DNA from: Armatimonadota bacterium | Lineage (GTDB): Bacteria > Armatimonadota > HRBIN16 | NCBI GenBank assembly: GCA_026003175.1 | Contig: BPGT01000003.1 | Span: 310,001-374,000, forward strand | Direction: 5' to 3' | DNA: 64,000 nt | In this document: positions 1 to 64,000 of the stretch, one piece after another | Layout of the letters: each line of letters opens with the position of its first letter | How positions within the stretch are numbered: position 1 is the stretch's first letter | Position numbers and translations under genes: made by a program | The notes under the pieces: generated by a model | Databases searched by the model: none | Told to the model about the DNA's origin: nothing | The model's input: the letters and a program-made list of their open reading frames with translations, nothing else

Positions 1-2
1 AG

Positions 3-2741
3 ACGATAGAAGAAAACACCCACTTCCTCTGGCTGAGAGTGATACTGCCCGATCCGCAGTGGACGCGCATCATCGAGGTTCGAGCCGACGTGCTGGGGGG
101 TGTGGCAGTGATCGCCCATCTGCAGCGACATCTGCCCGGAGATGGCTATGCCCCTCCCTTCGGCTGGGAGTTGCGATGGCATCAGGCTCCTGCCAATGCT
201 CGCCTGCAACAGGACACGACCTTCACTACCGTCTCTGACACGCCTGTGGAGCACTCGTTGACGGGGGGACAAGGGTGTGCGTTTCTGGCGGGGGAGTATC
301 GCATCGAGCATCCCGCTGCCCCCTTCACCCGCCGTAGTAAGGTGGAAGCATGGCGCGAAGGCTCCACGCTGGTGTATCGCTACTGGCGATGCACTGCCGG
401 TGAAAAAGTACCGATGCAGGAGAGCGCATGGCGTCGCGCGGAGTTCGTGATTTCACCGGCGTCAACCCCATCCCTCAAGCCCACGCTGCAGTATCCGCAG
501 TCGTTTCGGGTAGACCCGCAGCTGTGGCACGAGCTGTACGGGATAGAACCTCTGCCCAAACTACCACCGGAACTGCAGGAAGTGCTCCGTTATCATCACG
601 AGGCAATCCTTCGTAGCGTTGCAGCAGGTGACGACTGGGGCAACATCACTGGCTACTCAGACGGCAGTCCTCATGGGGACGTGTTCGGCATGAACCGTCT
701 CAATCATTGCGCTCCCCTCTTTGAGGAGGCTTATCGTTCTGACGATCCCCGTCTGCTGGAGGCGGCGTTGCTCTGGTGTCAGAACTTCGCCGACCTCAGC
801 ATCTGGTGGGGAGCGAGGGAACACGGCGGCACTCGTTACAACAACGTGGTCGCTCAAGGAGGGACACCTCCTCAGGGCGACCGCCCTTTTATGTGGCGTT
901 CCAACGACGCGGTGAGTTTCTGCACCAAAGGCTTCGATGCCTTCTACCTCGCTTATGAAGAGACAGGCGACCCGCGCATGAAAGAGGCGTTGGAAGCGCA
1001 GGTATCTTACGCAAGCCAGTGGGTGCATGCCCATCAGGGAGAATGCCGCAACGTGGGCGTTGTACGCGATTTCGTGCACCTCTATGAACTCACCGCCGAG
1101 CGCAGGTATCTACACGAGGCATTGCGTCTCTTCCGCGAACTGCGCACCAGACTGTGGGAGAACAACCTGTTTGACCAGGGCGGTAAGCCCCCTTCCCCGC
1201 ACCTGCCCTTCTTTGACGACGACGCTACCGGTTTGCGGTACGGTTACGCAAAGCCGTATATCATCGGTTACGCGCTTGCGGGGTTGCCTGCTCTGCTGCG
1301 TTACGCCCGCACAGAGCCGCGGCTCAGAGAGGTGGTAAAAGCGGTGTCGGATTTTCTGGCGGAAAGCCAGGACCCCCTCGGCGGGTGGCGATATCCTCAC
1401 CCCCGTTCCAGTACGCTGATACTCTCGCAAGCAATGGAGCACGCGTGGCAGATAGTGCAGGCGGACAGGGCGATCGGCGCGACTCAGAGCCATCTGGACA
1501 CCGTAGAGCGCGTGCTTCGCCAGCGAATCTACGTGTTGCGCGAGAAAGGCAGCCTGCTCAGCGCGGTGCGAGGTTGGGAGTGGGAAACGGGCACTGTCAA
1601 GAGCCAGGGGGATATCAACACGCTTTACCGTCGCTTCGAAGAGCGCGACTTTATCCGCGACTACGAGCAGGGACAGGTGCAACTGGGTACCTCTCCGCCC
1701 GAAGGGCTGGTGTACTTCACAGAGGTACTGGCGTTTTATCTGAAGCATCGCCCACTATCGCGCCTGCTCTCCCCTCTGTTGGAGAATGAGCCGCTGGCAA
1801 AAGTGCTGCGTCGTGTTTCGCAACGAGAAACCCTTGAGTCCCGTCATATAATAAACCGCCAGGAGGCACCCGCCATGCTGGTCACCGCCAACAATCCGAA
1901 CCCCAAAGCCTTTCCCATACTGGCGGTGTGGGAAGATGAAGAGCTGAGCCCGGGCAGGAAACTCACGATGGTCGCAGCAACCTTCCCCAATGTGCCCGGC
2001 TTCACCTGCGATTCATGGTGCTACGAAAGCGATGTAGACTTCGTGGACGCCCGCCCCTTGTCCAGAGGCAGGCTTCAACTGCGCCATCGCTGGCGAGCGC
2101 ACCCACAGGTATTGCTGATAACCGTCGTCACGCCAGAGCCGGGTGCGGTGGAGTTTCTTGCTCACCTGGAACTGGCGGACAAGCGAGCGGAAATACCTTC
2201 CCAGATGCCTTTTGTCAACCTGTGCTGGCAGGTGCGTCGCGCCCCCGCGTTCGCCAGCAAGCCAGACCCCTATCCCGAGTTCGTCAAGCGATGCTTTATC
2301 TTTACCGCAAAAGGCAGAACATTCTTGCACGAGGCGGAGCGACGCAAAATCCCCGTGCGCTCAGCCGATGACCCGTACAACAATCCGCCCTGGGTGCAGA
2401 TGTACGCGGCAGCATGGATACCATTACCAAAAGCGTCTCCGGACTCCTGGGCGGATTATAGCCCAGCCCAATATACGACACCGGTTATCGGGGTAGTGTC
2501 GCGCGATGGCAGGTATCTCGCTGCGCTGGCGAACGACTCGGCGACCGTGATGGCGCAGGCGTGGCACGACTGTCTGCACAACAACCCGCAGTGGGCGCCT
2601 GCCAATGCACCGCCGCTGAAACGCCGATGGAGACTGAAGGCGTACGCACTACCGAACGATCCGAACGCTTTGCTCAAGCGGGTGGGTAAAGATTTTCCAG
2701 ACGCCTTGCGTTACCTTCCCGTCCAAAGCAAGCCCGAATGA
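3..2741 (+). CDS. (alpha/alpha)6 glycosidase/lyase-like protein, 5' end outside window
   Basis: The frame is open from base 3 with no stop before the first in-window start-like codon (GTG at 39), so the gene begins upstream of the window. About 910 codons are visible. The N-terminal third looks like beta-rich sandwich sequence. Residues from about 190 to 600 alternate helical segments rich in W, H and Y (for example MNRLNHCAPLFEEAY and YNNVVAQGG), as in six-hairpin (alpha/alpha)6 glycosidases and polysaccharide lyases such as the YetA/exo-rhamnogalacturonan-lyase-like group. The last third is again beta-rich. No catalytic residues can be assigned by eye. It is followed after 21 bases by a PhyH gene on the same strand. 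A carbohydrate-active role is an inference from fold-like pattern only. Confidence 0.55.
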   Translation, partial: TIEENTHFLWLRVILPDPQWTRIIEVRADVLGGVAVIAHLQRHLPGDGYAPPFGWELRWHQAPANARLQQDTTFTTVSDTPVEHSLTGGQGCAFLAGEYRIEHPAAPFTRRSKVEAWREGSTLVYRYWRCTAGEKVPMQESAWRRAEFVISPASTPSLKPTLQYPQSFRVDPQLWHELYGIEPLPKLPPELQEVLRYHHEAILRSVAAGDDWGNITGYSDGSPHGDVFGMNRLNHCAPLFEEAYRSDDPRLLEAALLWCQNFADLSIWWGAREHGGTRYNNVVAQGGTPPQGDRPFMWRSNDAVSFCTKGFDAFYLAYEETGDPRMKEALEAQVSYASQWVHAHQGECRNVGVVRDFVHLYELTAERRYLHEALRLFRELRTRLWENNLFDQGGKPPSPHLPFFDDDATGLRYGYAKPYIIGYALAGLPALLRYARTEPRLREVVKAVSDFLAESQDPLGGWRYPHPRSSTLILSQAMEHAWQIVQADRAIGATQSHLDTVERVLRQRIYVLREKGSLLSAVRGWEWETGTVKSQGDINTLYRRFEERDFIRDYEQGQVQLGTSPPEGLVYFTEVLAFYLKHRPLSRLLSPLLENEPLAKVLRRVSQRETLESRHIINRQEAPAMLVTANNPNPKAFPILAVWEDEELSPGRKLTMVAATFPNVPGFTCDSWCYESDVDFVDARPLSRGRLQLRHRWRAHPQVLLITVVTPEPGAVEFLAHLELADKRAEIPSQMPFVNLCWQVRRAPAFASKPDPYPEFVKRCFIFTAKGRTFLHEAERRKIPVRSADDPYNNPPWVQMYAAAWIPLPKASPDSWADYSPAQYTTPVIGVVSRDGRYLAALANDSATVMAQAWHDCLHNNPQWAPANAPPLKRRWRLKAYALPNDPNALLKRVGKDFPDALRYLPVQSKPE

Positions 2742-2762
2742 ATCTTCAGAGAGGTGAACGCA

Positions 2763-3674
2763 ATGCAAGCGACAAACCGTATCGCTATCACCGATGAGGA
2801 ACGCGACTTCTTCCTGCAGAATGGCTTCCTCGTCCTGCGTAATGTGCTTGAAGGAGAGGAATTGCGCCATGTTCAGCAGGCAATGGACGACCTGACCGCG
2901 TATGGCTCCGCTGAGGTACGCGACGACCCCGACTACATGTACGGAACAGGGCCCCAATCGGGCAAACCTGTCCTTCGGCGCATCGAGTATGTTATCGACA
3001 AGCGCGACGAGATGAAAGTGCTTCTGGGGCATCCTTTCATCCTGCGCTCTGTGGAGAAGCTGATGGGCACAGACCTCATCCCCACGTGGGACTCGATGGT
3101 GCTGAAGATGCCCGGCGAGGGAATCATCGTTCCCTGGCATCGTGACGCCGGCACCGAGTTTGTCGGTGATACCCCTATCTTCAACGTGGACTTCTACCTG
3201 GACGAAGCAGACGAAGATACCTGCTTATGGGTTCTGCCGGGCAGCCATCTTTGGGATGCGGAGCGGGTACAGCAGTGGCTCGCTGACCACAAAGAGCGTG
3301 ACACCACCAAAGCGGATTTTAAGGCATCCGGTGCGGTGCCAGTCTTCATGCAACCGGGAGATGTGCTGTTCCACAATATTCTGGTATTGCACGGCTCGCC
3401 GTACAACCTGTCGGACAAAATCCGCCGTGTGGTATACTATGAGTTCCGTGCCGCACATGTGGAGCACGAGCTGGGTCCCCACGTGCCCGAATACATCCCG
3501 CTGAAGCAGCGCGTGTTGCTCCACTGTATCGAGAAACGCAGGCAGGCGCAGTACATTCCGGAGGACGAAGTACCTTATGAGTATAACCCCCCGGAGCCGT
3601 TTACGGTAGAATGGCAGCCGGGTACGGATTTGCCCACATACCGCTATCCCCATGAGCAATACTGGAGGAGTTAA
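2763..3674 (+). CDS. phytanoyl-CoA dioxygenase (PhyH) family protein 1
   Basis: Predicted Fe(II)/2-oxoglutarate-dependent oxygenase of about 303 residues with a double-stranded beta-helix. The N-terminus has the family-typical start (ERDFFLQNGFLVLRNVL). The metal-binding HxD is visible in VPWHRDAGTEF and the distal His in LVLHGSPYNLSDKIRRV, which also supplies the Arg that usually holds 2-oxoglutarate. ATG 2763 is chosen over the in-frame GTG at 2754 because AGAGAGGTG (2748-2756) then sits about 7 bases upstream. It lies between a glycosidase-like gene and a YdeI-like gene with short gaps, so probably one operon. The substrate cannot be told from sequence. Two unlinked paralogues occur at 21512 and 48238. 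Confidence 0.85.
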   Translation: MQATNRIAITDEERDFFLQNGFLVLRNVLEGEELRHVQQAMDDLTAYGSAEVRDDPDYMYGTGPQSGKPVLRRIEYVIDKRDEMKVLLGHPFILRSVEKLMGTDLIPTWDSMVLKMPGEGIIVPWHRDAGTEFVGDTPIFNVDFYLDEADEDTCLWVLPGSHLWDAERVQQWLADHKERDTTKADFKASGAVPVFMQPGDVLFHNILVLHGSPYNLSDKIRRVVYYEFRAAHVEHELGPHVPEYIPLKQRVLLHCIEKRRQAQYIPEDEVPYEYNPPEPFTVEWQPGTDLPTYRYPHEQYWRS

Positions 3675-3680
3675 AAACTG

Positions 3681-4142
3681 ATGGGAGGTCAACAGTTGCA
3701 ATTCACCGCTCAAATCGTTCGGCAAGGGAGCAGGACGTTTCTCGTTCTGCCAGAGGAGGTAGTAGCAAGATGGGGCAAGAAACCCCACCACTACGTGGCA
3801 GGAACCATCCACAATCGTTCCATACGTGGGCGCACCGAGATCCAAGCGGCACAGTATATCCTGCCTCTGGGTCCAACATGGCTTCAGGATAACGACATCC
3901 AGGCAGGAATGATTGTGGAGTGCGTGCTCTCCCTGGAAAGTCCGGTATTCGAAGAGCTCGCCCGCGACATCGCAAGCGCGCTTGAGGCAGAGCCGCAAGC
4001 AAAGGCGTTTTTCGAGGAGATAGCGCCGTTCTACCGCAAAAACTACCTGCGGTGGATAGAAGAAGCCAAACGCCCTGAAACGCGCGCCAGGCGTATCGCC
4101 GAGGTGGTGCAGCTGCTGAAAGAGGGGCGCAGGCAGAGGTAG
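3681..4142 (+). CDS. DUF1905/YdeI-OmdA family protein
   Basis: A 153-residue protein with two recognisable parts. An N-terminal DUF1905-like beta-barrel segment (residues about 5-90, LQFTAQIVRQG through the TWLQDNDIQAGMIVECVL strand) is followed by a C-terminal YdeI-type helical tail (LARDIASALEAEPQAKAFFEE, FYRKNYLRWIEEAKRPETRA, RIAEVVQLLKEG). YdeI/OmdA proteins are poorly understood cytoplasmic proteins, annotated as bacteriocin-protection or OmpD-associated. The start lies 7 bases after the PhyH stop with a GGAGGAG ribosome-binding site inside the end of that gene, so translation is probably coupled. The last codons form half of a hairpin shared with the convergent gene. Confidence 0.8.
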   Translation: MGGQQLQFTAQIVRQGSRTFLVLPEEVVARWGKKPHHYVAGTIHNRSIRGRTEIQAAQYILPLGPTWLQDNDIQAGMIVECVLSLESPVFEELARDIASALEAEPQAKAFFEEIAPFYRKNYLRWIEEAKRPETRARRIAEVVQLLKEGRRQR

Positions 4143-4157
4143 TTTTTTTACCTCTGC
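4133..4157. terminator. bidirectional hairpin spanning two convergent stop codons
   Basis: A 9-bp perfect inverted repeat GCAGAGGTA / TACCTCTGC (4133-4141 and 4149-4157) with a T-rich loop. It includes the last codons of the plus-strand YdeI-like gene and of the minus-strand membrane protein gene, whose stops are six bases apart. It fits a shared terminator, though a canonical downstream U-tract is not obvious because the T-run is in the loop. Confidence 0.5.
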
Positions 4158-4462
4158 TTCCTGTCCCTCTGCCATAAATGATAGGCTACCAGAGCCTGGA
4201 ACAGGGTAAACAGTACCAGCATGATGCTATTGAGAACGTACAGCGAGATGAAGAAACCCGTGAGGCGACGGATAAGCACAATCAGCACCAGCCCGAACAG
4301 CAGATTGGCGATGTACACCAGCATCCAGCAGCCGATAAACTCCAGCGCCCCCTGTATCGCTTGCGCAATGTCTTCGCGCTGGATACGCCATACCTGCCTG
4401 GCGTAAAGGTAACCGGCGAAGGAGCTCAACAGTATCAGCAGGGGGACGTACAGTTTATCCAT
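4148..4462 (-). CDS. small membrane protein, three predicted TM segments
   Basis: A 104-residue hydrophobic protein of unknown function. Three membrane-spanning stretches are visible: LYVPLLILLSSFAGYLYA, a long segment around FIGCWMLVYIANLLFGLVLI and LYVLNSIMLVLFTLFQALV. The C-terminus is basic (WQRDRKQR). ATG 4462 is preferred over the longer frame because GGGGGAG stands a few bases upstream. It begins 2 bases inside the end of the YdcF-like gene, making it the last member of the MFS-DUF429-YdcF operon. I do not recognise a named family. Confidence 0.65.
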   Translation of the reverse strand: MDKLYVPLLILLSSFAGYLYARQVWRIQREDIAQAIQGALEFIGCWMLVYIANLLFGLVLIVLIRRLTGFFISLYVLNSIMLVLFTLFQALVAYHLWQRDRKQR

Positions 4463-4463
4463 C

Positions 4464-5141
4464 TCACTCCCCCGCGCGGTAGAGCCATCGTGCCAACGCT
4501 TCACGCAGTGTGTAGTGCATCAGTTCCAATCGCCCCTCTGTGCCTTCGGTATCGACTGGTAAGTCGTCCGCGGTGACAGGGAACACTTTCAGACCGTATC
4601 GTTCGAAACGCGGCACCGCACGAGGCAGGTGAAGCGAGGTGCTCACCAGCAGGATGCTTTTTGCCCCTCTCTGGCGCAGGTTCTTCGCGATGTTTTCTGC
4701 CTCCTCAGCAGTAGTCTGAGCGTGCGTTTCCATTAAGATAGCCTTTTCGGGCACCCGCAGCTGGCGGGCGAGCGCAGCGCGTACTTCCGCCTCTACCGGA
4801 GACCCCTCGTACGACGTGCCCGAGAAGACGATAAGCGGCGCAAGCCCGCGGTGATACAGCACGATACCCTGTATGGCTCGACGCATGGACGATTCGCTTA
4901 GTGTACCATCTCGATATACACTGGCTCCCAGTACCACAATCGCATCAGCAGGCTGTATTTGGGAAGAGATGGCCAGAGCGCGTGCGAGCATATTGGGTAA
5001 GGGCGTATACACGCTGAGCAGTACCCCCAGCACGCCCAGCAAGCCGAGCAGACGCAGCAACTTTTGCAGGCGGGTGTTTCGAGTCATCAGTGTGAACCCT
5101 TGTTCCACGCCGGTGCAAGAGTTTCCTGCTACGGTAGCCAT
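4464..5141 (-). CDS. YdcF/SanA-like protein (DUF218)
   Basis: DUF218-family protein of 225 residues. It has an N-terminal membrane anchor (LLRLLGLLGVLGVLLSV) and then the DUF218 core: ADAIVVLGASVYRDG near residue 65, LIVFSGTSYEGSPVEAEV and SILLVSTSLHLPRA. These proteins, including E. coli SanA and YdcF, sit at the inner membrane and are linked to envelope integrity; the biochemical activity is unsettled. Two starts are plausible: ATG 5141, with GAGGAGGG about 11 bases upstream and a 13-base overlap with DUF429, or ATG 5087, which places the anchor nearer the N-terminus. Third gene of a four-gene operon. Confidence 0.8.
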   Translation of the reverse strand: MATVAGNSCTGVEQGFTLMTRNTRLQKLLRLLGLLGVLGVLLSVYTPLPNMLARALAISSQIQPADAIVVLGASVYRDGTLSESSMRRAIQGIVLYHRGLAPLIVFSGTSYEGSPVEAEVRAALARQLRVPEKAILMETHAQTTAEEAENIAKNLRQRGAKSILLVSTSLHLPRAVPRFERYGLKVFPVTADDLPVDTEGTEGRLELMHYTLREALARWLYRAGE

Positions 5142-5842
5142 ATCGTGCCTGTGCCCTCCTCACCCAGTACTTCACCGCCGTACATCCATGCTCTCGCTGC
5201 CAGCCACGCGCAGAAGAGCGCGTCCACTCTATCTTCAAACTGCTTCCACTCGGAGTTGGTGTCGGCAATCACACTCAGCCAGTTTGGTAAACACAACTTC
5301 GGGTTTGAGAGGCGGCCGAGCAGCTCAATATACTGCCGCATCTGCTCGCGACGGTATGTGAGGCTCCTGCCCGGTCGCGCCTTGTATTCCACAATGCGGG
5401 GCAAACCGAATAGCTTTACCATCGCCGCATGAGGGTGTACTTCGAAGGCAACACGACAGGGTTCCCGTTGCGGAGGGGCAGGCATCACCTGCACGTGCAG
5501 GCGTTCAGCCAGCAGAGTGCAGAGCCGCTCGCCGCGAGGAGGGTCACCCAGTAGTCGCCGGTTCGCCGGGTGGCAAGCTGCATGGAAACGGGCAAACCGC
5601 CTGCGCATTTCAACCTCCACCGGACGCTCTCCGCTAAGGTTAGGAACCACTAGAGGTGCATCAATGGCGATAACCAGCGTACCGCCGTCATCCTGCTCAG
5701 CGATCGCCTGGCAAATCTGCTCGTCGGTAACCAACAGCTGCGCAGGCGTGACCTCGTGCAAGGCTTCTGCCTGCCAGTGCAGTATCGCCAGCCCGGAGGG
5801 TTTCCGGTTGCCCCAGGCAAGATCTATTCCGACAAACATCAT
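5129..5842 (-). CDS. DUF429 family protein (RNase H-like fold)
   Basis: A 237-residue DUF429 protein. Family signatures are the N-terminal MFVGIDLAWGNRKPSG with the first acidic residue, the second acidic strand VIAIDAPLVVPN near residue 60, RRFARFHAACHPANR, and FEVHPHAAMVKLF. The layout suggests an RNase H/actin-like fold with conserved acidic residues and the family is described as predicted nucleases. No experimentally defined role is known to me. The start ATG overlaps the stop of the upstream MFS gene as ATGA, so the two are translationally coupled. Confidence 0.8.
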   Translation of the reverse strand: MMFVGIDLAWGNRKPSGLAILHWQAEALHEVTPAQLLVTDEQICQAIAEQDDGGTLVIAIDAPLVVPNLSGERPVEVEMRRRFARFHAACHPANRRLLGDPPRGERLCTLLAERLHVQVMPAPPQREPCRVAFEVHPHAAMVKLFGLPRIVEYKARPGRSLTYRREQMRQYIELLGRLSNPKLCLPNWLSVIADTNSEWKQFEDRVDALFCAWLAARAWMYGGEVLGEEGTGTIWLP

Positions 5843-7122
5843 CTACGCTCTCTAATATACCGAATCACCACTGTGCCGATTGCCCAGTACACCATTGCCA
5901 GCACCATCAGCGCACGATAGCCCGCCCCCATCTGCACCTGCTTATTGATGGCGTATGCAATCGGTCCGGCGATTAAAGGAGCAATCACCTGCGGCAGGGT
6001 GTCCGCAATGCCCCACACACCCATGTACTTCGCCGGAGCCTCCTCTGACAGCAGGTTGCACGCTAACGCCCAGTCCACCGCCTGAAACACGCCGAATCCT
6101 GCTCCGAAGATGCCTACCGCGATGTAAACCACTCGTAGGTCGGTGGCAAAGAGAAAACCTATGCCCGCCACCAAGCAGATGAGGCAGGAGAGAGCCAGTA
6201 TCAGCCGTTTGCTGTAGCGGTCGGCGAGCTTGCCTGCGGGAATCGTGCCTAAAATGCCGGTGACGGTGGAGAGTATCATGAGATTGGTGATAAGCTGGAA
6301 CGCCTCCTCGCGATAGCCTAATGTATCGCGCAGGTAGTATAGCAGGCAGAAGTTGACCGTATAAATACCCATCATGATGGCGAGACGGCTTACCAGCAGC
6401 CACACAAAGCTCGGGTAGGGTTTCAGCGGCACACGGTAGCTGGAAGTTATCGCCTCCCACAGGGTGGGCGCGTTGCCGGTGTAAGGCTCTTCGCGGATGA
6501 GCCACACGTTCAGCAGCATGAAAGCGTTGAGGAAGAGAGCAAACAGCACCATCAGCCAGAATAACCCACGCTCCGAGCCCAGCAACAGACTGGCGGCGAA
6601 GGGACCGCCGATGCGTCCTAACAGGGTGCAGATGCCCATCCACGCCGAAGCGGTTCCGTGATACTGCCAGGGGATGCGGTCGGGAATCAGAGCCTGGTAG
6701 GGTCCGTTAGCCACGTTCAGAAAGAACTGGATAATGATGTAAACACCCATGAGCGTCCATGCGGTGCGTGCAGCGGGGAAAGCAAACAGCGCGATGGTCG
6801 TGAGCACGGTACCCACAATCAGGTAAGGACGTCTGCGCCCCATGCGGTGGCGGCTACGGTCGCTGATTGCGCCGAACAGGATTTGCGTGGCAGAAGCTAC
6901 GAACGCGCCGATGCTGGTTACTATCGCCAACACGCGGTCCTTTTCCTGTGAGCCAACCAGCTGCTCCACACGGTCGGGTAGAACCAATATCAGCACCGCG
7001 CCCCAGAAAAAGGAGAGCGCAAACCAGAAGAGGCTGATACCTAAATAGTCACGCAGGGTGGGTTTCATTGCCCTATGCAATTCGGTGTAAGAGGGCAACA
7101 TTCCTTGCTGCTTCAGATGCAT
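5839..7122 (-). CDS. MFS transporter, sugar-type
   Basis: Major facilitator superfamily permease of about 427 residues with roughly twelve hydrophobic segments. The loop after TM2 carries the MFS signature DRSRHRMGRRRPYL, whose form resembles sucrose/SLC45-like and glycoside-type carriers; a second GKLADRYSKRL loop stands at the start of the second half. Substrate is inferred to be a sugar or glycoside, not shown. The start is uncertain: ATG codons at 7122, 7101 and 7068 are all possible and none has a well-spaced ribosome-binding site. It heads a minus-strand operon with DUF429, YdcF-like and a small membrane protein. Confidence 0.75.
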   Translation of the reverse strand: MHLKQQGMLPSYTELHRAMKPTLRDYLGISLFWFALSFFWGAVLILVLPDRVEQLVGSQEKDRVLAIVTSIGAFVASATQILFGAISDRSRHRMGRRRPYLIVGTVLTTIALFAFPAARTAWTLMGVYIIIQFFLNVANGPYQALIPDRIPWQYHGTASAWMGICTLLGRIGGPFAASLLLGSERGLFWLMVLFALFLNAFMLLNVWLIREEPYTGNAPTLWEAITSSYRVPLKPYPSFVWLLVSRLAIMMGIYTVNFCLLYYLRDTLGYREEAFQLITNLMILSTVTGILGTIPAGKLADRYSKRLILALSCLICLVAGIGFLFATDLRVVYIAVGIFGAGFGVFQAVDWALACNLLSEEAPAKYMGVWGIADTLPQVIAPLIAGPIAYAINKQVQMGAGYRALMVLAMVYWAIGTVVIRYIRERR

Positions 7123-7271
7123 CGCATCCAACGGGCCGCCACGAGGGTTGCCCCTATGTTCGGGGACACTGCGAAGCATGCGGCTGAAGCAGTCTCCTGC
7201 GGTGATTGGGTGTTTGCCAAAAAGCAATCCTGCAAAATCTTCCTGCTGTTTTACATATCAGCGTTTACCCT

Positions 7272-7457
7272 GAGGGTGTTCGAAATTGCTGGTTGAATGG
7301 ATAGATAACCTAACCCCCTTGCCCCCTTCCCTGCAAGGGAAGGGGGAACGCCCCTCTCCTCGTAGGAGAGGGGACGGGGGTGAGGTAAGGCAGGGATAGC
7401 AAGAACGCCTCTCTCCTTGCGCTACAACCAACTTCTCAACAATTCTCGAACACCCTC
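7272..7457 (+). repeat. 186-bp MITE-like element, copy 1
   Basis: First of four nearly identical 186-bp units (others at 9624, 44745, 49421). The ends are inverted repeats beginning GAGGGTGTTCGA. The flanks carry a 9-bp target duplication GTTTACCCT (7263-7271 and 7458-7466). The body has two adjacent hairpins: 11-bp stem 7322-7332/7336-7346 and 10-bp stem 7351-7360/7364-7373, enclosed by a near-complementary outer stem (CCTAACCCCC / GGGGGTGAGG). It encodes no protein. The end of the right duplication merges into the TTGACA -35 box of the next gene. Mobilisation in trans by the insertion sequence seen at 44171 is inferred from shared ends and target. Confidence 0.9.
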
Positions 7458-7465
7458 GTTTACCC

Positions 7466-7494
7466 TTGACATATCTGGCGGGTTGATATAGAAT
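7466..7494 (+). promoter_or_regulatory. sigma70-type promoter for the GntR/LacI regulator
   Basis: TTGACA (7466-7471), 17-base spacer, TAGAAT (7489-7494). It abuts the MITE target duplication. The predicted start of transcription near 7501 lies downstream of the first ATG of the frame (7493), which argues for translation from a later codon. Confidence 0.7.
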
Positions 7495-7522
7495 GAATGT
7501 GAATGTTATAGAACAAATCGTG

Positions 7523-8618
7523 ATGACGACGATGCCTGTATCCGAACCGCGCTACCGGCGTATCCAGAAGCATATCGAACAGCTCATCGCCCAGCGCAGG
7601 GTGTGTGAAGGTGAGCGCATCCCCAGCGAGCGCGAAATCGCCCGCCAGTTCGGCGTGAGCCAGATGACGGTGAACCGTGCCATTCAGGAGCTGGTGCGGG
7701 AAGGGGTGCTGGTGCGCCGAGTGGGTTCGGGCACGTACGTGCGACGCAGGCAGCCTTCTGTCCGCGAATCAACCCGCGCCACCGTGGTGATGGTACCCGC
7801 CCTTCGCCGACCACCTGGAAGAGGATACTTACCTGCGCTGGCCCTTCCACGCGTTCCGCGATAGAGCTATCAAGGACGACTACGCGCTGGTGGTGGAACC
7901 TGCCTCCCACGAAGGCTACGAAGAGGTCGTGCAGCGCCACCCGGCTGCTGGGTTCATCTTCCTGATACCCGACGAGGAGGGTTACGATACTCTGCATCGC
8001 CTGTTTGTAAGGGGTGTTCCGTTCGTGGTGCTTGGAGCATCGTGGAAGGGTGCGCCCTTCGCCTGCGTGGATAGCGACAATATCGGCGGCGCACGCATGG
8101 CGATGACATACCTGTTGCGGCTGGGACACAAACGCATTGCCTACGTGAACGGCAAAGATTCCGCTACCAACTGCCGCGACAGGCTACAGGGCTACCTGCA
8201 GGCGATGGAGGAACAGCGAATCCAGGTACAAGATGAGTGGATAGTGCGTCCGCACTCCAACTGGAAATTGAGCGAGGAGGCAAGGCGCCAGCTGACATCT
8301 TTGCTGCTACGTCGGGATGCGGTAACCGCGCTTTTCTGCGCGGGATACTACCTTACGCTGGATGTGCTGGGCTTAATACGCACCCTGCGCCTGCGCGTGC
8401 CTGAGGATGTGAGCATTATCAGTTTCGACGACCCCTCTTCAGCGGCGCACTTGCAGCCACCTCTTACTGTCGTGCGGCAACCGCTTTACACCATGGGCGA
8501 ACGGGCGGTAGGCAGGCTGCTGAATCTGATACGCGCGCCGGCGAACGAGCCGGGCGGCGTGGAGTACTTGCCGGTGGAACTGGTCGTACGCAACTCGTGC
8601 GAACGCCTGCTGGAGTAA
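7523..8618 (+). pseudogene. GntR-type HTH + LacI-like ligand-binding regulator, frameshifted
   Basis: The first frame (to 7864) holds a GntR winged-helix DNA-binding domain: YRRIQKHIEQLIAQ, IPSEREIARQFGVSQMTVNR and LVRRVGSGTYV. The second frame, open from about 7791 to 8618, holds a LacI/PBP1-like sensor domain, including the typical VDSDNIGGARMAMTYLLRLG and ISFDDPSSAAHLQPPLTVV. Together they form the AraR-type architecture of sugar-responsive repressors. The frames join near 7790, where removing one G of GATGGTACC would restore VVMYPPFADHLEED. Start ATG 7523 is preferred because 7493 lies within the promoter. The lesion is either a sequencing/assembly error or a real mutation. It may control the nearby MFS operon or glycosidases (inference). 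Confidence 0.75.
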
Positions 8619-8741
8619 CGTTTCCCTGTGTGTGGCGGGGAAGGCGTCTTTACAGTGAAGTGTTACATAACAAACAGGCGTTCTGCACGATTGCTATAAC
8701 ACTGCAAGAAACAACAGACAAACATGAGGGAGGTTCCAATC

Positions 8742-9533
8742 ATGAAGCGCAACGGTTTTACGCTCATCGAACTGCTAGTCGTGATAGCGATTATCGCTAT
8801 CCTAGCGGCGATTCTGTTCCCGGTGTTCGCCCAGGCACGGGAGAAGGCGCGCATGACCGGCTGCCTTTCCAACACGAAGCAGATAGGTCTCGCACACAGC
8901 ATGTACATTCAGGACTACGATGAGACCTTTGTGTGGAACCCCTGGCCCGGCGGACCCGGCGGCGCACCCTGGTGCGGCAACCCCGACCAGCCTACCCTGA
9001 TATGGACGGGAGCGCTGATGCCGTACATCAAGAACAAGGGGCTGTTCCAGTGCCCGAGCATCAGCGCGGGTACTACTGAAAGCGCATGTCCCTGGTGCCC
9101 ACTGGCGGGTAACTGTCGGTATTACATGGCGAACTACGTTGAGGCGAACGGGCTGTTGCCGGACTACTGTATTACCTACGGTTTCAACGAGTACATCATT
9201 GGCAACCAGTGTTCGCCTCGCACGCTTGGGGCAATCGGCTCGCCGGCGTCGGTCGCTATCTTCGCCGATGCCATCGCCATGATGTGGGCGTCGTTCTACG
9301 GCATCACCGTCAACGGCGAAGGTCCCTTCTGGTGCGTTTCCGACCCCACCAGCGGCTGGTTGTACGGGCGTCCGGTGCACCATGTTACCGGTCCAGCCGC
9401 GAGACCGGTAGGAGCGATTAACTTCGTGTACGCTGACGGTCACGCCAAATCCGACAGAAACTTCTGGGCGGACGACTCCTACCCGGTGTACTGTCGTGGC
9501 GGTTATCGCGGCGCGCTGCTCTGGAAAGACTGA
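8742..9533 (+). CDS. DUF1559 prepilin-like protein 1
   Basis: A 263-residue protein with a type IV pilin-like leader, MKRNG followed by [20 protein letters not shown]; prepilin peptidase would cleave after the Gly and methylate the Phe. [12 protein letters not shown] follows, a segment I associate with Armatimonadota DUF1559 proteins. The C-terminus has the processing-associated DG motif ([12 protein letters not shown]), with a Pro where the H-X9-DG His is usual. ATG 8742 is set by GGGAGG 8 bases upstream. Such proteins are multiplied in Planctomycetes and Armatimonadota, and their exact function (pseudopilin or surface protein) is unknown. Cys, Trp and Tyr are abundant in the body. Confidence 0.9.
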
Positions 9534-9623
9534 GAAAGCAAGACACGCAGAGGGCGAGTCTCCCACTCGATCTATTTGCACAAAAAGATTTTTTCGGCTT
9601 ACCGGGAGGTTCGCCCTCCAGCT
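9534..9623. other. short intergenic stretch before MITE copy 2
   Basis: No gene. It contains GGGAGGTTCGCCCTCCAGCT (9604-9623), related to the CTCGCCCTCCAG repeats at 21303, 49278 and 49371. Its last nine bases (CCTCCAGCT) are the left target duplication of MITE copy 2. Confidence 0.5.
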
Positions 9624-9809
9624 GAGGGTGTTCGAGAATTGTTGAGAAGTTGGTTGTAGCGCAAGGAGAGAGGCGTTCTTGCTATCCCTGCCTTACCTCG
9701 CCCCCGTCCCCTCTCCTACGAGGAGAGGGGCGTTCCCCCTTCCCTTGCAGGGAAGGGGGCAAGGGGGTTAGGTTATCTATCCATTCAACCAGCAATTTCG
9801 AACACCCTC
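9624..9809 (-). repeat. 186-bp MITE-like element, copy 2 (inverted)
   Basis: Same element as at 7272 but inverted, with one visible base difference in the outer stem. Flanked by a perfect 9-bp duplication CCTCCAGCT (9615-9623 and 9810-9818). The right flank runs directly into TTGACA of the PEP-CTERM gene promoter. Confidence 0.9.
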
Positions 9810-9817
9810 CCTCCAGC

Positions 9818-9846
9818 TTGACAATTTCTGCAAACAGAGCGATAAT
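9818..9846 (+). promoter_or_regulatory. sigma70-type promoter for the PEP-CTERM gene
   Basis: TTGACA (9818-9823), 17-base spacer, GATAAT (9841-9846). The -35 box overlaps the last base of the MITE target duplication. Confidence 0.75.
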
Positions 9847-9857
9847 GGACTCCGTAA

Positions 9858-9871
9858 GGAATACGTATTCC
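9858..9871. promoter_or_regulatory. 14-bp perfect palindrome, candidate operator
   Basis: GGAATACGTATTCC lies 11 bases after the -10 box, near +6 of the predicted transcript and about 30 bases before the start codon. Size and place fit a binding site for a dimeric repressor. The cognate regulator is unknown. Confidence 0.5.
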
Positions 9872-9901
9872 GAAACATGACTCGAAAGGAGGGTTCGTCA
9901 C

Positions 9902-10816
9902 ATGACACGCTTTGCCTGTGTTGCCGTAACCGTTGCGGCAAGCTTCTTGTTCGTCACCGCTACCTTCGCCCAGCCGGTCATTGATGGCTCCTGGGACCCC
10001 GTCTACCAGGTACTTGCCGTGCAGAACACCCAGACCGGCTTCGGCGACAGCAACCTCGGACAGGTGGACTACGCCAACGGCTCCGAACTGGACGTTGCCT
10101 ATGGAACTTACCACAGTGGCTGGCTCTATCTGCTGCTGGCGGGCAATCTGGAGTCCAACTTCAACAAACTGGAAATCTTCTTCGACACCCGCCCCGGCGG
10201 GCAGAACCGATTGCGCGGAGACAACCCCGACGTGGACTTCAACGGGCTCAACCGCATGGGCGATGACGGCAGCGGCAACGGCTTGACCTTTGATCCCGAC
10301 TTTGAGGCAGACTTCTGGGTTGGGGTGACTGGGGGCGGTTCGCCGTATCGGCTGTATGCGAACTATGCGGAGTTAGGCAGTCCGGGTTTGGGGTTGTATC
10401 TGGGCAACACGGGCGCGGCAAGCGACGGGGCGCTGGTGGATGGGAGCAACCCGTTTGGCATCCGTGTGACGATTAACAACAGCAACGCAGGAGGAGTCAC
10501 CGCAGGCACAGGTGCTGGCAATGGAGCGGACGTGATGACGGGTGTGGAGCTGGCGATACCGCTGAGCGCTCTGGGCAACCCGACCACCCCGTACATTAAG
10601 GTCTCCGCCTTTATCAACGGCGTAGGACACGACTACCTGTCCAATCAGGTGCTGGCTGGGATAGGTGGTGGAGGCAATTTAGGTGAGCCGCGTCAGGTAA
10701 ACTTCGGCAACATCCCCGGCAACCAGTACTTCCTTGCACCTGTGCCCGAGCCTTCCAGCCTCAGCGTGTTGCTGCTGGGTCTGGGCGCATGGGCGATACG
10801 CAGACGAAGAGGGTAA
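9902..10816 (+). CDS. secreted PEP-CTERM-type surface protein
   Basis: A 304-residue exported protein. It has an N-terminal signal peptide (MTRFACVAVTVAASFLFVTATFA, cut after AFA), a Gly/Asn/Asp-rich body that looks like a beta-sandwich (VIDGSWDPVYQVLAVQNTQT at its start, DVAYGTYHSGWLYLLLAG), and a C-terminal sorting signal: VPEPSSL, a short hydrophobic helix and RRRRG. The PEP-CTERM tail is normally processed by exosortase/archaeosortase-type enzymes and linked to extracellular polysaccharide. ATG 9902 follows GGAGGG by 8 bases. A strong promoter and palindromic operator precede it. Function of the body is unknown. Confidence 0.85.
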   Translation: MTRFACVAVTVAASFLFVTATFAQPVIDGSWDPVYQVLAVQNTQTGFGDSNLGQVDYANGSELDVAYGTYHSGWLYLLLAGNLESNFNKLEIFFDTRPGGQNRLRGDNPDVDFNGLNRMGDDGSGNGLTFDPDFEADFWVGVTGGGSPYRLYANYAELGSPGLGLYLGNTGAASDGALVDGSNPFGIRVTINNSNAGGVTAGTGAGNGADVMTGVELAIPLSALGNPTTPYIKVSAFINGVGHDYLSNQVLAGIGGGGNLGEPRQVNFGNIPGNQYFLAPVPEPSSLSVLLLGLGAWAIRRRRG

Positions 10817-10836
10817 GTGCTTTTCCCACACCCGTA

Positions 10837-10864
10837 GCCCCCTCCCGAAGCTTCGGGAGGGGGC
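10837..10864 (+). terminator. 28-bp perfect palindrome, terminator-like
   Basis: GCCCCCTCCCGAAG and its exact complement are joined without a spacer, 20 bases after the PEP-CTERM stop. The hairpin is very strong but there is no U-tract, so it may act as a pause/stability element or non-canonical terminator. Confidence 0.55.
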
Positions 10865-10875
10865 ACCTCAAACGC

Positions 10876-10905
10876 TTGACAGGTTTATCGCAGCTAATGT
10901 ATAAT
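10876..10905 (+). promoter_or_regulatory. sigma70-type promoter for DUF1559 gene 2
   Basis: TTGACA (10876-10881), 18-base spacer, perfect TATAAT (10900-10905). About 60 bases before the start codon. Confidence 0.75.
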
Positions 10906-10966
10906 TAATGCAAAGTTATGCCCTTAACCTGTGGGCAAAAATCACCATAGGGAGGTGTGCACAGTC

Positions 10967-11902
10967 ATGAAGCGCGGCTTTACGCTGATTGAGCTGCTGG
11001 TGGTCATCGCGATTATCGCGATACTGGCAGCCATCCTCTTCCCTGTGTTCGCTCAGGCGCGTGAGAAAGCGCGGCAGGCGTCCTGCCTGAGCAACCTCAA
11101 ACAGATAGGCACGGGCGTGATGATGTACGTGCAGGACTACGACGAGACTTTCCCGTACAACAGGTTTGTTGGTAATGGGGGCGCAACGTGGTCTAACTGG
11201 AAGTACGGGATCTTCCCGTATGTAAAGAACCTTCAGGTGTATGAATGCCCCAACGCGAAGGCGCAAATCTCCCGAATGCTTGGCGACAACGTGAACGCCT
11301 GGAGAGGTTCGCCGATGGATGAGACCTGGGCTCACTGCCACCCCAGTTCGCCATGGCTGCGTAACGACCCGCTGTGCGATATCCCGCGCAGCCAGAACCT
11401 GTGGTTCCCTCGCGGCTACACAGTCAACGGTGCAGTGTTCAACCTGGCAGCCTACCAGTCTGGCTATGCAGATACTCCCAGGAAACTGGCGGACATCGAT
11501 GTGCCCGCTGAGACCATCTGGCTGCAAGACGGTAAGAACTACGAGCCTGATACCGGTCCCTGGGCGTTGGTTCGCTGCTGGTGTAATCCGCCTGGTGACC
11601 CGTTCGGTGGCGATGTGCCTGCGGCAGGGTCGCCTTGTCTGGATGGCAAGGTGCGCCAGTATGGCTGGCTGGTCAACCATCTGAAAGGCGTGCACTTCGT
11701 GTTTGCAGATGGGCACGTGAAGTGGACGCGGGTGCAGGGTGCAATTTCTAATAACCTGTGGAAGTGGACCTGCTTCCGGCGCCCGGGCGAGCGCACGTTC
11801 CCTTACGACGGCTACGATAACAACGTGTACAACTGCAGGCAGCCCGATCCGGATACCTGCCGCAACGTTGCACAGTTACTGGTGGCCGGCGAGTACAGGT
11901 AG
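10967..11902 (+). CDS. DUF1559 prepilin-like protein 2
   Basis: A 311-residue paralogue of the protein at 8742. It has the leader MKRG then [20 protein letters not shown], the [12 protein letters not shown] segment, and [20 protein letters not shown]. The C-terminal H-X9-DG motif is intact in [17 protein letters not shown]. Cysteine-rich loops (for example [10 protein letters not shown]) suggest disulphides in an extracytoplasmic protein. ATG 10967 is chosen over the upstream in-frame GTG-like codon because GGGAGGTG stands about 10 bases before it. It has its own promoter and a classic terminator, so it is a monocistronic unit. Confidence 0.9.
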
Positions 11903-11919
11903 TGCTCAACATATCCACG

Positions 11920-11953
11920 CCCCTCTCCCGGCGCCGCGGGAGAGGGGTTTTTT
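11920..11953 (+). terminator. rho-independent terminator after DUF1559 gene 2
   Basis: 11-bp G/C stem CCCCTCTCCCG / CGGGAGAGGGG (11920-11930, 11937-11947) with a 6-base loop, followed by six T (11948-11953). Confidence 0.9.
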
Positions 11954-11954
11954 G

Positions 11955-14804
11955 CTACTCTCGCTTACGTGCCCGCTTCTTGGCATCCAGTAACCTGCCG
12001 ATTTGCTCGCTGGAGGTGGACGGCTGAGGTGAGGCAGGGTGAGAAGCGGTAGTTTCAACAGCAGCGACCTCTTCCGCAGGAGACGAAGATGCGGTCGTGG
12101 TGGGAGGGGCGTATCTCTCGCGCAATCGCTCTTTGCGCTGCAGGAGCCTTGATGTTGCGGAAGCGTGGGCGGGTGTCTCGCGTCTCAAGTGGAAACGCGC
12201 TAACGCACGTGCCCATACTTGCTGCCACTCAGGCAACACCTCCGCCTGCCACACGATGCGCCTCAGCGCAACGTCCACCGGCAGCAGCAACAACGCCACA
12301 AATAGCAGGGGGATGCTCGCTTCCGAGGGCACGCGCACCGGAGCGCGTTGAGCACCGAAAATATCCTGCGGCGACGGCCGTTGTCTGCCTCCGGTGAGGC
12401 GCGCTATCTGTTCCAGTAAGGCGGTGTTGCTCTTCAGGTCGCGATATTCGGGCGAATAGGCAACGGTATCGGTTCCGGTGCTGACTGCTATGGTGCCGTT
12501 GGGCAGGCGATACTGTACGGCAACTACGTATGTTCCGTAACCGCGTGCATCGAAGGCGGCTTCGTAGCGAGTGGCGCCCGTTTGCGATAGCACCAGCGGA
12601 ATCGCCTGGCCGGTCGGGGCAATCAGTTTGGCGGTCAGCGAGCGCAGGTTTGCGTTCTCGCTGGCAGGTTGTTGCAGAAGGTCCACGCTCACGTATCCCT
12701 TCCCACCCGAGATGTTCACCGTTGTGCGCACATCGTCGGCTGGCAGGCTACGCAGGATGGTGCGCATGGTACGCGCGGCGAAGGCGGGGAAGTCCGCCCA
12801 TCTGACCCATTGCGCACACCATTTCGCGCGCCCATCCGAAGTGAACACCATACTGCGCCCGACGCCATACTGCCACACCGCAAAGACAGGGTCGTCCTTG
12901 TGCGAGAGCAAACCGATCTGCGCTCCCGGCTTGGCAGTGGTGGTGTTGTAGCCGAGTAACGGTGGTGAACTCTCCCAGTTCAAGCCCGACACGATTTCGT
13001 TGCCGGTGTAGCGTACATAGAACGGCTCCTCGATATATTGCGCTTTGCTGGCAATCATCGCCTCTTTGGTGAAGATTTGGGGCAGGTTCGCCATGCGGTC
13101 GGTGTAGTAGTAGCGTCCGCCGCCCGCCTTCGCCAGCTGCTGCAGGAAAGCCTCATCCTTACCGTGACCGAAACAGACAACGGTAACGGTGATGCCTGCC
13201 TGACGCAGTTTGGCTGCAAGCGGAATCGCTCCTTCCTGATCGTCGCAGTCGTCGCCGTCCGCAAGCACAATCATGTGCTTCAGTTTGGCTCGGCTGACCT
13301 GCATCAGCTTCGCCCCCGCCTCCATGCCGGGGCGCACATAGATACCACCCCCACCTGGTTGGAAGGCAGCGATAGCACGCAGAATCTGCTCTTTCTTCTC
13401 GCCCACCCGCCACATCGGCACCACTGCGCGGCAGTCGGAACCGGCAGCGATAACGCCTACCTCGTCCTGTGCGGTCAGGAAGCGCACCACTGTGGCTGCG
13501 GCGCGGTTCGCCAGCTCCATCTTGGTAGTTCCGCCTTCCGGCATTGCCATACTGCCCGAATCGTCTATTACCAATACAATGCCCACACTGGGAAAAGAGT
13601 GGTACTTGCGCACGTCCATCGACACAGGCAGAGCCTCTTCTACAGGCGTTTCAAAGTAGCCTCCCGCGCCGAAGCTGTCTTCACCGCCTACCATACCCAG
13701 CCCGATGCCCAACTCGCGCGTGGCGGTCTGCAGGGCGCGCATAGTTGGGATGCCCAGTTCATAGGCGGGCACGTTGTGTAGAATCACTGCGTCGTACGCC
13801 TGCAGTTGCGCCGGTTGTGTCTTCATTCCCTGCGGATCGACCACCTCTACACGGATCCGTTGTGACTGTGCGGCGATGGACAGCGGGGTGGGGTTTCCGC
13901 TGTCGGTAACATACAGCACGCGCGGCGTGCCCTGCACACGTACGTAGCCCGCACCGCGATTGTTCTGGGGATAGGTATCTACCGGAGCCATCATCGACAC
14001 CTGGTAGCGATACTGACCCGCGCTGTCCTCGCGGTGCGTCAAGCGCACTAGGTTCTTGCCGCGCTTTAGCGCTACCGTCTGCGTCTTCACAGGCTGTCCG
14101 TCCCGCAGCAGGGTCAGCTCTGCCGATTGCTCGTGGGTGGATTGTATCCACACGCGCATGTCGAACGGCTCGCCCTCTTTGACCAGCGTGGGCACTTGCA
14201 CTCGCTCTACCAGCGCCTCAGTGTGCACCTCACGCGGGAAGGGAACCACATGCACCTTTACCCCGCGGCTGGCAGCTTGCAACGCCTGTGCCGCGGTGTC
14301 GCCTGTGTTCGCGTTGCCGTCGGAGAAGAGTACTATCTGCTTACCCGCGTTTTCGGGGAAGGCAGCAAGAGCAAGACTGATAGCGCGTCCGATATCGGTC
14401 ATTTCGGGGGAACTGCTGGCGGGTACGCGGCTCAGGTCGGGGCGTGCGCTCAGCGAGGTCACCACCTGTGGGTCACTGCCGAAGACGATGACGCCTGCCA
14501 TGTCGTCCTCGCGCATGTGGCGCACGGCTTCGCGAATGAATCGCAGGGAGGTCTCCCGCTGCTGCGGTTCCACACTTGCGCTACCGTCTACCACGAAGAA
14601 CACCGCCTGAGCGGTGGTGGTGCGCACCCAGCGGATTCCCGCCAGCGCGAGGATGATAAGGGTCACCAGCAACAGGCGCAATCCCAGCGATGCCTGCTTC
14701 TGCCAGTGGGGCAGAGCTGCCAGGCTATGTCGATGCACCCACCAAAAGGCGGGCAACACCGCCAGCAAGAGCAACATCCACGGGTGTGCGAACTCTACAG
14801 GCAT
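11955..14804 (-). CDS. membrane protein with two VWA domains and a GATase1-like domain
   Basis: A 949-residue BatA-like membrane protein. Two N-terminal TM segments (residues about 8-22 and 42-58) precede a first VWA domain with the MIDAS motif DGSAS (73-77). A beta-sandwich and a class-I glutamine-amidotransferase-like segment (YDAVILHNVPAYE, LGMVGGEDSFGAGGYF) lead to a second VWA domain with DDSGSM near residue 415. Another TM segment (PLLFVALLLLPVDVAL) is near 840, with a Pro/Ser/Thr-rich tail. The amidotransferase-like part lacks an obvious catalytic Cys, so it is probably structural. Such proteins scaffold complexes at the membrane with the large domains outside. It lies 6 bases after the O-antigen-ligase gene. 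Confidence 0.85.
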   Translation of the reverse strand: MPVEFAHPWMLLLLAVLPAFWWVHRHSLAALPHWQKQASLGLRLLLVTLIILALAGIRWVRTTTAQAVFFVVDGSASVEPQQRETSLRFIREAVRHMREDDMAGVIVFGSDPQVVTSLSARPDLSRVPASSSPEMTDIGRAISLALAAFPENAGKQIVLFSDGNANTGDTAAQALQAASRGVKVHVVPFPREVHTEALVERVQVPTLVKEGEPFDMRVWIQSTHEQSAELTLLRDGQPVKTQTVALKRGKNLVRLTHREDSAGQYRYQVSMMAPVDTYPQNNRGAGYVRVQGTPRVLYVTDSGNPTPLSIAAQSQRIRVEVVDPQGMKTQPAQLQAYDAVILHNVPAYELGIPTMRALQTATRELGIGLGMVGGEDSFGAGGYFETPVEEALPVSMDVRKYHSFPSVGIVLVIDDSGSMAMPEGGTTKMELANRAAATVVRFLTAQDEVGVIAAGSDCRAVVPMWRVGEKKEQILRAIAAFQPGGGGIYVRPGMEAGAKLMQVSRAKLKHMIVLADGDDCDDQEGAIPLAAKLRQAGITVTVVCFGHGKDEAFLQQLAKAGGGRYYYTDRMANLPQIFTKEAMIASKAQYIEEPFYVRYTGNEIVSGLNWESSPPLLGYNTTTAKPGAQIGLLSHKDDPVFAVWQYGVGRSMVFTSDGRAKWCAQWVRWADFPAFAARTMRTILRSLPADDVRTTVNISGGKGYVSVDLLQQPASENANLRSLTAKLIAPTGQAIPLVLSQTGATRYEAAFDARGYGTYVVAVQYRLPNGTIAVSTGTDTVAYSPEYRDLKSNTALLEQIARLTGGRQRPSPQDIFGAQRAPVRVPSEASIPLLFVALLLLPVDVALRRIVWQAEVLPEWQQVWARALARFHLRRETPAHASATSRLLQRKERLRERYAPPTTTASSSPAEEVAAVETTASHPASPQPSTSSEQIGRLLDAKKRARKRE

Positions 14805-14810
14805 ATCCGC

Positions 14811-16949
14811 TCACCGCAGGGCGCGTTCACATTCCTGACGCAGTTCTTCCAGCGCACGCTGGCGCTCGGGACTGAGGGACGTCGCCTGTGCCATCGGGTT
14901 GTTCTGGCGTGCGGAGCGGTCTGCATCTAAAATCTGCAGGGCGCGAGCGTAACGTTCGTGCACCTCAGCCTGCGACTTACCCTGTGACCGCGCGATTCGT
15001 GCTAACCCCGCGTAGGCGAAGGCGTAATCCACTTCGGGCAGCTCGGGGACTGCACGCACCCGGTTATACACGCTTTTTTCTATCTCCAGCATTCGCCGAT
15101 ACACCGCCTCCGCCTCTTGTAGTTTACCCTGTTGCTCCAGCGTTTTGCCCAGTTCTACCATCACGCGCAGGGCGTGTGGGTCCAGATCCAGCGCGTGACG
15201 ATAAGCGTCGACGGCTCTGGCATGGTCGCCCAGCACATCCCGATACAGATTACCCAGATGGTACCACGTTTTGGAGTATGGGGTCAGTTCCACCGAACGA
15301 CGCAGTGCCTTTTCGGCTTGCTCGGCACGCGAGAGATCGCCCGCGCGTGCCATGCCCAAATAAAGCGTACCCAGAGCCAGGTAGTGGTCGCCGTTAAAGG
15401 GTTCCCAGCGCAGGGCGTGCTGGTAGCCTTCTTCATCTGGGATGCCCTGTGACAGGTTCCAGTTTGCGCTGTTCGCGCTGAGCGCGCCACCCATGCGCAG
15501 AGTCAACACACTCATGGCGATAACCAGCAGGGTGGTGTGGGCGAGATAGAGATGATGGAGAGATGTTGCCTTCCTTCCGTGCCCCTCTTCCAGAGGGAGA
15601 GGGGTGAGCGAAAGCATCAACCCCACGATTGCCCAGAAGGTAAGCAGACAGGCGAAGATAGACCAGTCGGAGTCCATCAGGTTACGCGCCAGTCCTGAGG
15701 CAATCGCTCCCGCCAAGCCTGCACGAAGCAGTGGACTAAATCCCGCACCATGAGCCTCATTTGTGGTGCGCACTTCAGTGCGCAAAGCACCCCACGCTAG
15801 CACACCTAACGTACTCAGCAGCAATACCAGAGCGGGCAACCCCGCTTCCGCTGCCATCTGCAGGTACGAGTTATGCGCTAGTCGGGTGAACCCCACGAGA
15901 GCGTAGCGCGGGTAGGCTATCTCGTACGTACCCAGCCCCGTGCCCAGCAGGGGGTGAGCCTGTACCATGCGCAAGGTGCCCCGCCACGTCCATACGCGAA
16001 ACCCCCCTGAGTGTTCGCCTTCCTGTACCGTTGGTATCGCCACGCGCGCGGTAAGCGAGCGAGCGGTGAAGAACGCCGTAGCCAGCACCATCAGGCATAC
16101 GATACCGAACAACAGCGCACGCTGGCGATTCCATGAGCGATTGAACGTCATCCACCCCGCCATCACCACCAGCGCGAGGATGGCACTTGCCGTACCAAAG
16201 CGGGAACCCGTAAGCAGGATAGTGGTCATCTGCATCCACGCACCGAACCCCAGCAGCCAGCGCCATTCCCCTCTCCCTCTGGGAGAGGAGTCAGGGGTAA
16301 GGGCTGGACCAGGCAAGAAAGCCATCGCCAGTGCCAGCGTGACAGGCATGGTCAGGCACAGATAGCCCGCCAGGAAGTTGGGGTTGAAGAAGGTGCCGAA
16401 CACGCGCCAGTTGGGCACGATGCGCACGTTCTCCGCGTACTCGCGCATGGCGAAGGCGGAGGCGAGTGTGCCAGCCAGTGCCAGCGCAAAGCTGACCGTC
16501 AAAGCCTGTTCCTCGCGCCTTCGCGAGAAAAGCCACGCGGAGGCAATGGCTACCGCCCACAGGCTCCACGCAACCACCGTCCCCCACCGATACGCTGACA
16601 CCACCACCGACGCCAGCATCCACAACAGCAACAGGGTCGCCAGCACGCGCGCCGAGCGCGGGACAGCGTCATCGCCGACAGGAAGTGTTTTCCATTCCCA
16701 TATCGTGGCGATAAGGGTGAGCAGGGCAATCAGCCAGACAGCAACTGGCAACAGTGTGCCGGTGGTGAACAGGGCGGTCGCCACCCCACGTAAAGACGGC
16801 TCCACCGGCTCGCCGCCCAGCTCCAGTCGACCGGTAGTAAGCGGTGCAAGCACCAGCGCAAGGCTTAACAACCATGTGGAGGGCGTGGTTTGCAATCGCA
16901 AAGGTTGTGGGTATTCAGTTGGTTTCTTGCTCGGATGACCTCTCTTCAT
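14811..16949 (-). CDS. O-antigen ligase/polymerase-like (Wzy_C) membrane protein with TPR tail
   Basis: A 712-residue protein with about a dozen hydrophobic helices in the first 480 residues and a Wzy_C-like periplasmic loop (TVQEGEHSGGFRVWTWRGTL, HPLLGTGLGTYEIAYPRYA). The C-terminal 200 residues are TPR repeats (ALGTLYLGMARAGDLSRAEQ, TWYHLGNLYRDVLGDHARAV, KTLEQQGKLQEAEAVYRRML). Wzy_C proteins polymerise or ligate undecaprenyl-linked polysaccharide at the periplasmic face. Start ATG 16949 overlaps the GT2 stop as ATGA and has GGGAGG just before it. Two short palindromic inserts, LTPDSSPRGRGE and LTPLPLEEGHGR, interrupt loops in frame. Polymerase and ligase cannot be told apart here. Confidence 0.8.
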   Translation of the reverse strand: MKRGHPSKKPTEYPQPLRLQTTPSTWLLSLALVLAPLTTGRLELGGEPVEPSLRGVATALFTTGTLLPVAVWLIALLTLIATIWEWKTLPVGDDAVPRSARVLATLLLLWMLASVVVSAYRWGTVVAWSLWAVAIASAWLFSRRREEQALTVSFALALAGTLASAFAMREYAENVRIVPNWRVFGTFFNPNFLAGYLCLTMPVTLALAMAFLPGPALTPDSSPRGRGEWRWLLGFGAWMQMTTILLTGSRFGTASAILALVVMAGWMTFNRSWNRQRALLFGIVCLMVLATAFFTARSLTARVAIPTVQEGEHSGGFRVWTWRGTLRMVQAHPLLGTGLGTYEIAYPRYALVGFTRLAHNSYLQMAAEAGLPALVLLLSTLGVLAWGALRTEVRTTNEAHGAGFSPLLRAGLAGAIASGLARNLMDSDWSIFACLLTFWAIVGLMLSLTPLPLEEGHGRKATSLHHLYLAHTTLLVIAMSVLTLRMGGALSANSANWNLSQGIPDEEGYQHALRWEPFNGDHYLALGTLYLGMARAGDLSRAEQAEKALRRSVELTPYSKTWYHLGNLYRDVLGDHARAVDAYRHALDLDPHALRVMVELGKTLEQQGKLQEAEAVYRRMLEIEKSVYNRVRAVPELPEVDYAFAYAGLARIARSQGKSQAEVHERYARALQILDADRSARQNNPMAQATSLSPERQRALEELRQECERALR

Positions 16950-17845
16950 TGCCTCCCCAGCATCCTCAGTCGAAGCGCGATGAGGTAGTTGCGGGCTACC
17001 AGCAGATTCGCCCTCAGCCATAGCCCCAGTGGAATCACCAGCCTGCTCCAGAGGGGCATCCGGTGGGCATAATGCTTCTGGAAAAAGAGGCGATGACTGC
17101 GATGAAACTGCCGGATCATGGCGTTCACCGCCTTGTCGCTACTGCGTCCGATGGCGTGAGTGACCACCGCTTTGGGGTGGTATACCACTTTCCAGCCCAT
17201 CTCGTGCGCCCGCCAGCACAGGTCCACGTCCTCGCAATACATGAAGAACCGTTCGTCAAATCCGCCCAGCTGCTGCCACGTTTCGCGCCGCACCATCATC
17301 GCGCAGCCGGACACCCAGTCCACCTCTATCGTGTGCGCATGGTCGAAGTCGGTCATCAGGTAGTCACGCACGAAGCGGTTTTGCGGAAAGAGCCTGCCCA
17401 GAAAGGTGTTGCGGAACAGCCCCGCCTCATAGACGGGGAAGCGTCGGCAAGAGTACTGCAGCGAGCCGTCGGGGTTCAGCACCTTCGGGGCGATGATTCC
17501 CACATCGGGATGCGCGTCGGCGTAGTCCACCAGCGCTTTAAGCGAGCCCGGGTGCGCCTTCGCGTCCGAGTTCAGCAGCATCAGATACCTGCCCTGTGCC
17601 AGCTGCGCGGCGCGGTTGTGTGCCTTGCCGAAGCCCTCGTTCAGGCGGTTTTCAATCAGCTTCACCTCCGGGAACTCGCGCTTGACCATGGCCACGCTGT
17701 CGTCCCAGGAGGCGTTGTCCACCACGATAATCTCCACCTGCACGCCCGGATGATGCGAGGGGTGTAGCGAGAGCAGGCACTCGCGCAGTTCATCGCGCGT
17801 GTTCCAGTTGACCACGATGACGCTCACATCAGGTTGTTCGTTCAC
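16946..17845 (-). CDS. GT2 family glycosyltransferase A
   Basis: A 299-residue GT-A-fold glycosyltransferase of the rhamnosyltransferase-like GT2 group. Motifs are DVSVIVVNWNTRDELRECL at the N-terminus, IIVVDNASWDDS, the nucleotide-sugar/metal site LMLLNSDAKAHPG near residue 95, and WVSGCAMMVRRETWQQLGGF with FMYCEDVDLCWRAHEMGW. The start is GTG 17845, overlapping the previous GT2 gene by 17 bases. It acts in the cytoplasm on a lipid-linked sugar, inferred from the adjacent polymerase/ligase gene. Confidence 0.88.
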   Translation of the reverse strand: MNEQPDVSVIVVNWNTRDELRECLLSLHPSHHPGVQVEIIVVDNASWDDSVAMVKREFPEVKLIENRLNEGFGKAHNRAAQLAQGRYLMLLNSDAKAHPGSLKALVDYADAHPDVGIIAPKVLNPDGSLQYSCRRFPVYEAGLFRNTFLGRLFPQNRFVRDYLMTDFDHAHTIEVDWVSGCAMMVRRETWQQLGGFDERFFMYCEDVDLCWRAHEMGWKVVYHPKAVVTHAIGRSSDKAVNAMIRQFHRSHRLFFQKHYAHRMPLWSRLVIPLGLWLRANLLVARNYLIALRLRMLGRQ

Positions 17846-18707
17846 TCTGCCAGCCCTCGCGTCCTTTGCCCAGCGTCTTCAGCCAGGCGTTCAGGGTGAT
17901 GCTTGCCACAATCAACCAGTATATCGGCTTCGGCAGGCGTTGCCGATAATGCTTCGCATAAAACTTCTGCAGGGAGCGATGCGATTCCCATATCATCTGC
18001 GGGCGCACCTGCCGCGTGCTTGCCCCGCCATGATGGATAATGACCACGCCGGGGTGAAACACAATCTTCAGCCCCATCCTTTTCGCCCGATAGCACCAGT
18101 CCACCTCGTTGAAGAAGATGGGAAACCGCTCGTCCATCAGCCCCACTGTTTGCACGGCGCGTCGGGAGAGCATCAGGAAGGTTCCCATCGGCTGGTCTAC
18201 CTCGGCGATATGGTCGTAGGTGAACCACGTCATGCGATACGCGCCAAACCGGCGCGAGCGGGGAAACAGCCTCGCCAATCCCAAATACTCCCACATCACT
18301 GCTTCGGGTTCCGGGAAGCCCCGCACCGACTGTTGCACGCGCCCGTCGGGGTGTATCAGTTTCGCGCCCAGCGCGGCGACGTCGGGGTTCTCGCGCATGT
18401 ACTGCACAGCGGTATCCAGCGCGCCCTCCGTCACCTCGGTATCGGGGTTGAGCAGCAGCAGATACTCGCCCTGCGCCTTTTGCAACAGCAGGTTATTGCC
18501 CACCGCGTAGCCCAGATTGCGCTCGGAGGCTATCAGATGCACTTCGGGGAACTCCGTTTGTACGGTCTGCGCGCTGCCATCGTGCGAGGCATTGTCTAGC
18601 ACCCATACCTCCATCGGCTCGGAGAGGGGATAGAGGCGCAACGACTGCAGGCACGCCCGCAACAGCTCGCGCGTGTTCCAGTTGACGATGAGCACGGAGA
18701 GGGTCAT
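17829..18707 (-). CDS. GT2 family glycosyltransferase B
   Basis: A 292-residue GT2 enzyme similar in design to its downstream neighbour: TLSVLIVNWNTRELLRACL, VWVLDNASHDGSAQ, LLLLNPDTEVTEGAL (donor and metal site) and FPIFFNEVDWCYRAKRMGL. ATG 18707 is chosen, not the longer frame, because it overlaps the HAD stop as ATGA and GGGAGC precedes it. The upstream extension is low-complexity shadow sequence. Two different GT2 enzymes in tandem suggest successive sugar additions to one glycan. Confidence 0.88.
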   Translation of the reverse strand: MTLSVLIVNWNTRELLRACLQSLRLYPLSEPMEVWVLDNASHDGSAQTVQTEFPEVHLIASERNLGYAVGNNLLLQKAQGEYLLLLNPDTEVTEGALDTAVQYMRENPDVAALGAKLIHPDGRVQQSVRGFPEPEAVMWEYLGLARLFPRSRRFGAYRMTWFTYDHIAEVDQPMGTFLMLSRRAVQTVGLMDERFPIFFNEVDWCYRAKRMGLKIVFHPGVVIIHHGGASTRQVRPQMIWESHRSLQKFYAKHYRQRLPKPIYWLIVASITLNAWLKTLGKGREGWQSERTT

Positions 18708-19360
18708 AGCAGCTCCCTCAATTCCCTCACCAGCACATCGGGCGGGTGGTTGCGGAAGGGGTTGATGGGCACATCCAGCCGCCAGATGCCCACCGTTCGG
18801 CATCCCGCTGCCCTGCCCGCCTCTACGTCCATCCAGTAGTCGCCCACCACCACGCAGTGAACAGGAGCGATGCCCCATTCCTCCAGCGCAACCATCACAT
18901 GCTGCGGATGGGGCTTCACCCTCTGCACATCGTCGCGGCTGACCAGCAATTCATACGGTATCTGCAGGGTGTTCAGGGTGCGCAGGGAGACCTCGCGGTC
19001 GTTGCGGGTGATGATGCCGATGCGAACGCGCTGCTCCCTTAACCCGTTGAGCAGGTCGTACATGCCGGGCACAGGACGGGGTGAGGCGCAATATGCCATC
19101 TCCATCGCCTGCAGTCGGGCGAAGGCGCGTTGACGCAGCTCTGTGCTCTCGTCCTCTCTGCCTGCAGAACGCAGTGCTTCCACTGCCCGCTCTACCGCGC
19201 CCAGTGCGTCCATATCCTGCAGGGGAAGAGTATCCACACCGTACTCCGCTATCAGTTGCAGAGCCGCCGCACGCAGTCTGGAGAAGTCAATACCCGTCTC
19301 GACGAGCGTACCGTCGAGGTCAAATAACACGGCGTGCGCATTCTGGAAGATGGTGTGCAT
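18704..19360 (-). CDS. HAD-family hydrolase (phosphoglycolate-phosphatase-like)
   Basis: A 218-residue HAD phosphatase. Motif I is LFDLDGTLVETG with the nucleophilic Asp, motif II falls in RIGIITRNDREV, and motifs III and IV are in VKPHPQHVMVALE and CVVVGDYWMDVEAGRAAGC. The helical cap lies between motif I and II, as in phosphoglycolate phosphatase or PPi-phosphatase relatives. First gene of the five-gene polysaccharide operon (overlaps of 4, 17 and 4 bases follow), so a sugar-phosphate substrate is possible but not shown. Confidence 0.85.
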   Translation of the reverse strand: MHTIFQNAHAVLFDLDGTLVETGIDFSRLRAAALQLIAEYGVDTLPLQDMDALGAVERAVEALRSAGREDESTELRQRAFARLQAMEMAYCASPRPVPGMYDLLNGLREQRVRIGIITRNDREVSLRTLNTLQIPYELLVSRDDVQRVKPHPQHVMVALEEWGIAPVHCVVVGDYWMDVEAGRAAGCRTVGIWRLDVPINPFRNHPPDVLVRELRELL

Positions 19361-19421
19361 ATCTGGATTATACCAGCCCTTGCCTGAGCAGGAGAAGAGG
19401 GGGGATGTAGTGAACTGAAAA

Positions 19422-19450
19422 TGTCATGCTGAGCGTCAGCAAAGCATCTT
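19422..19450. repeat. short dispersed repeat (TGTCATGCTGAGCG type)
   Basis: TGTCATGCTGAGCG followed by CAGCAAAGCATCTT resembles a palindromic intergenic repeat scattered in many bacterial genomes. Single copy in this window; recognised from memory of its shape, not searched. Confidence 0.35.
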
Positions 19451-19505
19451 CACTACCGATTCACGCGCTTTGCAAACACGGATGATTACAAGGGAGGAGC
19501 CTATC

Positions 19506-19895
19506 ATGCCCAAACAGGTCATCACCACACATGATGCCCCGGCGGCAATCGGACCCTACTCCCAGGCGATTCGCGTAGGCAACCTGGTTTTTACATCGGG
19601 GCAGATACCGCTGCACCCGCAGACGGGCGAAATCGTCGGCGACACCGCTGCCGAACAAGCGCGACAGGTGCTGCACAACCTGCAGGCGGTGCTACAGGCG
19701 GCGGGTGCCTCCCTGCAGGATGTGGTCAAAACCACCATCTTTCTGACCGACCTGGGACAGTTCGCGGCGGTGAATGCGGTGTACGCCGAGTTCTTCCCCA
19801 ACGACCCGCCTGCGCGTTCGACGGTGCAGGTAGCAGCACTGCCGCGCGCGGTGCAGGTGGAGATAGAGGCGGTAGCGGTAGTCGAGCAGGGCTAA
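19506..19895 (+). CDS. ridA: RidA family reactive intermediate deaminase
   Basis: A 129-residue RidA/YjgF/UK114 protein of standard length. It hydrolyses enamine/imine intermediates released by PLP enzymes. Diagnostic stretches are DAPAAIGPYSQAIRVGNLVF, TSGQIPLHPQTGEIVG, the helix LHNLQAVLQAAGASLQDVVK, and the C-terminal PPARSTVQVAALPRAVQVEI containing the active-site Arg, followed by EIEAVAV. ATG 19506 is fixed by GGGAGGAG six bases upstream. It converges on the oxidoreductase gene with a 4-base overlap of stops. Confidence 0.95.
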   Translation: MPKQVITTHDAPAAIGPYSQAIRVGNLVFTSGQIPLHPQTGEIVGDTAAEQARQVLHNLQAVLQAAGASLQDVVKTTIFLTDLGQFAAVNAVYAEFFPNDPPARSTVQVAALPRAVQVEIEAVAVVEQG

Positions 19896-21247
19896 CCCCG
19901 CGCCGCCTCGTACAGCAGTTCCACCAGCGTCGGATGGGCAGGGTAGAGGGACGCCAGGGTCTCCATCGTCCCGCCCATCGCGATTGCTGTTGCCAGCGGG
20001 GCGAGTACGTCCGCTGCGTGGGAACCAATTGCTGAACCGCCGAGTAATTTGCCTGTGTTCTCTTCCACTACCAGCTTCACGAAGCCCTCGGTTTCGCCCA
20101 GCAGCTGCGCTTTCAGGTTGCTGGCGTACTCGGCTCGAGGCGACTTTACACGCAGACCCTGCTCACGCGCTTGCGCCTCGGTGATGCCCACCTGCGCCAC
20201 CTGCGGTTGGGTGTACACCGCCTCCACCACCAGCTCGGAGCGGAAGGGCGATGTGGGTAGACCCAACGCATGACGCACTGCCACCCGCGCCTGCGCCCAA
20301 CCGCGATTAAGGGTAAATGGCGGTCCCGCCGCATCACCTGCCGCGTAGATATGCGCCACAGGCGACTGCAAGTATTCGTTCAGGGGTATTCCCTGCGGAC
20401 TAGATGGCACACCTGCTGCCTCCAGATTCAGCCGTGACAGGTCTGCCCGCCTGCCGATAGCCACAAAGGCATGACTGCCCTCCAGCACCCTGCCATTGGC
20501 GAGATGCGCCTGCACCCCGTTTTCGGTGGCGGTGACGCTTTCTACCGGTGAGGAGAGCAGCACCTCAATACCTATCTGCCGAAAAGCGTGCTCCAGCAAC
20601 TGCGACGCCTCTTCGTCCGCACGGGGCAGCAGGCGCGGCATATCGGTCACTATCGTTACCTCTGAACCCAGCACGCGGAACAGGTAGGCGAACTCACTGC
20701 CCGTCACGCCTCCGCCCACCATAACGATATGTTCGGGGAGCGACTGCAGGTTACTGGCGAAGCGTGGCGCAAGGATGCGCTTGCCGTCGGGCTTCATGCT
20801 GGGAGGGAAGATGGGCACGGAACCTGTGGCGATGATGGCGACATCGAAGGAGATTTGCCGTTCGCCGCCTCCTTCCAACTGCACTTTCACTGCGTGCGGA
20901 GACACAAACGATGCTACACCCCGCAGGGTCTGCACCCCTGCCTGCTGCAGAGACTGCTTCTGCAACTCACCCCACTGGTGCGTGCGCTGGCGGATGCGTT
21001 CCATCAAATCAGCAACCTCAGCGCCCTCTGCAGTGACCTTGACCCCACGATGAGGCGCGTAGTAATTGTCCAACAGAGTATCCGCTGCCGTTAACAGTAC
21101 CTTGCTGGGCACGAGACTATCCCACGTGGTGCGCCCGCCGACCTCGCCCTCGCTGATAAGGACGACTTCCGCGCCCAGCCTCGCCGCCTCCAGCGCGGCA
21201 TGAACACCCACCGAACCGCCGCCAATGACCAATACACTTTTGGACAT
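19892..21247 (-). CDS. FAD-dependent pyridine nucleotide oxidoreductase lacking the redox disulphide
   Basis: A 451-residue flavoprotein with the fold of lipoamide dehydrogenase, mercuric reductase and SthA. FAD-binding GGGSVGVHAALEAARLG is near residue 8, the NAD(P) site VMVGGGVTGSEFAYLFRVLG is near 175, IYAAGDAAGPPF is near 300, and the dimerisation end HPTLVELLYEA is at the C-terminus. The usual GGTCLNxGCIPSK active site reads GGRTTWDSLVPSK, so both redox cysteines are replaced (by Thr and Leu). It cannot work as a classic disulphide reductase; an NAD(P) transhydrogenase- or diaphorase-like role is possible. ATG 21247 follows GGAGGTGA by 6 bases. Confidence 0.88.
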   Translation of the reverse strand: MSKSVLVIGGGSVGVHAALEAARLGAEVVLISEGEVGGRTTWDSLVPSKVLLTAADTLLDNYYAPHRGVKVTAEGAEVADLMERIRQRTHQWGELQKQSLQQAGVQTLRGVASFVSPHAVKVQLEGGGERQISFDVAIIATGSVPIFPPSMKPDGKRILAPRFASNLQSLPEHIVMVGGGVTGSEFAYLFRVLGSEVTIVTDMPRLLPRADEEASQLLEHAFRQIGIEVLLSSPVESVTATENGVQAHLANGRVLEGSHAFVAIGRRADLSRLNLEAAGVPSSPQGIPLNEYLQSPVAHIYAAGDAAGPPFTLNRGWAQARVAVRHALGLPTSPFRSELVVEAVYTQPQVAQVGITEAQAREQGLRVKSPRAEYASNLKAQLLGETEGFVKLVVEENTGKLLGGSAIGSHAADVLAPLATAIAMGGTMETLASLYPAHPTLVELLYEAARG

Positions 21248-21302
21248 GCGCTTCACCTCCAATGGTTGGACTCGGCAGGAAAGCGAGGGGATTCAGAGGG
21301 AC

Positions 21303-21331
21303 AGCTCGGCGGGAGCCTCGCCCTCCAGGAG
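21303..21331. repeat. CTCGCCCTCCAG short repeat
   Basis: AGCTCGGCGGGAGCCTCGCC and CTCCAGGAGG form a palindrome-like unit nearly identical to those at 49278 and 49371. Non-coding intergenic repeat of unknown role. Confidence 0.5.
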
Positions 21332-21422
21332 GCTGTAGATATGTGCGATGGCGATGTGCCCGAAAACGCACTGCATCCCGTTCGAACGAGGGTCGCGACG
21401 GAGCGTAACCCTCGGAGATATG

Positions 21423-21446
21423 TTTGAGGTTTTTTCGAACACCCTC
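21423..21446 (-). repeat. solo transposon end related to the 44171 insertion sequence
   Basis: Read on the minus strand it begins GAGGGTGTTCGAAAAAA, matching the ends of the 44171 element and the MITE. The next nine bases (TGCGTGTCT) are followed by TGACT, the same arrangement as at complete insertions. No second end or target duplication is found upstream. Confidence 0.6.
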
Positions 21447-21454
21447 TGCGTGTC

Positions 21455-21484
21455 TTGACTCCCTATCCATTAGCCCTGTAAAAT
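21455..21484 (+). promoter_or_regulatory. sigma70-type promoter for PhyH gene 2
   Basis: TTGACT (21455-21460), 18-base spacer, TAAAAT (21479-21484), about 28 bases before the start codon. Confidence 0.6.
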
Positions 21485-21511
21485 ATCCTCAATCACTTGT
21501 GGAGGTTTGCT

Positions 21512-22378
21512 ATGGTAGAAGACCTGTCCAGGTATCACCACCCGATTGGCAACCTGTTTCGCCTGCCAGGTACGCGCGAAGAGTGGCAACAGTACCGCCT
21601 CAGCGAGGAGCAAATTGCCTTCTTCCACGAGAACGGCTATCTGCCCGGCATCCGTATCCTCACCGATGAGCAGGTGGAACAATTACGACAAGAACTGGAA
21701 GGGCTGATGGACCCCTCTCACCCGGGGCATCATCTGTTTTATGAGTACCATTCCAACGAGAGCAAGGACCCGAACACGGTGCTGTTCCACGCGCTGGGGG
21801 CATGGCGAATCGCTCCCGGCTTCCACGACATCCTGTGGCATCCCGCGTTCACCGTGCCGGCGTCGCAGTTGCTGGGTGGCGCAGTGCGCTTCTGGCACGA
21901 CCAGCTGTTCTGCAAACCACCCAAACAGGGCGGCGTCGTGGCATGGCATCAGGACTACTCCTACTGGACACGCACGCAGCCGGAAGCGCACCTCACCTGC
22001 TGGATTGGGCTGGACGATGCCACCGAAGAGAACGGCGCGCTGATGTACATCCCCGGCTCGCACCGCTGGAACCTGTTGCCCATCACCGGACTGGCGGGCG
22101 ACATGGAGGCGATTATGAGCGTGTTGACCGAAGAGCAGAAAGCACAGTTCAAACCCGTCACGGTAGAACTGAAAGCGGGTGAATGTTCTTTCCACCACTC
22201 CATGGTCGTACACGGCTCGGGGGTGAACCGCTCCGAGCGACCGCGCCGCGCAACGGTGATTAACGTCTTCCGTGACGGCGTCCAGTCCGCTTCCAACGAG
22301 CCGCTACTGGAGGGTGTGCCGGTGATTCCCGCTGGTGAAAAGATGGGTGGACAGTTCTTCCCGCTGTTGGTAGAGTGA
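21512..22378 (+). CDS. phytanoyl-CoA dioxygenase (PhyH) family protein 2
   Basis: A 288-residue Fe(II)/2-oxoglutarate-type oxygenase. Residues 35-60 show the usual [20 protein letters not shown]. The HxD motif is in [11 protein letters not shown] and the distal His and 2-oxoglutarate Arg in [18 protein letters not shown], with [15 protein letters not shown] between. ATG 21512 has GGAGG six bases upstream. It has its own promoter and stands alone between the oxidoreductase and alaS. It is about as similar in motif layout to the gene at 48238 as to that at 2763. Substrate unknown. Confidence 0.87.
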
Positions 22379-22412
22379 AAAGCACGCTATCGTTGTTGCG
22401 CCGCACCTTCGC

Positions 22413-22441
22413 TTGCTTTGGGGCTGAGGATATGTTATCAT
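22413..22441 (+). promoter_or_regulatory. candidate alaS promoter
   Basis: TTGCTT (22413-22418), 17-base spacer, TATCAT (22436-22441), about 35 bases before the alaS start codon. No T-box-like leader is present because the gap is too short. Confidence 0.5.
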
Positions 22442-22476
22442 CTTTAATCGGATTCCAATGCCGATGATGAGGTGCT

Positions 22477-25116
22477 ATGTTAGCCCAGGAGTTACGCGAA
22501 AAATACCTGCGGTTCTTTGAGAGCAAGGGACACAGGCGACTGCCTTCAGATAGTCTCGTGCCTAACGACCCGTCGCTGTTGTTCACCAGCGCGGGCATGG
22601 TGCAGTTCAAGCCCTACTTTCTCGGTCTGGCTACCCCGCCCCATCCGCGCGTGACCACCGTGCAAAAGTGCCTGCGTACCACTGATATCGAGTCAGTGGG
22701 CGACCATTCGCATCTTACCTTCTTCGAGATGCTGGGTAACTTTAGCTTCGGCGACTACTTCAAGCGCGAAGCGATTCTCTGGGCGTGGGAGTTCCTCACC
22801 GAATGGCTGCACATCTCGCCCGACCGCCTGCGCATCACCATCTATCTGGACGACGATGAGGCGTACGAGGTATGGAACCGTGAGGTAGGCGTGCCCGACC
22901 GCAAAATCTTCCGCTTCGGCGAGAAGAGCAACTACTGGCCCGCCAACGCCATCTCGGAAGGTCCCAACGGTCCGTGCGGTCCCTGCTCGGAAATCTTCTA
23001 CGACACCCGCCCCGACCTGCCTCCGACCCCCGACGGCGTGTGGGACGACGTGCGCTGGCTGGAAATCTGGAATCTGGTGTTTATGCAGTACGAACGGCAC
23101 GACGGAGGCAAACTCACTCCCCTGCCACGTAAGAATATCGACACTGGCATGGGCTTAGAACGTACCGCCGCCATCCTCGCGGGCAAGGCAAGCGTCTTTG
23201 ACACCGATGTGTTTCAACCCATCATCGCCCGTATTGCTGAGCTGAGCGGACGTGCATACGGCGGCAGCGACGTTGCTGAGGACGTCGCCTTCCGCCTGAT
23301 AGCCGACCATATCCGCGCTACCACTATGTCCATCGCCGATGGGGTGCTCCCTTCTAACGAGGGGCGGGGCTACGTGATACGGCGTATCCTGCGCCGGGCG
23401 ATGCTGCGTGGGCAGAACGTGCTGGGCTTTGACCGTCCCTTCCTCGCCGATGTGGCGACGGCGGTCATCGACACGCTGGGCGACGTGTACCCCGAAGTGC
23501 GTGAGCGACGCGACTACGTATTGCGCACCATCCGCAGCGAAGAAGAGCGCTTCCGCCAGACGATTCAGGTTGGCACCCAACGGTTGGCTGAGATGCTCGA
23601 ATCGCCCGAAGTGCGAGAAAGCAAGGTACTGTCGGGCGAGCAGGCGTTCATGCTATACGACACCTACGGCTTCCCACTGGAGCTCACCCAAGAAGTCGCT
23701 GCTGAGTCGGGCATCGAGGTAGACGTGCAGGGCTTCCGCCAGGCAATGGAGGAACAGCGACAACGCGCCCGAGAAGCCAGCGGCATCGCCACGCAGCTGT
23801 TCGCCATTGCAGGAGACGCCGTTACCGAACTGCAGAAAACCCTTCCACCCACGAAGTTCGTCGGCTACTGGCAGCACGAGGCGGAAGCGAAGATACTCGC
23901 TATTATCCGGCAGGGTGAGCCTGCTACCTTCGCCAGCGAGGGGGAGGAGGTGGAGCTGATTCTGGACCAGACCCCATTCTACGCCGAGGCGGGCGGACAG
24001 GTAGGCGATACTGGCTGGATACAGGGTGAGAACTTCCAGTTTGAGGTGAAAGACACGCAGAAGATGGGCGACCTGTATCTACACATCGGTGTCGTGGTGC
24101 GGGGGCGAGTAGAAGCAGACTCCGCCGTGACCGCTCGCATCGACTCGCAGCGTCGCTGGCACATCATGCGCAATCATACTGCCACTCACCTGCTACATGC
24201 GGCGTTGCGTCAGGTGCTGGGCTCGCATGTGCATCAGGCAGGCTCTCTGGTTGCGCCCGACCGCCTGCGCTTCGACTTCACCCACAACAGCGCGATGACC
24301 GATGAAGAGATTGCCGAGGTGGAACGTCTGGTGAACGAGCGCATTCTGGAGGACAAACCGGTCGCCGTGCACTGGGAAGTGCCGCTGGCGGAGGCGCGGG
24401 CGCGCGGCGCGATGGCGTTGTTCGGCGAGAAGTACGGCGACACCGTGCGCATGATAGAGGTGCCCGGCGTAAGCCTGGAGCTATGCGGCGGTACGCATCT
24501 GGAACGCACTTCCCAAATTGGGCTATTCAAGATAGTGTCGGAGGGAAGCGTTGCCGCTGGCGTGCGCCGCATCGAGGCGGTGACAGGCTGGGGTGCATAC
24601 CAGTACATGCGCCAACAGCAGCAACTACTGGAAGAGGCGGCGTCACGCCTGAAGTGCGCGGTGTCCGACATCCCCGCGTCGATCGAACGCCTACAGGCAC
24701 AACGGCAGGAACTGGAGAGGCAGGTACAGCATCTGCGTACCGGCGCGGCGGCTCGCTCGATGCAGTTCGAGCCCACCGAACTGGTAGGGCTGCAGGTAGT
24801 CACCGGACGCGCCGATGGTGTAGATGCTCAAACGCTGGCTTCTCTGGCGGACCAGGCGGCGCAGAAGGCATCGGTGGACCTGGTGGTGCTCGCCGCGGCA
24901 ACCGACGGCAAAGCGCTGTTCGTGGCGAAGGCGAAACCATCGGCAGTGGCAAAGGGTGTGCACGCGGGCAATCTGGTGCGCGAGCTGGCGAAAATCAGTG
25001 GAGGAGGGGGAGGCGGGCGTCCCGAATTCGCTCAGGCGGGAGGACGCGACGCCAGCAAAATCCCGCAAGCTTTGCAGCAGCTGCCCCGCTTACTGCAGCA
25101 GATGGTGGAAAGATAG
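22477..25116 (+). CDS. alaS: alanyl-tRNA synthetase
   Basis: Full-length 879-residue class II alanyl-tRNA synthetase, which charges tRNA-Ala. The catalytic domain starts with LREKYLRFFESKGHRRLPSD; motif 2 lies around the FTSAGMVQFKPYF and TTDIESVGDHSHLTFFEMLG segments, and FDTDVFQPII follows. The editing domain has the zinc-ligand motif HTATHLLHAAL and the distal CGGTH. The C-terminal DHHA1/C-Ala part ends in KISGGGGGGRPEFAQAGG. All expected domains are present and intact. Monocistronic, followed by a candidate structured RNA. Confidence 0.97.
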   Translation: MLAQELREKYLRFFESKGHRRLPSDSLVPNDPSLLFTSAGMVQFKPYFLGLATPPHPRVTTVQKCLRTTDIESVGDHSHLTFFEMLGNFSFGDYFKREAILWAWEFLTEWLHISPDRLRITIYLDDDEAYEVWNREVGVPDRKIFRFGEKSNYWPANAISEGPNGPCGPCSEIFYDTRPDLPPTPDGVWDDVRWLEIWNLVFMQYERHDGGKLTPLPRKNIDTGMGLERTAAILAGKASVFDTDVFQPIIARIAELSGRAYGGSDVAEDVAFRLIADHIRATTMSIADGVLPSNEGRGYVIRRILRRAMLRGQNVLGFDRPFLADVATAVIDTLGDVYPEVRERRDYVLRTIRSEEERFRQTIQVGTQRLAEMLESPEVRESKVLSGEQAFMLYDTYGFPLELTQEVAAESGIEVDVQGFRQAMEEQRQRAREASGIATQLFAIAGDAVTELQKTLPPTKFVGYWQHEAEAKILAIIRQGEPATFASEGEEVELILDQTPFYAEAGGQVGDTGWIQGENFQFEVKDTQKMGDLYLHIGVVVRGRVEADSAVTARIDSQRRWHIMRNHTATHLLHAALRQVLGSHVHQAGSLVAPDRLRFDFTHNSAMTDEEIAEVERLVNERILEDKPVAVHWEVPLAEARARGAMALFGEKYGDTVRMIEVPGVSLELCGGTHLERTSQIGLFKIVSEGSVAAGVRRIEAVTGWGAYQYMRQQQQLLEEAASRLKCAVSDIPASIERLQAQRQELERQVQHLRTGAAARSMQFEPTELVGLQVVTGRADGVDAQTLASLADQAAQKASVDLVVLAAATDGKALFVAKAKPSAVAKGVHAGNLVRELAKISGGGGGGRPEFAQAGGRDASKIPQALQQLPRLLQQMVER

Positions 25117-25191
25117 CAAAAAACGAAATGTTTTTTTGCTACAATCCTGCAAAAACCGCCCTGAGTGGTACGATTCTTGCTATATATAGAG

Positions 25192-25395
25192 GATGGAAAA
25201 CCCCGTATGACGGGGTGGGGTCAGGCACACCGCTGGTAACGATTACCGGCAGGTTGTGCCGGCAGGGCGCGAGAGATACCTTTCGCGCTGGTGCGCCTGG
25301 ACGCGCTTCGCGTCGGGCTGCGAGAGGGTAAAATACCCCCTCTCGCCTAACGGTGCACTCGCAATACCGCCGGATGGCAACATCCGGCGGTTTTT
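25192..25395 (+). ncRNA. candidate structured non-coding RNA, unassigned
   Basis: A 200-base stretch between alaS and a convergent gene packs five stem-loops. They are ACCCCGT/ACGGGGT (25200-25216), a long arm GGCACA/TGTGCC (25224-25260) enclosing GCTGGTAA/TTACCGGC, GCGCGA/TCGCGC (25267-25288), GACGCG/CGCGTC (25300-25314) and a 9-bp stem GCGAGAGGG/CCCTCTCGC (25320-25346). It ends in a strong rho-independent terminator. An extended -10 (TGCTATATA, 25178-25186) could start the transcript near 25192. I could not match it to 6S, SRP, tmRNA, RNase P or a known riboswitch. It has no gene downstream on its strand; it could instead be a structured alaS 3' UTR. Confidence 0.5.
25367..25395 (+). terminator. 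rho-independent terminator of the candidate RNA/alaS unit
   Basis: 10-bp stem CCGCCGGATG / CATCCGGCGG with a GCAA tetraloop, followed by TTTTT (25391-25395). Confidence 0.92.
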
Positions 25396-25397
25396 CC

Positions 25398-26546
25398 TTA
25401 TACGTGCACGTTGAACAGCACACCGATCAGGTAGGTGATAACTCCCACCACGAAGGCGATAGCGGTCATCTCCAGCCCACTTACCCACCACTTGCGAGTG
25501 GTCACCAGACTCTTGGCTGCACCCACCGCGAAGTGCGCCAGCACGCTCACAAACGCCGACCAGAAAACCGCCATCCACCCTCGCGCAAAGAAGAAGGGTA
25601 GCACCGGTATTAAGCCACCGATGGCGGTAGATACCATCGACGACAGAAGAGATACCCAGGGGTTGGGGAAGCTGGCTTCGGACAGTCCCAGTTCCTCGTG
25701 CGCCATCAAGCGCAGCATCTGGTCGGGCTTTTCCGCCAGCCGACGCGCCATCGCCTCCGCTTCCTCCTCGGAAAAGCCTTTGAGCTGGTAGAACAGGCTC
25801 ATCTCTTCAATCTCTTCCTCCGGGTTCTCATGCAGTTCCCTGCGCTCCCGCGCAAGCTCCGCTTCGTACACCTCTCGCTCCGACTTTGCTGCCAGAAACG
25901 CTCCCGAACCCATCGACAGCGCGCTGGCTAACGTGCCCACCAGCCCGGCTATCAGCACAGTCTGATGTCCTGCCGCGCTGCCTGCGCTGTAGCCTGCCAT
26001 ACCCGACACAATGCCGAACACCGCCCCCAAACCATCGTTGATGCCGTAGATAGCGTCGCCGATCCACGAACCACCGCGCACGTGCCAGTGCTCTCGCTTC
26101 AGGATGCGTTCCACCGGATGCTCTGTGCCCGATGCAGAATACAGGGCACGTGTCATGTGCGCGTGCTCCTCTTCATCTTGCATCACCTTCCGGGCGATTT
26201 CGGCGGTGCGCTCGTCGCCCATGTGTTGCATCTGCAGGTAGCGCGCCACCGCCTCGTCTTCGTGCTCCTCCATGCGCCGCAGCACCATCTCGGGGCTTGC
26301 CAGATACGCCTGCCAGCCGAACAATGGCTTCACTCTGCGCACCTCTGGTGGTTGTCCTCCGAGTTCCGCTAGCCGCTGGCTCCACTCCTGTGCGTGACGG
26401 TCTTCTACCTGCGCCAGCTGCTCCAGCACTTTCTTCCTGCGTGGGTCTTTTTCGCGCTTCGCCAGCAGACGATAGGTCTCTGCACTGGACAGCTCACCCC
26501 GAATCACCTCTTGAATAGAAGCAATCAGCCTGCTATCGGCACTCAT
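25398..26546 (-). CDS. ferritin-like/rubrerythrin + VIT1/CCC1 iron transporter (MbfA-type)
   Basis: A 382-residue fusion. The N-terminal ~140 residues form a four-helix ferritin-like domain with the metal-ligand pattern (RGELSSAETYRLLAKRE, LAQVEDRHAQEW, RRMEEHEDEAVARYLQ, MQDEEEHAHM). The C-terminal part is a VIT1/CCC1 domain, with IGDAIYGINDGLGAVFGIVS as first TM and an acidic linker helix (HENPEEEIEEMSLFY), then three more TM segments. MbfA-like proteins export Fe2+ or Mn2+ and guard against iron and peroxide stress. GGAG lies 8 bases before ATG 26546. The Fur-like box just upstream suggests iron control. Confidence 0.9.
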   Translation of the reverse strand: MSADSRLIASIQEVIRGELSSAETYRLLAKREKDPRRKKVLEQLAQVEDRHAQEWSQRLAELGGQPPEVRRVKPLFGWQAYLASPEMVLRRMEEHEDEAVARYLQMQHMGDERTAEIARKVMQDEEEHAHMTRALYSASGTEHPVERILKREHWHVRGGSWIGDAIYGINDGLGAVFGIVSGMAGYSAGSAAGHQTVLIAGLVGTLASALSMGSGAFLAAKSEREVYEAELARERRELHENPEEEIEEMSLFYQLKGFSEEEAEAMARRLAEKPDQMLRLMAHEELGLSEASFPNPWVSLLSSMVSTAIGGLIPVLPFFFARGWMAVFWSAFVSVLAHFAVGAAKSLVTTRKWWVSGLEMTAIAFVVGVITYLIGVLFNVHV

Positions 26547-26561
26547 ACATACATCTCCTTT

Positions 26562-26585
26562 TAATAATGATTCGCGTTATTATTA
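26562..26585 (-). promoter_or_regulatory. Fur-like iron box upstream of the VIT1/ferritin gene
   Basis: TAATAATGATTC followed by GCGTTATTATTA forms an imperfect inverted repeat resembling the Fur consensus. It lies 15-40 bases before the start codon, directly after a TATAAT-like -10 (about 26586-26591, minus strand). Confidence 0.5.
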
Positions 26586-26632
26586 TATCATATAATTTTG
26601 TGAAAAATGGAACATGGATACGACGTTATCCC

Positions 26633-26703
26633 GAGCAATCGCAAAGAGTTGCCTCGCCATGCATCGGGGGGATTGCTTCAGCACTTTGGGCTTCGCAATG
26701 ACA
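26633..26703. repeat. degenerate REP-like repeat (GATTGCTTC...CGCAATGAC type)
   Basis: GGATTGCTTCAGCACTTTGG with CTTCGCAATGACAC, preceded by an inverted partner, resembles the better-preserved unit at 49189. The remaining sequence up to 26938 has no gene I can support; it contains a 9-bp hairpin GCAGGATGC/GCATCCTGC (26823-26848). Confidence 0.45.
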
Positions 26704-26938
26704 CTAGGCGCCGTTCGCGTGTCATCGCAAGGGATGTAGCGATTGAAGCGACCTCTCATCGCCTCTTTGTGGCAGAACAGGTGGTTCTTAACGCAGCCCG
26801 GGCGTTAGCCTGGGACTAATTGGCAGGATGCACTCCGTCGCATCCTGCATATGTCGTGGTCTGGCCCTCCAGAAGATTCAGCCTTGACGGGCTATGAGTG
26901 GGGATCGCCAGCCTCATGCGGAAGGTAGCAGATGTAGT

Positions 26939-26985
26939 ATGGAGCGGGAGACGGGACTCGAACCCGCGACATCCAGCTTGGGAAG
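26939..26985 (-). repeat. att-type direct repeat, distal copy (tRNA-Gly 3' fragment)
   Basis: 47 bases identical to 44043-44089, the 3' part of the intact tRNA-Gly gene (CCA end, acceptor strand, T arm and anticodon 3' half). After 26985 the match stops abruptly. A displaced tRNA 3' end at the far side of a gene block is the classic footprint of integration at a tRNA gene. It marks the distal border of the 17-kb island. Confidence 0.88.
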
Positions 26986-27278
26986 TGCTCCCCCTACTTT
27001 GCACTGGATGTCCACCAAAGCTACTATATCTTGTGCTCCCCTACCTTTCCCAGAGCTACATCTTGAGACCTTCGCTCATCCTAGCCTTTGCAGGCTGGAA
27101 GTAGTATATCACACCAACCGCCGCGAATGCAACCTGCCTCAGTAGATGCGCTAGCACTTGGCCTGCTTCCTCCTTTGCCCGACGCAACAAACCCACGTTG
27201 TCTATAGCGCCGCAGGGTTGCGTTTGACTTCCTGTTGGGATAAACTGCTGCTGCCTTCTGTAGGGGCAGAGCAAGCCG
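26986..27278. other. island margin without a convincing gene
   Basis: About 290 bases between the att repeat and the cysteine desulfurase stop. A 78-codon minus-strand frame (27056-27292, TTG start overlapping the desulfurase end) has helical character (AKEEAGQVLAHLLRQVAFAA) but no family resemblance and no ribosome-binding site, so I do not call it. No terminator is evident after the island operon. Confidence 0.4.
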
Positions 27279-28442
27279 TCACCTTTCCCCAATCGCGCCC
27301 ACTCGGTGGTACACTTCTGCTATCCGGGCAGCGGCACGCTCGATCTCCTCCTCGGTATTGAAACGTCCTAACCCCACACGAATGGTGCGATAAGATTGTT
27401 CGCGGCTCAAGCCTATCGCCTGCAACACATGTGATGGTTCCATCGCTCCCGCTGTGCAAGCGGAGCCTGTGCTGAGGGCAACATCGGGCAGGTTCAGCAA
27501 CAGGGCATCCGCTTCGACGTCGGGGAAGGTGAGACTGCTGTTGTTGGGGAGGCGGAGGGAGGGGTCGCCATTATACTGTAACGAAGGGATGCGCTCCTTC
27601 AAGAGCTGCTCCAGGCGGTCGCGCAACTTGCCCACGCGCGTGGCTTCCTCAGGCATCTGCTCGTGGCAAATCCGACAGGCTTCTCCAAATCCCACAATAG
27701 CAGGCACATTTAGCGTGCCCGGGCGCAGGCTCCATTCCTGCCCCCCTCCAAACATCAGAGGTTGTAGTCTTGCCCGTCTGGCTCCTCCGCGCACATACAA
27801 AGCTCCCGCTCCCTTGGGGCCATACAGCTTGTGTGCGCTGATAGATAGCATGTCGAGGTACAGGTGTTCTACGTTCACGGGTATCTTGCCTACTGCCTGT
27901 GCGCCGTCGCAGTGTAACAAAGCCCCACGTTCATGCACCAACCTGCTGATAACCTCCATACGCTGGAGAGTGCCAATCTCGTTGTTCGCCAGCTGGATGG
28001 AAACCAGCAGCGTATTCTCATCTACCGCCTGCTCCAGCGCCGACAGTTGCACATGCCCCAGACTGTCCACAGGCAAGATAATCACCTCATAGCCTCGCTC
28101 TGCCAGCCAGCGACAGGGTTCTAGCACGGACTTGTGCTCTATAGCGCAGGTAACTATCTGTCTCCTGTTGCCGGTGTGCGCCATCGCTGTACCGAGGATG
28201 GCGATGTTGTTGCTCTCCGTTGCCCCACAGGTAAACACAATCTCGGTGCGCTTTGCTCCGATCAGCATAGCGACCTGCTCGCGAGCGGTCTCCACCGCAT
28301 CTGCCGCCCTTCTACCCAGAGGATGGTAGGGGTTGGAGGGGTTCGCCGTGTTCTCTGTCCAGAAAGGCATCATCGCCTGCACCACACGCGGGTCTACAGG
28401 CGTGCTGGAGTGATGGTCCAGGTATATCACCCCTGTGTTCAT
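27279..28442 (-). CDS. cysteine desulfurase, DndA/SspA-like
   Basis: A 387-residue class V aminotransferase-fold enzyme that takes sulphur from L-cysteine as an enzyme persulphide. The PLP lysine is K205 in SISAHKLYGPKG and the sulphur-carrying cysteine is C329 in LSTGSACTAGAMEP. IYLDHHSSTPVDPRV is the usual N-terminus and CGATESNNIAILG binds PLP phosphate. ATG 28442 overlaps the BrxL stop as ATGA. As last gene of the island operon, with a DndC/SspD-like protein upstream, it most likely feeds DNA phosphorothioation. By sequence alone IscS/NifS for Fe-S assembly cannot be excluded, but no IscU or other Fe-S gene is near. Confidence 0.9.
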   Translation of the reverse strand: MNTGVIYLDHHSSTPVDPRVVQAMMPFWTENTANPSNPYHPLGRRAADAVETAREQVAMLIGAKRTEIVFTCGATESNNIAILGTAMAHTGNRRQIVTCAIEHKSVLEPCRWLAERGYEVIILPVDSLGHVQLSALEQAVDENTLLVSIQLANNEIGTLQRMEVISRLVHERGALLHCDGAQAVGKIPVNVEHLYLDMLSISAHKLYGPKGAGALYVRGGARRARLQPLMFGGGQEWSLRPGTLNVPAIVGFGEACRICHEQMPEEATRVGKLRDRLEQLLKERIPSLQYNGDPSLRLPNNSSLTFPDVEADALLLNLPDVALSTGSACTAGAMEPSHVLQAIGLSREQSYRTIRVGLGRFNTEEEIERAAARIAEVYHRVGAIGER

Positions 28443-29878
28443 GTGAGAGCACACTCAATCCGCTCCTGGTACTGGCGATACTCGGCATCAAGGAGGTATA
28501 TCTGACTCCACACCTGCTGACGCAGGCGTACTGCTGGCTCCACGCAATACTGGCGAAACTCTTCGGCAGTGACCTCGCCGTGTGGGAATTGTATCTTCAT
28601 CAGCCCGCTGGCGAGCGAGCGAACCGCTTCCTCGTTCCGATGGTAGCGCTTGCTTCCTCTCACCCGCAGGTGGCGGTGACAGTACTCATCTATCTCCAGA
28701 GCATTGCGCAGCGCAAGCATCGCATCTCCGAAGAAATCCGCCTTCAGCCCTAAAGTGGTAGCAAAACAGTCTGCCGTGAGTTTACGCAACTGCCATCCGG
28801 GCAGCAATCCCCGGATGCGGTCCAGGAAGGCGGTCTCGCGCAGGAACTCGGGCAGTTCTTCCACCAGGGGCTGCTTGACCGGCTGCTGCTGTTCATCCAG
28901 GGTGATGTTCGCCAGCATCACGAAGCTGCAATCACTGGATGTCTCGTGCAAGCCGCCGCGGCTCAGCCTGCCGTTCGCCAGAAAGCCTTTCAGTCCCCCC
29001 ACAATCTCCGCAGGCTTGTCGAAGCGAAGCGTCTGCACCTCATCCAGCACCACCACCGCGTATCGCGCCAGGATACCCCATCGCTCGGTTGCGTTGTTTA
29101 CAAACATCACTGCTGGGGAGACATTCCCACCGCTTACCAGCTTCACATGCGGGCTGATGTTCTCGTAGATGTAGCTCTTGCCCGTGCCTTTCGGAGCCAG
29201 TTCCATCATGTGCGCACTCTTCTGCACCAAGGGGATCAGCCGACACAGTAGCAGCGTCTGCTCATCGGGGGTGAACACTTGCGGATTGTATCCCATAGAG
29301 AGAAGCAGCAGCCATCGCCACTCCTCCAGCGTGAACTCTCGACGCGCTTGCTGGAACAGCTCGATGTCCACGCTGGCTTGCATTGGACGGAAGGAGGTAA
29401 TGACAACCCCCACGCCCTCCACGAACAGCAACTCCACCACGCCCCACATGCCCTCATCGAGCAGCGCGGGATGCTGGCGGACAATCTCGTCGCTGATATA
29501 TGCCTTGGGAATCCCTAGCAGTTTCAGCCGAGCGAACTGCTCCGCCTTGTTCTGGTGGAGCTGTATTTCCACCTCCACAGGCGTCAGCACTTTCACCTGT
29601 TCGCCGTTCTTGAGACGGTGTTTGACGCGCCCTGCATCGCGGGGCCCAGGAATGTAGCGGCTCGCCCACTCCTGCAGACGCTCCGATTCCTGCGGGCTCA
29701 GTGGTCCTTCACCGGGCACAATAGCGTCCAGCACCCATTCGCCCACGTATGCAGGTACACCGCGCTTTTGCAGCTGGCTCATCGGCAGACGGCGCTTGTC
29801 AATGACCAGATTGCCAAACACGCTGCGTGCCTTTTGAGTTACAAGGTGCAGCATATCTGTAGCGACCGTCTCAAACAT
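28439..29878 (-). CDS. brxL: BrxL-like AAA+ ATPase (BREX Lon-related protein, short form)
   Basis: A 479-residue protein of the BrxL/Lon_2 group. The N-terminal region (LVIDKRRLPMSQLQKRGVPA, YVGEWVLDAIVPGEGPLSPQE) and RPMQASVDIELFQQARREFT are family-typical. Walker A is MELAPKGTGKSYIYEN near residue 230 and Walker B is VVVLDEVQTLRF. RLSRGGLHETSSDCSFVMLA follows. Longer BrxL proteins carry a C-terminal Lon-type protease-like domain; this one ends soon after the AAA+ lid, with no visible Ser-Lys dyad. BrxL binds DNA and is needed for BREX phage restriction. The start (ATG 29878 or GTG 29881) is fused to the PglZ stop, showing coupling. Confidence 0.85.
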   Translation of the reverse strand: MFETVATDMLHLVTQKARSVFGNLVIDKRRLPMSQLQKRGVPAYVGEWVLDAIVPGEGPLSPQESERLQEWASRYIPGPRDAGRVKHRLKNGEQVKVLTPVEVEIQLHQNKAEQFARLKLLGIPKAYISDEIVRQHPALLDEGMWGVVELLFVEGVGVVITSFRPMQASVDIELFQQARREFTLEEWRWLLLLSMGYNPQVFTPDEQTLLLCRLIPLVQKSAHMMELAPKGTGKSYIYENISPHVKLVSGGNVSPAVMFVNNATERWGILARYAVVVLDEVQTLRFDKPAEIVGGLKGFLANGRLSRGGLHETSSDCSFVMLANITLDEQQQPVKQPLVEELPEFLRETAFLDRIRGLLPGWQLRKLTADCFATTLGLKADFFGDAMLALRNALEIDEYCHRHLRVRGSKRYHRNEEAVRSLASGLMKIQFPHGEVTAEEFRQYCVEPAVRLRQQVWSQIYLLDAEYRQYQERIECALT

Positions 29879-29880
29879 CA

Positions 29881-32085
29881 CTATTGCAAATCCTCCAGCA
29901 AGTCTGTCGTACGATACATCTCACGGGTCTCGTCGACAATCTCCACCTGTACTGCAAAGGGTATCTCGTTCGCAACAACCTGCAGTTTGGCGTGAACTCG
30001 CTGCCACTGTGCTTTTGCGGGCAGCTTGGGCAGCACCAGATCGACTATAGATCTGGACAGAGCCGCGGTCTCCTGTGCTACTGGTAGCGAATGCCACTGT
30101 TGCTCACCCATCACCAGCTGTAAGGCGTGGAGTTGCACCGAATATTGCTCCAGATTGGCTATTTGCAACTGCATACTACCTTCCCTACCGACCTGTCCTC
30201 TCACAATAACCTTGCCCTGCAAACGAGGAGCTTGCACCTCCCGCACATACACAAGCCAGGGCACAATCACCTCTTCCGGATGGATACCGCCGTGAGCGAA
30301 ACGCTCGCCACCTCCTTTACCGCCTTCCGCAACGAACATGTCGGCATCCAGCGGCACCGCGACCGGGTGTGCTAGCCCAAATCGCTCGGGGTGCAGGTAG
30401 ATGAGGGCATTCTTCTCATCTACGAGATAACCACGCTCGTCAAATGGCAGGGTGCAGCTTCCCCAGGCAGCGCGTCCTTTCGCCTGCATCCCAGCGGGTG
30501 GGTGATACCGCCGGTTGCTGTAGCCAAACATCCTTCCGTGGTCAGAGGTTACCACGATTCGTCCCGGCACACCTGCAGGCATCGCCCGTAGTGCCTCTAC
30601 TATCTTCCCGGCAAGGTTGTCTAACTCAGCAGCCACATCGTGCGCGAGCGTATCGGTATCGTATCGCTCGTGGTATGTCTTATCCGGCTCGTTCACCCGC
30701 CACAGCAAACATTCTCCAGCCTTCGCCTGGCGCAGGCGTTCGATGGGGATATTGCCCTCTGGCAATAGTTCACCCACCTCCGGAACTGGATTTTGCTCAT
30801 CCAGCGCGAAGCGTGGACACTCCCCACGCAGGATGGCAGGCTTGGCGAAAGGGGTGATTGTCGGCAGCGCGCTCAACGCGGGGTGTGGTTCCAAAGCAGT
30901 GATGTCTTCAGACAGCGACACGATTCGAGAGTGCAGTTCCAGCGCGTCTTGCCAGCCTAATCCGTCCAGCACCACCAGCAGGGTCAGATAATCGGGGGCA
31001 AGCAACCGCCTCACACGCCGGAACACGAACCATCGCTGCAGGTCGTCTCCCGCCTGTAATGCGCGTGGATAGAACTCCAGTAGCCAGTAGATGAACTGCC
31101 TGGCGATCTCCTCCGACTTCTGACGCTGCGAGTCGTTACCATATTCCATTACCCAACGGCGATAGGGCAGATATTGTTCCACCGCCCACTTCAAGGCAGA
31201 TGCAACATCCTGTGGCTCACCGAAGGGGGATGGCTCTTCAGGAGGGATGAGCTGCTCTATCTGACGCCTGCGTTCCGGGCTAAGATAAGGGAAGAGCACT
31301 TCAGCCGTTTCTCTGGTGAGTAAGTCGGTATGGTGCAGGTAGTACGTCGCTCCCTCCTCTGCGACAATTTGCTTGGCTTCGGGAGCGACAGCGCGGTTGC
31401 GCAGGTAGTCGGAAACCTGTTGGCTTGCACGCACATACCACTCTCTGGCGATTGCATGCAATCGCCGTTTCCACTCGGCGGGCAGGGGCAGAGGGAAAGG
31501 AGGCAGGTCGTGTCCCAGATGCGTACGCTGCGTCAGACACAGCCATTCCTCCATCAAGCGGCGTGCAGTCTCGGCATTGTAAGCCCTATACACAGGTTGA
31601 AGCCGCTCTTCTGCCCGGTCGCTCCAGAGGTAGGATTGCTGACACAATACTACCTGTTCTGCCTCGCTGGAAGAGGTTTCTTGTAGCCATACAAGCCACC
31701 AAGCTGCATGTTCTACGGACAACGGTTCGTACCATCTGGCTTCGGGATACAGGCGCGATAGAATATCCGTGACGCTCCAGTCGTTTTGTGGAACATGCTT
31801 ACTTTGCACCAGACGCAGGGCAATGTGGTGCGCTTGTTCTTCACTCAGCTGCGGGCAGATATGTATCAGGGTGCGTCTGGGAGAACTTACCTCCTTGTAG
31901 GCTATCTGCCGACCCCGATAGAAACGCTCTGCCCATTCGCACAGGTGCTTGCCACGAATGAACAACCGTTCCGAGCACAGGGCGTGTTCCAGAAAGGCAA
32001 CCTCATCGTCTATGACGAGGTAGCCCTCGGGGACGATAGCGTCTCCGTACTTATCCAGCAAGATATGTGGTGGATGGCTTTTCAT
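29881..32085 (-). CDS. pglZ: PglZ-type alkaline-phosphatase-superfamily protein
   Basis: A 734-residue protein whose central/C-terminal half is a PglZ domain. The metal-binding start is VVLDGLGWQDALELHS (Asp at about 373), then SALPTITPFAKPAILRGECP, and VVTSDHGRMFGYSN (about 511-524) with the Asp-His pair. The N-terminal 350 residues are helical and the end is beta-rich (YSVQLHALQLVMGEQQWHSL). PglZ is the hallmark of BREX and Pgl phage-resistance systems and is a predicted metal-dependent phosphodiesterase or nuclease. It is sandwiched between the BrxC-like ATPase and BrxL in the usual BREX-like company. Confidence 0.92.
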   Translation of the reverse strand: MKSHPPHILLDKYGDAIVPEGYLVIDDEVAFLEHALCSERLFIRGKHLCEWAERFYRGRQIAYKEVSSPRRTLIHICPQLSEEQAHHIALRLVQSKHVPQNDWSVTDILSRLYPEARWYEPLSVEHAAWWLVWLQETSSSEAEQVVLCQQSYLWSDRAEERLQPVYRAYNAETARRLMEEWLCLTQRTHLGHDLPPFPLPLPAEWKRRLHAIAREWYVRASQQVSDYLRNRAVAPEAKQIVAEEGATYYLHHTDLLTRETAEVLFPYLSPERRRQIEQLIPPEEPSPFGEPQDVASALKWAVEQYLPYRRWVMEYGNDSQRQKSEEIARQFIYWLLEFYPRALQAGDDLQRWFVFRRVRRLLAPDYLTLLVVLDGLGWQDALELHSRIVSLSEDITALEPHPALSALPTITPFAKPAILRGECPRFALDEQNPVPEVGELLPEGNIPIERLRQAKAGECLLWRVNEPDKTYHERYDTDTLAHDVAAELDNLAGKIVEALRAMPAGVPGRIVVTSDHGRMFGYSNRRYHPPAGMQAKGRAAWGSCTLPFDERGYLVDEKNALIYLHPERFGLAHPVAVPLDADMFVAEGGKGGGERFAHGGIHPEEVIVPWLVYVREVQAPRLQGKVIVRGQVGREGSMQLQIANLEQYSVQLHALQLVMGEQQWHSLPVAQETAALSRSIVDLVLPKLPAKAQWQRVHAKLQVVANEIPFAVQVEIVDETREMYRTTDLLEDLQ

Positions 32086-32111
32086 TTTGTCCGTGAACCG
32101 CGTCAGTGCTT

Positions 32112-33932
32112 CTATCCTCTCAGACTCTCCAGTTCCCTCAACCTATGGTCTATCTCCTCGCGCAGCTGTCGCAGCTTCTGTACGTCCCGTATCTGGCGCA
32201 GGCGGCTACGCACGTTCTCAACCGCATCCTCGTCTATCCGGCGCTGCACCTCCGCTTTCAGCGACTCCAGATTCGGCTTCTGCTCTTCTGGCAGGAAGGC
32301 GGGCGGCTGCGACAGCTGCTGCAGCAGTGTGGATAGACCTTCTCCCTGTTGGCTGATAGCTCGTTGCTCGAGCTGCTGCAACCAGTGCGACGCTTCTTCC
32401 ACCTTCTTCTGGGCATACTCTTCCAGCCGACGTCTCGCCTGCTCAACTGCCTTGTGTACCGCCGGATGTTGGCTCTGCTGGCGCAGCTCTTCCAGTTCCC
32501 ACTTCGCCTCCTTCACTCCTGCAGGGTCAGGGGGCGAGGAATTCGCTACCTCCGAGACCTGCCGCAGCAGAGTCATGACCTGCTGACACTCCTCCACAAG
32601 CTGTTTGACCTGCTGCTCTTCATCGGTACCTTCGTAGTGTGTCCAGTACCTGTTCGTCTGCTCTTGCAAATGCTCCAGAGCAGCCCTATCCTCCGCTTTA
32701 ACAAAAGCCTCACGCCACTGGCGCAGACGACTTTCCGATTGCTGGATAGCCTCCTCGATCTGGTTTCGCTTCTGCCGATATATCTCTTGCGCTTTCGCAG
32801 ACTGCAGGTTCATCTGCTGCAGGCGTTTCACGTAATCGCGCAGGGTTGCTAAACGCGCTCCTGTATCCATCATCCGCATCTCGCTAATCAGCGACTCCTC
32901 CGCCGCCTCTTGGCGCAGCTGCTCGGCACGTTCTTGCACGTTCCGGATAGCCTGTTTAACTCGGTGTTCCAACCCCTGATTCTTCGTGAGCCTGATATAT
33001 GGTATGATAGCCCGCAACCCATCCTCGTACTTGCTCACATCTTCTAAACGACGGAGTTGTTCCGCCTCGCTGCATATTGCTTCCACTCTTTGCCGGAAGC
33101 GTTCCATCAGGCGGCTCTGAATATCCTGTACCGACGGGGAACTTGGGAGTACAATACCGAGGCTCGGTAGACCGGGTTTGGAATAAGCCTCAGCAAGGGG
33201 ACGTAACCCCGATTCCAACTGCGCCATCTTCAGCAGATGTTCTGCTCTCTGGTCGTAGCGAAGAGCAATGCCTATATCTTCCTCCAACATCTGGACAGAG
33301 CGCTGGATATTCTCTCGTAGACCTTCGTCGTCCTCCAGATTTTCCAGAGCCGAACGCAGTAAGGATAACGCCTCCTCTGCCTCCTGCTGGCTGAGGTATT
33401 CCGTGCGTGAGAGAATGGTCCTGACCATCCGCTGCACCTTTTCTCTCTCTCTATCCACATCTCGTCTCTTGATAGCAACATGATGGGTGTAGACCATTCT
33501 CTCGATGAACCGTTCTGAGCGGTCCACCTTTTGAAGGTTCCACACAGATAGTAGACTATCTAACTTGCCGTCTATACTGAACTCCAGATACTTCCGGTGG
33601 TATCCGTACCAAGCGCTAAACAGGAGAGACAGTTGATGGAAATGGTAGCCATAAGGCGGGTTCATCAAACGCAGGAGCACGTCCCGCACCTGTGTCGCTA
33701 CCTCCGTGCTGGAGAAAGCCTGATCGAGCTCGTGCCAGGCATGTTGTACGACGGAACCCGGCGGCGGAGGCTGGATAGTATAGTCCGACTTTAGGATGCG
33801 CCACTGTGCCTGCAGATACTTGTGCACACAGTCCCTGCCCGGACGGTTACCGAACGTATCCACAATATCTCTTACCCTGTCTTCGGCGAGCTTGTGGCAG
33901 ATTTGCCTTATATCTGCGCGTAGCGTGCTACT
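32112..33932 (-). pseudogene. coiled-coil C-terminal part of the BrxC-like ATPase, in another frame
   Basis: About 606 codons without a convincing start codon or ribosome-binding site. The frame continues upstream only as shadow sequence inside the end of the ATPase gene. The coding part begins near DIRQICHKLAEDRVRDIVDT, followed by LMNPPYGYHFHQLSLLFSAW, which looks like a domain, then about 400 residues of long heptad-rich helices (RVKQAIRNVQERAEQLRQEA, WELEELRQQSQHPAVHKAVE). BrxC/PglY ATPases are usually around 1200 residues, so I read this as the C-terminal half of the 33934 gene, split by a frameshift near 33935. A separate coiled-coil gene with an unusual start remains possible. Confidence 0.6.
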
Positions 33933-33933
33933 G

Positions 33934-36324
33934 CTATGCGGGGTACTGATCGAAGAAGGGCGGTGCAAACCGGTATACCTGTTTGTACAGAAGACGCAGG
34001 GCTTCCGAAACTGTATGAGGGTTCTCCTGCTGCAGAAACGCTCGGTAGGCACGAGGCACCACCAGGAGAGGAGAAGTACCAGACTGCAGAGGAACACTAT
34101 CACTGAGCAGTCTCTGCTTCGCTTGCTCAATCTGCTTTTGTGCCGTATCATGCTCCTTTCTCATGAGTTCGTCGCCAATCTGCTGTCTGTCCGCAGGTGG
34201 CATGCTTAGCCAGAGATAGTTATCCCAACGAACCAAATAGAGCAGGTCAGGCATCGGCTGCGTTGGAAGCACCACCAGTATCGCTGGAGCGTTCTCGTCG
34301 GGAAAAGCCCGGTCCAGTATCTCGGAAACACGTTCCGCCAACCCGTCCAGTTCTTCCTCACTCAGAGCAAGCAATCGGATAACTAAACCACGCTTCCACT
34401 CCGTGCTTAGCCCATTGTTGGTTGTCCTGACAAGAGGCGCATCACGCCGCAGGTTTTGCTCGGTGAAGTCGCGCACCAGCCAGATGACCTGTCTTGCTTG
34501 CCAGTCATCCCTGTGACCCCACGTCACGTTGACTTCTGGCGTCACTTGGAAACGTTCGTTGAGCAGCTTCACGTGCTCGCTCGATATCGGTTCGCTCCAT
34601 ATTCCGTTCTTGATTTGCTGCAGCTTTCTCAGGTCGCCTCCCAGCGAGTAGAATCGGTATCTTCCCTGCTCCTCATAGAGAGCAAACACCTCTACCAGGT
34701 GCCGCAGAGTGTGAGCCACGATACCAACATCCATCCCTGTCAGATGCGATACTATCTGCATGAAGTTGTCGCGAAGGGTCGGGATGCTGGTCAAGGTAAG
34801 AAGCAAGATTGCCTTCAACACTGCGATCTGTTCCGAGGAAGGTTCTCCCTCAATACGCTTCAAGGCATTTTCGTACTGAAACCGCTCATGCTCAGGTAGC
34901 ATGCCCTCAAAGTAGTCTATCAGCTCGATGGGGTAAATCCAGTTGGGCTTACCACCCGCGATAACCGCAGGTTCACTGATCTTACTTCCCACACGCTCCT
35001 GCACGAAACCGAGCACCGTACGGGCAGTTTCTATCTGAACGTTTGCGATAGGGATGCCCTGGCAGAGGATAGCGGTCGTTAGAGGATGGAGTGGAAAACA
35101 TCCTTTGCTGACAATCTCGTGGAACTGTTCGTCTGTCCACTGTTGCTGCTCCGAGTACCGGCTACTAAACGCCTTCCTCGCCAAAACGCTCGCCTCCCAG
35201 AGGTGGTCATCCAGATCTGGATGTTGACGCAACAGGTCAGGGAAGGGGGTGTTCTCCTGAGACAGGTAGCCATCTATCACTTGTTCCATGCGGGTGTGCA
35301 GACTCAGTTTGTTGCGTCCTGGAATGCGCTGCAGTTCCTTGAGTGCCTCCTCTATTTGCTGTTCGGATGCACTTCGCATCGTATTTCGTACCACCACAGA
35401 GGGATCATGCTGGGCAAAGGCGAGCAAGAGTACCCGCGAACGCAGGGTGTCAACCATCTCCAGCAGGCGCTGTAGCGAACCCGCATACCTGCGCTGCAGG
35501 TAGTAACGTTCAACAAATTGCGAGAACTCGTCGAAGAGGATTAACACTCCCCCGAAACGTTGCCCCTCATCACAATAGTGCTGCACCAGCCAACGCAGCA
35601 GTTCTCGTGGCTCCAGGTCACCCTCAAAATGGGGGAAGGCTCCGGTCAGGTACTTGAACAGCTTGTTGACCACCTCGTAGGTATCTGCATCAAACTGTCT
35701 TACTCGCTCCACGAGCGCAGGCAGGTCCAGCTGATACTGTCTCAAGAACTGGTTCGCTTGTTCTTCGTATCCCCTCTGAGGCAGACTCTGCAACCATTCA
35801 GCTGCTTTCTGGTACCACAGGGGAAGATTACCATCCACCCCAGCTTCCTGCAAGGCACGTCGCATCGCTTGCAAGAACTGCTGGTCCAGCGGCAAGGGGC
35901 TGTCTCCATGCAGGCGCAATACCAGATACGGCTTTCTCTGCTCCCGAAACTCGCGCAGATTGCTTACCCGCGCAGGGTCCCCTTCGTAATGCTCAATCTT
36001 GCCCATCACGATGCGGAACTCTTCCGAATCCACATCGCGCCCGAAGTAGTTGGCCAGCACCAGCCCAAAGTGGCTCTTGCCCTGCCCATAGTTGGCGATG
36101 ATGCAGAAGATATTCTCTCGGGTTTCGGTCAGGCTGGCTTCGCGCAGCCTGTGCAGGATATCGAGGTTGGACACCATCCCCTCTGGTGCGAAGCGGGCGA
36201 ACACAAAATTCTTCAGCAGAGTAAGGTTGCGCTGCTGCTCCGTGTAGAAGTCTATCTGCACCACACTTTGTTCGGTGATGTGCTCGTCCAGTTTCACCAG
36301 GTCACCGATGGTATAAGCGTGCAT
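33934..36324 (-). CDS. BrxC/PglY-like P-loop ATPase (N-terminal part)
   Basis: 796 codons. Walker A is IIANYGQGKSHFGLVLANYF near residue 75 and Walker B GGVLILFDEFSQFVERYY near 275, followed by a sensor-like LLLAFAQHDPSV. The beginning (YTIGDLVKLDEHITEQSVVQ) and the KGCFPLHPLTTAILC motif resemble BREX BrxC/PglY-type ATPases that form oligomeric DNA-bound assemblies. A run of G (GGGGGT) precedes ATG 36324. It ends at QVYRFAPPFFDQYPA, much earlier than typical relatives, and a same-strand frame takes over at once, so a frameshift is likely. It sits directly upstream of pglZ, as brxC genes often keep company with pglZ. Confidence 0.75.
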   Translation of the reverse strand: MHAYTIGDLVKLDEHITEQSVVQIDFYTEQQRNLTLLKNFVFARFAPEGMVSNLDILHRLREASLTETRENIFCIIANYGQGKSHFGLVLANYFGRDVDSEEFRIVMGKIEHYEGDPARVSNLREFREQRKPYLVLRLHGDSPLPLDQQFLQAMRRALQEAGVDGNLPLWYQKAAEWLQSLPQRGYEEQANQFLRQYQLDLPALVERVRQFDADTYEVVNKLFKYLTGAFPHFEGDLEPRELLRWLVQHYCDEGQRFGGVLILFDEFSQFVERYYLQRRYAGSLQRLLEMVDTLRSRVLLLAFAQHDPSVVVRNTMRSASEQQIEEALKELQRIPGRNKLSLHTRMEQVIDGYLSQENTPFPDLLRQHPDLDDHLWEASVLARKAFSSRYSEQQQWTDEQFHEIVSKGCFPLHPLTTAILCQGIPIANVQIETARTVLGFVQERVGSKISEPAVIAGGKPNWIYPIELIDYFEGMLPEHERFQYENALKRIEGEPSSEQIAVLKAILLLTLTSIPTLRDNFMQIVSHLTGMDVGIVAHTLRHLVEVFALYEEQGRYRFYSLGGDLRKLQQIKNGIWSEPISSEHVKLLNERFQVTPEVNVTWGHRDDWQARQVIWLVRDFTEQNLRRDAPLVRTTNNGLSTEWKRGLVIRLLALSEEELDGLAERVSEILDRAFPDENAPAILVVLPTQPMPDLLYLVRWDNYLWLSMPPADRQQIGDELMRKEHDTAQKQIEQAKQRLLSDSVPLQSGTSPLLVVPRAYRAFLQQENPHTVSEALRLLYKQVYRFAPPFFDQYPA

Positions 36325-36468
36325 TAGCGTTACCCCCTACCTCTGTTCCCTTCCTTCTCGCTCGCGTCGCTACATCGCTTACTCGTGCGCACTGGCGTGC
36401 GCTACTACCAACCTTTGCCCGTTCGTAGTGAAGCATGTGAGTGCTTCACACCTTACTCGTGAAAGGCA
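36325..36468. other. intergenic gap inside the island operon with a hairpin
   Basis: 144 bases with no gene. An 8-bp stem GTGAAGCA/TGCTTCAC (36428-36449) could mark an internal pause, processing site or the border of two co-inherited modules (modification versus effector). Confidence 0.4.
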
Positions 36469-36918
36469 CTACAACCGGGCACAGCGGTTTGTCTTCTCCC
36501 ACTCCTGCAAGGGGGGCAGCAGATGCTCTGCCCCATCTGGCATCAGTACCAGCACCACACGTCGACGATGAGGCATTCCTTGCCGTACGTGATACCATAC
36601 CTGAGCGCGTTCGCTCTCCGAAACCCCTGCCAGTAGCAGGTCCAGGTTCACCACCAGCGCACGCTTCTGACCGGTAGACTGCTGGCTGATATCGTCTAAC
36701 CACTGTCCGATGCGCGATGCACCCAGACCGGCATAGCGCGATGCTTGGGGCACCGCGTTGCGTGCTATCTGGGCGATGTCCTCTACATCCGCCAGCAACC
36801 GTGCGGCGATCTCCTCTGCCTGCGCCAGCCGCGAGGGAGGCACCAGCAACAGCCCCGTCTTTAACCGGTTGCCTGGCGTCTCCAGATTCTCAATCATCTT
36901 CAGCACCCGCTCGTGCAT
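36469..36918 (-). CDS. small unknown protein of the defence operon (BrxF-like position)
   Basis: 149 residues. Strands and helices follow an alpha/beta pattern: TGLLLVPPSRLAQAEEIAAR, a helix around GASRIGQWLDDIS, then RALVVNLDLLLAGVS and RRRVVLVLMPDGAEHLLPPL. The outline is like small P-loop proteins of some BREX types (BrxF), but the Walker A position reads LLVPPSRLA and lacks GK(S/T), so it would be nucleotide-binding-dead if related. The start is ATG 36918 or, with an 8-base ATGATTGA overlap to the upstream stop, ATG 36897. Function unknown; its place next to the BrxC-like gene suggests an effector-module role. Confidence 0.6.
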   Translation of the reverse strand: MHERVLKMIENLETPGNRLKTGLLLVPPSRLAQAEEIAARLLADVEDIAQIARNAVPQASRYAGLGASRIGQWLDDISQQSTGQKRALVVNLDLLLAGVSESERAQVWYHVRQGMPHRRRVVLVLMPDGAEHLLPPLQEWEKTNRCARL

Positions 36919-37741
36919 ACGCCCGCTCTAAGAAGACCTCCTTATCCTGCCACAGACGCACTGCCTGATACGGCGGCGCCACCCGATACAGGTCCACCAC
37001 TCCGCGCAGTTTCAACTTCTGTAGCTGCTCGCCCGCCGTGCCTGAGTCCATCCAGAACAGCGACGCCCAGCCGCCTGCTTTCGTCAGGTCCGAAAGGTTG
37101 ACGGTCACCTGCCCTGGCCAGTGGTGCTCCCAGTAGTCTGCCAGCGTATACGCCAGCACCCACTGCGGCGGTGGATCGGGATGGAGAACGGTGTACACCC
37201 CATCTTCTTCCTGCAGAACCTGCAGGGCGCGCAAGCCGTCGCTGCGTGCGTAGGTGCCCAGAAAGATGGTAGCAGTGCTTTGCAGGGCGCGTGGCGTGGG
37301 CTCTTTTTGTCCCTGTTCCCGCAGGATATCCGCCAGCTCCTGCGCTACCTCGCTGCTGCGTAGGGTGCGCCCCGGACGCAGGGTACGCGTGACCAGACCA
37401 TGCCAGAACAAGGGTCCCGGTCCTTGAGGCGCACTGAGGTGGTAGTGCATCAACCACTGCGTGACCTCGGACAGGAGGGAAGGATCATTTTCTAGAACCT
37501 TTCTTCCAAATTCGGTGACTCGATACTTATCGTCTATGAGACCACTTCCTTGAGCATACCTTGGCATAGCTTTGCAGTAGCGAGTGCCAAGCGTTGTATT
37601 CTCACGCAGATGATCGAAAAGTGTCGTTCGTTCCCGGTCCCATGCCTGTACTGCTTGTAGCACCGAAGCTACAGCAGGACGCGAGAGAGCGAAGGTTTCG
37701 TGGAACACTGTCCCAATTCTAAACTCTTTCGTTGCTTTCAT
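36890..37741 (-). CDS. DUF4007-like protein 2
   Basis: 283 residues. IGTVFHETFALSRPAVASVLQ at the N-terminus keeps the HETF of DUF4007 but not the RxGWLKKG that follows in the canonical member at 42528. Further on come VTEFGRKVLENDPSLLSEVTQ WLMHYHL (a common DUF4007 pattern, here given in two parts) and a winged-helix-like C-terminal half (LADYWEHHWPGQVTVNLSDL). ATG 37741 follows GAGGT. It overlaps its neighbours on both sides, so it is firmly part of the operon. A second DUF4007-type DNA-handling protein, perhaps serving the effector module, is an inference. Confidence 0.65.
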   Translation of the reverse strand: MKATKEFRIGTVFHETFALSRPAVASVLQAVQAWDRERTTLFDHLRENTTLGTRYCKAMPRYAQGSGLIDDKYRVTEFGRKVLENDPSLLSEVTQWLMHYHLSAPQGPGPLFWHGLVTRTLRPGRTLRSSEVAQELADILREQGQKEPTPRALQSTATIFLGTYARSDGLRALQVLQEEDGVYTVLHPDPPPQWVLAYTLADYWEHHWPGQVTVNLSDLTKAGGWASLFWMDSGTAGEQLQKLKLRGVVDLYRVAPPYQAVRLWQDKEVFLERAYARAGAEDD

Positions 37742-38278
37742 CCTTATACCTCACGGTTCTCAGACGATATGCTTGTGGGTTGCTAGACTCTCGCGCCAAC
37801 AGTTCTACAATTGCTTCTCGCAGGGATCTTCTCTGCTCTTCGTTAGTCATCACATCCACCATGTAATCGGACAAATAGGCATACTCAACGTTCCGGAGTA
37901 CATTTCCTTTGCCTCTCCTTTGCCTCCTCAAGGCGTACACATCGCTTGATAAGACAAAGTGCGGTTAGGATACACCTTGTGGAACCAGAAATCAGAGGTA
38001 CGCAAATGGTAGAAAGGAGGACCTATCTGGCACCAATCTCTCGCTCCCGCCACCATGCGGAAATAGAATCGGGATCGTCTCTCCAACTCTCTGTTGAGAT
38101 ATATGCGATTATCGAAGATTAGCCCGTCTTCGTAAAGGTCAACCACCGCAAGCAGAAGCACCACCTTGTGTGGCTTTGGAGCACCCTTTCTCCCATACCG
38201 CCGTAGCTTGTGTAACGCTTCAATGGCACGACATAGGCTATTGCTTTGTTTGAGGCTTACAGATGACATACCAAACAC
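37719..38278 (-). pseudogene. sulphur-binding-domain-like PT reader, split by a frameshift
   Basis: Two overlapping frames, 37928-38278 and 37719-37940. The first has KPHKVVLLLAVVDLYEDG and IGPPFYHLRTSDFWFHKV, the pattern of the N-terminal domain of HNH/ScoMcrA-type enzymes that binds phosphorothioated DNA. The second continues that domain with YAYLSDYMVDVMTNEEQRRS LREAIVELL, here split for display. The junction GATGTGTACG would be in frame if one TG were removed, restoring QAMYALRRQRRG. Alternatively the GTG inside restarts translation across the TGA. No HNH nuclease domain follows. Preferred start ATG 38269, 13 bases inside the PP-loop gene. A reader of the sulphur mark is inferred. Confidence 0.6.
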
Positions 38279-39063
38279 CCTTCGTTGTTTTCCTCGTCTA
38301 TTGCACTGAAAACCTCCACGAGCGTGCGATTTGAGCGATTCTTGATAGTTTGCTGGCGCCTGATACTCTCAGCCTTTATCTTCATCGCACGTTCTGGATT
38401 AATGAGATCGTGCAGCGTCTCTCCCTCGCCCCATGTGTACCTCTCCCCCGTTACGGTATCCACTTTTTCATATTTGGCCGCTTCCTCAAACAGGTCTGGA
38501 TGATTCTCCCATAAGCCGAGCCATTCCACCTTCTGTTGAAAAAAGCAGAAGAAGCATCCTGAGCGCGAACGCCATCGGTAGTATGCGGGCAGCCCTAACC
38601 CGCTTTCCTCCAGGATGCGCAGGACATCCTCCTTCGTGATGCCGTCTTCAACGAAGGGAAAACGGGTAATGATGTTGGGCTTGGTGGAGATATAGCCCTT
38701 GCGCTGTGCCTCGTCAGCCCGAATGCCCACATAGTTGACGCACGGATCATCACCTACATAGCGCTCGAAGGGCTCCAACTTCAACTTGCGTGTACACCAA
38801 CGACTCCTCGGGTCAGGGAGTACACCGTTATAGACAAGCAGCCAATGGTCAAACGGGCGGTCTGGATTAAGCCTCTCAATCCTTTTGCCGAGGTAGGCTT
38901 CTAACTTCTCGATATATTCGTAGGTTTCGGGGAGTTCCTTTCCGGTATCCAGGAAGACATACTCCATTTCGGGCACGCGGTCGCGCATATAGACGGCGAG
39001 GGCAGTGCTGTCCTTGCCCCCGGAGAGGGAGAGGATATGTCGTAAGGGCTTCTGGGCTTGCAT
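38257..39063 (-). CDS. DndC/SspD-like PP-loop (PAPS reductase family) protein
   Basis: 268 residues. The PP-loop SLSGGKDSTALAVYMRD (motif 14-19) binds and pyrophosphorolyses ATP. EYVFLDTGKELPETYEYIEK, RWCTRKLKLEPFERYVGDD and YVGIRADEAQRKGY follow, then GCFFCFFQQKVEW with cysteines placed as in DndC/SspD, and a C-terminal CLVCHL. In DNA phosphorothioation systems this protein adenylates the DNA backbone and takes part in sulphur transfer from DndA/SspA. Ordinary PAPS reductases differ in the downstream cysteine arrangement and in genome context. It is 148 bases downstream of the large ATPase gene. Confidence 0.85.
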   Translation of the reverse strand: MQAQKPLRHILSLSGGKDSTALAVYMRDRVPEMEYVFLDTGKELPETYEYIEKLEAYLGKRIERLNPDRPFDHWLLVYNGVLPDPRSRWCTRKLKLEPFERYVGDDPCVNYVGIRADEAQRKGYISTKPNIITRFPFVEDGITKEDVLRILEESGLGLPAYYRWRSRSGCFFCFFQQKVEWLGLWENHPDLFEEAAKYEKVDTVTGERYTWGEGETLHDLINPERAMKIKAESIRRQQTIKNRSNRTLVEVFSAIDEENNEGCLVCHL

Positions 39064-39211
39064 GGTATCGCCTTTAGGGAAAAACGTGTTTTGGTTGTTT
39101 ATCCTTCGACGAACGTCGTCAATCTCCTTCTATTTGGCGACCGAGTGCTAATATTCACCTGCGCTTGTCCCTTTTCCTCGTTCGCAATAGCGCATATGAG
39201 TGTGCTCTCTT

Positions 39212-42200
39212 TTACCCCTCCTGCGATTGCTCCTGCAGCAAACGGAGCAATGCGCTCAGCCGCACCCGGGCGGGAAGGTTGCCAGAAAGCAGCCGGCGCA
39301 TTTGTTCCAGCAAGTTGTCGCGCAGCGCCGTTTCCTCGGGAGTGAGCGCCACTTCCTGAGCGGCTAAGCGCACCGCCTGCTGGAAAAGCTCACCGTAAGT
39401 GCGAGCAGATTCTGGGAAACGCTCCACCTCTACATCCGTCCACGCACGTGGTGGCTTTCCCCCTACCAGCGCCAGCACGCTTTCCAGCGCAGCTTCCTCT
39501 TTGCTCGTCTCCGTGCCTGCTGTAGAGGTGTAGGCAGCTCGCAGCAGCAAAGGCATCAGGTGGGGGTTCACCCCTTTGTCTCTCAAATCGGTCGCCTGCT
39601 GGCGGAAAGCCTTCCAGCCTTCATCCCCTTCGGGCAAGCCGCAGGCTTTGAGCAGTTCGTCGCGCGCCCACCGGATGACATGAGGTGTCGCTTCCTGCAG
39701 CTCTTGTAACGTGCTGATTAGAGCGTCGGCAAACCGTTCTGCCTTCTCCACAGGCACTCCCAGGGCAGAGGGCACATCGTGATACAGTAATCGCTCGGGG
39801 GAGTATGCCTGTAGAACTGCTTGACGCAGCGCGAGAGCAGTGGAGGAGAGGCGTTTGGTGCGCTTGGCGTGATCGGGCAGCAGGCGAATACGCCGTACCA
39901 GTTCGCGTACAACGGGCACGGTCTTGGGAGCAACGTTCCAGCGCTGCGCAATCTGTTGAAGCATCTCCGCCTTTGTTCCCTCGGTACGGCACCCCGCGAC
40001 CGCGAACAGCTCCGGTCGGCGTAGTAGCACTTCCCAGTCCGCAATGCCCGGTTCGGGCAGAAAGGTGCCTTCGCGGTAAAGGGAAGTTTCGTCGGCGTAC
40101 ACCTGCAGGAAAGCGCACAGGATCACAGGAAACACGCCGGGCGTGATACCGTATGGGGGACGCACCAGCTCCTGCAGCAGCTCCGCGACGTTCACACGCT
40201 CAGGAGGCTGGGTGAAGATACGGGCGTACATCCGTTCCCACACCAAGTAGAGGCGTCGCGGGTGTCCAGTCGGTGGAGGAACGAAACGCCAGCCAAGCCC
40301 ATCTGGTGCATGCAAGCCAGTGGCATGTAGAACGCTCTCGTACATACTGCGTTCAGGCGGGTACCCTGTGATACCTAACCGCTCCTCGCCCGGATGTTCG
40401 AGCATCGCCTGTATGAGGTTACGGCGTCCTGCCGCCGCAGCGGAGGATAGCGTCCAACGGTTAATCAGCTCGTTATGCAGCAGAGGCGTGTGCGTATACA
40501 GCCTGTCGCACACTTCCGAAAGCAGACTGGACAGGGAGCGTTGCGCCTTCTCCGTCCACTCCTCACCACGATAAAACCACCGACACGAGTGCAGAGCTTG
40601 CTGTACCTGTTCGCGGATAGCGGCTGTGACGAGGTCGGTACGTTCGCGCAGTTCCCGCCGTGCTACAGGATCATCGCGCAGTGCAGGGGTGTGGTGTTGC
40701 ACCCATTCCAGGCAAGCGAGTTCTATCAGCGATTCGTGTAAGCGCACCTCTCGCAGAGGAACCCCTATCACCGCCTGCATCTGTTGTGACATCTCAGGCG
40801 ACCGCGCCCACGCCTCAAACTGTTCCACCTGAGACCCGTGTCGTGGCAGGCACAGGTATATCGTTCCTGCAAAGGAATCTGAAGTGGGCGAAGCAACCGA
40901 CTGCGGAAGATGGCTGAGGATGCGGTCATCCAGATAGCGCATCTCAAAGGCGCGTAACGTACCCGTTTGATAACTGTGTCGGCGTGCCACAAGAGGTAAC
41001 GGCGGAACCAACCGGTTTAACAGATCAGCCAGGTTCACCTGATGCCCAACCTGCCGACGCGCCTCTTGCAAGCGTTCCTCCACGTCTACGTCGCTGCCCT
41101 GCCAGACCCTGTAGGTGCCGTTGAACGAGCGATACACAATCGCCGACCGCTGCCGAAGGTGCTGCAGAACAGCTTGCAGCTGCGTTTGGTCTACCCGAGG
41201 GTGGACGGCGCACTGCAGTGCTTCCAGATTAGGACGCACAATGCTCACCTCGCCCGCCCACTGCAGCATTGCCAGGCTCTTCAGCACCAGCGTTTCGGTT
41301 TCGCCCCATGCCTCACGCAGTAGTATCTGCTCCACCTGTGCAACGGGGCGCAAAGGCACGCTGGTGTACACGGCGTGGCGGAAGTGAGTAGTGACATAGT
41401 CGAAGAGACAGCACAGGTCGTAGAGAGCAGGGGGATTACCGGGCGACACGGGACGATGTAAAAACTGCTGAAATCCGAACGGTTCTTGCAGCGTGAGGAA
41501 GGCAAAGAGCGACCGCTCGTTCTGAGCGTGGTGACGAAACAGATGGGGTAGCAACACAAGCGCCAGGGGGTGCAGAGGATACACCTGCTCGGCTAGCCGC
41601 ACAAACTCCTCCGCACGCATCCCAGACGGCGACAACCGATGGGTAACCATCTCTTCCGCCAGTGCTCTGCACATCTGCCGCCCCCGCAGTACCGGTTGGG
41701 CAGTCGCATCACCCTCCACTGCGTACCCAACCAGCCGCATCATCTGTTCCGCACTTTCCACGAAGGCGATGTCCTCAAAGCGTCCCTGCACCTTCGCCCA
41801 TTCGTTGCGGACGCTCTGTTCCAGTGCCTGAGCGTAGTGTTCAAACGCCTGATGCAGGATACCGACGAACACCGCTTCCCAGCGCGGCGCCATCTCTGCT
41901 ATCTGCTGTAGCAGGTAAAGGTCGCCCGAATCGGGGTGCAGAGCCGCATATTCCAAGGTTTTGCCCAGCTCGTCCAGAATAATCAGCAGGGGGCGTCGCT
42001 CTCTTTCAGCCAGCCGCTCGATGCTGGTGAACACCAGATCGTCGAGGGTACGTGCACGGAGAGGTGGAGATTGCAGGGAGGTTCTTATCTGCTCGCGCAG
42101 GTCGTCAGGCAGAGATGGCAGTTCGGCGATAGATTCCAGCAGGCACACAGCTGGGGATGTACGCCGTCCTACTGCCAGGACAGGTAGGAAGCCGGGAAAG

Positions 42201-42535
42201 GTCTCCACGTGTGCTGCCAAGTCGGCGTCTACTCTGCGCAGCTTGGTCATTGCCAGCGGATGGGAAGGATGCTCCCGGTGAAGCAGGGCACTCAGGAACA
42301 GGGCGAAGAGTGATTTGCCCGAGCCGTAAGGACCCGTAAGCGTCCATGCACGCTGCGAGATCTGGATGCCGTTGAGCAATCGCTGTAGACTGGTCAGCGC
42401 GTGCGCACTCAGCACATAGCTTTCCAGAGCATATGCAAAGAGGGCATCACGGCGCAGGTTGACTGAGCGCATGATCCCTTGCCTGACGTGTACCTGTTCG
42501 AACAGGGTATGGGCAGCTACTAATTCGCTACTCAT
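39212..42535 (-). CDS. large P-loop ATPase of the modification module (SspC-like position)
   Basis: 1107 residues. Walker A is WTLTGPYGSGKSLFALFLSA (GSGKS at 71-75) and Walker B is PLLIILDELGKTLEYA near 190. An early helical region and a long C-terminal half of mixed alpha/beta segments (HATGLHAPDGLGWRFVPPPT; EAERFADALISTLQELQEA-like helices) complete it. ATG 42535 overlaps the DUF4007 stop by 8 bases. In Ssp loci an ATPase (SspC) accompanies SspB and SspD; the coupling to DUF4007 supports the same role here, but this protein is longer than the SspC I remember and could be a distinct ATPase family. No frameshift is seen. Confidence 0.7.
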   Translation of the reverse strand: MSSELVAAHTLFEQVHVRQGIMRSVNLRRDALFAYALESYVLSAHALTSLQRLLNGIQISQRAWTLTGPYGSGKSLFALFLSALLHREHPSHPLAMTKLRRVDADLAAHVETFPGFLPVLAVGRRTSPAVCLLESIAELPSLPDDLREQIRTSLQSPPLRARTLDDLVFTSIERLAERERRPLLIILDELGKTLEYAALHPDSGDLYLLQQIAEMAPRWEAVFVGILHQAFEHYAQALEQSVRNEWAKVQGRFEDIAFVESAEQMMRLVGYAVEGDATAQPVLRGRQMCRALAEEMVTHRLSPSGMRAEEFVRLAEQVYPLHPLALVLLPHLFRHHAQNERSLFAFLTLQEPFGFQQFLHRPVSPGNPPALYDLCCLFDYVTTHFRHAVYTSVPLRPVAQVEQILLREAWGETETLVLKSLAMLQWAGEVSIVRPNLEALQCAVHPRVDQTQLQAVLQHLRQRSAIVYRSFNGTYRVWQGSDVDVEERLQEARRQVGHQVNLADLLNRLVPPLPLVARRHSYQTGTLRAFEMRYLDDRILSHLPQSVASPTSDSFAGTIYLCLPRHGSQVEQFEAWARSPEMSQQMQAVIGVPLREVRLHESLIELACLEWVQHHTPALRDDPVARRELRERTDLVTAAIREQVQQALHSCRWFYRGEEWTEKAQRSLSSLLSEVCDRLYTHTPLLHNELINRWTLSSAAAAGRRNLIQAMLEHPGEERLGITGYPPERSMYESVLHATGLHAPDGLGWRFVPPPTGHPRRLYLVWERMYARIFTQPPERVNVAELLQELVRPPYGITPGVFPVILCAFLQVYADETSLYREGTFLPEPGIADWEVLLRRPELFAVAGCRTEGTKAEMLQQIAQRWNVAPKTVPVVRELVRRIRLLPDHAKRTKRLSSTALALRQAVLQAYSPERLLYHDVPSALGVPVEKAERFADALISTLQELQEATPHVIRWARDELLKACGLPEGDEGWKAFRQQATDLRDKGVNPHLMPLLLRAAYTSTAGTETSKEEAALESVLALVGGKPPRAWTDVEVERFPESARTYGELFQQAVRLAAQEVALTPEETALRDNLLEQMRRLLSGNLPARVRLSALLRLLQEQSQEG

Positions 42536-43487
42536 CACCGCCACTGCTCCGACGGTAGTATTGCTCCAGCAAACCAAAGGCGAGTTCGTCTATGGTCTCT
42601 ATCTGATCGAGGTGCAGGAAGACCTGGGTGAGGCCTGCAGTTTCCACCACGTCCAGCGGTCCATGGGTGTGCGAAGCGATTTCATCCACAGCGTGCAGCA
42701 GGCTATCTTCGTCTAATCGAAACGCCTGTCCGGGACTGCCCGGTGCGTAAAGGCACTCCTGCAGAGCCACGCTCCTTCTGTGCGGAGCACGAGCACGGAC
42801 GAACTGTAGAAGAGCGAACCCTATCACAGAGGCAGGTAATGTTTCCTTTCTCCCGATGCGGAATCGATACACGCCATCTGCATCCGCGGGGCGTATCAAC
42901 TCCAAATCCGCGAGAGGGCAATCGAAAGACGCCTCCGGCACAGAGGATGCAGCATGTACACTGGGAGTGTATGTGCGCAAGAAGCAGTCCACATCTCGAG
43001 CGACAGATGCGGCAGAAATCGGCTGCTGTTGCCGTTCCACCACAGATTGCAAAAAGGACACCAATTGCGGCTTGGTAAACTCATTATCGGGATAGGTTGC
43101 GAAGAGATACCACCACGCGCTGGCACGCAGGGGGTTGGTCACCAGTAGCCAGTGTATCAACCAGAGTGAAGCGGGATCTTCCAGATAAGGGTCCCAACCA
43201 TCGTCCGCTAGCAGGCGATCACCGATTGGTGTAGTTTGAAGAGGCTTGCTTCCCGTCGGGCCTGGCTGCTCTTCCACGACCCTGGTGGCAAGACACCAGA
43301 AACGGATAGAGCGCACCATGTTCTTCCCCACGCCGAGCCGCACTACCGCATCATCTCGCATGAAGGCGAAGCCATCCTCTCGCACCGCGTCGTAGCCCTT
43401 CTTGAGCCAGCCGGTTCGGAAGGCGAAAGTTTCATGCGCCCCCACCACGTAGCGGGGTTCACCTGTGCCCACAACCTCTCCTCTCAT
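42528..43487 (-). CDS. sspB: DUF4007 protein (SspB-type)
   Basis: 319 residues with the full DUF4007 signature at the N-terminus: VVGAHETFAFRTGWLKKGYD, then DAVVRLGVGKNMVRSIRFWC, IGDRLLADDGWDPYLEDPAS and LWLIHWLLVTNP. SspB of the SspABCD system belongs to this family and is reported to nick DNA for single-stranded phosphorothioation. First gene of the island operon. The start is uncertain: ATG 43487 or GTG 43472; neither has ideal spacing to GGAGAGG. Remaining sequence is alpha-helical with no second domain. Confidence 0.82.
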   Translation of the reverse strand: MRGEVVGTGEPRYVVGAHETFAFRTGWLKKGYDAVREDGFAFMRDDAVVRLGVGKNMVRSIRFWCLATRVVEEQPGPTGSKPLQTTPIGDRLLADDGWDPYLEDPASLWLIHWLLVTNPLRASAWWYLFATYPDNEFTKPQLVSFLQSVVERQQQPISAASVARDVDCFLRTYTPSVHAASSVPEASFDCPLADLELIRPADADGVYRFRIGRKETLPASVIGFALLQFVRARAPHRRSVALQECLYAPGSPGQAFRLDEDSLLHAVDEIASHTHGPLDVVETAGLTQVFLHLDQIETIDELAFGLLEQYYRRSSGGDE

Positions 43488-43575
43488 GCTAGATAACCAA
43501 ACGTTTCGGCCGGAGCAAGCAAATCTCCTGCTAGAGGTTCATTGTTGCCCACTGATGACGAGTTGGACATCATCC

Positions 43576-43947
43576 CTATCGGTTTAGAGACGCAGCAGTT
43601 ACTGCAGAAGATAGACAGCAGGGTGCTTTCGGAGGTGCAGCAGTATGAGAGCCTGTGTCAGGCTCCATGCGCAACATCCAATTCCACCATGTACGTGGAA
43701 CCCGGAAGTAGTTGAACAGCGACTCCGGTTCGAGGTTTCGTTCTCTGCAGTAGTTCATCCAGAGCAGGATGTGCGGAGGCTGGACGTCGCCCAGAGTATG
43801 GACATCCTGCTCCTCCTGCAGGAACTGAATGAACCTGCCGACGTTATCCTTGTATCCCTTGAGAGTAGCTCCGGTAGCATTTTGAGCTGCGAGTGTATTG
43901 AGCCACAATTCGAGCGCATCCCAGAGGTCGCCAAAGCTGGATGTCAC
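43576..43947 (-). pseudogene. tyrosine recombinase (integrase) remnant, N-terminal domain only
   Basis: GTG 43947 (AAGGAGAGA just upstream) opens a SAM-like core-binding domain typical of phage/XerC-type integrases: FGDLWDALELWLNTLAAQN, TLKGYKDNVGRFIQFLQEEQ, LGDVQPPHILLWMNYCRERN and FRVPRTWWNWMLRME. After this the sequence loses resemblance and stops; the catalytic domain with its Arg and Tyr residues is missing. It reads away from the tRNA-Gly gene and is about 100 bases from it, the usual place for the integrase of an element inserted at a tRNA 3' end. The island is probably no longer able to excise. Confidence 0.72.
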
Positions 43948-44042
43948 AACACATCTCTCCTTCCACCAGTATCCCGAGGAAGACACAAGGTGTAGGGTCT
44001 GCACAGGGGATACGGTGTCCAGTCACACGAGATATAGAAGAA

Positions 44043-44089
44043 ATGGAGCGGGAGACGGGACTCGAACCCGCGACATCCAGCTTGGGAAG
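44043..44089 (-). repeat. att-type direct repeat, tRNA-proximal copy
   Basis: 47 bases identical to 26939-26985 in the same orientation; here they are part of the intact tRNA-Gly gene. Together the two copies bound a block of about 17.1 kb. Confidence 0.88.
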
Positions 44090-44118
44090 CTGGCGTTCTG
44101 CCACTGAACTACTCCCGC
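44044..44118 (-). tRNA. tRNA-Gly (anticodon CCC)
   Basis: Acceptor stem GCGGGAG/CTCCCGC is perfect. D arm is GTTC/GAAC, the anticodon stem CCAGC/GCTGG holds the loop TTCCCAA (anticodon CCC), and the T arm GCGGG/CCCGT holds TTCGAGT. Discriminator T is followed by an encoded CCA. Intact and very probably functional; its 3' half is duplicated at 26939. Confidence 0.95.
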
Positions 44119-44170
44119 TCGCTCCACATGGATATTCTACATTACCCTACAACAGTTGTCAAGCCACCTG

Positions 44171-44734
44171 GAGGGTGTTCGAAAAATCGCATAGACCCCA
44201 CACCCACCACCAACACACAAAACAACCGCTACCAGCCACCTGCACCACACCCACCATGTTCCACAACACAAACATGCCCCAACGCCACCACCTTCACGTG
44301 CGACCGCTGCTGACGTACCTGTGCCCCACGCAAATACTGCGCCAAAAACGGTGAGGCATACCCTACGCCCGTGCCATCCACAAACACACACGGCGTCTCA
44401 CGGGTCGGCGTCTCTGACGCGATGCCCTGCTGGGCAAGCCAAGTGAGCAGTTGGTGCAGGCGTTCGTCTGCAAGATGCTGCAACAGGCAGGGGTTGGTCG
44501 GGCAGCAGTTCTGGGGCGAGGGCGAACAGTAGGCGTCGGTAGGACACTCCCAGCAAGAGGAGGGTGAGGATGAGCGCTTCGGGGTATTTGTAGGGTCGTG
44601 CGCGGCGTGGGGGCAGAGGATGGAGTTGGCAGAAGCGTTGGACGATGGTGAAGATGACCTTCACCGACAGGGTAGTGAGTCTGCTTTGTGGTAGGTATCG
44701 TCGTTTCATGGGAACCGATTTTTTGAACACCCTC
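44171..44734 (-). mobile_element. internally deleted insertion sequence with intact ends and 9-bp target duplication
   Basis: The left end reads GAGGGTGTTCGAAAAATCG and the right end, inverted, GAGGGTGTTCAAAAAATCG. Perfect 9-bp duplications AGCCACCTG flank it (44162-44170, 44735-44743). Length is 564 bases, too short for a full transposase, so the centre is lost. Read on the minus strand, the duplicated target is CAGGTGGCT followed by TGACA, the same target layout as the MITE. A 9-bp duplication and DDE-type transposase fragments fit the IS4/IS5-like superfamilies. Confidence 0.88.
44229..44709 (-). pseudogene. transposase remnant (DDE type), frameshifted and truncated
   Basis: ATG 44709 opens MKRRYLPQSRLTTLSVKV, KYPEALILTLLLLGVSYR and FALAPELLPD. 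The reading then has to change frame near 44480 to continue as LQHLADERLHQLLTWLAQQG and CVFVDGTGVGYASPFLAQYL with QRSHVKVVALGHV. The Asp in VDGTG is probably the first residue of a DDE triad; the others are missing. It lies inside the 44171 element and cannot act by itself. Confidence 0.75.
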
Positions 44735-44744
44735 AGCCACCTGG

Positions 44745-44930
44745 GAGGGTGTTCGAAATTGCTGGTTGAATGGATAGATAACCTAACCCCCTTGCCCCCT
44801 TCCCTGCAAGGGAAGGGGGAACGCCCCTCTCCTCGTAGGAGAGGGGACGGGGGTGAGGTAAGGCAGGGATAGCAAGAACGCCTCTCTCCTTGCGCTACAA
44901 CCAACTTCTCAACAATTCTCGAACACCCTC
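44745..44930 (+). repeat. 186-bp MITE-like element, copy 3
   Basis: Sequence identical to copy 1. It starts one base after the right target duplication of the insertion sequence. The right flank CGCATAGCT|TGACA follows the target rule, but the left flank has no matching 9-mer, so its own duplication was lost, perhaps by recombination or by arrival of the neighbouring element. It ends 9 bases before the -35 box of the nitrogen operon. Confidence 0.9.
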
Positions 44931-44939
44931 CCGCATAGC

Positions 44940-44969
44940 TTGACAAAACATCACCCTCTGTGGTATAGT
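44940..44969 (+). promoter_or_regulatory. sigma70-type promoter of the porin-amt-PII operon
   Basis: TTGACA (44940-44945), 18-base spacer, TATAGT (44964-44969). The start codon is 200 bases downstream, leaving a long leader. Confidence 0.8.
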
Positions 44970-45008
44970 TAGTTACGTCAAGGATGTGACGAGGTCGTCC
45001 CCAGAGAA

Positions 45009-45050
45009 ACGGCAGACAGAGGCGTCGCAAGGGCGTGTCCGCCGTTTTTT
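45009..45050 (+). promoter_or_regulatory. terminator/attenuator in the nitrogen-operon leader
   Basis: ACGGC-A-GACA pairs with TGTC-C-GCCGT across an A/C mismatch (45009-45018, 45036-45045), and TTTTT follows (45046-45050). It lies about 75 bases after the promoter and 120 before the porin start. An upstream stem CGTCA/TGACG (44976-44991) and the GACG/CGTC repeat next to it could form alternative pairings. This is the layout of a riboswitch or attenuator, but I recognise no known aptamer. Confidence 0.6.
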
Positions 45051-45169
45051 GATTCGGTTACGCATTGCAGCGACCCCACTTTCACACGCAACGCCGCGAC
45101 CGGAGAGGCTTTCAGCCACTCCACGAGACTTCCCGAAAAACAAAACATCCCATTTCAGGAGGTACGTGT

Positions 45170-46213
45170 ATGCGACGTTTGGTTCTATGCGCGATGTGCG
45201 CACTGGGGGTCGTCGCTGCAGTGCATACGCAGGGCGCCCCTGAGGTGGAGGTCAACGGTCTGCTGGACGTATATGCGGGCTACAACTTCAACAACCCGCC
45301 ATCCGACGCCAACGGCACCAACCAGAATGTAGTACGCGCTTTCGACCAGCGTTCGGGCTCGCTGAGCCTTAGCCTGCTGGAGGTCACGCTCAAGAGCAAA
45401 CCCGAACCTGTCGGGTTCACATTGACCCTCACCACCGGTAAGACCGCCGACTTGGTGCATTACAACCCCGGCGAGGACAGGTTCAAACTGTTGCAGCAAG
45501 CCTTCCTCACCACCAGCGTCGGCAACTGGACGGTGGACGTAGGCAAGTTCGTGACTGCGCTGGGAGCAGAGGTGATAGAATCCAGCGCGAACGACAACTA
45601 CTCGCGCTCGTTGCCTTTCGTGTACGCCATTCCCTTCTATCATGCGGGCATCCGCGCATCTACCGGCCTAGGTTCAGGCTGGGGATTGCAGGCGATGCTG
45701 GTCAACGGATGGGACGTCACGGAAGACAATAACAGCAAAAAAAGCTTCCACGTAGCGATTAACTACGCCGACGAGCGGCTCAGCTTCGTGCAGAACGTAA
45801 TTACTGGCGACGAGGCGATTGCCCCTGCCAGCGGCGCGCGCACCGTGTGGGACACCGTGCTGTTCTATACGCTGGGAGCGGATAAGGTTGGGCTGAACTT
45901 CGACTACGGCGAAGACAAATCGGCGAGCGCGAAGTGGCTGGGGTACGCGGTGTACTACCGGCGCACTCTGCCCAGAGGGCGTGCGCTTGCTCTGCGCTAC
46001 TCCTATATGGACGATAAGGACGGATTCCGCACGGGCGTAGTGCAAAAGCTCAGCGAAGTCACCATCACCTACGAGTACCCCATCGGTTCCTCTGTGAGCC
46101 GCTTCGAGGTGCGCTTGGACAGCTCCAGTCAGCCTTTCTTCCTGAACGATGCCGGCGCAGCCGCCAAGAAGCAACAGGTGACTGTGATGTACTCGCAGGT
46201 TTACAGGTTTTAA
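45170..46213 (+). CDS. outer-membrane porin-like beta-barrel protein
   Basis: 347 residues with a signal peptide (MRRLVLCAMCALGVVAAVHT, cleavage near QGA) and alternating-residue beta strands over the whole length, ending in the C-terminal aromatic YSQVYRF typical of outer-membrane barrels. VEVNGLLDVYAGYNFNNP opens the barrel, and KFVTALGAEVIESSANDNYS with YAIPFYHAGIRAS are as in putative porins of the BBP2/OmpL-like kind. ATG 45170 has AGGAGG 8 bases upstream. Being first in an operon with amt and PII, it probably passes a nitrogen compound across the outer membrane (inference). Confidence 0.82.
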   Translation: MRRLVLCAMCALGVVAAVHTQGAPEVEVNGLLDVYAGYNFNNPPSDANGTNQNVVRAFDQRSGSLSLSLLEVTLKSKPEPVGFTLTLTTGKTADLVHYNPGEDRFKLLQQAFLTTSVGNWTVDVGKFVTALGAEVIESSANDNYSRSLPFVYAIPFYHAGIRASTGLGSGWGLQAMLVNGWDVTEDNNSKKSFHVAINYADERLSFVQNVITGDEAIAPASGARTVWDTVLFYTLGADKVGLNFDYGEDKSASAKWLGYAVYYRRTLPRGRALALRYSYMDDKDGFRTGVVQKLSEVTITYEYPIGSSVSRFEVRLDSSSQPFFLNDAGAAAKKQQVTVMYSQVYRF

Positions 46214-46226
46214 GGAGGGCACAACC

Positions 46227-47738
46227 ATGCGAACGATACGGGCTTTGCTGGCAAATCGCGTAACGCTGTTTGGTGGGCTTTTCGCCCTGCTGGGTCTCGC
46301 CACGTTGAAAGCGTGGGCGCAGGACAACCCTTCTGTGGAGGAGGCTCTGGCGAACCACAAGATGCTGCTGGACACCATCTGGGTGATGGTCGCGGCGTTT
46401 CTGGTGTTCTGGATGCAGGCGGGTTTCGCCTACGTTGAAGGAGGTCTCACCCGTGCCAAGAACACCAACAACATCATGATGAAGAACCTGATGGATTTCA
46501 GCATCGGTTCGGTGGCGTTCTGGGCGGTGGGCTTCACGCTCATGTTCGGCGACGGCAACGCCTTTGTGGGCATGAAGGGATGGTTCCTTGCCGGACCGGA
46601 CAATTCACCGGCAACCGGCGACGCCTATCGGGGGGTATATAGCGCGCTGAACTGGACCGGCGTACCTCTGTTCGCCAAGTTTATGTTCCAGCTGGTGTTC
46701 GCCGCCACTGCCGCCACTATCGTGTCCGGTGCAATGGCAGAGCGCACGAAGTTCAGTGCGTATCTTGTCTACAGCTTTGTGGTCAGCGCGCTCATCTACC
46801 CGGTAGTGGGACACTGGATTTGGGGAGGCGGCTGGCTGGCGAAGCTGGGCATGTGGGATTTCGCTGGCTCCACTGTGGTACACTCTACCGGAGGGTGGCT
46901 TGCGCTGGTGGGTGCGATCATGCTGGGTCCGCGCATCGGCAAATACTCTAAAGAGGGCAAGCCTCTGGCGATACCTGGGCACTCTTTGCCAATGGCAGCG
47001 CTGGGCGTGTTCATCCTGTGGCTGGGCTGGTTCGGCTTTAACCCCGGCTCCACGATGGCAGCAGATGCCTCCATCGCACAGATTGCCCTCACCACCAACC
47101 TGGCAGCAGCAACAGGTGCTATCGGCGCGCTGTTTACCTCATGGGTGCTGCTGAAGAAGCCCGATGTTAGCATGACCCTCAACGGAGTGCTGGCGGGACT
47201 GGTAGCCATCACCGCGCCCTGTGCGTTTGTGTCACCCCTCTCCGCCGCGATCATCGGCGTGCTGGGAGGTATCGTGGTGGTTATCTCCGTGTTGCTGCTG
47301 GACCGCGCGAAGGTGGACGACCCGGTAGGCGCAGTATCGGTACACGGTGTCTGCGGCGCGCTGGGCACGCTGTGCCTCGGTTTGTTCGCGCAGGAGGGAT
47401 ACGCTCCGGCGAACACTACCGGAAACGGTTTGCTGTTTGGCGGCGGGTTGAAACTGCTTACCGCACAGGCTATCGGCGTCGGAGCGGTATTGCTGTGGTG
47501 CATCGCCACCGGTGTCATCTTGTTCGGTCTGCTCAAAATAACCACAGGCATCCGCGTGTCGCCAGAAGAAGAGATAGAGGGGCTGGACATCGGCGAGCAC
47601 GGCATGGCGGCATACCCCGACTTCGTGCTGGCAACGCCTGGGCAGTTCAGTGTGACAGGTGGCACACGCTCCCCTTCCGCGCCGAGCACGCCAGTTACAG
47701 CGCCTCTGCCCAAACCTTCATCGGAAGCGAGTACATAA
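46227..47738 (+). CDS. amt: ammonium transporter (Amt/MEP/Rh family)
   Basis: 503 residues. A signal-like first segment ends at LKAWAQ, then eleven TM helices. Family motifs include FWMQAGFAYVEGGLTRAKNT, the DFAGSTVVHSTGGWLALVGA (conserved Asp and the first pore His), GWFGFNPGS, and DDPVGAVSVHGVCGALGTL with the second pore His. The twin-His pore suggests an active ammonium/ammonia channel. It transports ammonium across the inner membrane and is gated by PII. Start 46227 follows the porin by 13 bases with AAGGAGG. The C-terminal tail is Ser/Pro-rich and longer than in E. coli AmtB. Confidence 0.96.
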   Translation: MRTIRALLANRVTLFGGLFALLGLATLKAWAQDNPSVEEALANHKMLLDTIWVMVAAFLVFWMQAGFAYVEGGLTRAKNTNNIMMKNLMDFSIGSVAFWAVGFTLMFGDGNAFVGMKGWFLAGPDNSPATGDAYRGVYSALNWTGVPLFAKFMFQLVFAATAATIVSGAMAERTKFSAYLVYSFVVSALIYPVVGHWIWGGGWLAKLGMWDFAGSTVVHSTGGWLALVGAIMLGPRIGKYSKEGKPLAIPGHSLPMAALGVFILWLGWFGFNPGSTMAADASIAQIALTTNLAAATGAIGALFTSWVLLKKPDVSMTLNGVLAGLVAITAPCAFVSPLSAAIIGVLGGIVVVISVLLLDRAKVDDPVGAVSVHGVCGALGTLCLGLFAQEGYAPANTTGNGLLFGGGLKLLTAQAIGVGAVLLWCIATGVILFGLLKITTGIRVSPEEEIEGLDIGEHGMAAYPDFVLATPGQFSVTGGTRSPSAPSTPVTAPLPKPSSEAST

Positions 47739-48095
<357 letters not shown>

Positions 48096-48113
48096 GAGCG
48101 AGACATCCCCAAC

Positions 48114-48145
48114 GCAGGCTCCACCCTGCACAGGGTGGAGCCTGC
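48114..48145 (+). terminator. strong hairpin after the PII gene
   Basis: 15-bp perfect stem GCAGGCTCCACCCTG with its complement and a 2-base centre, 18 bases after the PII stop. No U-tract follows, so it may stabilise the mRNA end or act as a weak terminator. Confidence 0.6.
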
Positions 48146-48237
48146 TGGCTGCAACACAGCCGTCGCGGCACCCTTTACAGCATTCCACTGCTTAGGGTAG
48201 TATTTTCATACGCTAACCACTAAGGAGGGGGTGCACG

Positions 48238-49080
48238 ATGCTCACAACAGAGCAAGTAGAACAGTATCATCGTGACGGCTACACGGTAGCACGCGGCCTC
48301 TTCAGCAGGCAGGAAGCCGAGTTCTACATTGACCACTACATGCGCCTGCGCGAATCGGGTTCCTACCCGGGTGACTTTCAAGGGGTAGACCCCACCAGTA
48401 ACGACCCGCTCAAACGCTATCCCCGCATGATTCACATGCACCGCTGGGACGAGGTCAGCCTGAAGTGGATGATTGATCCGCGGCTCAACGCATGTATGAC
48501 CGCTTTGCTGGGCAAGGAACCGTATGCGGTGCAGACTATGCTGTACTTCAAGCCGCCCGGTGCACGCGGACAGGCATTGCATCAGGATAACTTCTACCTG
48601 CGTGTGCAGCCTGGCACATGCATTGCTGCGTGGATGGCGCTGGACTATTGTGATGAGGAGAACGGCTGCCTGATGGTGGTACCGGGCACGCAAGACTTAC
48701 CTATCCTGTGCACTGTCCCCGCTGATACTACCCAGAGCTTTACCGACATCACCGTGCCCGTTCCGAAAGACATGCCCATCGTGCCCGTTGTGATGGAGCC
48801 GGGGGATGTGCTGTTTTTCAACGGCTCGCTAATACATGGCAGCAACCCCAACCGCTCGCGTGACCGCTTCCGCCGTGCACTTATCGGGCACTACGCGGTA
48901 GGTGATGCCGAGAAAATCGCACGATTCTATCATCCTGTGCTGCGTATGGATGGCACCGTCGTAGAACTGGGCGTTAGCGAAGGGGGCGGCCCCTGCGGCG
49001 TGTGGGTAGAGCGGGATGGCAAGCCTGTGGTGGAGGTGATTGACCCGCAGCACAGCAGCGAACAGCCCGAGCATGAGTGA
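48238..49080 (+). CDS. phytanoyl-CoA dioxygenase (PhyH) family protein 3
   Basis: 280 residues. VEQYHRDGYTVARGLFSRQE at the N-terminus, the HxD in ALHQDNFYLRVQPGTCIAAW, GCLMVVPGTQDLPIL, and the distal His in SLIHGSNPNRSRDRFRRALI with the co-substrate Arg. Fe(II)/2-oxoglutarate oxygenase of unknown substrate. ATG 48238 has GGAGGGGG 8 bases upstream. It stands alone, 140 bases after PII and behind a hairpin, so not clearly part of the nitrogen operon. Confidence 0.88.
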   Translation: MLTTEQVEQYHRDGYTVARGLFSRQEAEFYIDHYMRLRESGSYPGDFQGVDPTSNDPLKRYPRMIHMHRWDEVSLKWMIDPRLNACMTALLGKEPYAVQTMLYFKPPGARGQALHQDNFYLRVQPGTCIAAWMALDYCDEENGCLMVVPGTQDLPILCTVPADTTQSFTDITVPVPKDMPIVPVVMEPGDVLFFNGSLIHGSNPNRSRDRFRRALIGHYAVGDAEKIARFYHPVLRMDGTVVELGVSEGGGPCGVWVERDGKPVVEVIDPQHSSEQPEHE

Positions 49081-49188
49081 AGACAGCCCCATACATCCCC
49101 CTTCCCCCGATGTTACGGGAGAAGAGGGGGATTCTTGTATTCAGTAGCGCGTCAAGCCTGGGTCTTGCTGCAGGTCGTGTTCCAACGT

Positions 49189-49249
49189 GTCATTGCGAGC
49201 CGCGAAGCGGCGAAGCCATCTCCTGCGCTCACGAGGGGGATTGCTTCGG
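49189..49249. repeat. REP-like repeat (CATTGCGAG...GATTGCTTCG type)
   Basis: GTCATTGCGAGCCGCGAAGC ... GGGGGATTGCTTCGG has the two-armed layout of a widespread palindromic repeat; a decayed relative is at 26633. Confidence 0.5.
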
Positions 49250-49277
49250 GTGCTGGCGACCCTCAAAAGGACACCAA

Positions 49278-49307
49278 CGGCTCGGCAGAAGCCTCGCCCT
49301 CCAGAGG
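49278..49307. repeat. 30-bp CTCGCCCTCCAGAGG repeat, copy a
   Basis: Differs by one base from the 30-mer at 49371 and is related to 21303. The two copies lie 63 bases apart in a 545-bp intergenic region (49081-49626) that holds only repeats and the MITE, with no gene I can support. Confidence 0.55.
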
Positions 49308-49370
49308 AACGGTTGTGTAAACAGGGCTGGAGGGCGGACCTCCGGGTGAGCCGAACCTCATATGCCCCAA

Positions 49371-49400
49371 CGGCTCGGCAGGAGCCTCGCCCTCCAGAGG
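49371..49400. repeat. 30-bp CTCGCCCTCCAGAGG repeat, copy b
   Basis: See copy a at 49278. Partly self-complementary (GGAG ... CTCC), suggesting a small hairpin. Confidence 0.55.
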
Positions 49401-49420
49401 GTGAAGGCAAGAATCAGGCT

Positions 49421-49606
49421 GAGGGTGTTCGAAATTGCTGGTTGAATGGATAGATAACCTAACCCCCTTGCCCCCTTCCCTGCAAGGGAAGGGGGAACGC
49501 CCCTCTCCTCGTAGGAGAGGGGACGGGGGTGAGGTAAGGCAGGGATAGCAAGAACGCCTCTCTCCTTGCGCTACAACCAACTTCTCAACAATTCTCGAAC
49601 ACCCTC
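49421..49606 (+). repeat. 186-bp MITE-like element, copy 4
   Basis: Same sequence as copy 1. Flanked by a 10-bp direct repeat GAATCAGGCT (49411-49420, 49607-49616), 9-bp rule plus one chance base. The right flank again runs into TGACA, here not a functional promoter but the region just after the stop codon of a minus-strand gene. Confidence 0.9.
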
Positions 49607-49626
49607 GAATCAGGCTTGACAGACTA

Positions 49627-50151
49627 CTATCGCGGCAGGTACCTCTCGAAAATCACGATGTCTCCGCGCACGACTTTCCCCTTGAACACAAATGGTTTCG
49701 CCGGGTCGCCAGCCACGAAGCGCACCAGAATCTCGTCCGGGTTGCCGTCCTGCACGCCGGCAGCGCGGTTGTCCTTCGCCACCACTGTCACCTCTCCGCG
49801 CACGCGCCTCCCACCGCGAGGCGACACTACCGACAGCACCGCCAGCCCTTTGAACTCCGCCACCTTTTCGGCATCGGTGATGCGCTGGCCATACACGGTC
49901 AGTCTCACAAGGCTAATGGTCGCCTCCGTGCGCTCCTCACGGTTCACCGCGGTGAAGCGGAAAAAGCCCTGCAACGTTACCCTCTGGGTGTCGTTGTGGA
50001 TAATCTGCTTCACCTCATACCGGAAGACGCCGGGCTTGCCGTTCTCGTTTACCGCGGTGCCCCAGCCGGCGGAGCCTTTCACCGTGTAGGTCTGCGCAAA
50101 CGCTGTTGTGGCTATCGCCAGAACGCCTAACCAGAGCCAATTGCGTAACAT
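49627..50151 (-). CDS. secreted protein of unknown function
   Basis: 174 residues with a clear signal peptide (MLRNWLWLGVLAIATTAFAQ) and a beta-rich, basic mature part (TYTVKGSAGWGTAVNENGKP, GFFRFTAVNREERTEATIS, RRVRGEVTVVAKDNRAAGVQ). ATG 50151 is chosen because AGGAGGGGG lies about 6 bases upstream; the longer frame only adds residues before the signal peptide. No named family recognised. Its stop is 10 bases from the target duplication of MITE copy 4, so that insertion came close to the coding end without breaking it. Confidence 0.75.
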   Translation of the reverse strand: MLRNWLWLGVLAIATTAFAQTYTVKGSAGWGTAVNENGKPGVFRYEVKQIIHNDTQRVTLQGFFRFTAVNREERTEATISLVRLTVYGQRITDAEKVAEFKGLAVLSVVSPRGGRRVRGEVTVVAKDNRAAGVQDGNPDEILVRFVAGDPAKPFVFKGKVVRGDIVIFERYLPR

Positions 50152-50229
50152 ATTTACCCCCTCCTTGCGCACGGTAAATTGTTCTTCCGTCTGGCGTAGA
50201 CGTTGCCGGAGGGGAAATGTTCAAACAGT

Positions 50230-51552
50230 TCAGGTTTGCACGCGATATGGCTTGAGCAGCTCCGCGAGGTCGTGAGTGACCTCTGCTACCACCAGAATGC
50301 CATCCGTTGTATACTCCGCGCTGTGTACGCGCCCCAGCTCGTAGCACTGAGCCAGCAGGTTACTCTGCGCATAGGGCAGGCGCACCCGTATCGGCTGCAA
50401 CAGCGACTGCAGGGTAGCGAGGATATGGTTCATCAGCTCAGGGATGCCTTCCGCTTTCAGCGCGGAGATGTACACCGCGTTAGGTGTTTCCGCCACCAGC
50501 TGGCGCAGGCGATAGGTGTCTTTGACCAGGTCCGCTTTGTTGTATGCGGTGATGATAGGTTTGTTGTGCGCACCCAGCTCCGCCAGCACGTTCATGACCG
50601 CCTGTCGCTGGATCTCCAGCTGTGGATGGCTGGCATCCACCACGTGGATCAGGAAATCCGCCTCGGTCACCTCCTCCAGGGTGGCGCGAAACGCGGCGAC
50701 CAGCGAGTGCGGCAGGTTGCGGATGAAGCCAACGGTATCCGACAGCAGCACCCCCCAGCCGTCGGGCAGCACGATACGACGCACGGTAGGATCCAGCGTG
50801 GCGAAAAGGTGCTCATCGGTGTAGATATGTGCGCCCGAGAGAGTGTTCAGCAGGGTGGATTTGCCCGCGCTGGTGTACCCCACCAGTGCCCCGAACGGGA
50901 AGGGTAACCTGCGCCTGCCCTGTCGCTGCTGACTGCGTTGGCGAGCCACCTGTTCCAGCTCGCGCTGCAGGTCGGCAATGCGCTCACGAACCTTGCGACG
51001 GTCCTGTTCCAGTTTGGTTTCGCCCGGTCCGCCGCGCACACCGATATGCCCCGCTTGCTGTTCGAACTTGGTATACACGCTCATCAGACGCGGCAGTTCA
51101 TAGGTTAATCGCGCTAGCTCCACCTGCAGTTTTCCCTCACGGGTGTGGGCGCGTTGCGCGAAAATCCGCAGGATGAGCTCAGTGCGGTCTATTACGCGCG
51201 TTTGCAGGATGTCTTCGAGGTTGCGCTGCTGCAAAGGCGTCAGGTCATCGTCAACAATAACCACATCGGCATTGACCTCGCGCACCTGTGGGAAGAGCAG
51301 TTCCGCCTTGCCCCTGCCGATGAAGGTGGCGGCGTCTGGGCGAGTGCGCCGCTGTCGGCTCTCGCCGACCACCTCCAGACCGGCGGTGTCGCACAGAGCG
51401 CGTAGCTCTTCTTCCACATAACTGTCCAGTTCGGGGTCTGGGTTCACGTAGATGAGGAAGGCACGTTCGCGCTCCTGCACCGGATGGAGCCGGGCAGCGG
51501 GGTGCTGTAGTTCAGTTAATTCAACCGACGAACTGATGTTTCGTTGTGGCAT
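50230..51552 (-). CDS. hflX: ribosome-associated GTPase HflX
   Basis: 440 residues. The N-terminal HflX domain is visible in ATFIGRGKAELLFPQV and DVVIVDDDLTPLQQRNLE, with the linker GVRGGPGETKLEQDRRKVRE. The G domain has G1 LVGYTSAGKSTLLNTL, G3 LLSDTVGFIRNLPHSLVAAF and G4 YNKADL, with G5 near YISALKAEG. HflX splits stalled or heat-damaged ribosomes. ATG 51552 (GAGGTG 8 bases upstream) is preferred over a TTG at 51591. C-terminal domain present and intact. Confidence 0.95.
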   Translation of the reverse strand: MPQRNISSSVELTELQHPAARLHPVQERERAFLIYVNPDPELDSYVEEELRALCDTAGLEVVGESRQRRTRPDAATFIGRGKAELLFPQVREVNADVVIVDDDLTPLQQRNLEDILQTRVIDRTELILRIFAQRAHTREGKLQVELARLTYELPRLMSVYTKFEQQAGHIGVRGGPGETKLEQDRRKVRERIADLQRELEQVARQRSQQRQGRRRLPFPFGALVGYTSAGKSTLLNTLSGAHIYTDEHLFATLDPTVRRIVLPDGWGVLLSDTVGFIRNLPHSLVAAFRATLEEVTEADFLIHVVDASHPQLEIQRQAVMNVLAELGAHNKPIITAYNKADLVKDTYRLRQLVAETPNAVYISALKAEGIPELMNHILATLQSLLQPIRVRLPYAQSNLLAQCYELGRVHSAEYTTDGILVVAEVTHDLAELLKPYRVQT

Positions 51553-51736
51553 CGTTGCCTGCACCTCTTCGGTGGAGATTCGGGATGGCAAACTACCTTG
51601 ACCAGAGTTTGACTCGTTGGCACTTCCATCCTAACAGACCCGTTCCCCATTCGTCAAGCGGTCAGAGCCACCGCGCACCCCACACGACCTGCCAGTTTGC
51701 CGCGAGGTCTACCGAGCCTCCCCCACACCCAAAAGG

Positions 51737-53344
51737 CTAAATCGGTGCATCCGCTTCCATCTGCGCCACGAAGTAGGCAGGGTTCAGCCGCTCGCCGGTG
51801 GCGTACTCCAGCGCTTCCTCCCAGGGCAACGATGCGCCAGTAGAGAACACCTTCTGCTTCAGGAACTTGCCGACCTTGGGGCTGGAAACCAGTGCGTCTT
51901 TTGGTTCGCCAGCGAGCACCTTTGTACGTAGTACGTGCACCAACTGCGATGCCTCCATCTCACCCAGAATGTAGTTCTGGTAGTAAACTGGCGCAAGCGC
52001 GATGTGTATCTTCGCCGCCCAGTCGGGAGCGTTGCGCCCTTCGGGCTTGCGTAGCCACTGGTATTTCTCTACCAGCTGCCACCAGAGGCTGTTCAGGTCG
52101 CCATCGGGGTCGGCGTACATAGCGCGTTCGAAGTGCGTCATCACCAGCACCCAGCGGGTGAAGACGATGAGCTGCGCCTGCATCTCCTCGATAGCGGGAC
52201 GCGCCACCTGTTGCGCCTGCTCGTTGGGGATGCCCATGTAGCGTTTCAGCCACTCGGCGTTGCGGTGCATCCTGCCGAACAGCATGGCGATGGCTTCGGT
52301 GCTGAGCGTGTGCGCGGGGGTGCGCAGCAGGTAGGGCAGGGAGCGGTCGATATAGTAGTCGTACACCGCATGCCCCAATTCGTGCAACATGGTGCCCATC
52401 CATCGCTCGCTGGGGCGCAGGTTGCATAATACGCGCACATCGCCCTCGCGGTCGATGTCAATGCAGAAGGCATGTTGACTCTTGCCCTCCTTCTCGTAGA
52501 GGTCACTGCGCTCCAGTATCGGCTCCACCGGCAGACCGACGGCGGCGTAGAAGGCACGCGAAATCGCCTCGATGTCTTTGTCCTCGAACAGCGGGTTCAG
52601 GTCTACCTCGCCGGGTGGGGGACTCTGGAAGAAGGGGTCCGTATAGTGCCACGGACGCAAGTCTTCTACCGACACCCCGAAACGATGGGCAAGGCGTTCA
52701 TCCTGTCTCTGCTTGTATCGGCGAAACGGTTCGTTGCTGAGCTGGTGCAGCTGCTCCAGCAGGGCGAACAGGCGGTTTTCATCCAGCTCCTGCAGTTCCA
52801 GCTGCATGGCGTAGTAGTCGCGGAAGCCCAGCCGTCGCGCCTCACGGTTACGGATATGCACCAACCCCCGTACCGCATCCGCCACGCGCTCACCAATCTG
52901 CTTGCTGGCCTCCCACGCCTCGCGTCGCTCCTCGCTGTCGTTGCTCTTCTGCAATACATCGCGCAGGGTATTGTCGCTCACGCGCTCGCCGCGAAAGAGT
53001 GCGCGATAGGTATTGTATTCCTTCTCTATCTCCTTCTCGCGCTGCACGATTTCGTCAATGGTCTTTTCCGACATCTGGTGCCCGCGATACTCGTCCAGCA
53101 GTAGTTTATGCTGGCGGCGCAGCAGAGGGTCGGGGATGCTGTCGTTGGGGATGCTCTGCAGGAAGCGGTACTCGTCCTCGCGGGCGTATATCTTCATCAG
53201 CTGCGCCTGCAGCGCTGCGCCGCGCTCGAAAGCCTCCTCGCTGCCTGTGACGTTCGCCTCCCACCATGCCAGCGCAGTCTCTCTGGCAAGCGGACGAACC
53301 TCCTCCAGATGTTTTTGCAGAAACTGCTCAAAGCGTTCTTGCAT
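51737..53344 (-). CDS. zinc metallopeptidase, M2/M3-like (HEXXH gluzincin)
   Basis: 535 residues, almost all helical. The zinc motif is GTMLHELGHAVYDYYI near residue 320, with the downstream Glu in LSTEAIAMLFGRMHRNAEWL. NREARRLGFRDYYAMQLELQ and the N-terminal helices resemble the angiotensin-converting-enzyme-like (M2) and oligopeptidase (M3) clans. No signal peptide, so likely a cytoplasmic oligopeptidase. Single gene, divergent from the UbiD-PAP2 pair. M2 versus M3 needs a profile search. Confidence 0.83.
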   Translation of the reverse strand: MQERFEQFLQKHLEEVRPLARETALAWWEANVTGSEEAFERGAALQAQLMKIYAREDEYRFLQSIPNDSIPDPLLRRQHKLLLDEYRGHQMSEKTIDEIVQREKEIEKEYNTYRALFRGERVSDNTLRDVLQKSNDSEERREAWEASKQIGERVADAVRGLVHIRNREARRLGFRDYYAMQLELQELDENRLFALLEQLHQLSNEPFRRYKQRQDERLAHRFGVSVEDLRPWHYTDPFFQSPPPGEVDLNPLFEDKDIEAISRAFYAAVGLPVEPILERSDLYEKEGKSQHAFCIDIDREGDVRVLCNLRPSERWMGTMLHELGHAVYDYYIDRSLPYLLRTPAHTLSTEAIAMLFGRMHRNAEWLKRYMGIPNEQAQQVARPAIEEMQAQLIVFTRWVLVMTHFERAMYADPDGDLNSLWWQLVEKYQWLRKPEGRNAPDWAAKIHIALAPVYYQNYILGEMEASQLVHVLRTKVLAGEPKDALVSSPKVGKFLKQKVFSTGASLPWEEALEYATGERLNPAYFVAQMEADAPI

Positions 53345-53539
53345 CGGTGCCTCCTGTGTGTTCAGATTCCTTCAGTGAACGCCCAGGCTCCATCTCCACG
53401 AGCAGGTCAACATCGCTCTCACCCGAACCTCACCTTTGTATCAGCCCTGTAACATTTTACCATTTTCATTTGTTGCATCCAACCCTTTGCACAAGCCTGT
53501 GCTTTCTGGTACATTTATGCCGAATATGAGGTGAAACCG

Positions 53540-54991
53540 ATGGCGTATCGCGATTTTCAACATTTTCTGGACGTTCTGCAGCAGCAAGGGGAACTGAAGC
53601 GCATCTCCTATCCCCTGGACCCCGTGCTGGAGATTACCGAAGTTGCCGACCGCGTGATGAAGTCGGGCGGTCCAGCCCTGCTGATAGAAAAGCCGAAGGG
53701 CTACGAGATCCCTGTCGCGATTAACACCTTCGGCTCGCGCAGGCGGATGAGTCTGGCGCTGGGGGTGAACGACTTCGAGGAGATTGCCCGCGAGATAGAG
53801 GAGTTGCTCAAGCCCGAAATCCCCGAACGCCTTATTGAGAAGATAGGCATGTTGCCCAAATTGATGCGCTTGGCGGACATGCCTCCGAAAAAGCGAGGCG
53901 GTGATGGCTTATGTCAGCAGGTTGTCTTGACCGGTGACGAGGTGGATATCGAGAAACTGCCCCACCTGAAATGCTGGCCCGAAGATGGTGGCCGCTACAT
54001 CACCCTGCCGCTGGTGTTCACGCACGACCCCAACACGGGCAAGCGCAACGTGGGTATGTATCGCATCCAGATACTAAACCGCGACACCGCCGCCATGCAC
54101 TGGCAAATGCACAAAGTGGGCGCGGAGCATTACCGCGTCGCGGAGGAGAAGCAGCAGCCGATACAGGTCGCGGTTGCGTTAGGGGGCGACCCTGCGCTCA
54201 CTTACTCTGCCACCGCACCCCTGCCGCCCGGCATCGACGAAATGATGTTCGCCGGATTCCTGCGCCGACAGCCGGTAGAACTGGTTAAGTGCAAGACTAT
54301 CGACGTATGGGTTCCTGCCGATGCTGAAATCGTCCTGGAAGGCTACATCAACCCCGGCGAGCGGGTCATGGAAGGTCCTTTTGGCGACCACACGGGCTAC
54401 TATAGCCTTGCCGACATGTACCCGGTGTTCCACGTGACCGCCGTCACGCACCGCAAGAATCCTGTGTATCCCGCCACGATTGTCGGTCGCCCGCCGATGG
54501 AGGACGCCTGGCTAGGCAAAGCCACCGAGCGCATCTTTCTGCCCCTGATCAAGTTGATGGTTCCCGAGATAGTGGACATCAACCTGCCGGTGGAGGCGTG
54601 CTTCCATAATCTGGCGATTGTGTCTATCAAGAAGCGGTATCCGGGACACGCCTTCAAGGTGATGAACGCGCTGTGGGGGCTGGGGCAGCTGATGTTTACC
54701 AAAATCATTATCGTGGTGGACGACGATGTGAACGTGCAGGACATGTACGAGGTGATATGGCGGTTCACCAACAACATCGACCCGGAGCGCGATATGCTGG
54801 TTACGCGCGGACCGATAGACGTGCTAGACCACGCCTCACGCATGTTAGGCTTTGGCTCCAAGATTGGCTTCGACGCCACGCGCAAGTGGGCATCCGAGGG
54901 TTTCACGCGCGAGTGGCCCGGGGTGATTCAGATGTCCCCCGAGGTCAAACAGCGCATCGACCAGATTTGGCAGCAGCTGGGGTTGGGCTAG
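53540..54991 (+). CDS. UbiD family (prenyl-FMN-dependent) decarboxylase
   Basis: 483 residues. UbiD landmarks are YRDFQHFLDVLQQQGELKRI, PVAINTFGSRRRMSLALGV, RNVGMYRIQILNRDTAAMHW, and GYINPGERVMEGPFGDHTGY containing the catalytic Glu region, with HRKNPVYPATIVGRPPMED. UbiD enzymes decarboxylate aromatic or alpha,beta-unsaturated acids using prenylated FMN; here possibly quinone synthesis. ATG 53540 is preferred to GTG 53531 because GAGGTGA then lies 6 bases upstream. The stop touches the PAP2 start (TAGATG), so both are co-translated. No UbiX gene is in the window. Confidence 0.92.
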   Translation: MAYRDFQHFLDVLQQQGELKRISYPLDPVLEITEVADRVMKSGGPALLIEKPKGYEIPVAINTFGSRRRMSLALGVNDFEEIAREIEELLKPEIPERLIEKIGMLPKLMRLADMPPKKRGGDGLCQQVVLTGDEVDIEKLPHLKCWPEDGGRYITLPLVFTHDPNTGKRNVGMYRIQILNRDTAAMHWQMHKVGAEHYRVAEEKQQPIQVAVALGGDPALTYSATAPLPPGIDEMMFAGFLRRQPVELVKCKTIDVWVPADAEIVLEGYINPGERVMEGPFGDHTGYYSLADMYPVFHVTAVTHRKNPVYPATIVGRPPMEDAWLGKATERIFLPLIKLMVPEIVDINLPVEACFHNLAIVSIKKRYPGHAFKVMNALWGLGQLMFTKIIIVVDDDVNVQDMYEVIWRFTNNIDPERDMLVTRGPIDVLDHASRMLGFGSKIGFDATRKWASEGFTREWPGVIQMSPEVKQRIDQIWQQLGLG

Positions 54992-55588
54992 ATGGCAGAA
55001 GCCGACCGTGCCCTCTTCTTCTGGATTAACCGGGGATGGCATCACCCCTGGCTGAACGACCTGTTCGGCGCGTTCACCTGGCTGGGGGTGGGATGGGTGC
55101 AGATTCTGCTTGCTCTGCTGGTGTGGTGGGCGGCGAGGCGATACGGTGACAGGGCGTGGGCTGTCCTGTACCGGTCAGCATTCGTTCCTCTGCTGGCGGC
55201 GTGGCTGGCTTCGGGTGTGCTGGTTCAGGTGCTGAAGCGGATATGGGATCGTCCCCGTCCTTCCAACCTCGCGGGCGCGCTGGTGGCAGCAGACGAGCGC
55301 ATCTTCAGCAAATCGTTCCCTTCTGGACACTCCTGCACGACCGCCGCGATGGCAATGGTATTGACGGTCGTCTTCTGGAAGCGGTACCCGGGCGTGGTGC
55401 TGGGAGCATGGGTGTTCACCTTGCTGGTGATGCTGTCGCGGGTGTATCGTGGGGTGCATTATCCTTCGGACGTGGTAGCGGGCGCGCTGATTGGGGCGAT
55501 GTGCGGGTATCTGGCAGTATTGTGGTGGAGGCAGAGAGCGGGCTCTCTCCAGACGAAGGCTGAGCAGGCAACAAGCGGGCATCAATGA
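54992..55588 (+). CDS. PAP2-family membrane phosphatase
   Basis: 198 residues with about five TM helices and all three PAP2 motifs: KRIWDRPRPSN, SFPSGHSCTTAAM and SRVYRGVHYPSDVVAGA (catalytic His). Such enzymes dephosphorylate undecaprenyl pyrophosphate or phosphatidic/phosphatidylglycerol phosphate at the membrane. Coupled to the UbiD-like gene, which could point to isoprenoid quinone precursors or polyprenyl carriers (inference). Confidence 0.92.
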   Translation: MAEADRALFFWINRGWHHPWLNDLFGAFTWLGVGWVQILLALLVWWAARRYGDRAWAVLYRSAFVPLLAAWLASGVLVQVLKRIWDRPRPSNLAGALVAADERIFSKSFPSGHSCTTAAMAMVLTVVFWKRYPGVVLGAWVFTLLVMLSRVYRGVHYPSDVVAGALIGAMCGYLAVLWWRQRAGSLQTKAEQATSGHQ

Positions 55589-55620
55589 AGTTTTCAACAG
55601 CACGTTATTTGGAGGTGCCG

Positions 55621-58600
55621 ATGCGAGCGGCTGTACTCATCCTGCTGTGCATGCAGTGGGCAAGCGTTCTTGTGGCGCAGACCCTGACAGTGCAGAACCC
55701 CTTCCTCCATATCCGCGTGGAGGGCGGCTGGCTGCGCGAGCTGCACGTAGACCCCTCCGGCAAGGGCAGTTATCTCCCTTCGCGCTTCCTCGGGCTGGCG
55801 GCAGGTGATGACGCCGTGCTGCATATCCCGCCGACAGGCGAAGGGCGCGTGCAAGCGGAACGGCTGGTATGGCGCGGTGCTACCCTGCTCATTCCTCGCG
55901 AAACCCTCGCCACCGCCGAGCGCAGGGAGTCTCTACGCCTGGAACCCGGGCATACGCTGGCGCAGGAGTTTGCACTGAGCGAGCCGGGGCTGACTGCAGT
56001 GGAGGTCAACTGTCCCACGTGGTATACCGCCGATAGCGGCATGACGTTGAGCCTGTGGAGACTGGAGGATGGCTCGTGGCGCGAGATCGCTCGCCAGCGT
56101 TTCGCCAACGTACAGGATAACGGTTGGGTTCGGCTGGTGGTAGATCCTCAGCCTGCTGGTCGCTACCGTGTACAAATGAGCGAGCCAGTGGGCACTATCG
56201 GCTGGTGGAGCACGCCGGAGCGACGTTTGCCGCAATCCACCCCCCTGCGCGACGGACAACCGGCGAATGAAGGCGAACGGTGCATGCGCCTGAGGCTGTA
56301 CGACACACGGCGTGTGGATGTGGCTTACACGCTGTCGCGCAACCGGTTGCAGATAACGGTGCAGGGAGGCGAAGTCAAGGAATGGGTATTGCTCACCCCT
56401 TGGAAGGCGGAAGGCACCGATACCACCGACCCACAGCGCATCCTCTTCCGACGGTTCCTCTCGGACACAGGCAGGTATCTGCCGGTGGAGCAGCTGAAAC
56501 GGCGCGACGGATTAGAATGGGGCATGGAAGCGAACGACTGGCTGGAGATGACCGGCAACGGCACCGCCGACTATCGCTGGCGCAACCTGAACGGCGAACT
56601 GCGCTGGCAGATGACCTCCGACCGCATGAGGCTGAGCCTGCGCACCGGAGGGACGCTTACGCTAGAGGTGCTTCCCCACAATGAACGACGCTTACCCGCT
56701 TTCTATCCGAGATTCTTCAGCTCCGACGCACGTCTGGATGCTCTGCTCGATCGGTTTTACTATGAGCGTGCCTTCAGCTGGCCTCTCGCACCGGCGTTCG
56801 CGGACTGGATGGAGTGGCTGGCGCGCACGCGCTATTGGGTGGCTCTGCCCGGGTTGCACGCACGCGAGCGAGCGCACCTGTTGCACTACAAGATGGATGA
56901 GGACGGCTACGTATACACCTGGGGCGACCGCAAGGAGTGGCCCTTCCCCGACAACGAGAAGTACGATGCCCGCCACTTCACCACCAACGCCAACTTCATC
57001 CTGGGTTGCTGGCGTTATTATTGCTGGACGGGTGACAAAGAGTTCCTCCGACGCAACATGGCACGCCTCCGCCGTGCGATGGAGTGGCAGCTGGGGGAAT
57101 GTCAGGGCGCGGAAGGGTTGTTTGTAAACAACAGCCCCGACCACGACGGAACTACCAGAGGCGTGCATTCCAACTACTGGGACGACATCCCGTTCGGACA
57201 TCTTTCCGCCTACGAGAACATCTATTTCTATGCCAGCCTGCTGGCGATGGCGGAGTTGGAAACGGTAATGCGGGGTGTAAGGATAGCGGATGCACCGTCC
57301 TCCCGTCCGCCTGCATACTACCGCCGTCTGGCTCAGCAGGTGAAACGTCGTTACAACGAAACGTTCTGGGACGAAGTGGCGGGACGGTACATCGGCTGCG
57401 TGGACATTCACGGCGATCGCCACGATTACGGTTTCACCTACGTCAACACCGAGGCGCTGGCGTACGGATTGGGCGACACCGAGAAGGCAAAGCGCGTCTA
57501 CCACTGGATGGAGAAGGAGCCTACCGCTACCGGTAAGCCCGATACGTACTTCTTCGAGTTCGCGCCTCGCGTCAACACGCTGGACTGTTCGGGATGGTGG
57601 TATCTGGAGGGCAAGGCGGAGATACCCTCTCAGCCCTTTGACACCCACTGCGAGAACGGCGGCGCTATCCTGTATACCTCTTTCTTTGACCTGATGGCAC
57701 GGCACCGCTGGCTCGGCGCAGACAACGCCTGGCAACGGCTGTGGGGTATCCTGCGACGTTACGACCAGCCCGACCGCCTCTGCGGAGGCAATCCCCTGTA
57801 CTTCGGCGGAAAGCCCTATGTCAACGGCTGGGCAGTGGGCACTGACATCCCCTTCCCTGAAAGCGGACTGGTTCCTGCCTTCTTCCTGTACGGCTTCCTG
57901 GGGGTGGAAGCGCATGTGGACGGCTTGCATATCTCCCCGAAACTGCCGAAAGAGTTGACCATCGCTGGCGTGCGCAACCTGTTCTATCGGGGGCTGCTGC
58001 TGGACTTGCGCGTGCAAAAAGAGAGCAAAGGCTATCTGCTCACCCTTGCTTGTTCCCAACCGGGGCATCGCTTCCGTGTACAACAACATGTGCGCGAGGG
58101 CGAGACGTGGGTCTTTCGCCAGCCACCTGCGCCGGTGCGTTTCCCGGATATTTCCAGTGTAGTTGGTACGGACTGGCTCGCCGAGTGGATATGGCTCCCC
58201 GGTCAGTGGGAGACGCCAAACCTCACCGTCTACGCACGGCACACTTTCGACCTTCCCGCCAAGCCCATGGAGGCTACGCTGTGGATTACCGCTGACAACC
58301 GCTACCGGTTATGGGTGAACGGGGTCTTCGTCGGCGAAGACGGCGATTTTCGCAAAGCGGAGCGGTACGATGTCGCCCGTCTGCTGAAACCGGGCAAAAA
58401 CGTGATTGCCGTGCAGGCAGAGAACGGCGACGGACCCGGTGGCTTGCTGGCTGAGATGCGCCTGCGTTTGGCAGGGGGACAAACCAGATGGGTTATCACC
58501 GATGCTGGCTGGAAGGTCACCGACCAGCCTGCGCCAAAATGGTACACCCCATCTGCCGACGACAGCGGGTGGCTCCATGCCGAGTCGCGCGGCAGGGCGC

Positions 58601-58632
58601 CGGTGTTCCCGTGGAGCATGATTGAGCGATAG
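55621..58632 (+). CDS. secreted (alpha/alpha)6 glycosidase-like protein with C-terminal carbohydrate-binding-like domain
   Basis: 1003 residues. ATG 55621 (GGAGGTG just upstream) gives the signal peptide MRAAVLILLCMQWASVLVAQ. Residues to about 370 are beta-sandwich-like. About 375-850 form a six-hairpin region rich in W/Y/D/E (RKEWPFPDNEKYDARHF, NNSPDHDGTTRGVHSNYWDD, YVNTEALAYGLGDTEKAKRV, CENGGAILYTSFFD). The end (EWIWLPGQWETPNLTVYARH, DNRYRLWVNGVFVGEDGDFR) resembles the jelly-roll domain of alpha-L-rhamnosidases. GH78/GH-like hydrolysis of plant or microbial polysaccharide is likely, but I cannot name the family or the catalytic acid. Confidence 0.75.
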   Translation: MRAAVLILLCMQWASVLVAQTLTVQNPFLHIRVEGGWLRELHVDPSGKGSYLPSRFLGLAAGDDAVLHIPPTGEGRVQAERLVWRGATLLIPRETLATAERRESLRLEPGHTLAQEFALSEPGLTAVEVNCPTWYTADSGMTLSLWRLEDGSWREIARQRFANVQDNGWVRLVVDPQPAGRYRVQMSEPVGTIGWWSTPERRLPQSTPLRDGQPANEGERCMRLRLYDTRRVDVAYTLSRNRLQITVQGGEVKEWVLLTPWKAEGTDTTDPQRILFRRFLSDTGRYLPVEQLKRRDGLEWGMEANDWLEMTGNGTADYRWRNLNGELRWQMTSDRMRLSLRTGGTLTLEVLPHNERRLPAFYPRFFSSDARLDALLDRFYYERAFSWPLAPAFADWMEWLARTRYWVALPGLHARERAHLLHYKMDEDGYVYTWGDRKEWPFPDNEKYDARHFTTNANFILGCWRYYCWTGDKEFLRRNMARLRRAMEWQLGECQGAEGLFVNNSPDHDGTTRGVHSNYWDDIPFGHLSAYENIYFYASLLAMAELETVMRGVRIADAPSSRPPAYYRRLAQQVKRRYNETFWDEVAGRYIGCVDIHGDRHDYGFTYVNTEALAYGLGDTEKAKRVYHWMEKEPTATGKPDTYFFEFAPRVNTLDCSGWWYLEGKAEIPSQPFDTHCENGGAILYTSFFDLMARHRWLGADNAWQRLWGILRRYDQPDRLCGGNPLYFGGKPYVNGWAVGTDIPFPESGLVPAFFLYGFLGVEAHVDGLHISPKLPKELTIAGVRNLFYRGLLLDLRVQKESKGYLLTLACSQPGHRFRVQQHVREGETWVFRQPPAPVRFPDISSVVGTDWLAEWIWLPGQWETPNLTVYARHTFDLPAKPMEATLWITADNRYRLWVNGVFVGEDGDFRKAERYDVARLLKPGKNVIAVQAENGDGPGGLLAEMRLRLAGGQTRWVITDAGWKVTDQPAPKWYTPSADDSGWLHAESRGRAPVFPWSMIER

Positions 58633-58685
58633 AGCAGGTTGTGGTAAGATTAAAGTGCGCTATCTCAGCAGGAACATGCTTATCG

Positions 58686-60128
58686 ATGTCAGATTCACCG
58701 CCAAACAGCACAGAAGATCTATACGAGCCTGTCTCACTGGAAGTAGATGCAGCCCGCGCGATGTTGCCGCCTGCCCTGCGTACGCAGGAGGTCGTCTCGT
58801 GGCAGGCGATTGCTCGCGATGTGTGGAGCATCAGCATCCCGGCGGTGACCACCAACCTGTTGCAAACAACCAACGCCTTTCTGGACCGCATGTTCGTCGG
58901 GCGTTTAGGACGAGACGCGCTGGCGGCGGTAGGTGTAGCAGGACAGGGCATGTTCCTGTTGATGGCGATTTCTTTTATCGTGGGCACAGGGGCTACTGCG
59001 CTGGTTGCCCGGTTCGTAGGCGCACAGGTACTGGACGATGCCCGCAAGACGCTGCGGCAGTCGCTTACTCTCAGCGCGCTGATGGGCACGGTGTGCATGG
59101 TGGCGGGGTATCTGCTGGCGAAGCCCGCGTTTGGCTTGATGGGCATGGAACCTTCCGCTGAGCGTGCTACCGTGACTTTTTTCTCCATCGCACTGTTGGG
59201 CGTTGTACCGTTGTTTGTGGGACAGGCGTTAGGAGCGGTCTTTCGCGGCATGGGCGATATGCGCACACCGTTGAAAGTGATGGTGGTGGTCAACGCAGTG
59301 CATATTGTGCTGGATTTCGGGTTGATTTTCGGCGTGGGTCCGTTTCCTCGTCTGGGTCTTGTCGGAGCAGCCACCGCGCTGAGCACCTCGCAGTGGCTTG
59401 GAGTAGCCCTGTTCTGGTTTGCCCTGCGCAGGCACCCGGTGATGGGCGAGGCGGTACGCTTCCAGCGGCTGCAAGCTGCATGGGCAAAGCGTATCGTCAA
59501 TATCGGTGCGCCAGCTTCGTTGCAAGCGCTGTTGCGTATCACCAGTATGCTGGGCTACACACGCATTCTCTCCGCTACCCCAGAGGGGACCGCCGCCCTC
59601 GCCGCCTTGCCCATTGGCATGACTGCCGAGTCCATCGCCTTTATGCCCGGGCTGGGCTACAGTATGGCGGCGACCGCGCTGGTGGGACAAAGCCTGGGGG
59701 CGAAGCGCACCGATGTTGCCTCACGCTACGCATGGATGGCGACCGCGCAAGCCTGTGCGATCATGACTACGATGGGTATCGTGTTCTACGTGCTTGCCTA
59801 TCCTTTCGCTCACTGGTTCACGCGGGACGTGCTGGTGGTAGAGGTAGCTGCCGACTACTTGCGGATTAACGCCTATAGCGAGCCATTCCTTGCTCTCGCG
59901 ATGGTATTGTCAGGAGCGTTTCAAGGGGCAGGAGATACCCGCACGCCCACGTGGGTCACCTTCGTCACGATGTGGCTGTTCCGGTTACCGTTGGCTTATC
60001 TGCTGGCGTTAACGCTGGACTACGGTACGCACGGTGCGTGGTGGGCGATGGCAGCGTCGGTAATTGCCTCCGGCTTGCTGACCGCCCTGCTTTTCCAGCG
60101 AGGGGCGTGGAAAAGGGTGAAGGTCTGA
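58686..60128 (+). CDS. MATE family efflux transporter
   Basis: 480 residues, twelve TM helices in two related halves. MATE features include IPAVTTNLLQTTNAFLDRMF near residue 50, GAVFRGMGDMRTPLKVMVVV, and in the second half the matching LSGAFQGAGDTRTPTWVTFV. Exports organic cations or drugs against Na+ or H+. ATG 58686 is chosen from the start of family similarity; the ribosome-binding site is weak. A cytosolic N-terminal tail of about 35 residues precedes TM1. Function beyond multidrug-type export is unknown. Confidence 0.9.
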   Translation: MSDSPPNSTEDLYEPVSLEVDAARAMLPPALRTQEVVSWQAIARDVWSISIPAVTTNLLQTTNAFLDRMFVGRLGRDALAAVGVAGQGMFLLMAISFIVGTGATALVARFVGAQVLDDARKTLRQSLTLSALMGTVCMVAGYLLAKPAFGLMGMEPSAERATVTFFSIALLGVVPLFVGQALGAVFRGMGDMRTPLKVMVVVNAVHIVLDFGLIFGVGPFPRLGLVGAATALSTSQWLGVALFWFALRRHPVMGEAVRFQRLQAAWAKRIVNIGAPASLQALLRITSMLGYTRILSATPEGTAALAALPIGMTAESIAFMPGLGYSMAATALVGQSLGAKRTDVASRYAWMATAQACAIMTTMGIVFYVLAYPFAHWFTRDVLVVEVAADYLRINAYSEPFLALAMVLSGAFQGAGDTRTPTWVTFVTMWLFRLPLAYLLALTLDYGTHGAWWAMAASVIASGLLTALLFQRGAWKRVKV

Positions 60129-60186
60129 AAAAGTTCACCTTACAGTGATACAAAGTTCCCCGTATCTGTTCACAGGGTGGGTGCTC

Positions 60187-60221
60187 GGGTGTGGGGTCTA
60201 TGCGATTTTTTGAACACCCTC
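60187..60221 (-). repeat. solo end of the 44171 insertion sequence family
   Basis: Read on the minus strand: GAGGGTGTTCAAAAAATCGC and then ATAGACCCCACACCC, matching the left end of the 44171 element with one difference over 35 bases. No second end nearby. It lies between the convergent MATE and MTA-phosphorylase genes, 2 bases from the latter's stop. Confidence 0.75.
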
Positions 60222-60223
60222 AG

Positions 60224-60979
60224 CTATGCGGCGCATAAAGCACACGTTTCTTCAGGAATCTCACTGAAGGCGTGGCTAAGCCATTGCAGTAACAGGGGAC
60301 GTTGGCTCGCCATGATGGCCACCACCTCTTCGTGCGACAGGCGTGAAGGGCTGATGCCAGCCGCCCAGTTGGTGACGATGGCAACCGTCGCGTAGCACAT
60401 ACGCAGTTCGCGGGCAAACACTACCTCCGGCACGCCCGTCATGCCCACCACATCCGCCCCCCAGTGGGCGAACATACGGATTTCGGCAGGGGTCTCGTAG
60501 CGTGGCCCATCTGCGCACAGATAGGTTCCACCGAAGTGCACCGGCACATCCAGCGATTCGGCGGTGCGCTCCAGAACATGTCTGATCTCGGGGCAGTAAG
60601 CGTGTGTGAAATCGGTATGCACTACCTCCCCCGGGCGGTCAAAGATGGTGAGCGGTCGCTCGCGCGTGAAATCGATGAAGTCGCTGATGAGCACAAAGTC
60701 GCCCGGCTTCATTGTCGGATTCAGCGAGCCTACCGCTGCTGTCGCAATGATGCGTGTTACACCGCACTGTTGTAACGCCAGCATGTTCGCGCGGTAGTTG
60801 ATGCGGTGTGGGGGTAAGGTATGCCCTTCACCGTGTCGCGGGAGGAAAACCAGCGGGATGTTGTTCAGACGCCCTTCCAGCACCGTCGCCTCGCCGTAGC
60901 GGGTACATAACACGCGCTTGCGCTCTACCGTAAAGCCTGGCAACTCGCCCATGCCGGTGCCGCCAATCAGCGCGAGCAT
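60224..60979 (-). CDS. mtnP: S-methyl-5'-thioadenosine/thioinosine phosphorylase
   Basis: 251 residues of the PNP/MTAP family, which splits MTA (or MTI) with phosphate to recycle methylthioribose and purine. IGGTGMGELPGF is the phosphate loop. FLPRHGEGHTLPPHRINYRA, IATAAVGSLNPTMKPGDFVL and GMTGVPEVVFARELRMCYAT are family motifs. The base-specificity segment reads AIVTNWAAGIS, with Asn where adenosine-type MTAP has Asp, so a 6-oxopurine substrate such as methylthioinosine is favoured. ATG 60979 has GGAAGGTGA 6 bases upstream; the upstream frame extension is spurious. Confidence 0.88.
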   Translation of the reverse strand: MLALIGGTGMGELPGFTVERKRVLCTRYGEATVLEGRLNNIPLVFLPRHGEGHTLPPHRINYRANMLALQQCGVTRIIATAAVGSLNPTMKPGDFVLISDFIDFTRERPLTIFDRPGEVVHTDFTHAYCPEIRHVLERTAESLDVPVHFGGTYLCADGPRYETPAEIRMFAHWGADVVGMTGVPEVVFARELRMCYATVAIVTNWAAGISPSRLSHEEVVAIMASQRPLLLQWLSHAFSEIPEETCALCAA

Positions 60980-61068
60980 GGCAATCACCTTCCTTGCCTC
61001 TGATAAAATAACTATTCGCGATGTGTCATGCCTTTTCCTGTCGTTCCCCGTGTCTTGCGAAAAGACAA

Positions 61069-61091
61069 GCGAGCGGAATTGCTCCGCTCGC
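61069..61091 (-). terminator. terminator of the minus-strand PEP-CTERM gene
   Basis: 9-bp stem GCGAGCGGA/TCCGCTCGC with a 5-base loop; on the minus strand it is followed by TTGTCTTTTC, a short U-rich run. Confidence 0.7.
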
Positions 61092-61127
61092 ATCCAGACA
61101 AGAAGGTGCTGCCCAACAAACCTTTGT

Positions 61128-61887
61128 TTATACCGACCTGCGCCGGCGCAGCAACAAGCCCGCAACCCCCAAGCCCAGGATACCAAAGGTGGCAGGCTCG
61201 GGAACCACCGCCAGGTCATCCAGGTAGAACGTGTACGGACCCACCACACTGCTGTCAGCAGGCGTGATAGCAAGACATTCCAGCACGGCCTTGCCGGTGG
61301 TGGTTTCCAGCACGCCGTTCCCCGTGAAGCCGACAACAGGTTCGCTCGGGATGTCGAAGACGACCTGAACCCACTGGTTCTTGGTGGTAATCAGCTTGCC
61401 TGCAGGCGCGTTACCCGACTTGGATGGTGCCCCCACAAACTCGATGGGTCCCGACGTGCCGCCGTTCTCACCGATATTGCCGGTGGGGTTGGTTTCGCGT
61501 ACGCCCAACGTCAAACGAAAGTCGGGGGGTACCAGCGGGCACGTATACCCACAGGCTCAGCGGCATGGTTGTCGGGATAATCGGATTCGGCAGGATAGTG
61601 GCGTTGAAGGTGGTTAACCTCAACCAAGGATTAGTCTGGTTGGCTTTGAACTGGAACGACACCTTCAGTGATTGTGTGCCGGAGAGAGCCTGTTCATTGT
61701 TAATCTGCGACAGATTCGGAGAGGTTTCCAGAAAACCGCTGGTGGAACCCGAGAGGTTTGGGACACGAAACATGACTTGTCCGTTAGCGCCGAGCGTATA
61801 GCCTTCAAAGTCGGTAAGCAACTGTGCGAAGGTCGGTACGGCGCACAGGGCGAGCGTTGCCACAAGAATCATACGCCATCGTCGCAT
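61128..61887 (-). pseudogene. PEP-CTERM-type secreted protein, frameshifted at a C6 tract
   Basis: The upstream frame starts at ATG 61887 (AAGGAGG upstream) with a signal peptide MRRWRMILVATLALCAVPTF and a beta-rich start (LLTDFEGYTLGANGQVMFRV), and runs to SLWVYVPAGTP. The downstream frame continues as DFRLTLGVRETNPTGNIGEN through PYTFYLDDLAVVPEP to a PEP-CTERM tail (VPEPATF, hydrophobic helix, RRRR). The join is in ACCCCCCGAC near 61530; deleting one C restores the frame. Likely a carbohydrate-binding-like secreted protein. Sequencing error, mutation or phase variation are all possible. Confidence 0.8.
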
Positions 61888-61947
61888 AGTAGCAAAATTC
61901 CTCCTTTCGCGAATCGAGAAAAGCCAGCGCATGGTTACGCTATGCCT

Positions 61948-61976
61948 ACTATAACACATTGAGTCCACGCTGTCAA
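61948..61976 (-). promoter_or_regulatory. sigma70-type promoter for the minus-strand PEP-CTERM gene
   Basis: On the minus strand: TTGACA (61976-61971), 17-base spacer, TATAGT (61953-61948). About 60 bases before the start codon. Back to back with the next promoter. Confidence 0.8.
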
Positions 61977-62011
61977 TGCGTCCGAACGGGGGAATAGGGA
62001 TTCTGGTATAT

Positions 62012-62040
62012 TTGACAGGGTTGCCGCAACAAAGTATAAT
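62012..62040 (+). promoter_or_regulatory. sigma70-type promoter for DUF1559 gene 3
   Basis: TTGACA (62012-62017), 17-base spacer, perfect TATAAT (62035-62040). Confidence 0.85.
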
Positions 62041-62101
62041 AGAACAATAAAGTTAAGCCCTTCACCGGTGAGGGCAAATGGAGAAAAGGAGGCACACAGT
62101 C

Positions 62102-62866
62102 ATGAAGCGACATGCTTTCACGCTCATTGAGCTGCTGGTGGTTATCGCGATTATCGCGATACTGGCAGCTATCCTGTTCCCCGTGTTCGCCCAGGCGCGC
62201 GAGAAAGCCCGTCTGGCTACCTGCACTTCCAACATGAAGCAGATCAACCTCTCCCTGCTGATGTACATTCAGGACTACGATGAAACCTTCCCCGATGTCG
62301 CCAACAATTGGTGGGCGGCTACGGATTGGGGTTCTCCGGGGCAGCCGGCGCATTACTTGGGGGTGGCTTGGGATCCCAGTTCGTACGGGGTGCAGTGGTG
62401 TGGTTTCCAGACACCGCGTGTGCACATCCTGACGGTGCTTTTGCCGTACAACAAAAACGAGGGCATCTTCCAGTGCCCGACCATCCGCGCCAAAGAACCG
62501 GGGGCACCACACAACTACTGCTACAAAGATTGGCTGAGCTGGTGGTGCAACGGCGACGGAACGTGGGGCGATGCTCCGCAGGTAGTGAAAGACTCCACGC
62601 TGGCGGGTTATTCCCTCGCTTCACTGGCTGCCCCCGCCATTCAGGTCACCTGGTGGGAAGACTGGATGGGGGCGCACTCTGGCGAAAGCAGCGAGTGGGA
62701 TGTGGATGTCGGATGGGACCCCGATGCCCAAACACACCCAGCCGGATTGAACATGGCGTTCGCCGATGGACACGTCAAATACTACTTCGACTACAGCATC
62801 AACCACTATGTGCGTCGCCTGTGCCCACGTTCGGCATCGGACTACAGCCAGTGTCGAATCTATTAG
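62102..62866 (+). CDS. DUF1559 prepilin-like protein 3
   Basis: 254 residues. The leader MKRHA is followed by [20 protein letters not shown] (the usual Gly before Phe is Ala here), then [12 protein letters not shown]. The H-X9-DG motif is complete in [18 protein letters not shown]. The body is rich in Trp ([23 protein letters not shown]). ATG 62102 has GGAGG 9 bases upstream. Paralogous to 8742 and 10967, and most like 10967 at DNA level in the leader. It is followed after 13 bases by a small membrane protein, so the two may work together. Confidence 0.9.
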
Positions 62867-62879
62867 CAGGAGGCAGAAC

Positions 62880-63143
62880 ATGAAACGCTCACGCGAGGTG
62901 CCTGCTCCTATTGCGTTGGCGATTATACTCGTTGCGGCAGCAGTGATACTGGCAGGCGCGTGGTGGTGGACCTCTCACTCCAGAGCGGGGGCAGTGACCG
63001 CACCGCTGCCCAGTGGACAGGAGCAGATTCGCGTTACCCAGCAGGAGTATGATGTATTGACCAACGCCCTGCGCCGACGTAGGGAGCGTATGGAGGGGAG
63101 GCGCAACGCCGTGCCTCCAGCCTCTATGACCACTCCGAGGTAG
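62880..63143 (+). CDS. small single-pass membrane protein
   Basis: 87 residues: a short basic start, one TM segment (IALAIILVAAAVILAGAWWW) and an extracytoplasmic or cytoplasmic tail rich in Arg and Pro (LTNALRRRRERMEGRRNAVP). ATG 62880 has AGGAGG 7 bases upstream. It is co-transcribed with the DUF1559 gene 13 bases upstream and ends at a good terminator. Function unknown. Confidence 0.7.
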   Translation: MKRSREVPAPIALAIILVAAAVILAGAWWWTSHSRAGAVTAPLPSGQEQIRVTQQEYDVLTNALRRRRERMEGRRNAVPPASMTTPR

Positions 63144-63157
63144 GCAGCCGTTCTCCT

Positions 63158-63188
63158 CTGCCCCCCTGCACCACGGGGGGCAGTTTTT
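63158..63188 (+). terminator. rho-independent terminator of the DUF1559-small protein unit
   Basis: 9-bp stem CTGCCCCCC/GGGGGGCAG with an 8-base loop and TTTTT (63184-63188). Confidence 0.92.
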
Positions 63189-63263
63189 ACCTTCTCCTCA
63201 TTTGCCCTCGGTCATCTCATCGTGTTAGAATAAAAAAACAGCGGAGTATCATGAGGCAAGAGT

Positions 63264-64000
63264 ATGCGCACCAACGAGGAGAAGCGAGTAGCGGTCTACC
63301 AGATGGATACTGAGCCGACCCGTCCCGAGACGGTGACGCCAGAAACTCCTCTGGAAACACTGAACCTTAACTGGCGGGAGCGTGACCTGCCGGAGCGAAT
63401 CCGCACTAAACATGTACACCGTTTGCACCCCTACTTGGGCAAGTTCATTCCGCAGCTGGTGGAGGTGTTTTTGCGCAAGTTTTTCAAGGCTGGGCAAACG
63501 GTCATGGACCCCTTCTGCGGCTCGGGTACCACTCTGGTACAGGCAAACGAGATGGGCGTTCACGCTGTGGGCTACGACGTCTCTGCTTTTAACGTACTGC
63601 TGTGCCGAGCGAAGACAACACGATATGACCTTGCCAGAATGGAAAAAGAGGTAACAGATGTACTAAGGTGTACCGCTGCACAGCATCGCAGGGCGCAGGG
63701 CAGCTCTCTCTGTTGATGGAAGCCCGGGATATCGTCTATGATGCCGAGGGGACGTCCAGCAGTGAATACTTGCGCAGGTGGTATGCGCCGCAGGCGTTGC
63801 GTGAACTGTTGACCTACCGCGATATTGTAGAACGAGGAGAATACGAGTACAAGGATTTGCTGCGCATCATCCTTTCCCGCTCTGCACGTTCGGCAAGGTT
63901 AACCACCCACTACGACTTAGACTTTCCCAAACAGCCAGTCACCGAACCTTACTGGTGTCACAAACATGGGCGTATCTGTGAACCGACCACCGAGGCGTTC
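63264..64000 (+). pseudogene. DNA methyltransferase, frameshifted and cut by the window end
   Basis: The first frame (to 63716) has KHVHRLHPYLGKFIPQLVEV and the SAM-binding motif VMDPFCGSGTTLVQANEMGV with GYDVSAFNVLLCRAKT, typical of N6-adenine/N4-cytosine methyltransferases. The frame stops after a short shadow tail. Another frame is open from about 63670 to the window end with SSSEYLRRWYAPQALRELLT, YKDLLRIILSRSARSARLTT and DLDFPKQPVTEPYWCHKH, clearly the same protein. A frameshift near 63660-63700 joins them. The catalytic DPPY-type motif would lie beyond the window. Whether a restriction partner exists cannot be seen. Confidence 0.75.

Follow-up and report, generated by a model that had tools for sequence, protein, structure and literature searches.

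The 186-bp MITE described here is very probably a non-autonomous element that rides on an IS of the ISAae1 group, the transposase of which would insert at the upstream border of sigma-70 promoters. Comparison of its insertion sites indicated that the target most likely comprises a -10 box as well as TTGAC, and that this rule is a property of the IS family by which the MITE is probably mobilised. The element was recognised in a window of 64,000 nucleotides, i.e., the whole stretch of DNA that was analysed (contig BPGT01000003.1, positions 310,001 to 374,000), from a bacterium of the Armatimonadota.

Four copies of the MITE, each of 186 bp and 99-100% identical, are present in the window. Copy 1 (7272-7457, plus strand), which is bounded by the terminal inverted repeats GAGGGTGTTCGA...TCGAACACCCTC, is flanked on the left (7263-7271, plus strand) and on the right (7458-7466, plus strand) by the target duplication GTTTACCCT, and the -35 box of an intact sigma-70 promoter (7466-7494, plus strand; TTGACA-17-TAGAAT) begins with the final T of the right duplication. 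Copy 2 (9624-9809, minus strand) lies between duplications of CCTCCAGCT (9615-9623 and 9810-9818) and adjoins a promoter at 9818-9846 (plus strand; TTGACA-17-GATAAT). Copy 4 (49421-49606, plus strand) lies between duplications of GAATCAGGCT (49411-49420 and 49607-49616), with TTGACA at 49616-49621 and no -10 box (2/6 matches). These three duplications are all exact, and TGACA directly follows each of them. Copy 3 (44745-44930, plus strand) has the right flank CCGCATAGCT (44931-44940), again directly followed by TGACA and adjoining a promoter at 44940-44969 (plus strand; TTGACA-18-TATAGT), and its left side shows no match. The first-pass annotation had reported four copies, three of them with perfect duplications before TGACA and the fourth (copy 3) with the same right flank, as well as good promoters at 7466, 9818 and 44940, all of which was confirmed.

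A search of the genome (4.1 Mb, 7 contigs) for the MITE ends revealed 99 left and 104 right ends, i.e., approximately 100 nearly identical copies. Among the 99 elements parsed with both ends, 91 are 186 bp long and 50 are identical to the consensus; 87 copies of 186 bp carry at most two changes, and the family is young. The element shows the hallmarks of a MITE in its length of 186 bp, its inverted repeats (GAGGGTGTTCGA/TCGAACACCCTC) and its exact duplications of 9-12 bp, which were observed at 75 distinct sites (9 bp at 59 sites, 10 bp at 11, 11 bp at four and 12 bp at one).

TGAC adjoins one side of the duplication at 62 of these 75 sites, against approximately 0.5 site by chance; the density of TGAC elsewhere in the genome (2,376 per 800,000 strand positions) gives an expectation of approximately 0.6% for TGAC on either side. 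The edge of the duplication on the GTCA side is fixed, and the opposite edge shifts with the length of the duplication. When 84 junctions were aligned on TGAC, the -35 consensus was T89 T95 G100 A95 C99 A60/T35 (in percent). Thus, the rule first proposed, N7CT followed by TGACA, holds genome-wide for TTGAC, whereas its last base is A at 60% and T at 35% of junctions and the C of its CT occurs at 55%. Both orientations of the element occur, with a modest excess of the left end toward the promoter (55 vs 29, p 0.006). Copies that do not abut TGACA were looked for genome-wide, and a small minority was found: among the other 13 of the 75 sites, six differ from GTCA at a single base (GGCA at three, GTCT at two and GTCC at one), and most of the other seven are inner junctions in tandem or composite arrays.

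In addition to the -35 box, a -10 box with at least four of six matches to TATAAT is found at a spacing of 16-18 bp at 69 of the 84 junctions, and one with at least five matches at 53. When spacings from 5 to 35 bp were scanned, 27 of the boxes with at least five matches were located at 17 bp and 25 at 18 bp, with no more than two at any other spacing; recognisable -10 boxes are lacking at approximately one site in six. Sixty-four of the 84 junctions are intergenic with the next downstream gene on the same strand, mostly less than 200 bp away. Control TTGAC sites were drawn from 400 kb of other genome stretches and 524 kb around element loci, and a -10 box with at least five matches accompanies 49 of 72 TTGAC sites at insertions (68%), compared with 5 of 483 coding sites (1%), 5 of 72 other intergenic sites (7%) and 9 of 33 sites within the 200 bp upstream of genes (27%), where coding and intergenic follow crude gene calls (coding fraction 0.74 to 0.84) and p ranges from 1e-4 to 1e-46 across the three control sets. 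The insertions are therefore distinguished both by a fixed distance to the -35 box and by a matching -10 box above the controls, and the far lower frequency of -10 boxes at matched TTGAC sites indicated that the target is the whole sigma-70 promoter and not the TTGACA string alone. The earlier proposal that the element is led to promoter -35 boxes by its target rule is strongly supported by this comparison of approximately 80 junctions with control TTGAC sites.

The main rival explanation, which we consider possible though on balance unlikely, is that the transposase reads the DNA string TTGAC alone, 9-12 bp from the cut, and that other insertions have been lost by selection. Few insertions are found inside genes, as this explanation would have it, and part of the -10 enrichment may arise because TTGAC upstream of genes is promoter-rich. 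Moreover, the TTGAC consensus at insertions is tighter than that of natural promoters in which the -10 box is good, as only 9 of 64 of these contain an exact TTGAC, a figure that also implies that a strong -35 box is needed. However, intergenic TTGAC sites without a -10 box should be equally harmless, yet the frequency of boxes at insertions far exceeds that in both the intergenic and the gene-upstream controls (68% vs 7% and 27%); the control counts thus indicate that the pattern is explained neither by TTGAC alone nor by survival outside genes. Weaker -35 boxes are also hit when the -10 box is good (TTGCCT, and TTGCCA, TTGGAA and TTGATT in G299, a genome from another phylum). A mixed model, which combines sigma at the -35 box with a sequence preference, fits best. 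Consensus promoters free of insertion number 19 in the 400-kb control and approximately 195 genome-wide, and 53 are occupied; by a rough estimate, about a fifth of the consensus promoters of the genome are occupied.

As the final base of the duplicated block is also the initial T of TTGACA, both the -35 and -10 boxes are left intact by the insertion, with 8-11 bp of native upstream DNA retained and the DNA farther upstream replaced by the element. In species of the same genus, orthologous empty sites consist of the intact promoter and a single copy of the target. The target is regenerated by insertion, and thus the same promoter can be hit again to give tandem elements; at L046, L062 and L099, every junction of the tandem elements carries one and the same duplication. 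We propose that, in placing an element at the upstream border of a sigma-70 promoter, the transposase would cut one strand just within the initial T of TTGAC(A/T) and the second strand 9-12 bp farther upstream, and that the promoter (TTGAC plus a -10 box at 17-18 bp) would fix the site for either orientation of the element. The promoter may be recognised through the RNA polymerase/sigma bound to it in combination with the -35 sequence, and the benefit to the element may be safe insertion outside genes.

The likely mobiliser is an IS of 1,012 bp that has 14 terminal bases (GAGGGTGTTCGAAA) in common with the MITE and shows the same duplications and promoter targets, for example, CTTGAATCTCT followed by TGACATACTAAGTACTTTACATTAGAAT. 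Four intact copies of 1,012 bp and several frameshifted copies of 989 bp are present in the genome, and the window contains an internally deleted copy (44171-44734, plus strand; 564 bp, duplication AGCCACCTG) that adjoins the GTCA of a leftward promoter (TTGACA-17-TAGAAT). From the ends, duplication and target that the two have in common, we infer that this IS most likely mobilises the MITE, which would be a non-autonomous passenger of an ISAae1-group IS with an IS5-family-like DDE_Tnp_1 transposase. The IS protein, of approximately 324 aa, matches DDE_Tnp_1 (PF01609) above the Pfam cut-off in the case of the G000 protein; this domain is present in all five aligned transposase homologues, and the DDE triad D123, D202 and E260 is invariant in the homologues. 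Mutator-type Pfam models gave no match to the five homologues at E<=1. The NCBIfam IS5 model NF033579 scored 39 bits, below its equivalog cut-off of 140, and membership in the IS5 family is therefore assigned solely through similarity to ISAae1, which makes the protein a divergent relative. ISAae1 of Aquifex aeolicus, the nearest annotated relative found (31.6% over 89%, E 6e-23), is likewise an IS of approximately 1.0 kb with a transposase approximately 32% identical over 89%, and it differs in its distant sequence and in its outermost end bases; no published target rule for ISAae1 was found in the literature. An AlphaFold model of the transposase was set aside (pLDDT 41). The classical IS5 of Escherichia coli, the DDE transposase of which is likewise broadly of the IS4/IS5 kind, is known for insertions near promoters, but its target is a 4-bp YTAR/CTAG and not a promoter-anchored duplication of 9-12 bp.

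Comparison with other genomes suggested that the target rule is old, as it recurs in other Armatimonadota, partly in another phylum and in A. aeolicus. The duplications of IS copies adjoin TGAC in the congeneric genome G004 (L182-L187), and the rule is obeyed by the IS in G009 and in three genomes from another family of the same phylum (G268, G228 and G237). MITE copies in G002, G004 and G007 also follow the rule, and one of them, L206, occupies the site of L057. In G299, the 1.54-Mb genome from another phylum, the transposase is 31% identical and at least 17 nearly identical IS copies of 980 bp are found (L193-L199 and L279-L288). There, TTG adjoins the duplication and a good -10 box is present at about half of the sites, with a looser -35 box; this genome is A+T-rich, and the control sites described above were drawn from the genome that contains the window. 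The three ISAae1 copies of A. aeolicus (G301) abut TTGACA, TTGACT and TTTACA, with a clear -10 box at the TTGACA and TTTACA copies.

The core of the MITE is a G+C-rich double hairpin (element positions 36-115; 7307-7386 in copy 1, plus strand). It matches (81-91%) a G+C-rich palindromic repeat of approximately 80-90 bp that this genome and relatives from the phylum also contain outside the MITE, alone or in short tandem arrays (L042, L267 and L273), and the core thus looks captured. The suggestion in the first-pass annotation that the hairpins act as insulators against upstream transcription or change control is unsupported. That the element has been kept or spread as a hairpin insulator or terminator, shielding promoters from read-through, is very improbable: the hairpins are predicted to fold strongly as RNA (z of approximately -7 to -8) and the site is just upstream of promoters, but a terminator scan detected no terminator-like site in the MITE, an Rfam scan of the MITE gave no match, and the copies are near-identical, recent and found in both orientations and in tandem arrays. 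In addition, the IS copies have the same target, which is therefore a property of the transposase and not of the hairpin.

Insertion upstream of promoters is already known as a class. TnGBS and ISLre2 (p-MULT 3) and ISKra4 (p-MULT 4) of the Mutator superfamily insert 15-17 bp upstream of the sigma-A -35 box, they are proposed to contact the initiation complex of RNA polymerase, and elements of this type with symmetric ends are found in both orientations (Guerillot et al., 2014; PMC3942029). Like the elements described here, they are DDE elements with insertion fixed relative to the promoter, upstream of the -35 box; they differ in distance (15-17 bp from the -35 box vs 8-11 bp here, with the duplication touching the box), in transposase (Mutator vs an unrelated DDE_Tnp_1/IS5-like enzyme) and in the involvement of a MITE here, none being described in the portions of that paper drawn on (PMC3942029). 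The first-pass statement that no such preference had been described thus stands for MITEs, for which none was found, and has to be given up for promoter-upstream targeting in general; beyond the Mutator work, the open-licence literature yielded no promoter rule for a MITE or an IS5-type element. Correia elements are small, palindromic, present in many copies and often located upstream of genes, and they differ in that they carry promoters and, in the portions of the source cited, are not reported to target the -35 box of a resident promoter (PMC10969869). As far as the open literature shows, three features are new, namely the lineage of the transposase, the involvement of a MITE and the spacing of 8-11 bp with a duplication that touches the -35 box. 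Promoter-guided transposition would then not be peculiar to Mutator-type transposases, with an IS5-like lineage achieving it at base-pair precision at the -35 box. In uncultured bacteria, the insertions may provide a natural means of mapping strong promoters, the small, simple transposase is suited to testing how transposons sense the transcription machinery, and the system offers a lead for placing DNA beside, not into, promoters. A further proposal, on which we are evenly divided, is that the ISAae1-group transposase docks on the RNA polymerase holoenzyme, probably on sigma region 4 at the -35 box, and inserts at the upstream edge. In that case, machinery-guided promoter targeting of the Ty3 type would have evolved independently a second time in bacteria and would be conserved in both Armatimonadota and Aquificota.

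Copies without a duplication, which look like exceptions, were partly traced to composites, to the L045/L090 recombinants and to an inversion in the window, and not to different target rules. The IS adjoins the MITE at L062 and L081, and L035, L095, L098 and L102 represent dimers and MITE-IS pairs that have moved as a whole. The flanks of L045 and L090 are swapped (AGAGGCTAT / AGGTGCCTT), and these loci look like the products of reciprocal recombination between element copies; L044 (G000:C1:796291-797033) is a four-MITE array, the inner copies of which are without the first element bases (junction AGATGGTTCGAAATTG). In the window, the mate of the copy 3 duplication (CCGCATAGCT) was found inverted at 60222-60231 (minus strand), beside a 45-bp IS end (60177-60221). 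It is probably the trace of a 15.3-kb inversion between element ends (44931-60231), which would explain the missing duplication of copy 3. Composites and recombinants of this kind (L035, L045/L090, L095, L098 and L102) might suggest that the whole pattern is an artefact of copies spread by recombination or duplication with the promoter carried along, which is almost certainly not the case, being refuted for most copies by the exact duplications, each of them unique, at 75 distinct flanks and by the empty orthologous sites in relatives. The window also contains three 193-bp direct repeats (8737-8929, 10959-11151 and 62097-62289), which are diverged (68-77%), lie inside overlapping ORFs and are likely paralogous genes.

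Follow-up and report, generated by a model that had tools for sequence, protein, structure and literature searches.

Gene content and borders of the island

The window, a 64,000-nucleotide stretch of DNA, carries on its minus strand an operon of ten genes (27279-43487) that mostly overlap or nearly abut. They read, in order, SspB, SspC, SspD, a broken sulphur-binding domain (SBD) gene, a second DUF4007 gene (DUF4007b), a small AAA+ protein, a broken BrxC2, PglZ, BrxL and a cysteine desulfurase, confirming the order and strand of the mostly overlapping ten-gene series described in the original prediction. As that prediction had also stated, no methyltransferase was found among the island genes, either in the ORF list or in Pfam, PADLOC and NCBIfam profile searches. 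In annotated records, most genes of the system are labelled hypothetical.

The operon is a horizontally acquired, mobile island of ~17 kb whose ends are set by repeats of a tRNA-Gly 3' end. The tRNA-Gly (CCC) gene identified by ARAGORN (44044-44118, minus strand) is the integration site; the attachment repeat within it (44043-44089) is the same in 47 of 47 bases as the repeat at the far island end (26939-26985). Next to the tRNA gene lies a truncated tyrosine integrase (43576-44004, minus strand) with only the N-terminal SAM-like domain (Phage_int_SAM, E about 1e-3), and no catalytic part was found in any frame downstream of this fragment. The original prediction had overlooked these exact 47-bp direct repeats and the truncated integrase at the operon borders. 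The other family loci contained no integrase related to that of the window or of L033, no att-like repeats were found at the tRNA genes of L039 and L041, and no PglZ relative turned up in phage records.

The putative writer and effector halves

By profile, the writer half of the operon is a true Ssp set. The PADLOC models of SspB, SspC and SspD were matched as whole models and in operon order, in agreement with the predicted DUF4007/SspB protein, GSGKS ATPase and DndC/SspD-like PP-loop protein. SspB (42528-43487, minus strand; 319 aa), the putative DNA-binding partner of the writer and the first DUF4007 copy, was assigned by Pfam DUF4007 (E = 6.9e-85), by PADLOC SspB (E = 2.7e-94) and by its grouping with the SspB clade when DUF4007 proteins are placed in a tree. 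SspC, an Orc/Cdc6-type AAA+ ATPase that we refer to as engine 1, is a 1121-aa ORF with a TTG start (39212-42577, minus strand), the true start probably lying some codons further on. It matched both PADLOC SspC (E = 1.9e-292) and PADLOC BrxC PDLC02478 (E = 1.5e-218), and it carries a Walker A motif (GPYGSGKS) and a Walker B motif, with the GK[ST] and DE residues 100% conserved among homologues.

SspD (38257-39063, minus strand; 268 aa) is a PP-loop, PAPS-reductase-like sulphurtransferase with invariant SGGKDS and two invariant CxxC pairs in 31 homologues (Pfam PAPS_reduct, E = 4.5e-12). Its whole-model match to PADLOC SspD (E = 9.5e-117) places it outside the tRNA-thiolation and Fe-S families, the other origins considered in the original prediction. 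Against the BrxP model it gave only a partial match (E = 3.2e-10), compared with 9.4e-80 for the L020 comparator. The cysteine desulfurase (27279-28454, minus strand; about 391 aa; aminotransferase class V, E = 2.3e-79), in a putative SspA/DndA role, has the conserved PLP lysine (AHK) and active cysteine (GSAC). It scored 430, 411 and 406 bits with the NifS, IscS and DndA models, each under the model's cut-off, and the models do not separate these families. It occupies the same position in about 20 loci, and its own genome encodes further desulfurases with 46-47% identity.

On the effector side, the second ATPase, BrxC2 or engine 2, is a BrxC by predicted structure. Its N-terminal ORF (33934-36324, minus strand; 796 aa) encodes an AAA+ domain with Walker A GQGKSH and Walker B LFDE, and nothing in Pfam matched it above cut-off. 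The best PDB match of its AlphaFold2 model was BrxC 9zdx/9zll (Foldseek E = 3.2e-10), with Z = 18.2 to 9zdx over 484 residues and Z 13.3 for the next unrelated row. The C-terminal half lies in another frame (32112-33950, minus strand; ORF listed as 32112-34151) and aligns with the C-terminal part of the proteins of L013, L014 and L016, relatives in which the gene is one ORF; across a frame change near 33936 the ORFs jointly correspond to one BrxC-like protein. The BrxC-like call of the original prediction was thus borne out by the fold, but the split into two ORFs had been missed. No PADLOC model matched BrxC2 of the relative L031 at E <= 1e-5, and since Pfam has no match to BrxC2 above cut-off either, detectors are likely to overlook the exclusion half or call it only in part.

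The small protein preceding BrxC2 (36469-36918, minus strand; 149 aa) is a degenerate AAA+/P-loop protein, putatively BrxB/BrxF-like by its AlphaFold2 fold (pLDDT 94.4) and its position. Fold and position would suit an inactive STAND/AAA+ protein of the BrxB/BrxF type, characterised by an AAA+ core without Walker A set between BrxC and PglZ. BrxB from the BrxC-BrxB-PglZ crystal (9zll_G) was matched at E = 0.019, only rank 44 in Foldseek, the AAA+ core being common. Walker A/B-bearing homologues stand in its place in L055/L056; the BrxF model matched these weakly and the window protein not at all.

The predicted PglZ and BrxL calls were upheld. PglZ (29881-32085, minus strand; 734 aa), an alkaline-phosphatase-fold metallo-enzyme, matched PADLOC PDLC02549 over its full length (E = 1.9e-82), and its residues D374, T409, T411, D515, H516 and H598, which are of metal-ligand type, are invariant in 27 homologues; PglZ has been described as a metal-dependent nuclease (PMC12205998). 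Its weak top match in NCBIfam was the BREX type 3 model (2.8e-5), and in Pfam it reached 21.1 bits, under the 25-bit cut-off. Run over its own genome, the Pfam PglZ model returned nothing above threshold, an example of how plain domain searches miss the system. BrxL (28439-29881, minus strand; 480 aa) is a Lon-like AAA+ protein with 505.7 bits for TIGR02688 (cut-off 329.3) and a PADLOC E value of 2.4e-213.

Two further genes lie between these halves. DUF4007b (36890-37741, minus strand; 283 aa), of the BrxA-like tripartite DNA-binding type, is the predicted second DUF4007 protein (Pfam DUF4007, E = 2.9e-11). It belongs to a deep clade of its own in the DUF4007 tree, the two copies splitting deeply and not by recent duplication. 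The SBD gene, described in the original prediction as a split sulphur-binding-like protein, is indeed in two frames: an N-terminal half (37928-38278, minus strand) stopped early by a frame change, which as a fragment matched the NCBIfam PT-DNA restriction family (PT, phosphorothioate) at E = 0.0093, and a remainder read from the DNA in the other frame (approximately 37720-37945, minus strand; frame translation NVLRNVEYAYLSDYMVD...). The N-terminal half aligns with intact SBDs of 151-178 aa. By profile, the family SBD is a PT-binding domain, matching the solved SBDHga1 (PDB 8h0l) at E = 2.3e-39. PHK and PPF are invariant in 14 of 14 SBD rows, the window N-half among them, and by our reading these residues seem to match positions H116, R/K117 and P165, which have sulphur-pocket roles (PMC6224610). 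L038 and L052 encode the SBD and DUF4007b as one fused protein; about half of the family loci lack the SBD. Its presence does not define a single clade, as supported branches require that it was gained or lost at least 5-6 times.

Damage to the window copy is possible. Most relatives encode BrxC2 in one uninterrupted reading frame of about 1300-1870 aa, and a programmed frameshift at the break is not favored for that reason; in L026 and L038 the gene is also split, at other places. With BrxC2 and the SBD frame-broken, the integrase cut down and intact copies present in relatives, the window copy could be a decaying, non-working relic, a reading to which we give serious but somewhat less than even weight. 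Against it, every catalytic motif is retained in the window proteins, which deviate at only 0-8 places per protein in columns with >=95% conservation. Assembly errors may also explain the breaks, and near 61131-62052 a gene in the flank is perhaps split as well; flanking genes common to a same-genus genome are open, bar one doubtful case.

Recurrence and co-variation in related loci

The search for the same gene order in other genomes, proposed in the original prediction, returned more than 20 further loci from Chloroflexota, Armatimonadota and others, including plasmids, and this recurrence of the whole order excludes a chance arrangement. The two large ATPases and two DUF4007 proteins, which the original prediction had considered distinctive, proved to be a conserved feature of the family and the really useful part of that prediction. 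Carriers include the cultured Thermomicrobium roseum, Anaerolinea thermolimosa and Levilinea saccharolytica, and the presence of the family in cultured, genome-sequenced bacteria makes it directly testable. In each of the 25 family loci whose flanking sequence was long enough to assess, modification genes lie beside the effector genes, with SspBCD upstream on the same strand in 24 and convergent in one. Effector genes without SspBCD were never seen intact; an orphan effector set on the L072 plasmid has a BrxC2 interrupted by insertions.

Ssp sets (L058-L070) and a BREX-4 set (L020) each occur alone elsewhere, as might be expected if two unrelated systems had become adjacent by accident. However, the ten-gene order is constant in more than 20 loci from several phyla and plasmids, the distance matrices of all components correlate (0/500 permutations each), and in the rearranged L023/L108 both halves remain together, so that we regard accidental adjacency as extremely improbable.

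Writer and effector machines co-vary as separate blocks. Over about 20 loci, r was.97 for SspB-SspC,.97 for BrxC2-PglZ,.93 for BrxF-like-PglZ and.92 for BrxC2-BrxF-like, compared with.74-.84 between blocks. This separate evolution and the deep divergence of the DUF4007 copies argue against a single BREX type 4 machine in which engine 2 also writes and the ATPase/DUF4007 pair was duplicated without separation of functions. SspABCD moreover writes PT by itself in known systems (PMC8092258). The one-engine BREX-4 of L020 (BrxP-DUF4007-small AAA-BrxC-PglZ-BrxL) evidently works with one set, which speaks for a single machine, a reading that we nevertheless hold to be quite unlikely. L066 was ruled out as a plain one-engine BREX-4; L066/L107 is a BrxP-type locus with two DUF4007-ATPase pairs, and the two-engine plan thus extends beyond SspD-type loci.

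The N-part of DUF4007b co-varied with SspD above the background level (partial r =.53, 0/1000 permutations;.32-.64 on dropping groups). Block recombination by itself can make neighbouring genes co-vary. The C-part showed no excess co-variation with SspD (.03) and co-varied with BrxC2/PglZ. Between L040 and L042, exchange was limited to SspD, the SBD and the DUF4007b N-part, the other components being 88-98% identical. These patterns make DUF4007b a candidate hinge between mark and effector.

Known systems and proposed mechanism

The original prediction had proposed that sulphur replaces methylation alongside BREX exclusion. Its Ssp and BREX halves and the missing methyltransferase stand, but its novelty does not: excerpts of PMC12839542 and PMC11931770 define BREX type 4 by the use of PT instead of methylation, and both credit Yuan et al. 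(2024) with showing PT. The PMC12839542 excerpt lists BrxP, BrxC, PglZ and BrxL (after Goldfarb 2015) and describes type 4 systems of five or six components with one BrxC and one DUF4007. The island shares with type 4 a PAPS-reductase-type sulphurtransferase replacing the methyltransferase, DUF4007, an SspC-like ATPase, PglZ, BrxL and a cysteine desulfurase (often present in type 4). In contrast to type 4, it has a separate SspD-type enzyme rather than BrxP (a long form, often DUF4007-fused), and in the family both the ATPase and the DUF4007 protein are doubled, across two co-varying blocks, and accompanied by a free-standing BrxB/F-like protein and, in about half of loci, an SBD. Such doubling, in which a complete SspBCD writer stands beside a separate machine of BrxA-like, BrxB-F-like, BrxC, PglZ and BrxL components, appears to be absent from BREX type 4 as the excerpts describe it. 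The two-machine layout appears undescribed, the sulphur-BREX link itself being already published. Neither SspBCD together with PglZ nor a relevant link between PT and Thermomicrobium was found in the literature searched; an earlier mention of the layout is possible, and the fit of PADLOC PglZ/BrxC models suggests that some members are already in BREX reference sets.

With SspABCD-SspE and SspABCD-SspFGH the island shares SspB, SspC, SspD and a desulfurase, in order, and an SBD acting as PT reader would be consistent with their PT-sensing effectors. In place of the SspE GTPase-nuclease or SspFGH, for which PADLOC gave no match among island proteins, it has a BREX-like effector (BrxC2, PglZ, BrxL). 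All five members of the BREX type 1 core (BrxA, BrxB, BrxC, PglZ, BrxL) have counterparts in engine 2, that of BrxB being putative, but the island lacks PglX and its sequences are far diverged, PglZ falling under the Pfam cut-off and BrxC2 matching nothing. BREX type 3 (BrxF, BrxC, PglXI, BrxHII, PglZ, BrxA) likewise has a free-standing ~150-aa AAA+ protein before BrxC; it was dropped because the PglXI methyltransferase and BrxHII helicase were not found in the island, which has BrxL. The predicted resemblance to PbeABCD did not hold, as the island proteins contain none of the HKD-nuclease/helicase (PbeA), CxC ABC ATPase (PbeC) or DndE (PbeD) domains of that system (PMC10853773). HerA/FtsK BREX-related capture systems were dropped, their marker genes being absent.

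A first machine is probably responsible for sulphur marking of the cell's own DNA, and a second, separate machine of BREX type probably blocks foreign DNA. The cysteine desulfurase would supply SspD with sulphur, and SspD, SspB and the SspC ATPase would together insert PT in one strand of a short host DNA motif. The small BrxB/BrxF-like protein would bridge BrxC2 to PglZ, as BrxB bridges BrxC and PglZ in type I BREX, where BrxA regulates BrxC (PMC13326643). Joined by BrxL, engine 2 would inspect DNA and stop replication of DNA without the mark. The DUF4007b N-part, SBD-fused or SBD-helped in some members, may read the mark (or motif), and the C-part would belong to engine 2; where the SBD is missing, another reader must act. 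We lean slightly towards this reading, in which SspABCD would write a PT self-mark and engine 2, via DUF4007b and sometimes the SBD, would exclude unmarked DNA; it predicts the PT chemistry, the self/non-self polarity, the adaptor role and phage defence itself.

Alternatively, host PT could switch engine 2 on, via SBD/DUF4007b, to attack unmodified phage DNA. According to the abstracts of PMC8092258 and PMC9646914, PT stimulates SspE, which is paired with this SspABCD writer; by profile the SBD binds PT, and intact effector genes were never seen without SspBCD. Yet SspFGH, also with this writer, is inhibited by PT and damages DNA that lacks the mark (PMC8092258), and the SBD is absent from about half of the loci. 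We consider such licensing by PT rather unlikely.

More tentatively than for the self-mark reading, we propose that modification and exclusion may each be powered by a dedicated AAA+ engine, with an exchangeable writer/reader cassette of SspD, SBD and DUF4007b N-part linking the two and both setting and reading the sulphur mark. This bears on the question of how one BrxC complex does both DNA modification and phage exclusion. Here both jobs seem to be given to separate ATPase/DUF4007 pairs, so that each could be deleted alone. The type I BrxB-BrxC-PglZ core is required for modification as well (PMC13326643), and a clean split between writer and excluder may therefore be wrong. If the engines are dedicated, BrxC and PglZ would be freed from modification, a natural uncoupling of the type 1 BREX fusion. 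DUF4007b, with or without the SBD, is suggested as the part that informs the exclusion machine of the mark, and L040/L042 provide a natural swap bearing on this role.

Gene content and relation to BREX type 4

Family searches with the window proteins backed each gene name in the single minus-strand gene train at 27279-43487, which runs in the order SspB, SspC, SspD, a broken sulphur-binding domain (SBD) gene, a second DUF4007 protein (DUF4007b), a 149-aa small protein, the second large ATPase BrxC2, PglZ, BrxL and cysteine desulfurase; the names of the desulfurase and the small protein are model based and provisional. SspB (E=2.7e-94), SspC (E=1.9e-292) and SspD (E=9.5e-117) gave whole-length PADLOC matches, as did PglZ (PDLC02549, 1.9e-82), which yet fell below the Pfam cut-off, and BrxL scored above the NCBI equivalog cut-off. 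The order and names of the original prediction were thus borne out, as was its claim that a methyltransferase is lacking, since family searches of the island genes found none within the island.

We refer to SspB, SspC, SspD and the desulfurase, the proposed phosphorothioate (PT) writer, as engine 1, and to BrxC2, the small protein, PglZ and BrxL as engine 2. BREX type 4 is defined by a PAPS reductase replacing the methyltransferase, and it shares SspB, SspC and SspD homologues, often with a desulfurase (PMC12839542); brxPCZL is reported to synthesize PT (PMC11931770). As described in PMC12839542, type 4 carries a single BrxC and a single DUF4007, and BrxB-like domains occur as fusions with PglZ, whereas the window system has two ATPases, two DUF4007 proteins and a free-standing small protein; we found no mention of such a doubled set in that description. 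Locus L020 is a one-engine BREX-4 locus, and a BrxP-type BREX-4 locus of Anaerolineaceae bacterium NAT123 (L066/L107) has two DUF4007-ATPase pairs, which shows that BREX-4 layouts grade into one another. BREX with sulphur in place of methyl is already known from type 4, and the window system is thus a doubled form of a known kind rather than a new kind. The NAT123 locus further carries a small protein in the BrxF position and unknown proteins of 908 and 259 aa, followed by PglZ and BrxL.

Island and broken genes of the window copy

The 3'-terminal 47 bp of a tRNA-Gly gene (44043-44089) are repeated exactly and directly at 26939-26985, so that the repeats flank the operon just beyond both ends, and a truncated tyrosine integrase (43576-44004) adjoins the tRNA gene. 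We therefore conclude that the operon is the entire cargo of a tRNA-integrated island of ∼17 kb. Among nine other genomes of the genus, only G005 has the family DUF4007b; elsewhere the system is plasmid borne, on a Thermomicrobium roseum megaplasmid and a Pseudanabaena galeata plasmid. Pieces of 44277-44931 recur dozens of times in this and sister genomes, probably as a small repeat or insertion-type element.

Frame translation of the DNA confirmed the predicted split of the SBD gene, whose N-terminal half (116 aa) and C-terminal half lie in different frames. BrxC2 is split as well, running for 796 aa and continuing in a different frame from ∼33936. At the same-genus locus (L013/L022), SBD is intact (178 aa), as is BrxC2, which reaches 1307 aa before the contig ends; most other loci encode BrxC2 in a single ORF of 1390 to 1870 aa. 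Since relatives are intact and, by homologue comparison, all window proteins keep their catalytic motifs, the breaks would reflect either recent breakage or assembly errors; the window copy may be dead. Outside the island, two ORFs in different frames at 61131-62052 correspond to a single ORF in another genome of the genus, a flanking gene that is possibly also frame broken.

Family distribution and DUF4007b as a candidate hinge

Scanning 84,980 species genomes with DUF4007b yielded 32 clear loci (L022-L053), many of them metagenome bins and mutually non-independent. Their gene tables revealed the conserved order SspB-SspC-SspD-(SBD)-DUF4007b-small protein-BrxC2-PglZ-BrxL-desulfurase, complete through BrxL in ∼20 of the 32 and in T. 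roseum (L071). The gene order thus recurs in other genomes, and the two large ATPases and two DUF4007 proteins singled out by the original prediction both belong to it. Wherever the upstream sequence was long enough to tell (24 loci), SspBCD lies upstream on the same strand; in L023/L108 it is downstream and convergent. Hosts are mostly Chloroflexota and Thermomicrobia, with further Armatimonadota (L045 in G145, L052 in G010); bins labelled Acidobacteriaceae, Deltaproteobacteria, Thermaceae or Paludibacter also carry the system, and some of these may be wrongly binned. The family is rare: at 1e-20 it matched 7 of the 291 genomes in the window's phylum (two divergent), and at 1e-60 it matched 4 of 400 sampled from the phylum of genome G153. 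On the P. galeata plasmid the system is more diverged but likewise has two DUF4007 proteins and two ATPases; beside it (L073, 6273-8387) is an annotated "DNA phosphorothioation-associated putative methyltransferase." In L109 (= L024), a 771-aa protein between SspC and SspD (4916-7231) has, by eye, a DUF262 (GmrSD/SspE-type) look.

Correlating pairwise distances over about 20 loci separated two blocks, SspB-SspC (.97) and BrxC2-PglZ (.97) with the small protein (.93 to PglZ,.92 to BrxC2); correlations across blocks were lower (.74 to.84). That both engines form a single inseparable machine appears improbable to us. In the tree, a deep split separates the clades of the two DUF4007 proteins, and their doubling is therefore not recent. 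After removal of the SspC, PglZ, BrxL and BrxC2 background, SspD distances still correlated with those of the DUF4007b N-terminal third (r=.53; 0 of 1000 permutations;.32 to.64 when groups were left out); for the C-terminal third the correlation with SspD vanished (r=.03), and SspB had no comparable link to the N-terminal third. The C-terminal third tracks BrxC2 and PglZ (.89 to.90). In the near-identical operons L040 and L042, SspD is 69% and DUF4007b 64% identical (∼20% over its first 60 residues) and SBD is present in L042 only, while remaining parts are 88 to 98% identical. SBD was gained or lost at least 5 to 6 times and is fused to the DUF4007b N terminus in L038 and L052. We infer that SspD, SBD and the DUF4007b N terminus may be a co-exchanged writer/reader cassette and that DUF4007b may be the hinge joining it to engine 2. 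Neighboring genes can swap together without functional coupling, which keeps this reading tentative, but the L040/L042 exchange boundary falls in the middle of DUF4007b rather than at a gene border.

The second engine and the proposed PT mark

BrxC2 had no Pfam match above cut-off, and its L031 relative matched no PADLOC model at E≤1e-5. When residues 1 to 796 of BrxC2 were modelled with AlphaFold2 (pLDDT 85.7), the best match among solved structures was Acinetobacter BREX BrxC, with a Foldseek value of 3.2e-10 and Z=18.2 across 484 residues (next unrelated chain, 13.3). The small protein was modelled as an AAA+ core (pLDDT 94), with BrxB (9zll_G) one of many AAA+ matches. Proteins in its position in L055 and L056 retain Walker A and B motifs, a pattern compatible with a degenerate BrxB/BrxF-like role, though not proof of it. 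In type I BREX, BrxB links BrxC to PglZ, and BrxA, which binds to BrxC, curbs the binding of DNA by BrxC (PMC13326643). PglZ acts there as a metal-dependent nuclease (PMC12205998), and DUF4007 resembles BrxA in its tripartite DNA-binding architecture (PMC12839542). Taken together with DUF4007b, and with the small protein as a putative BrxB/BrxF counterpart, engine 2 thus lacks only the methyltransferase among the core BREX parts.

In SspABCD, sulphur passes from the desulfurase via SspD to DNA (PMC8092258). By this route the desulfurase and SspD, with SspB and SspC, would write PT, and engine 2 would exclude DNA according to the mark. By analogy, PT could veto engine 2, as with SspFGH, or license it, as with SspE. 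We lean slightly toward a veto with separate engines; a licence seems rather unlikely, though less so than the inseparable machine. Locus L054 (8952-14030) holds an orphan pair, a BrxC2 homologue of full length and a divergent DUF4007b, with no SspBCD, PglZ or BrxL nearby. On the Annamia dubia plasmid (L072, 4185-9564), where no SspBCD is annotated, repeated insertion-type ORFs interrupt BrxC2 of an orphan effector set; this breakage fits dependence of the effectors on the writer, under veto and licence alike.
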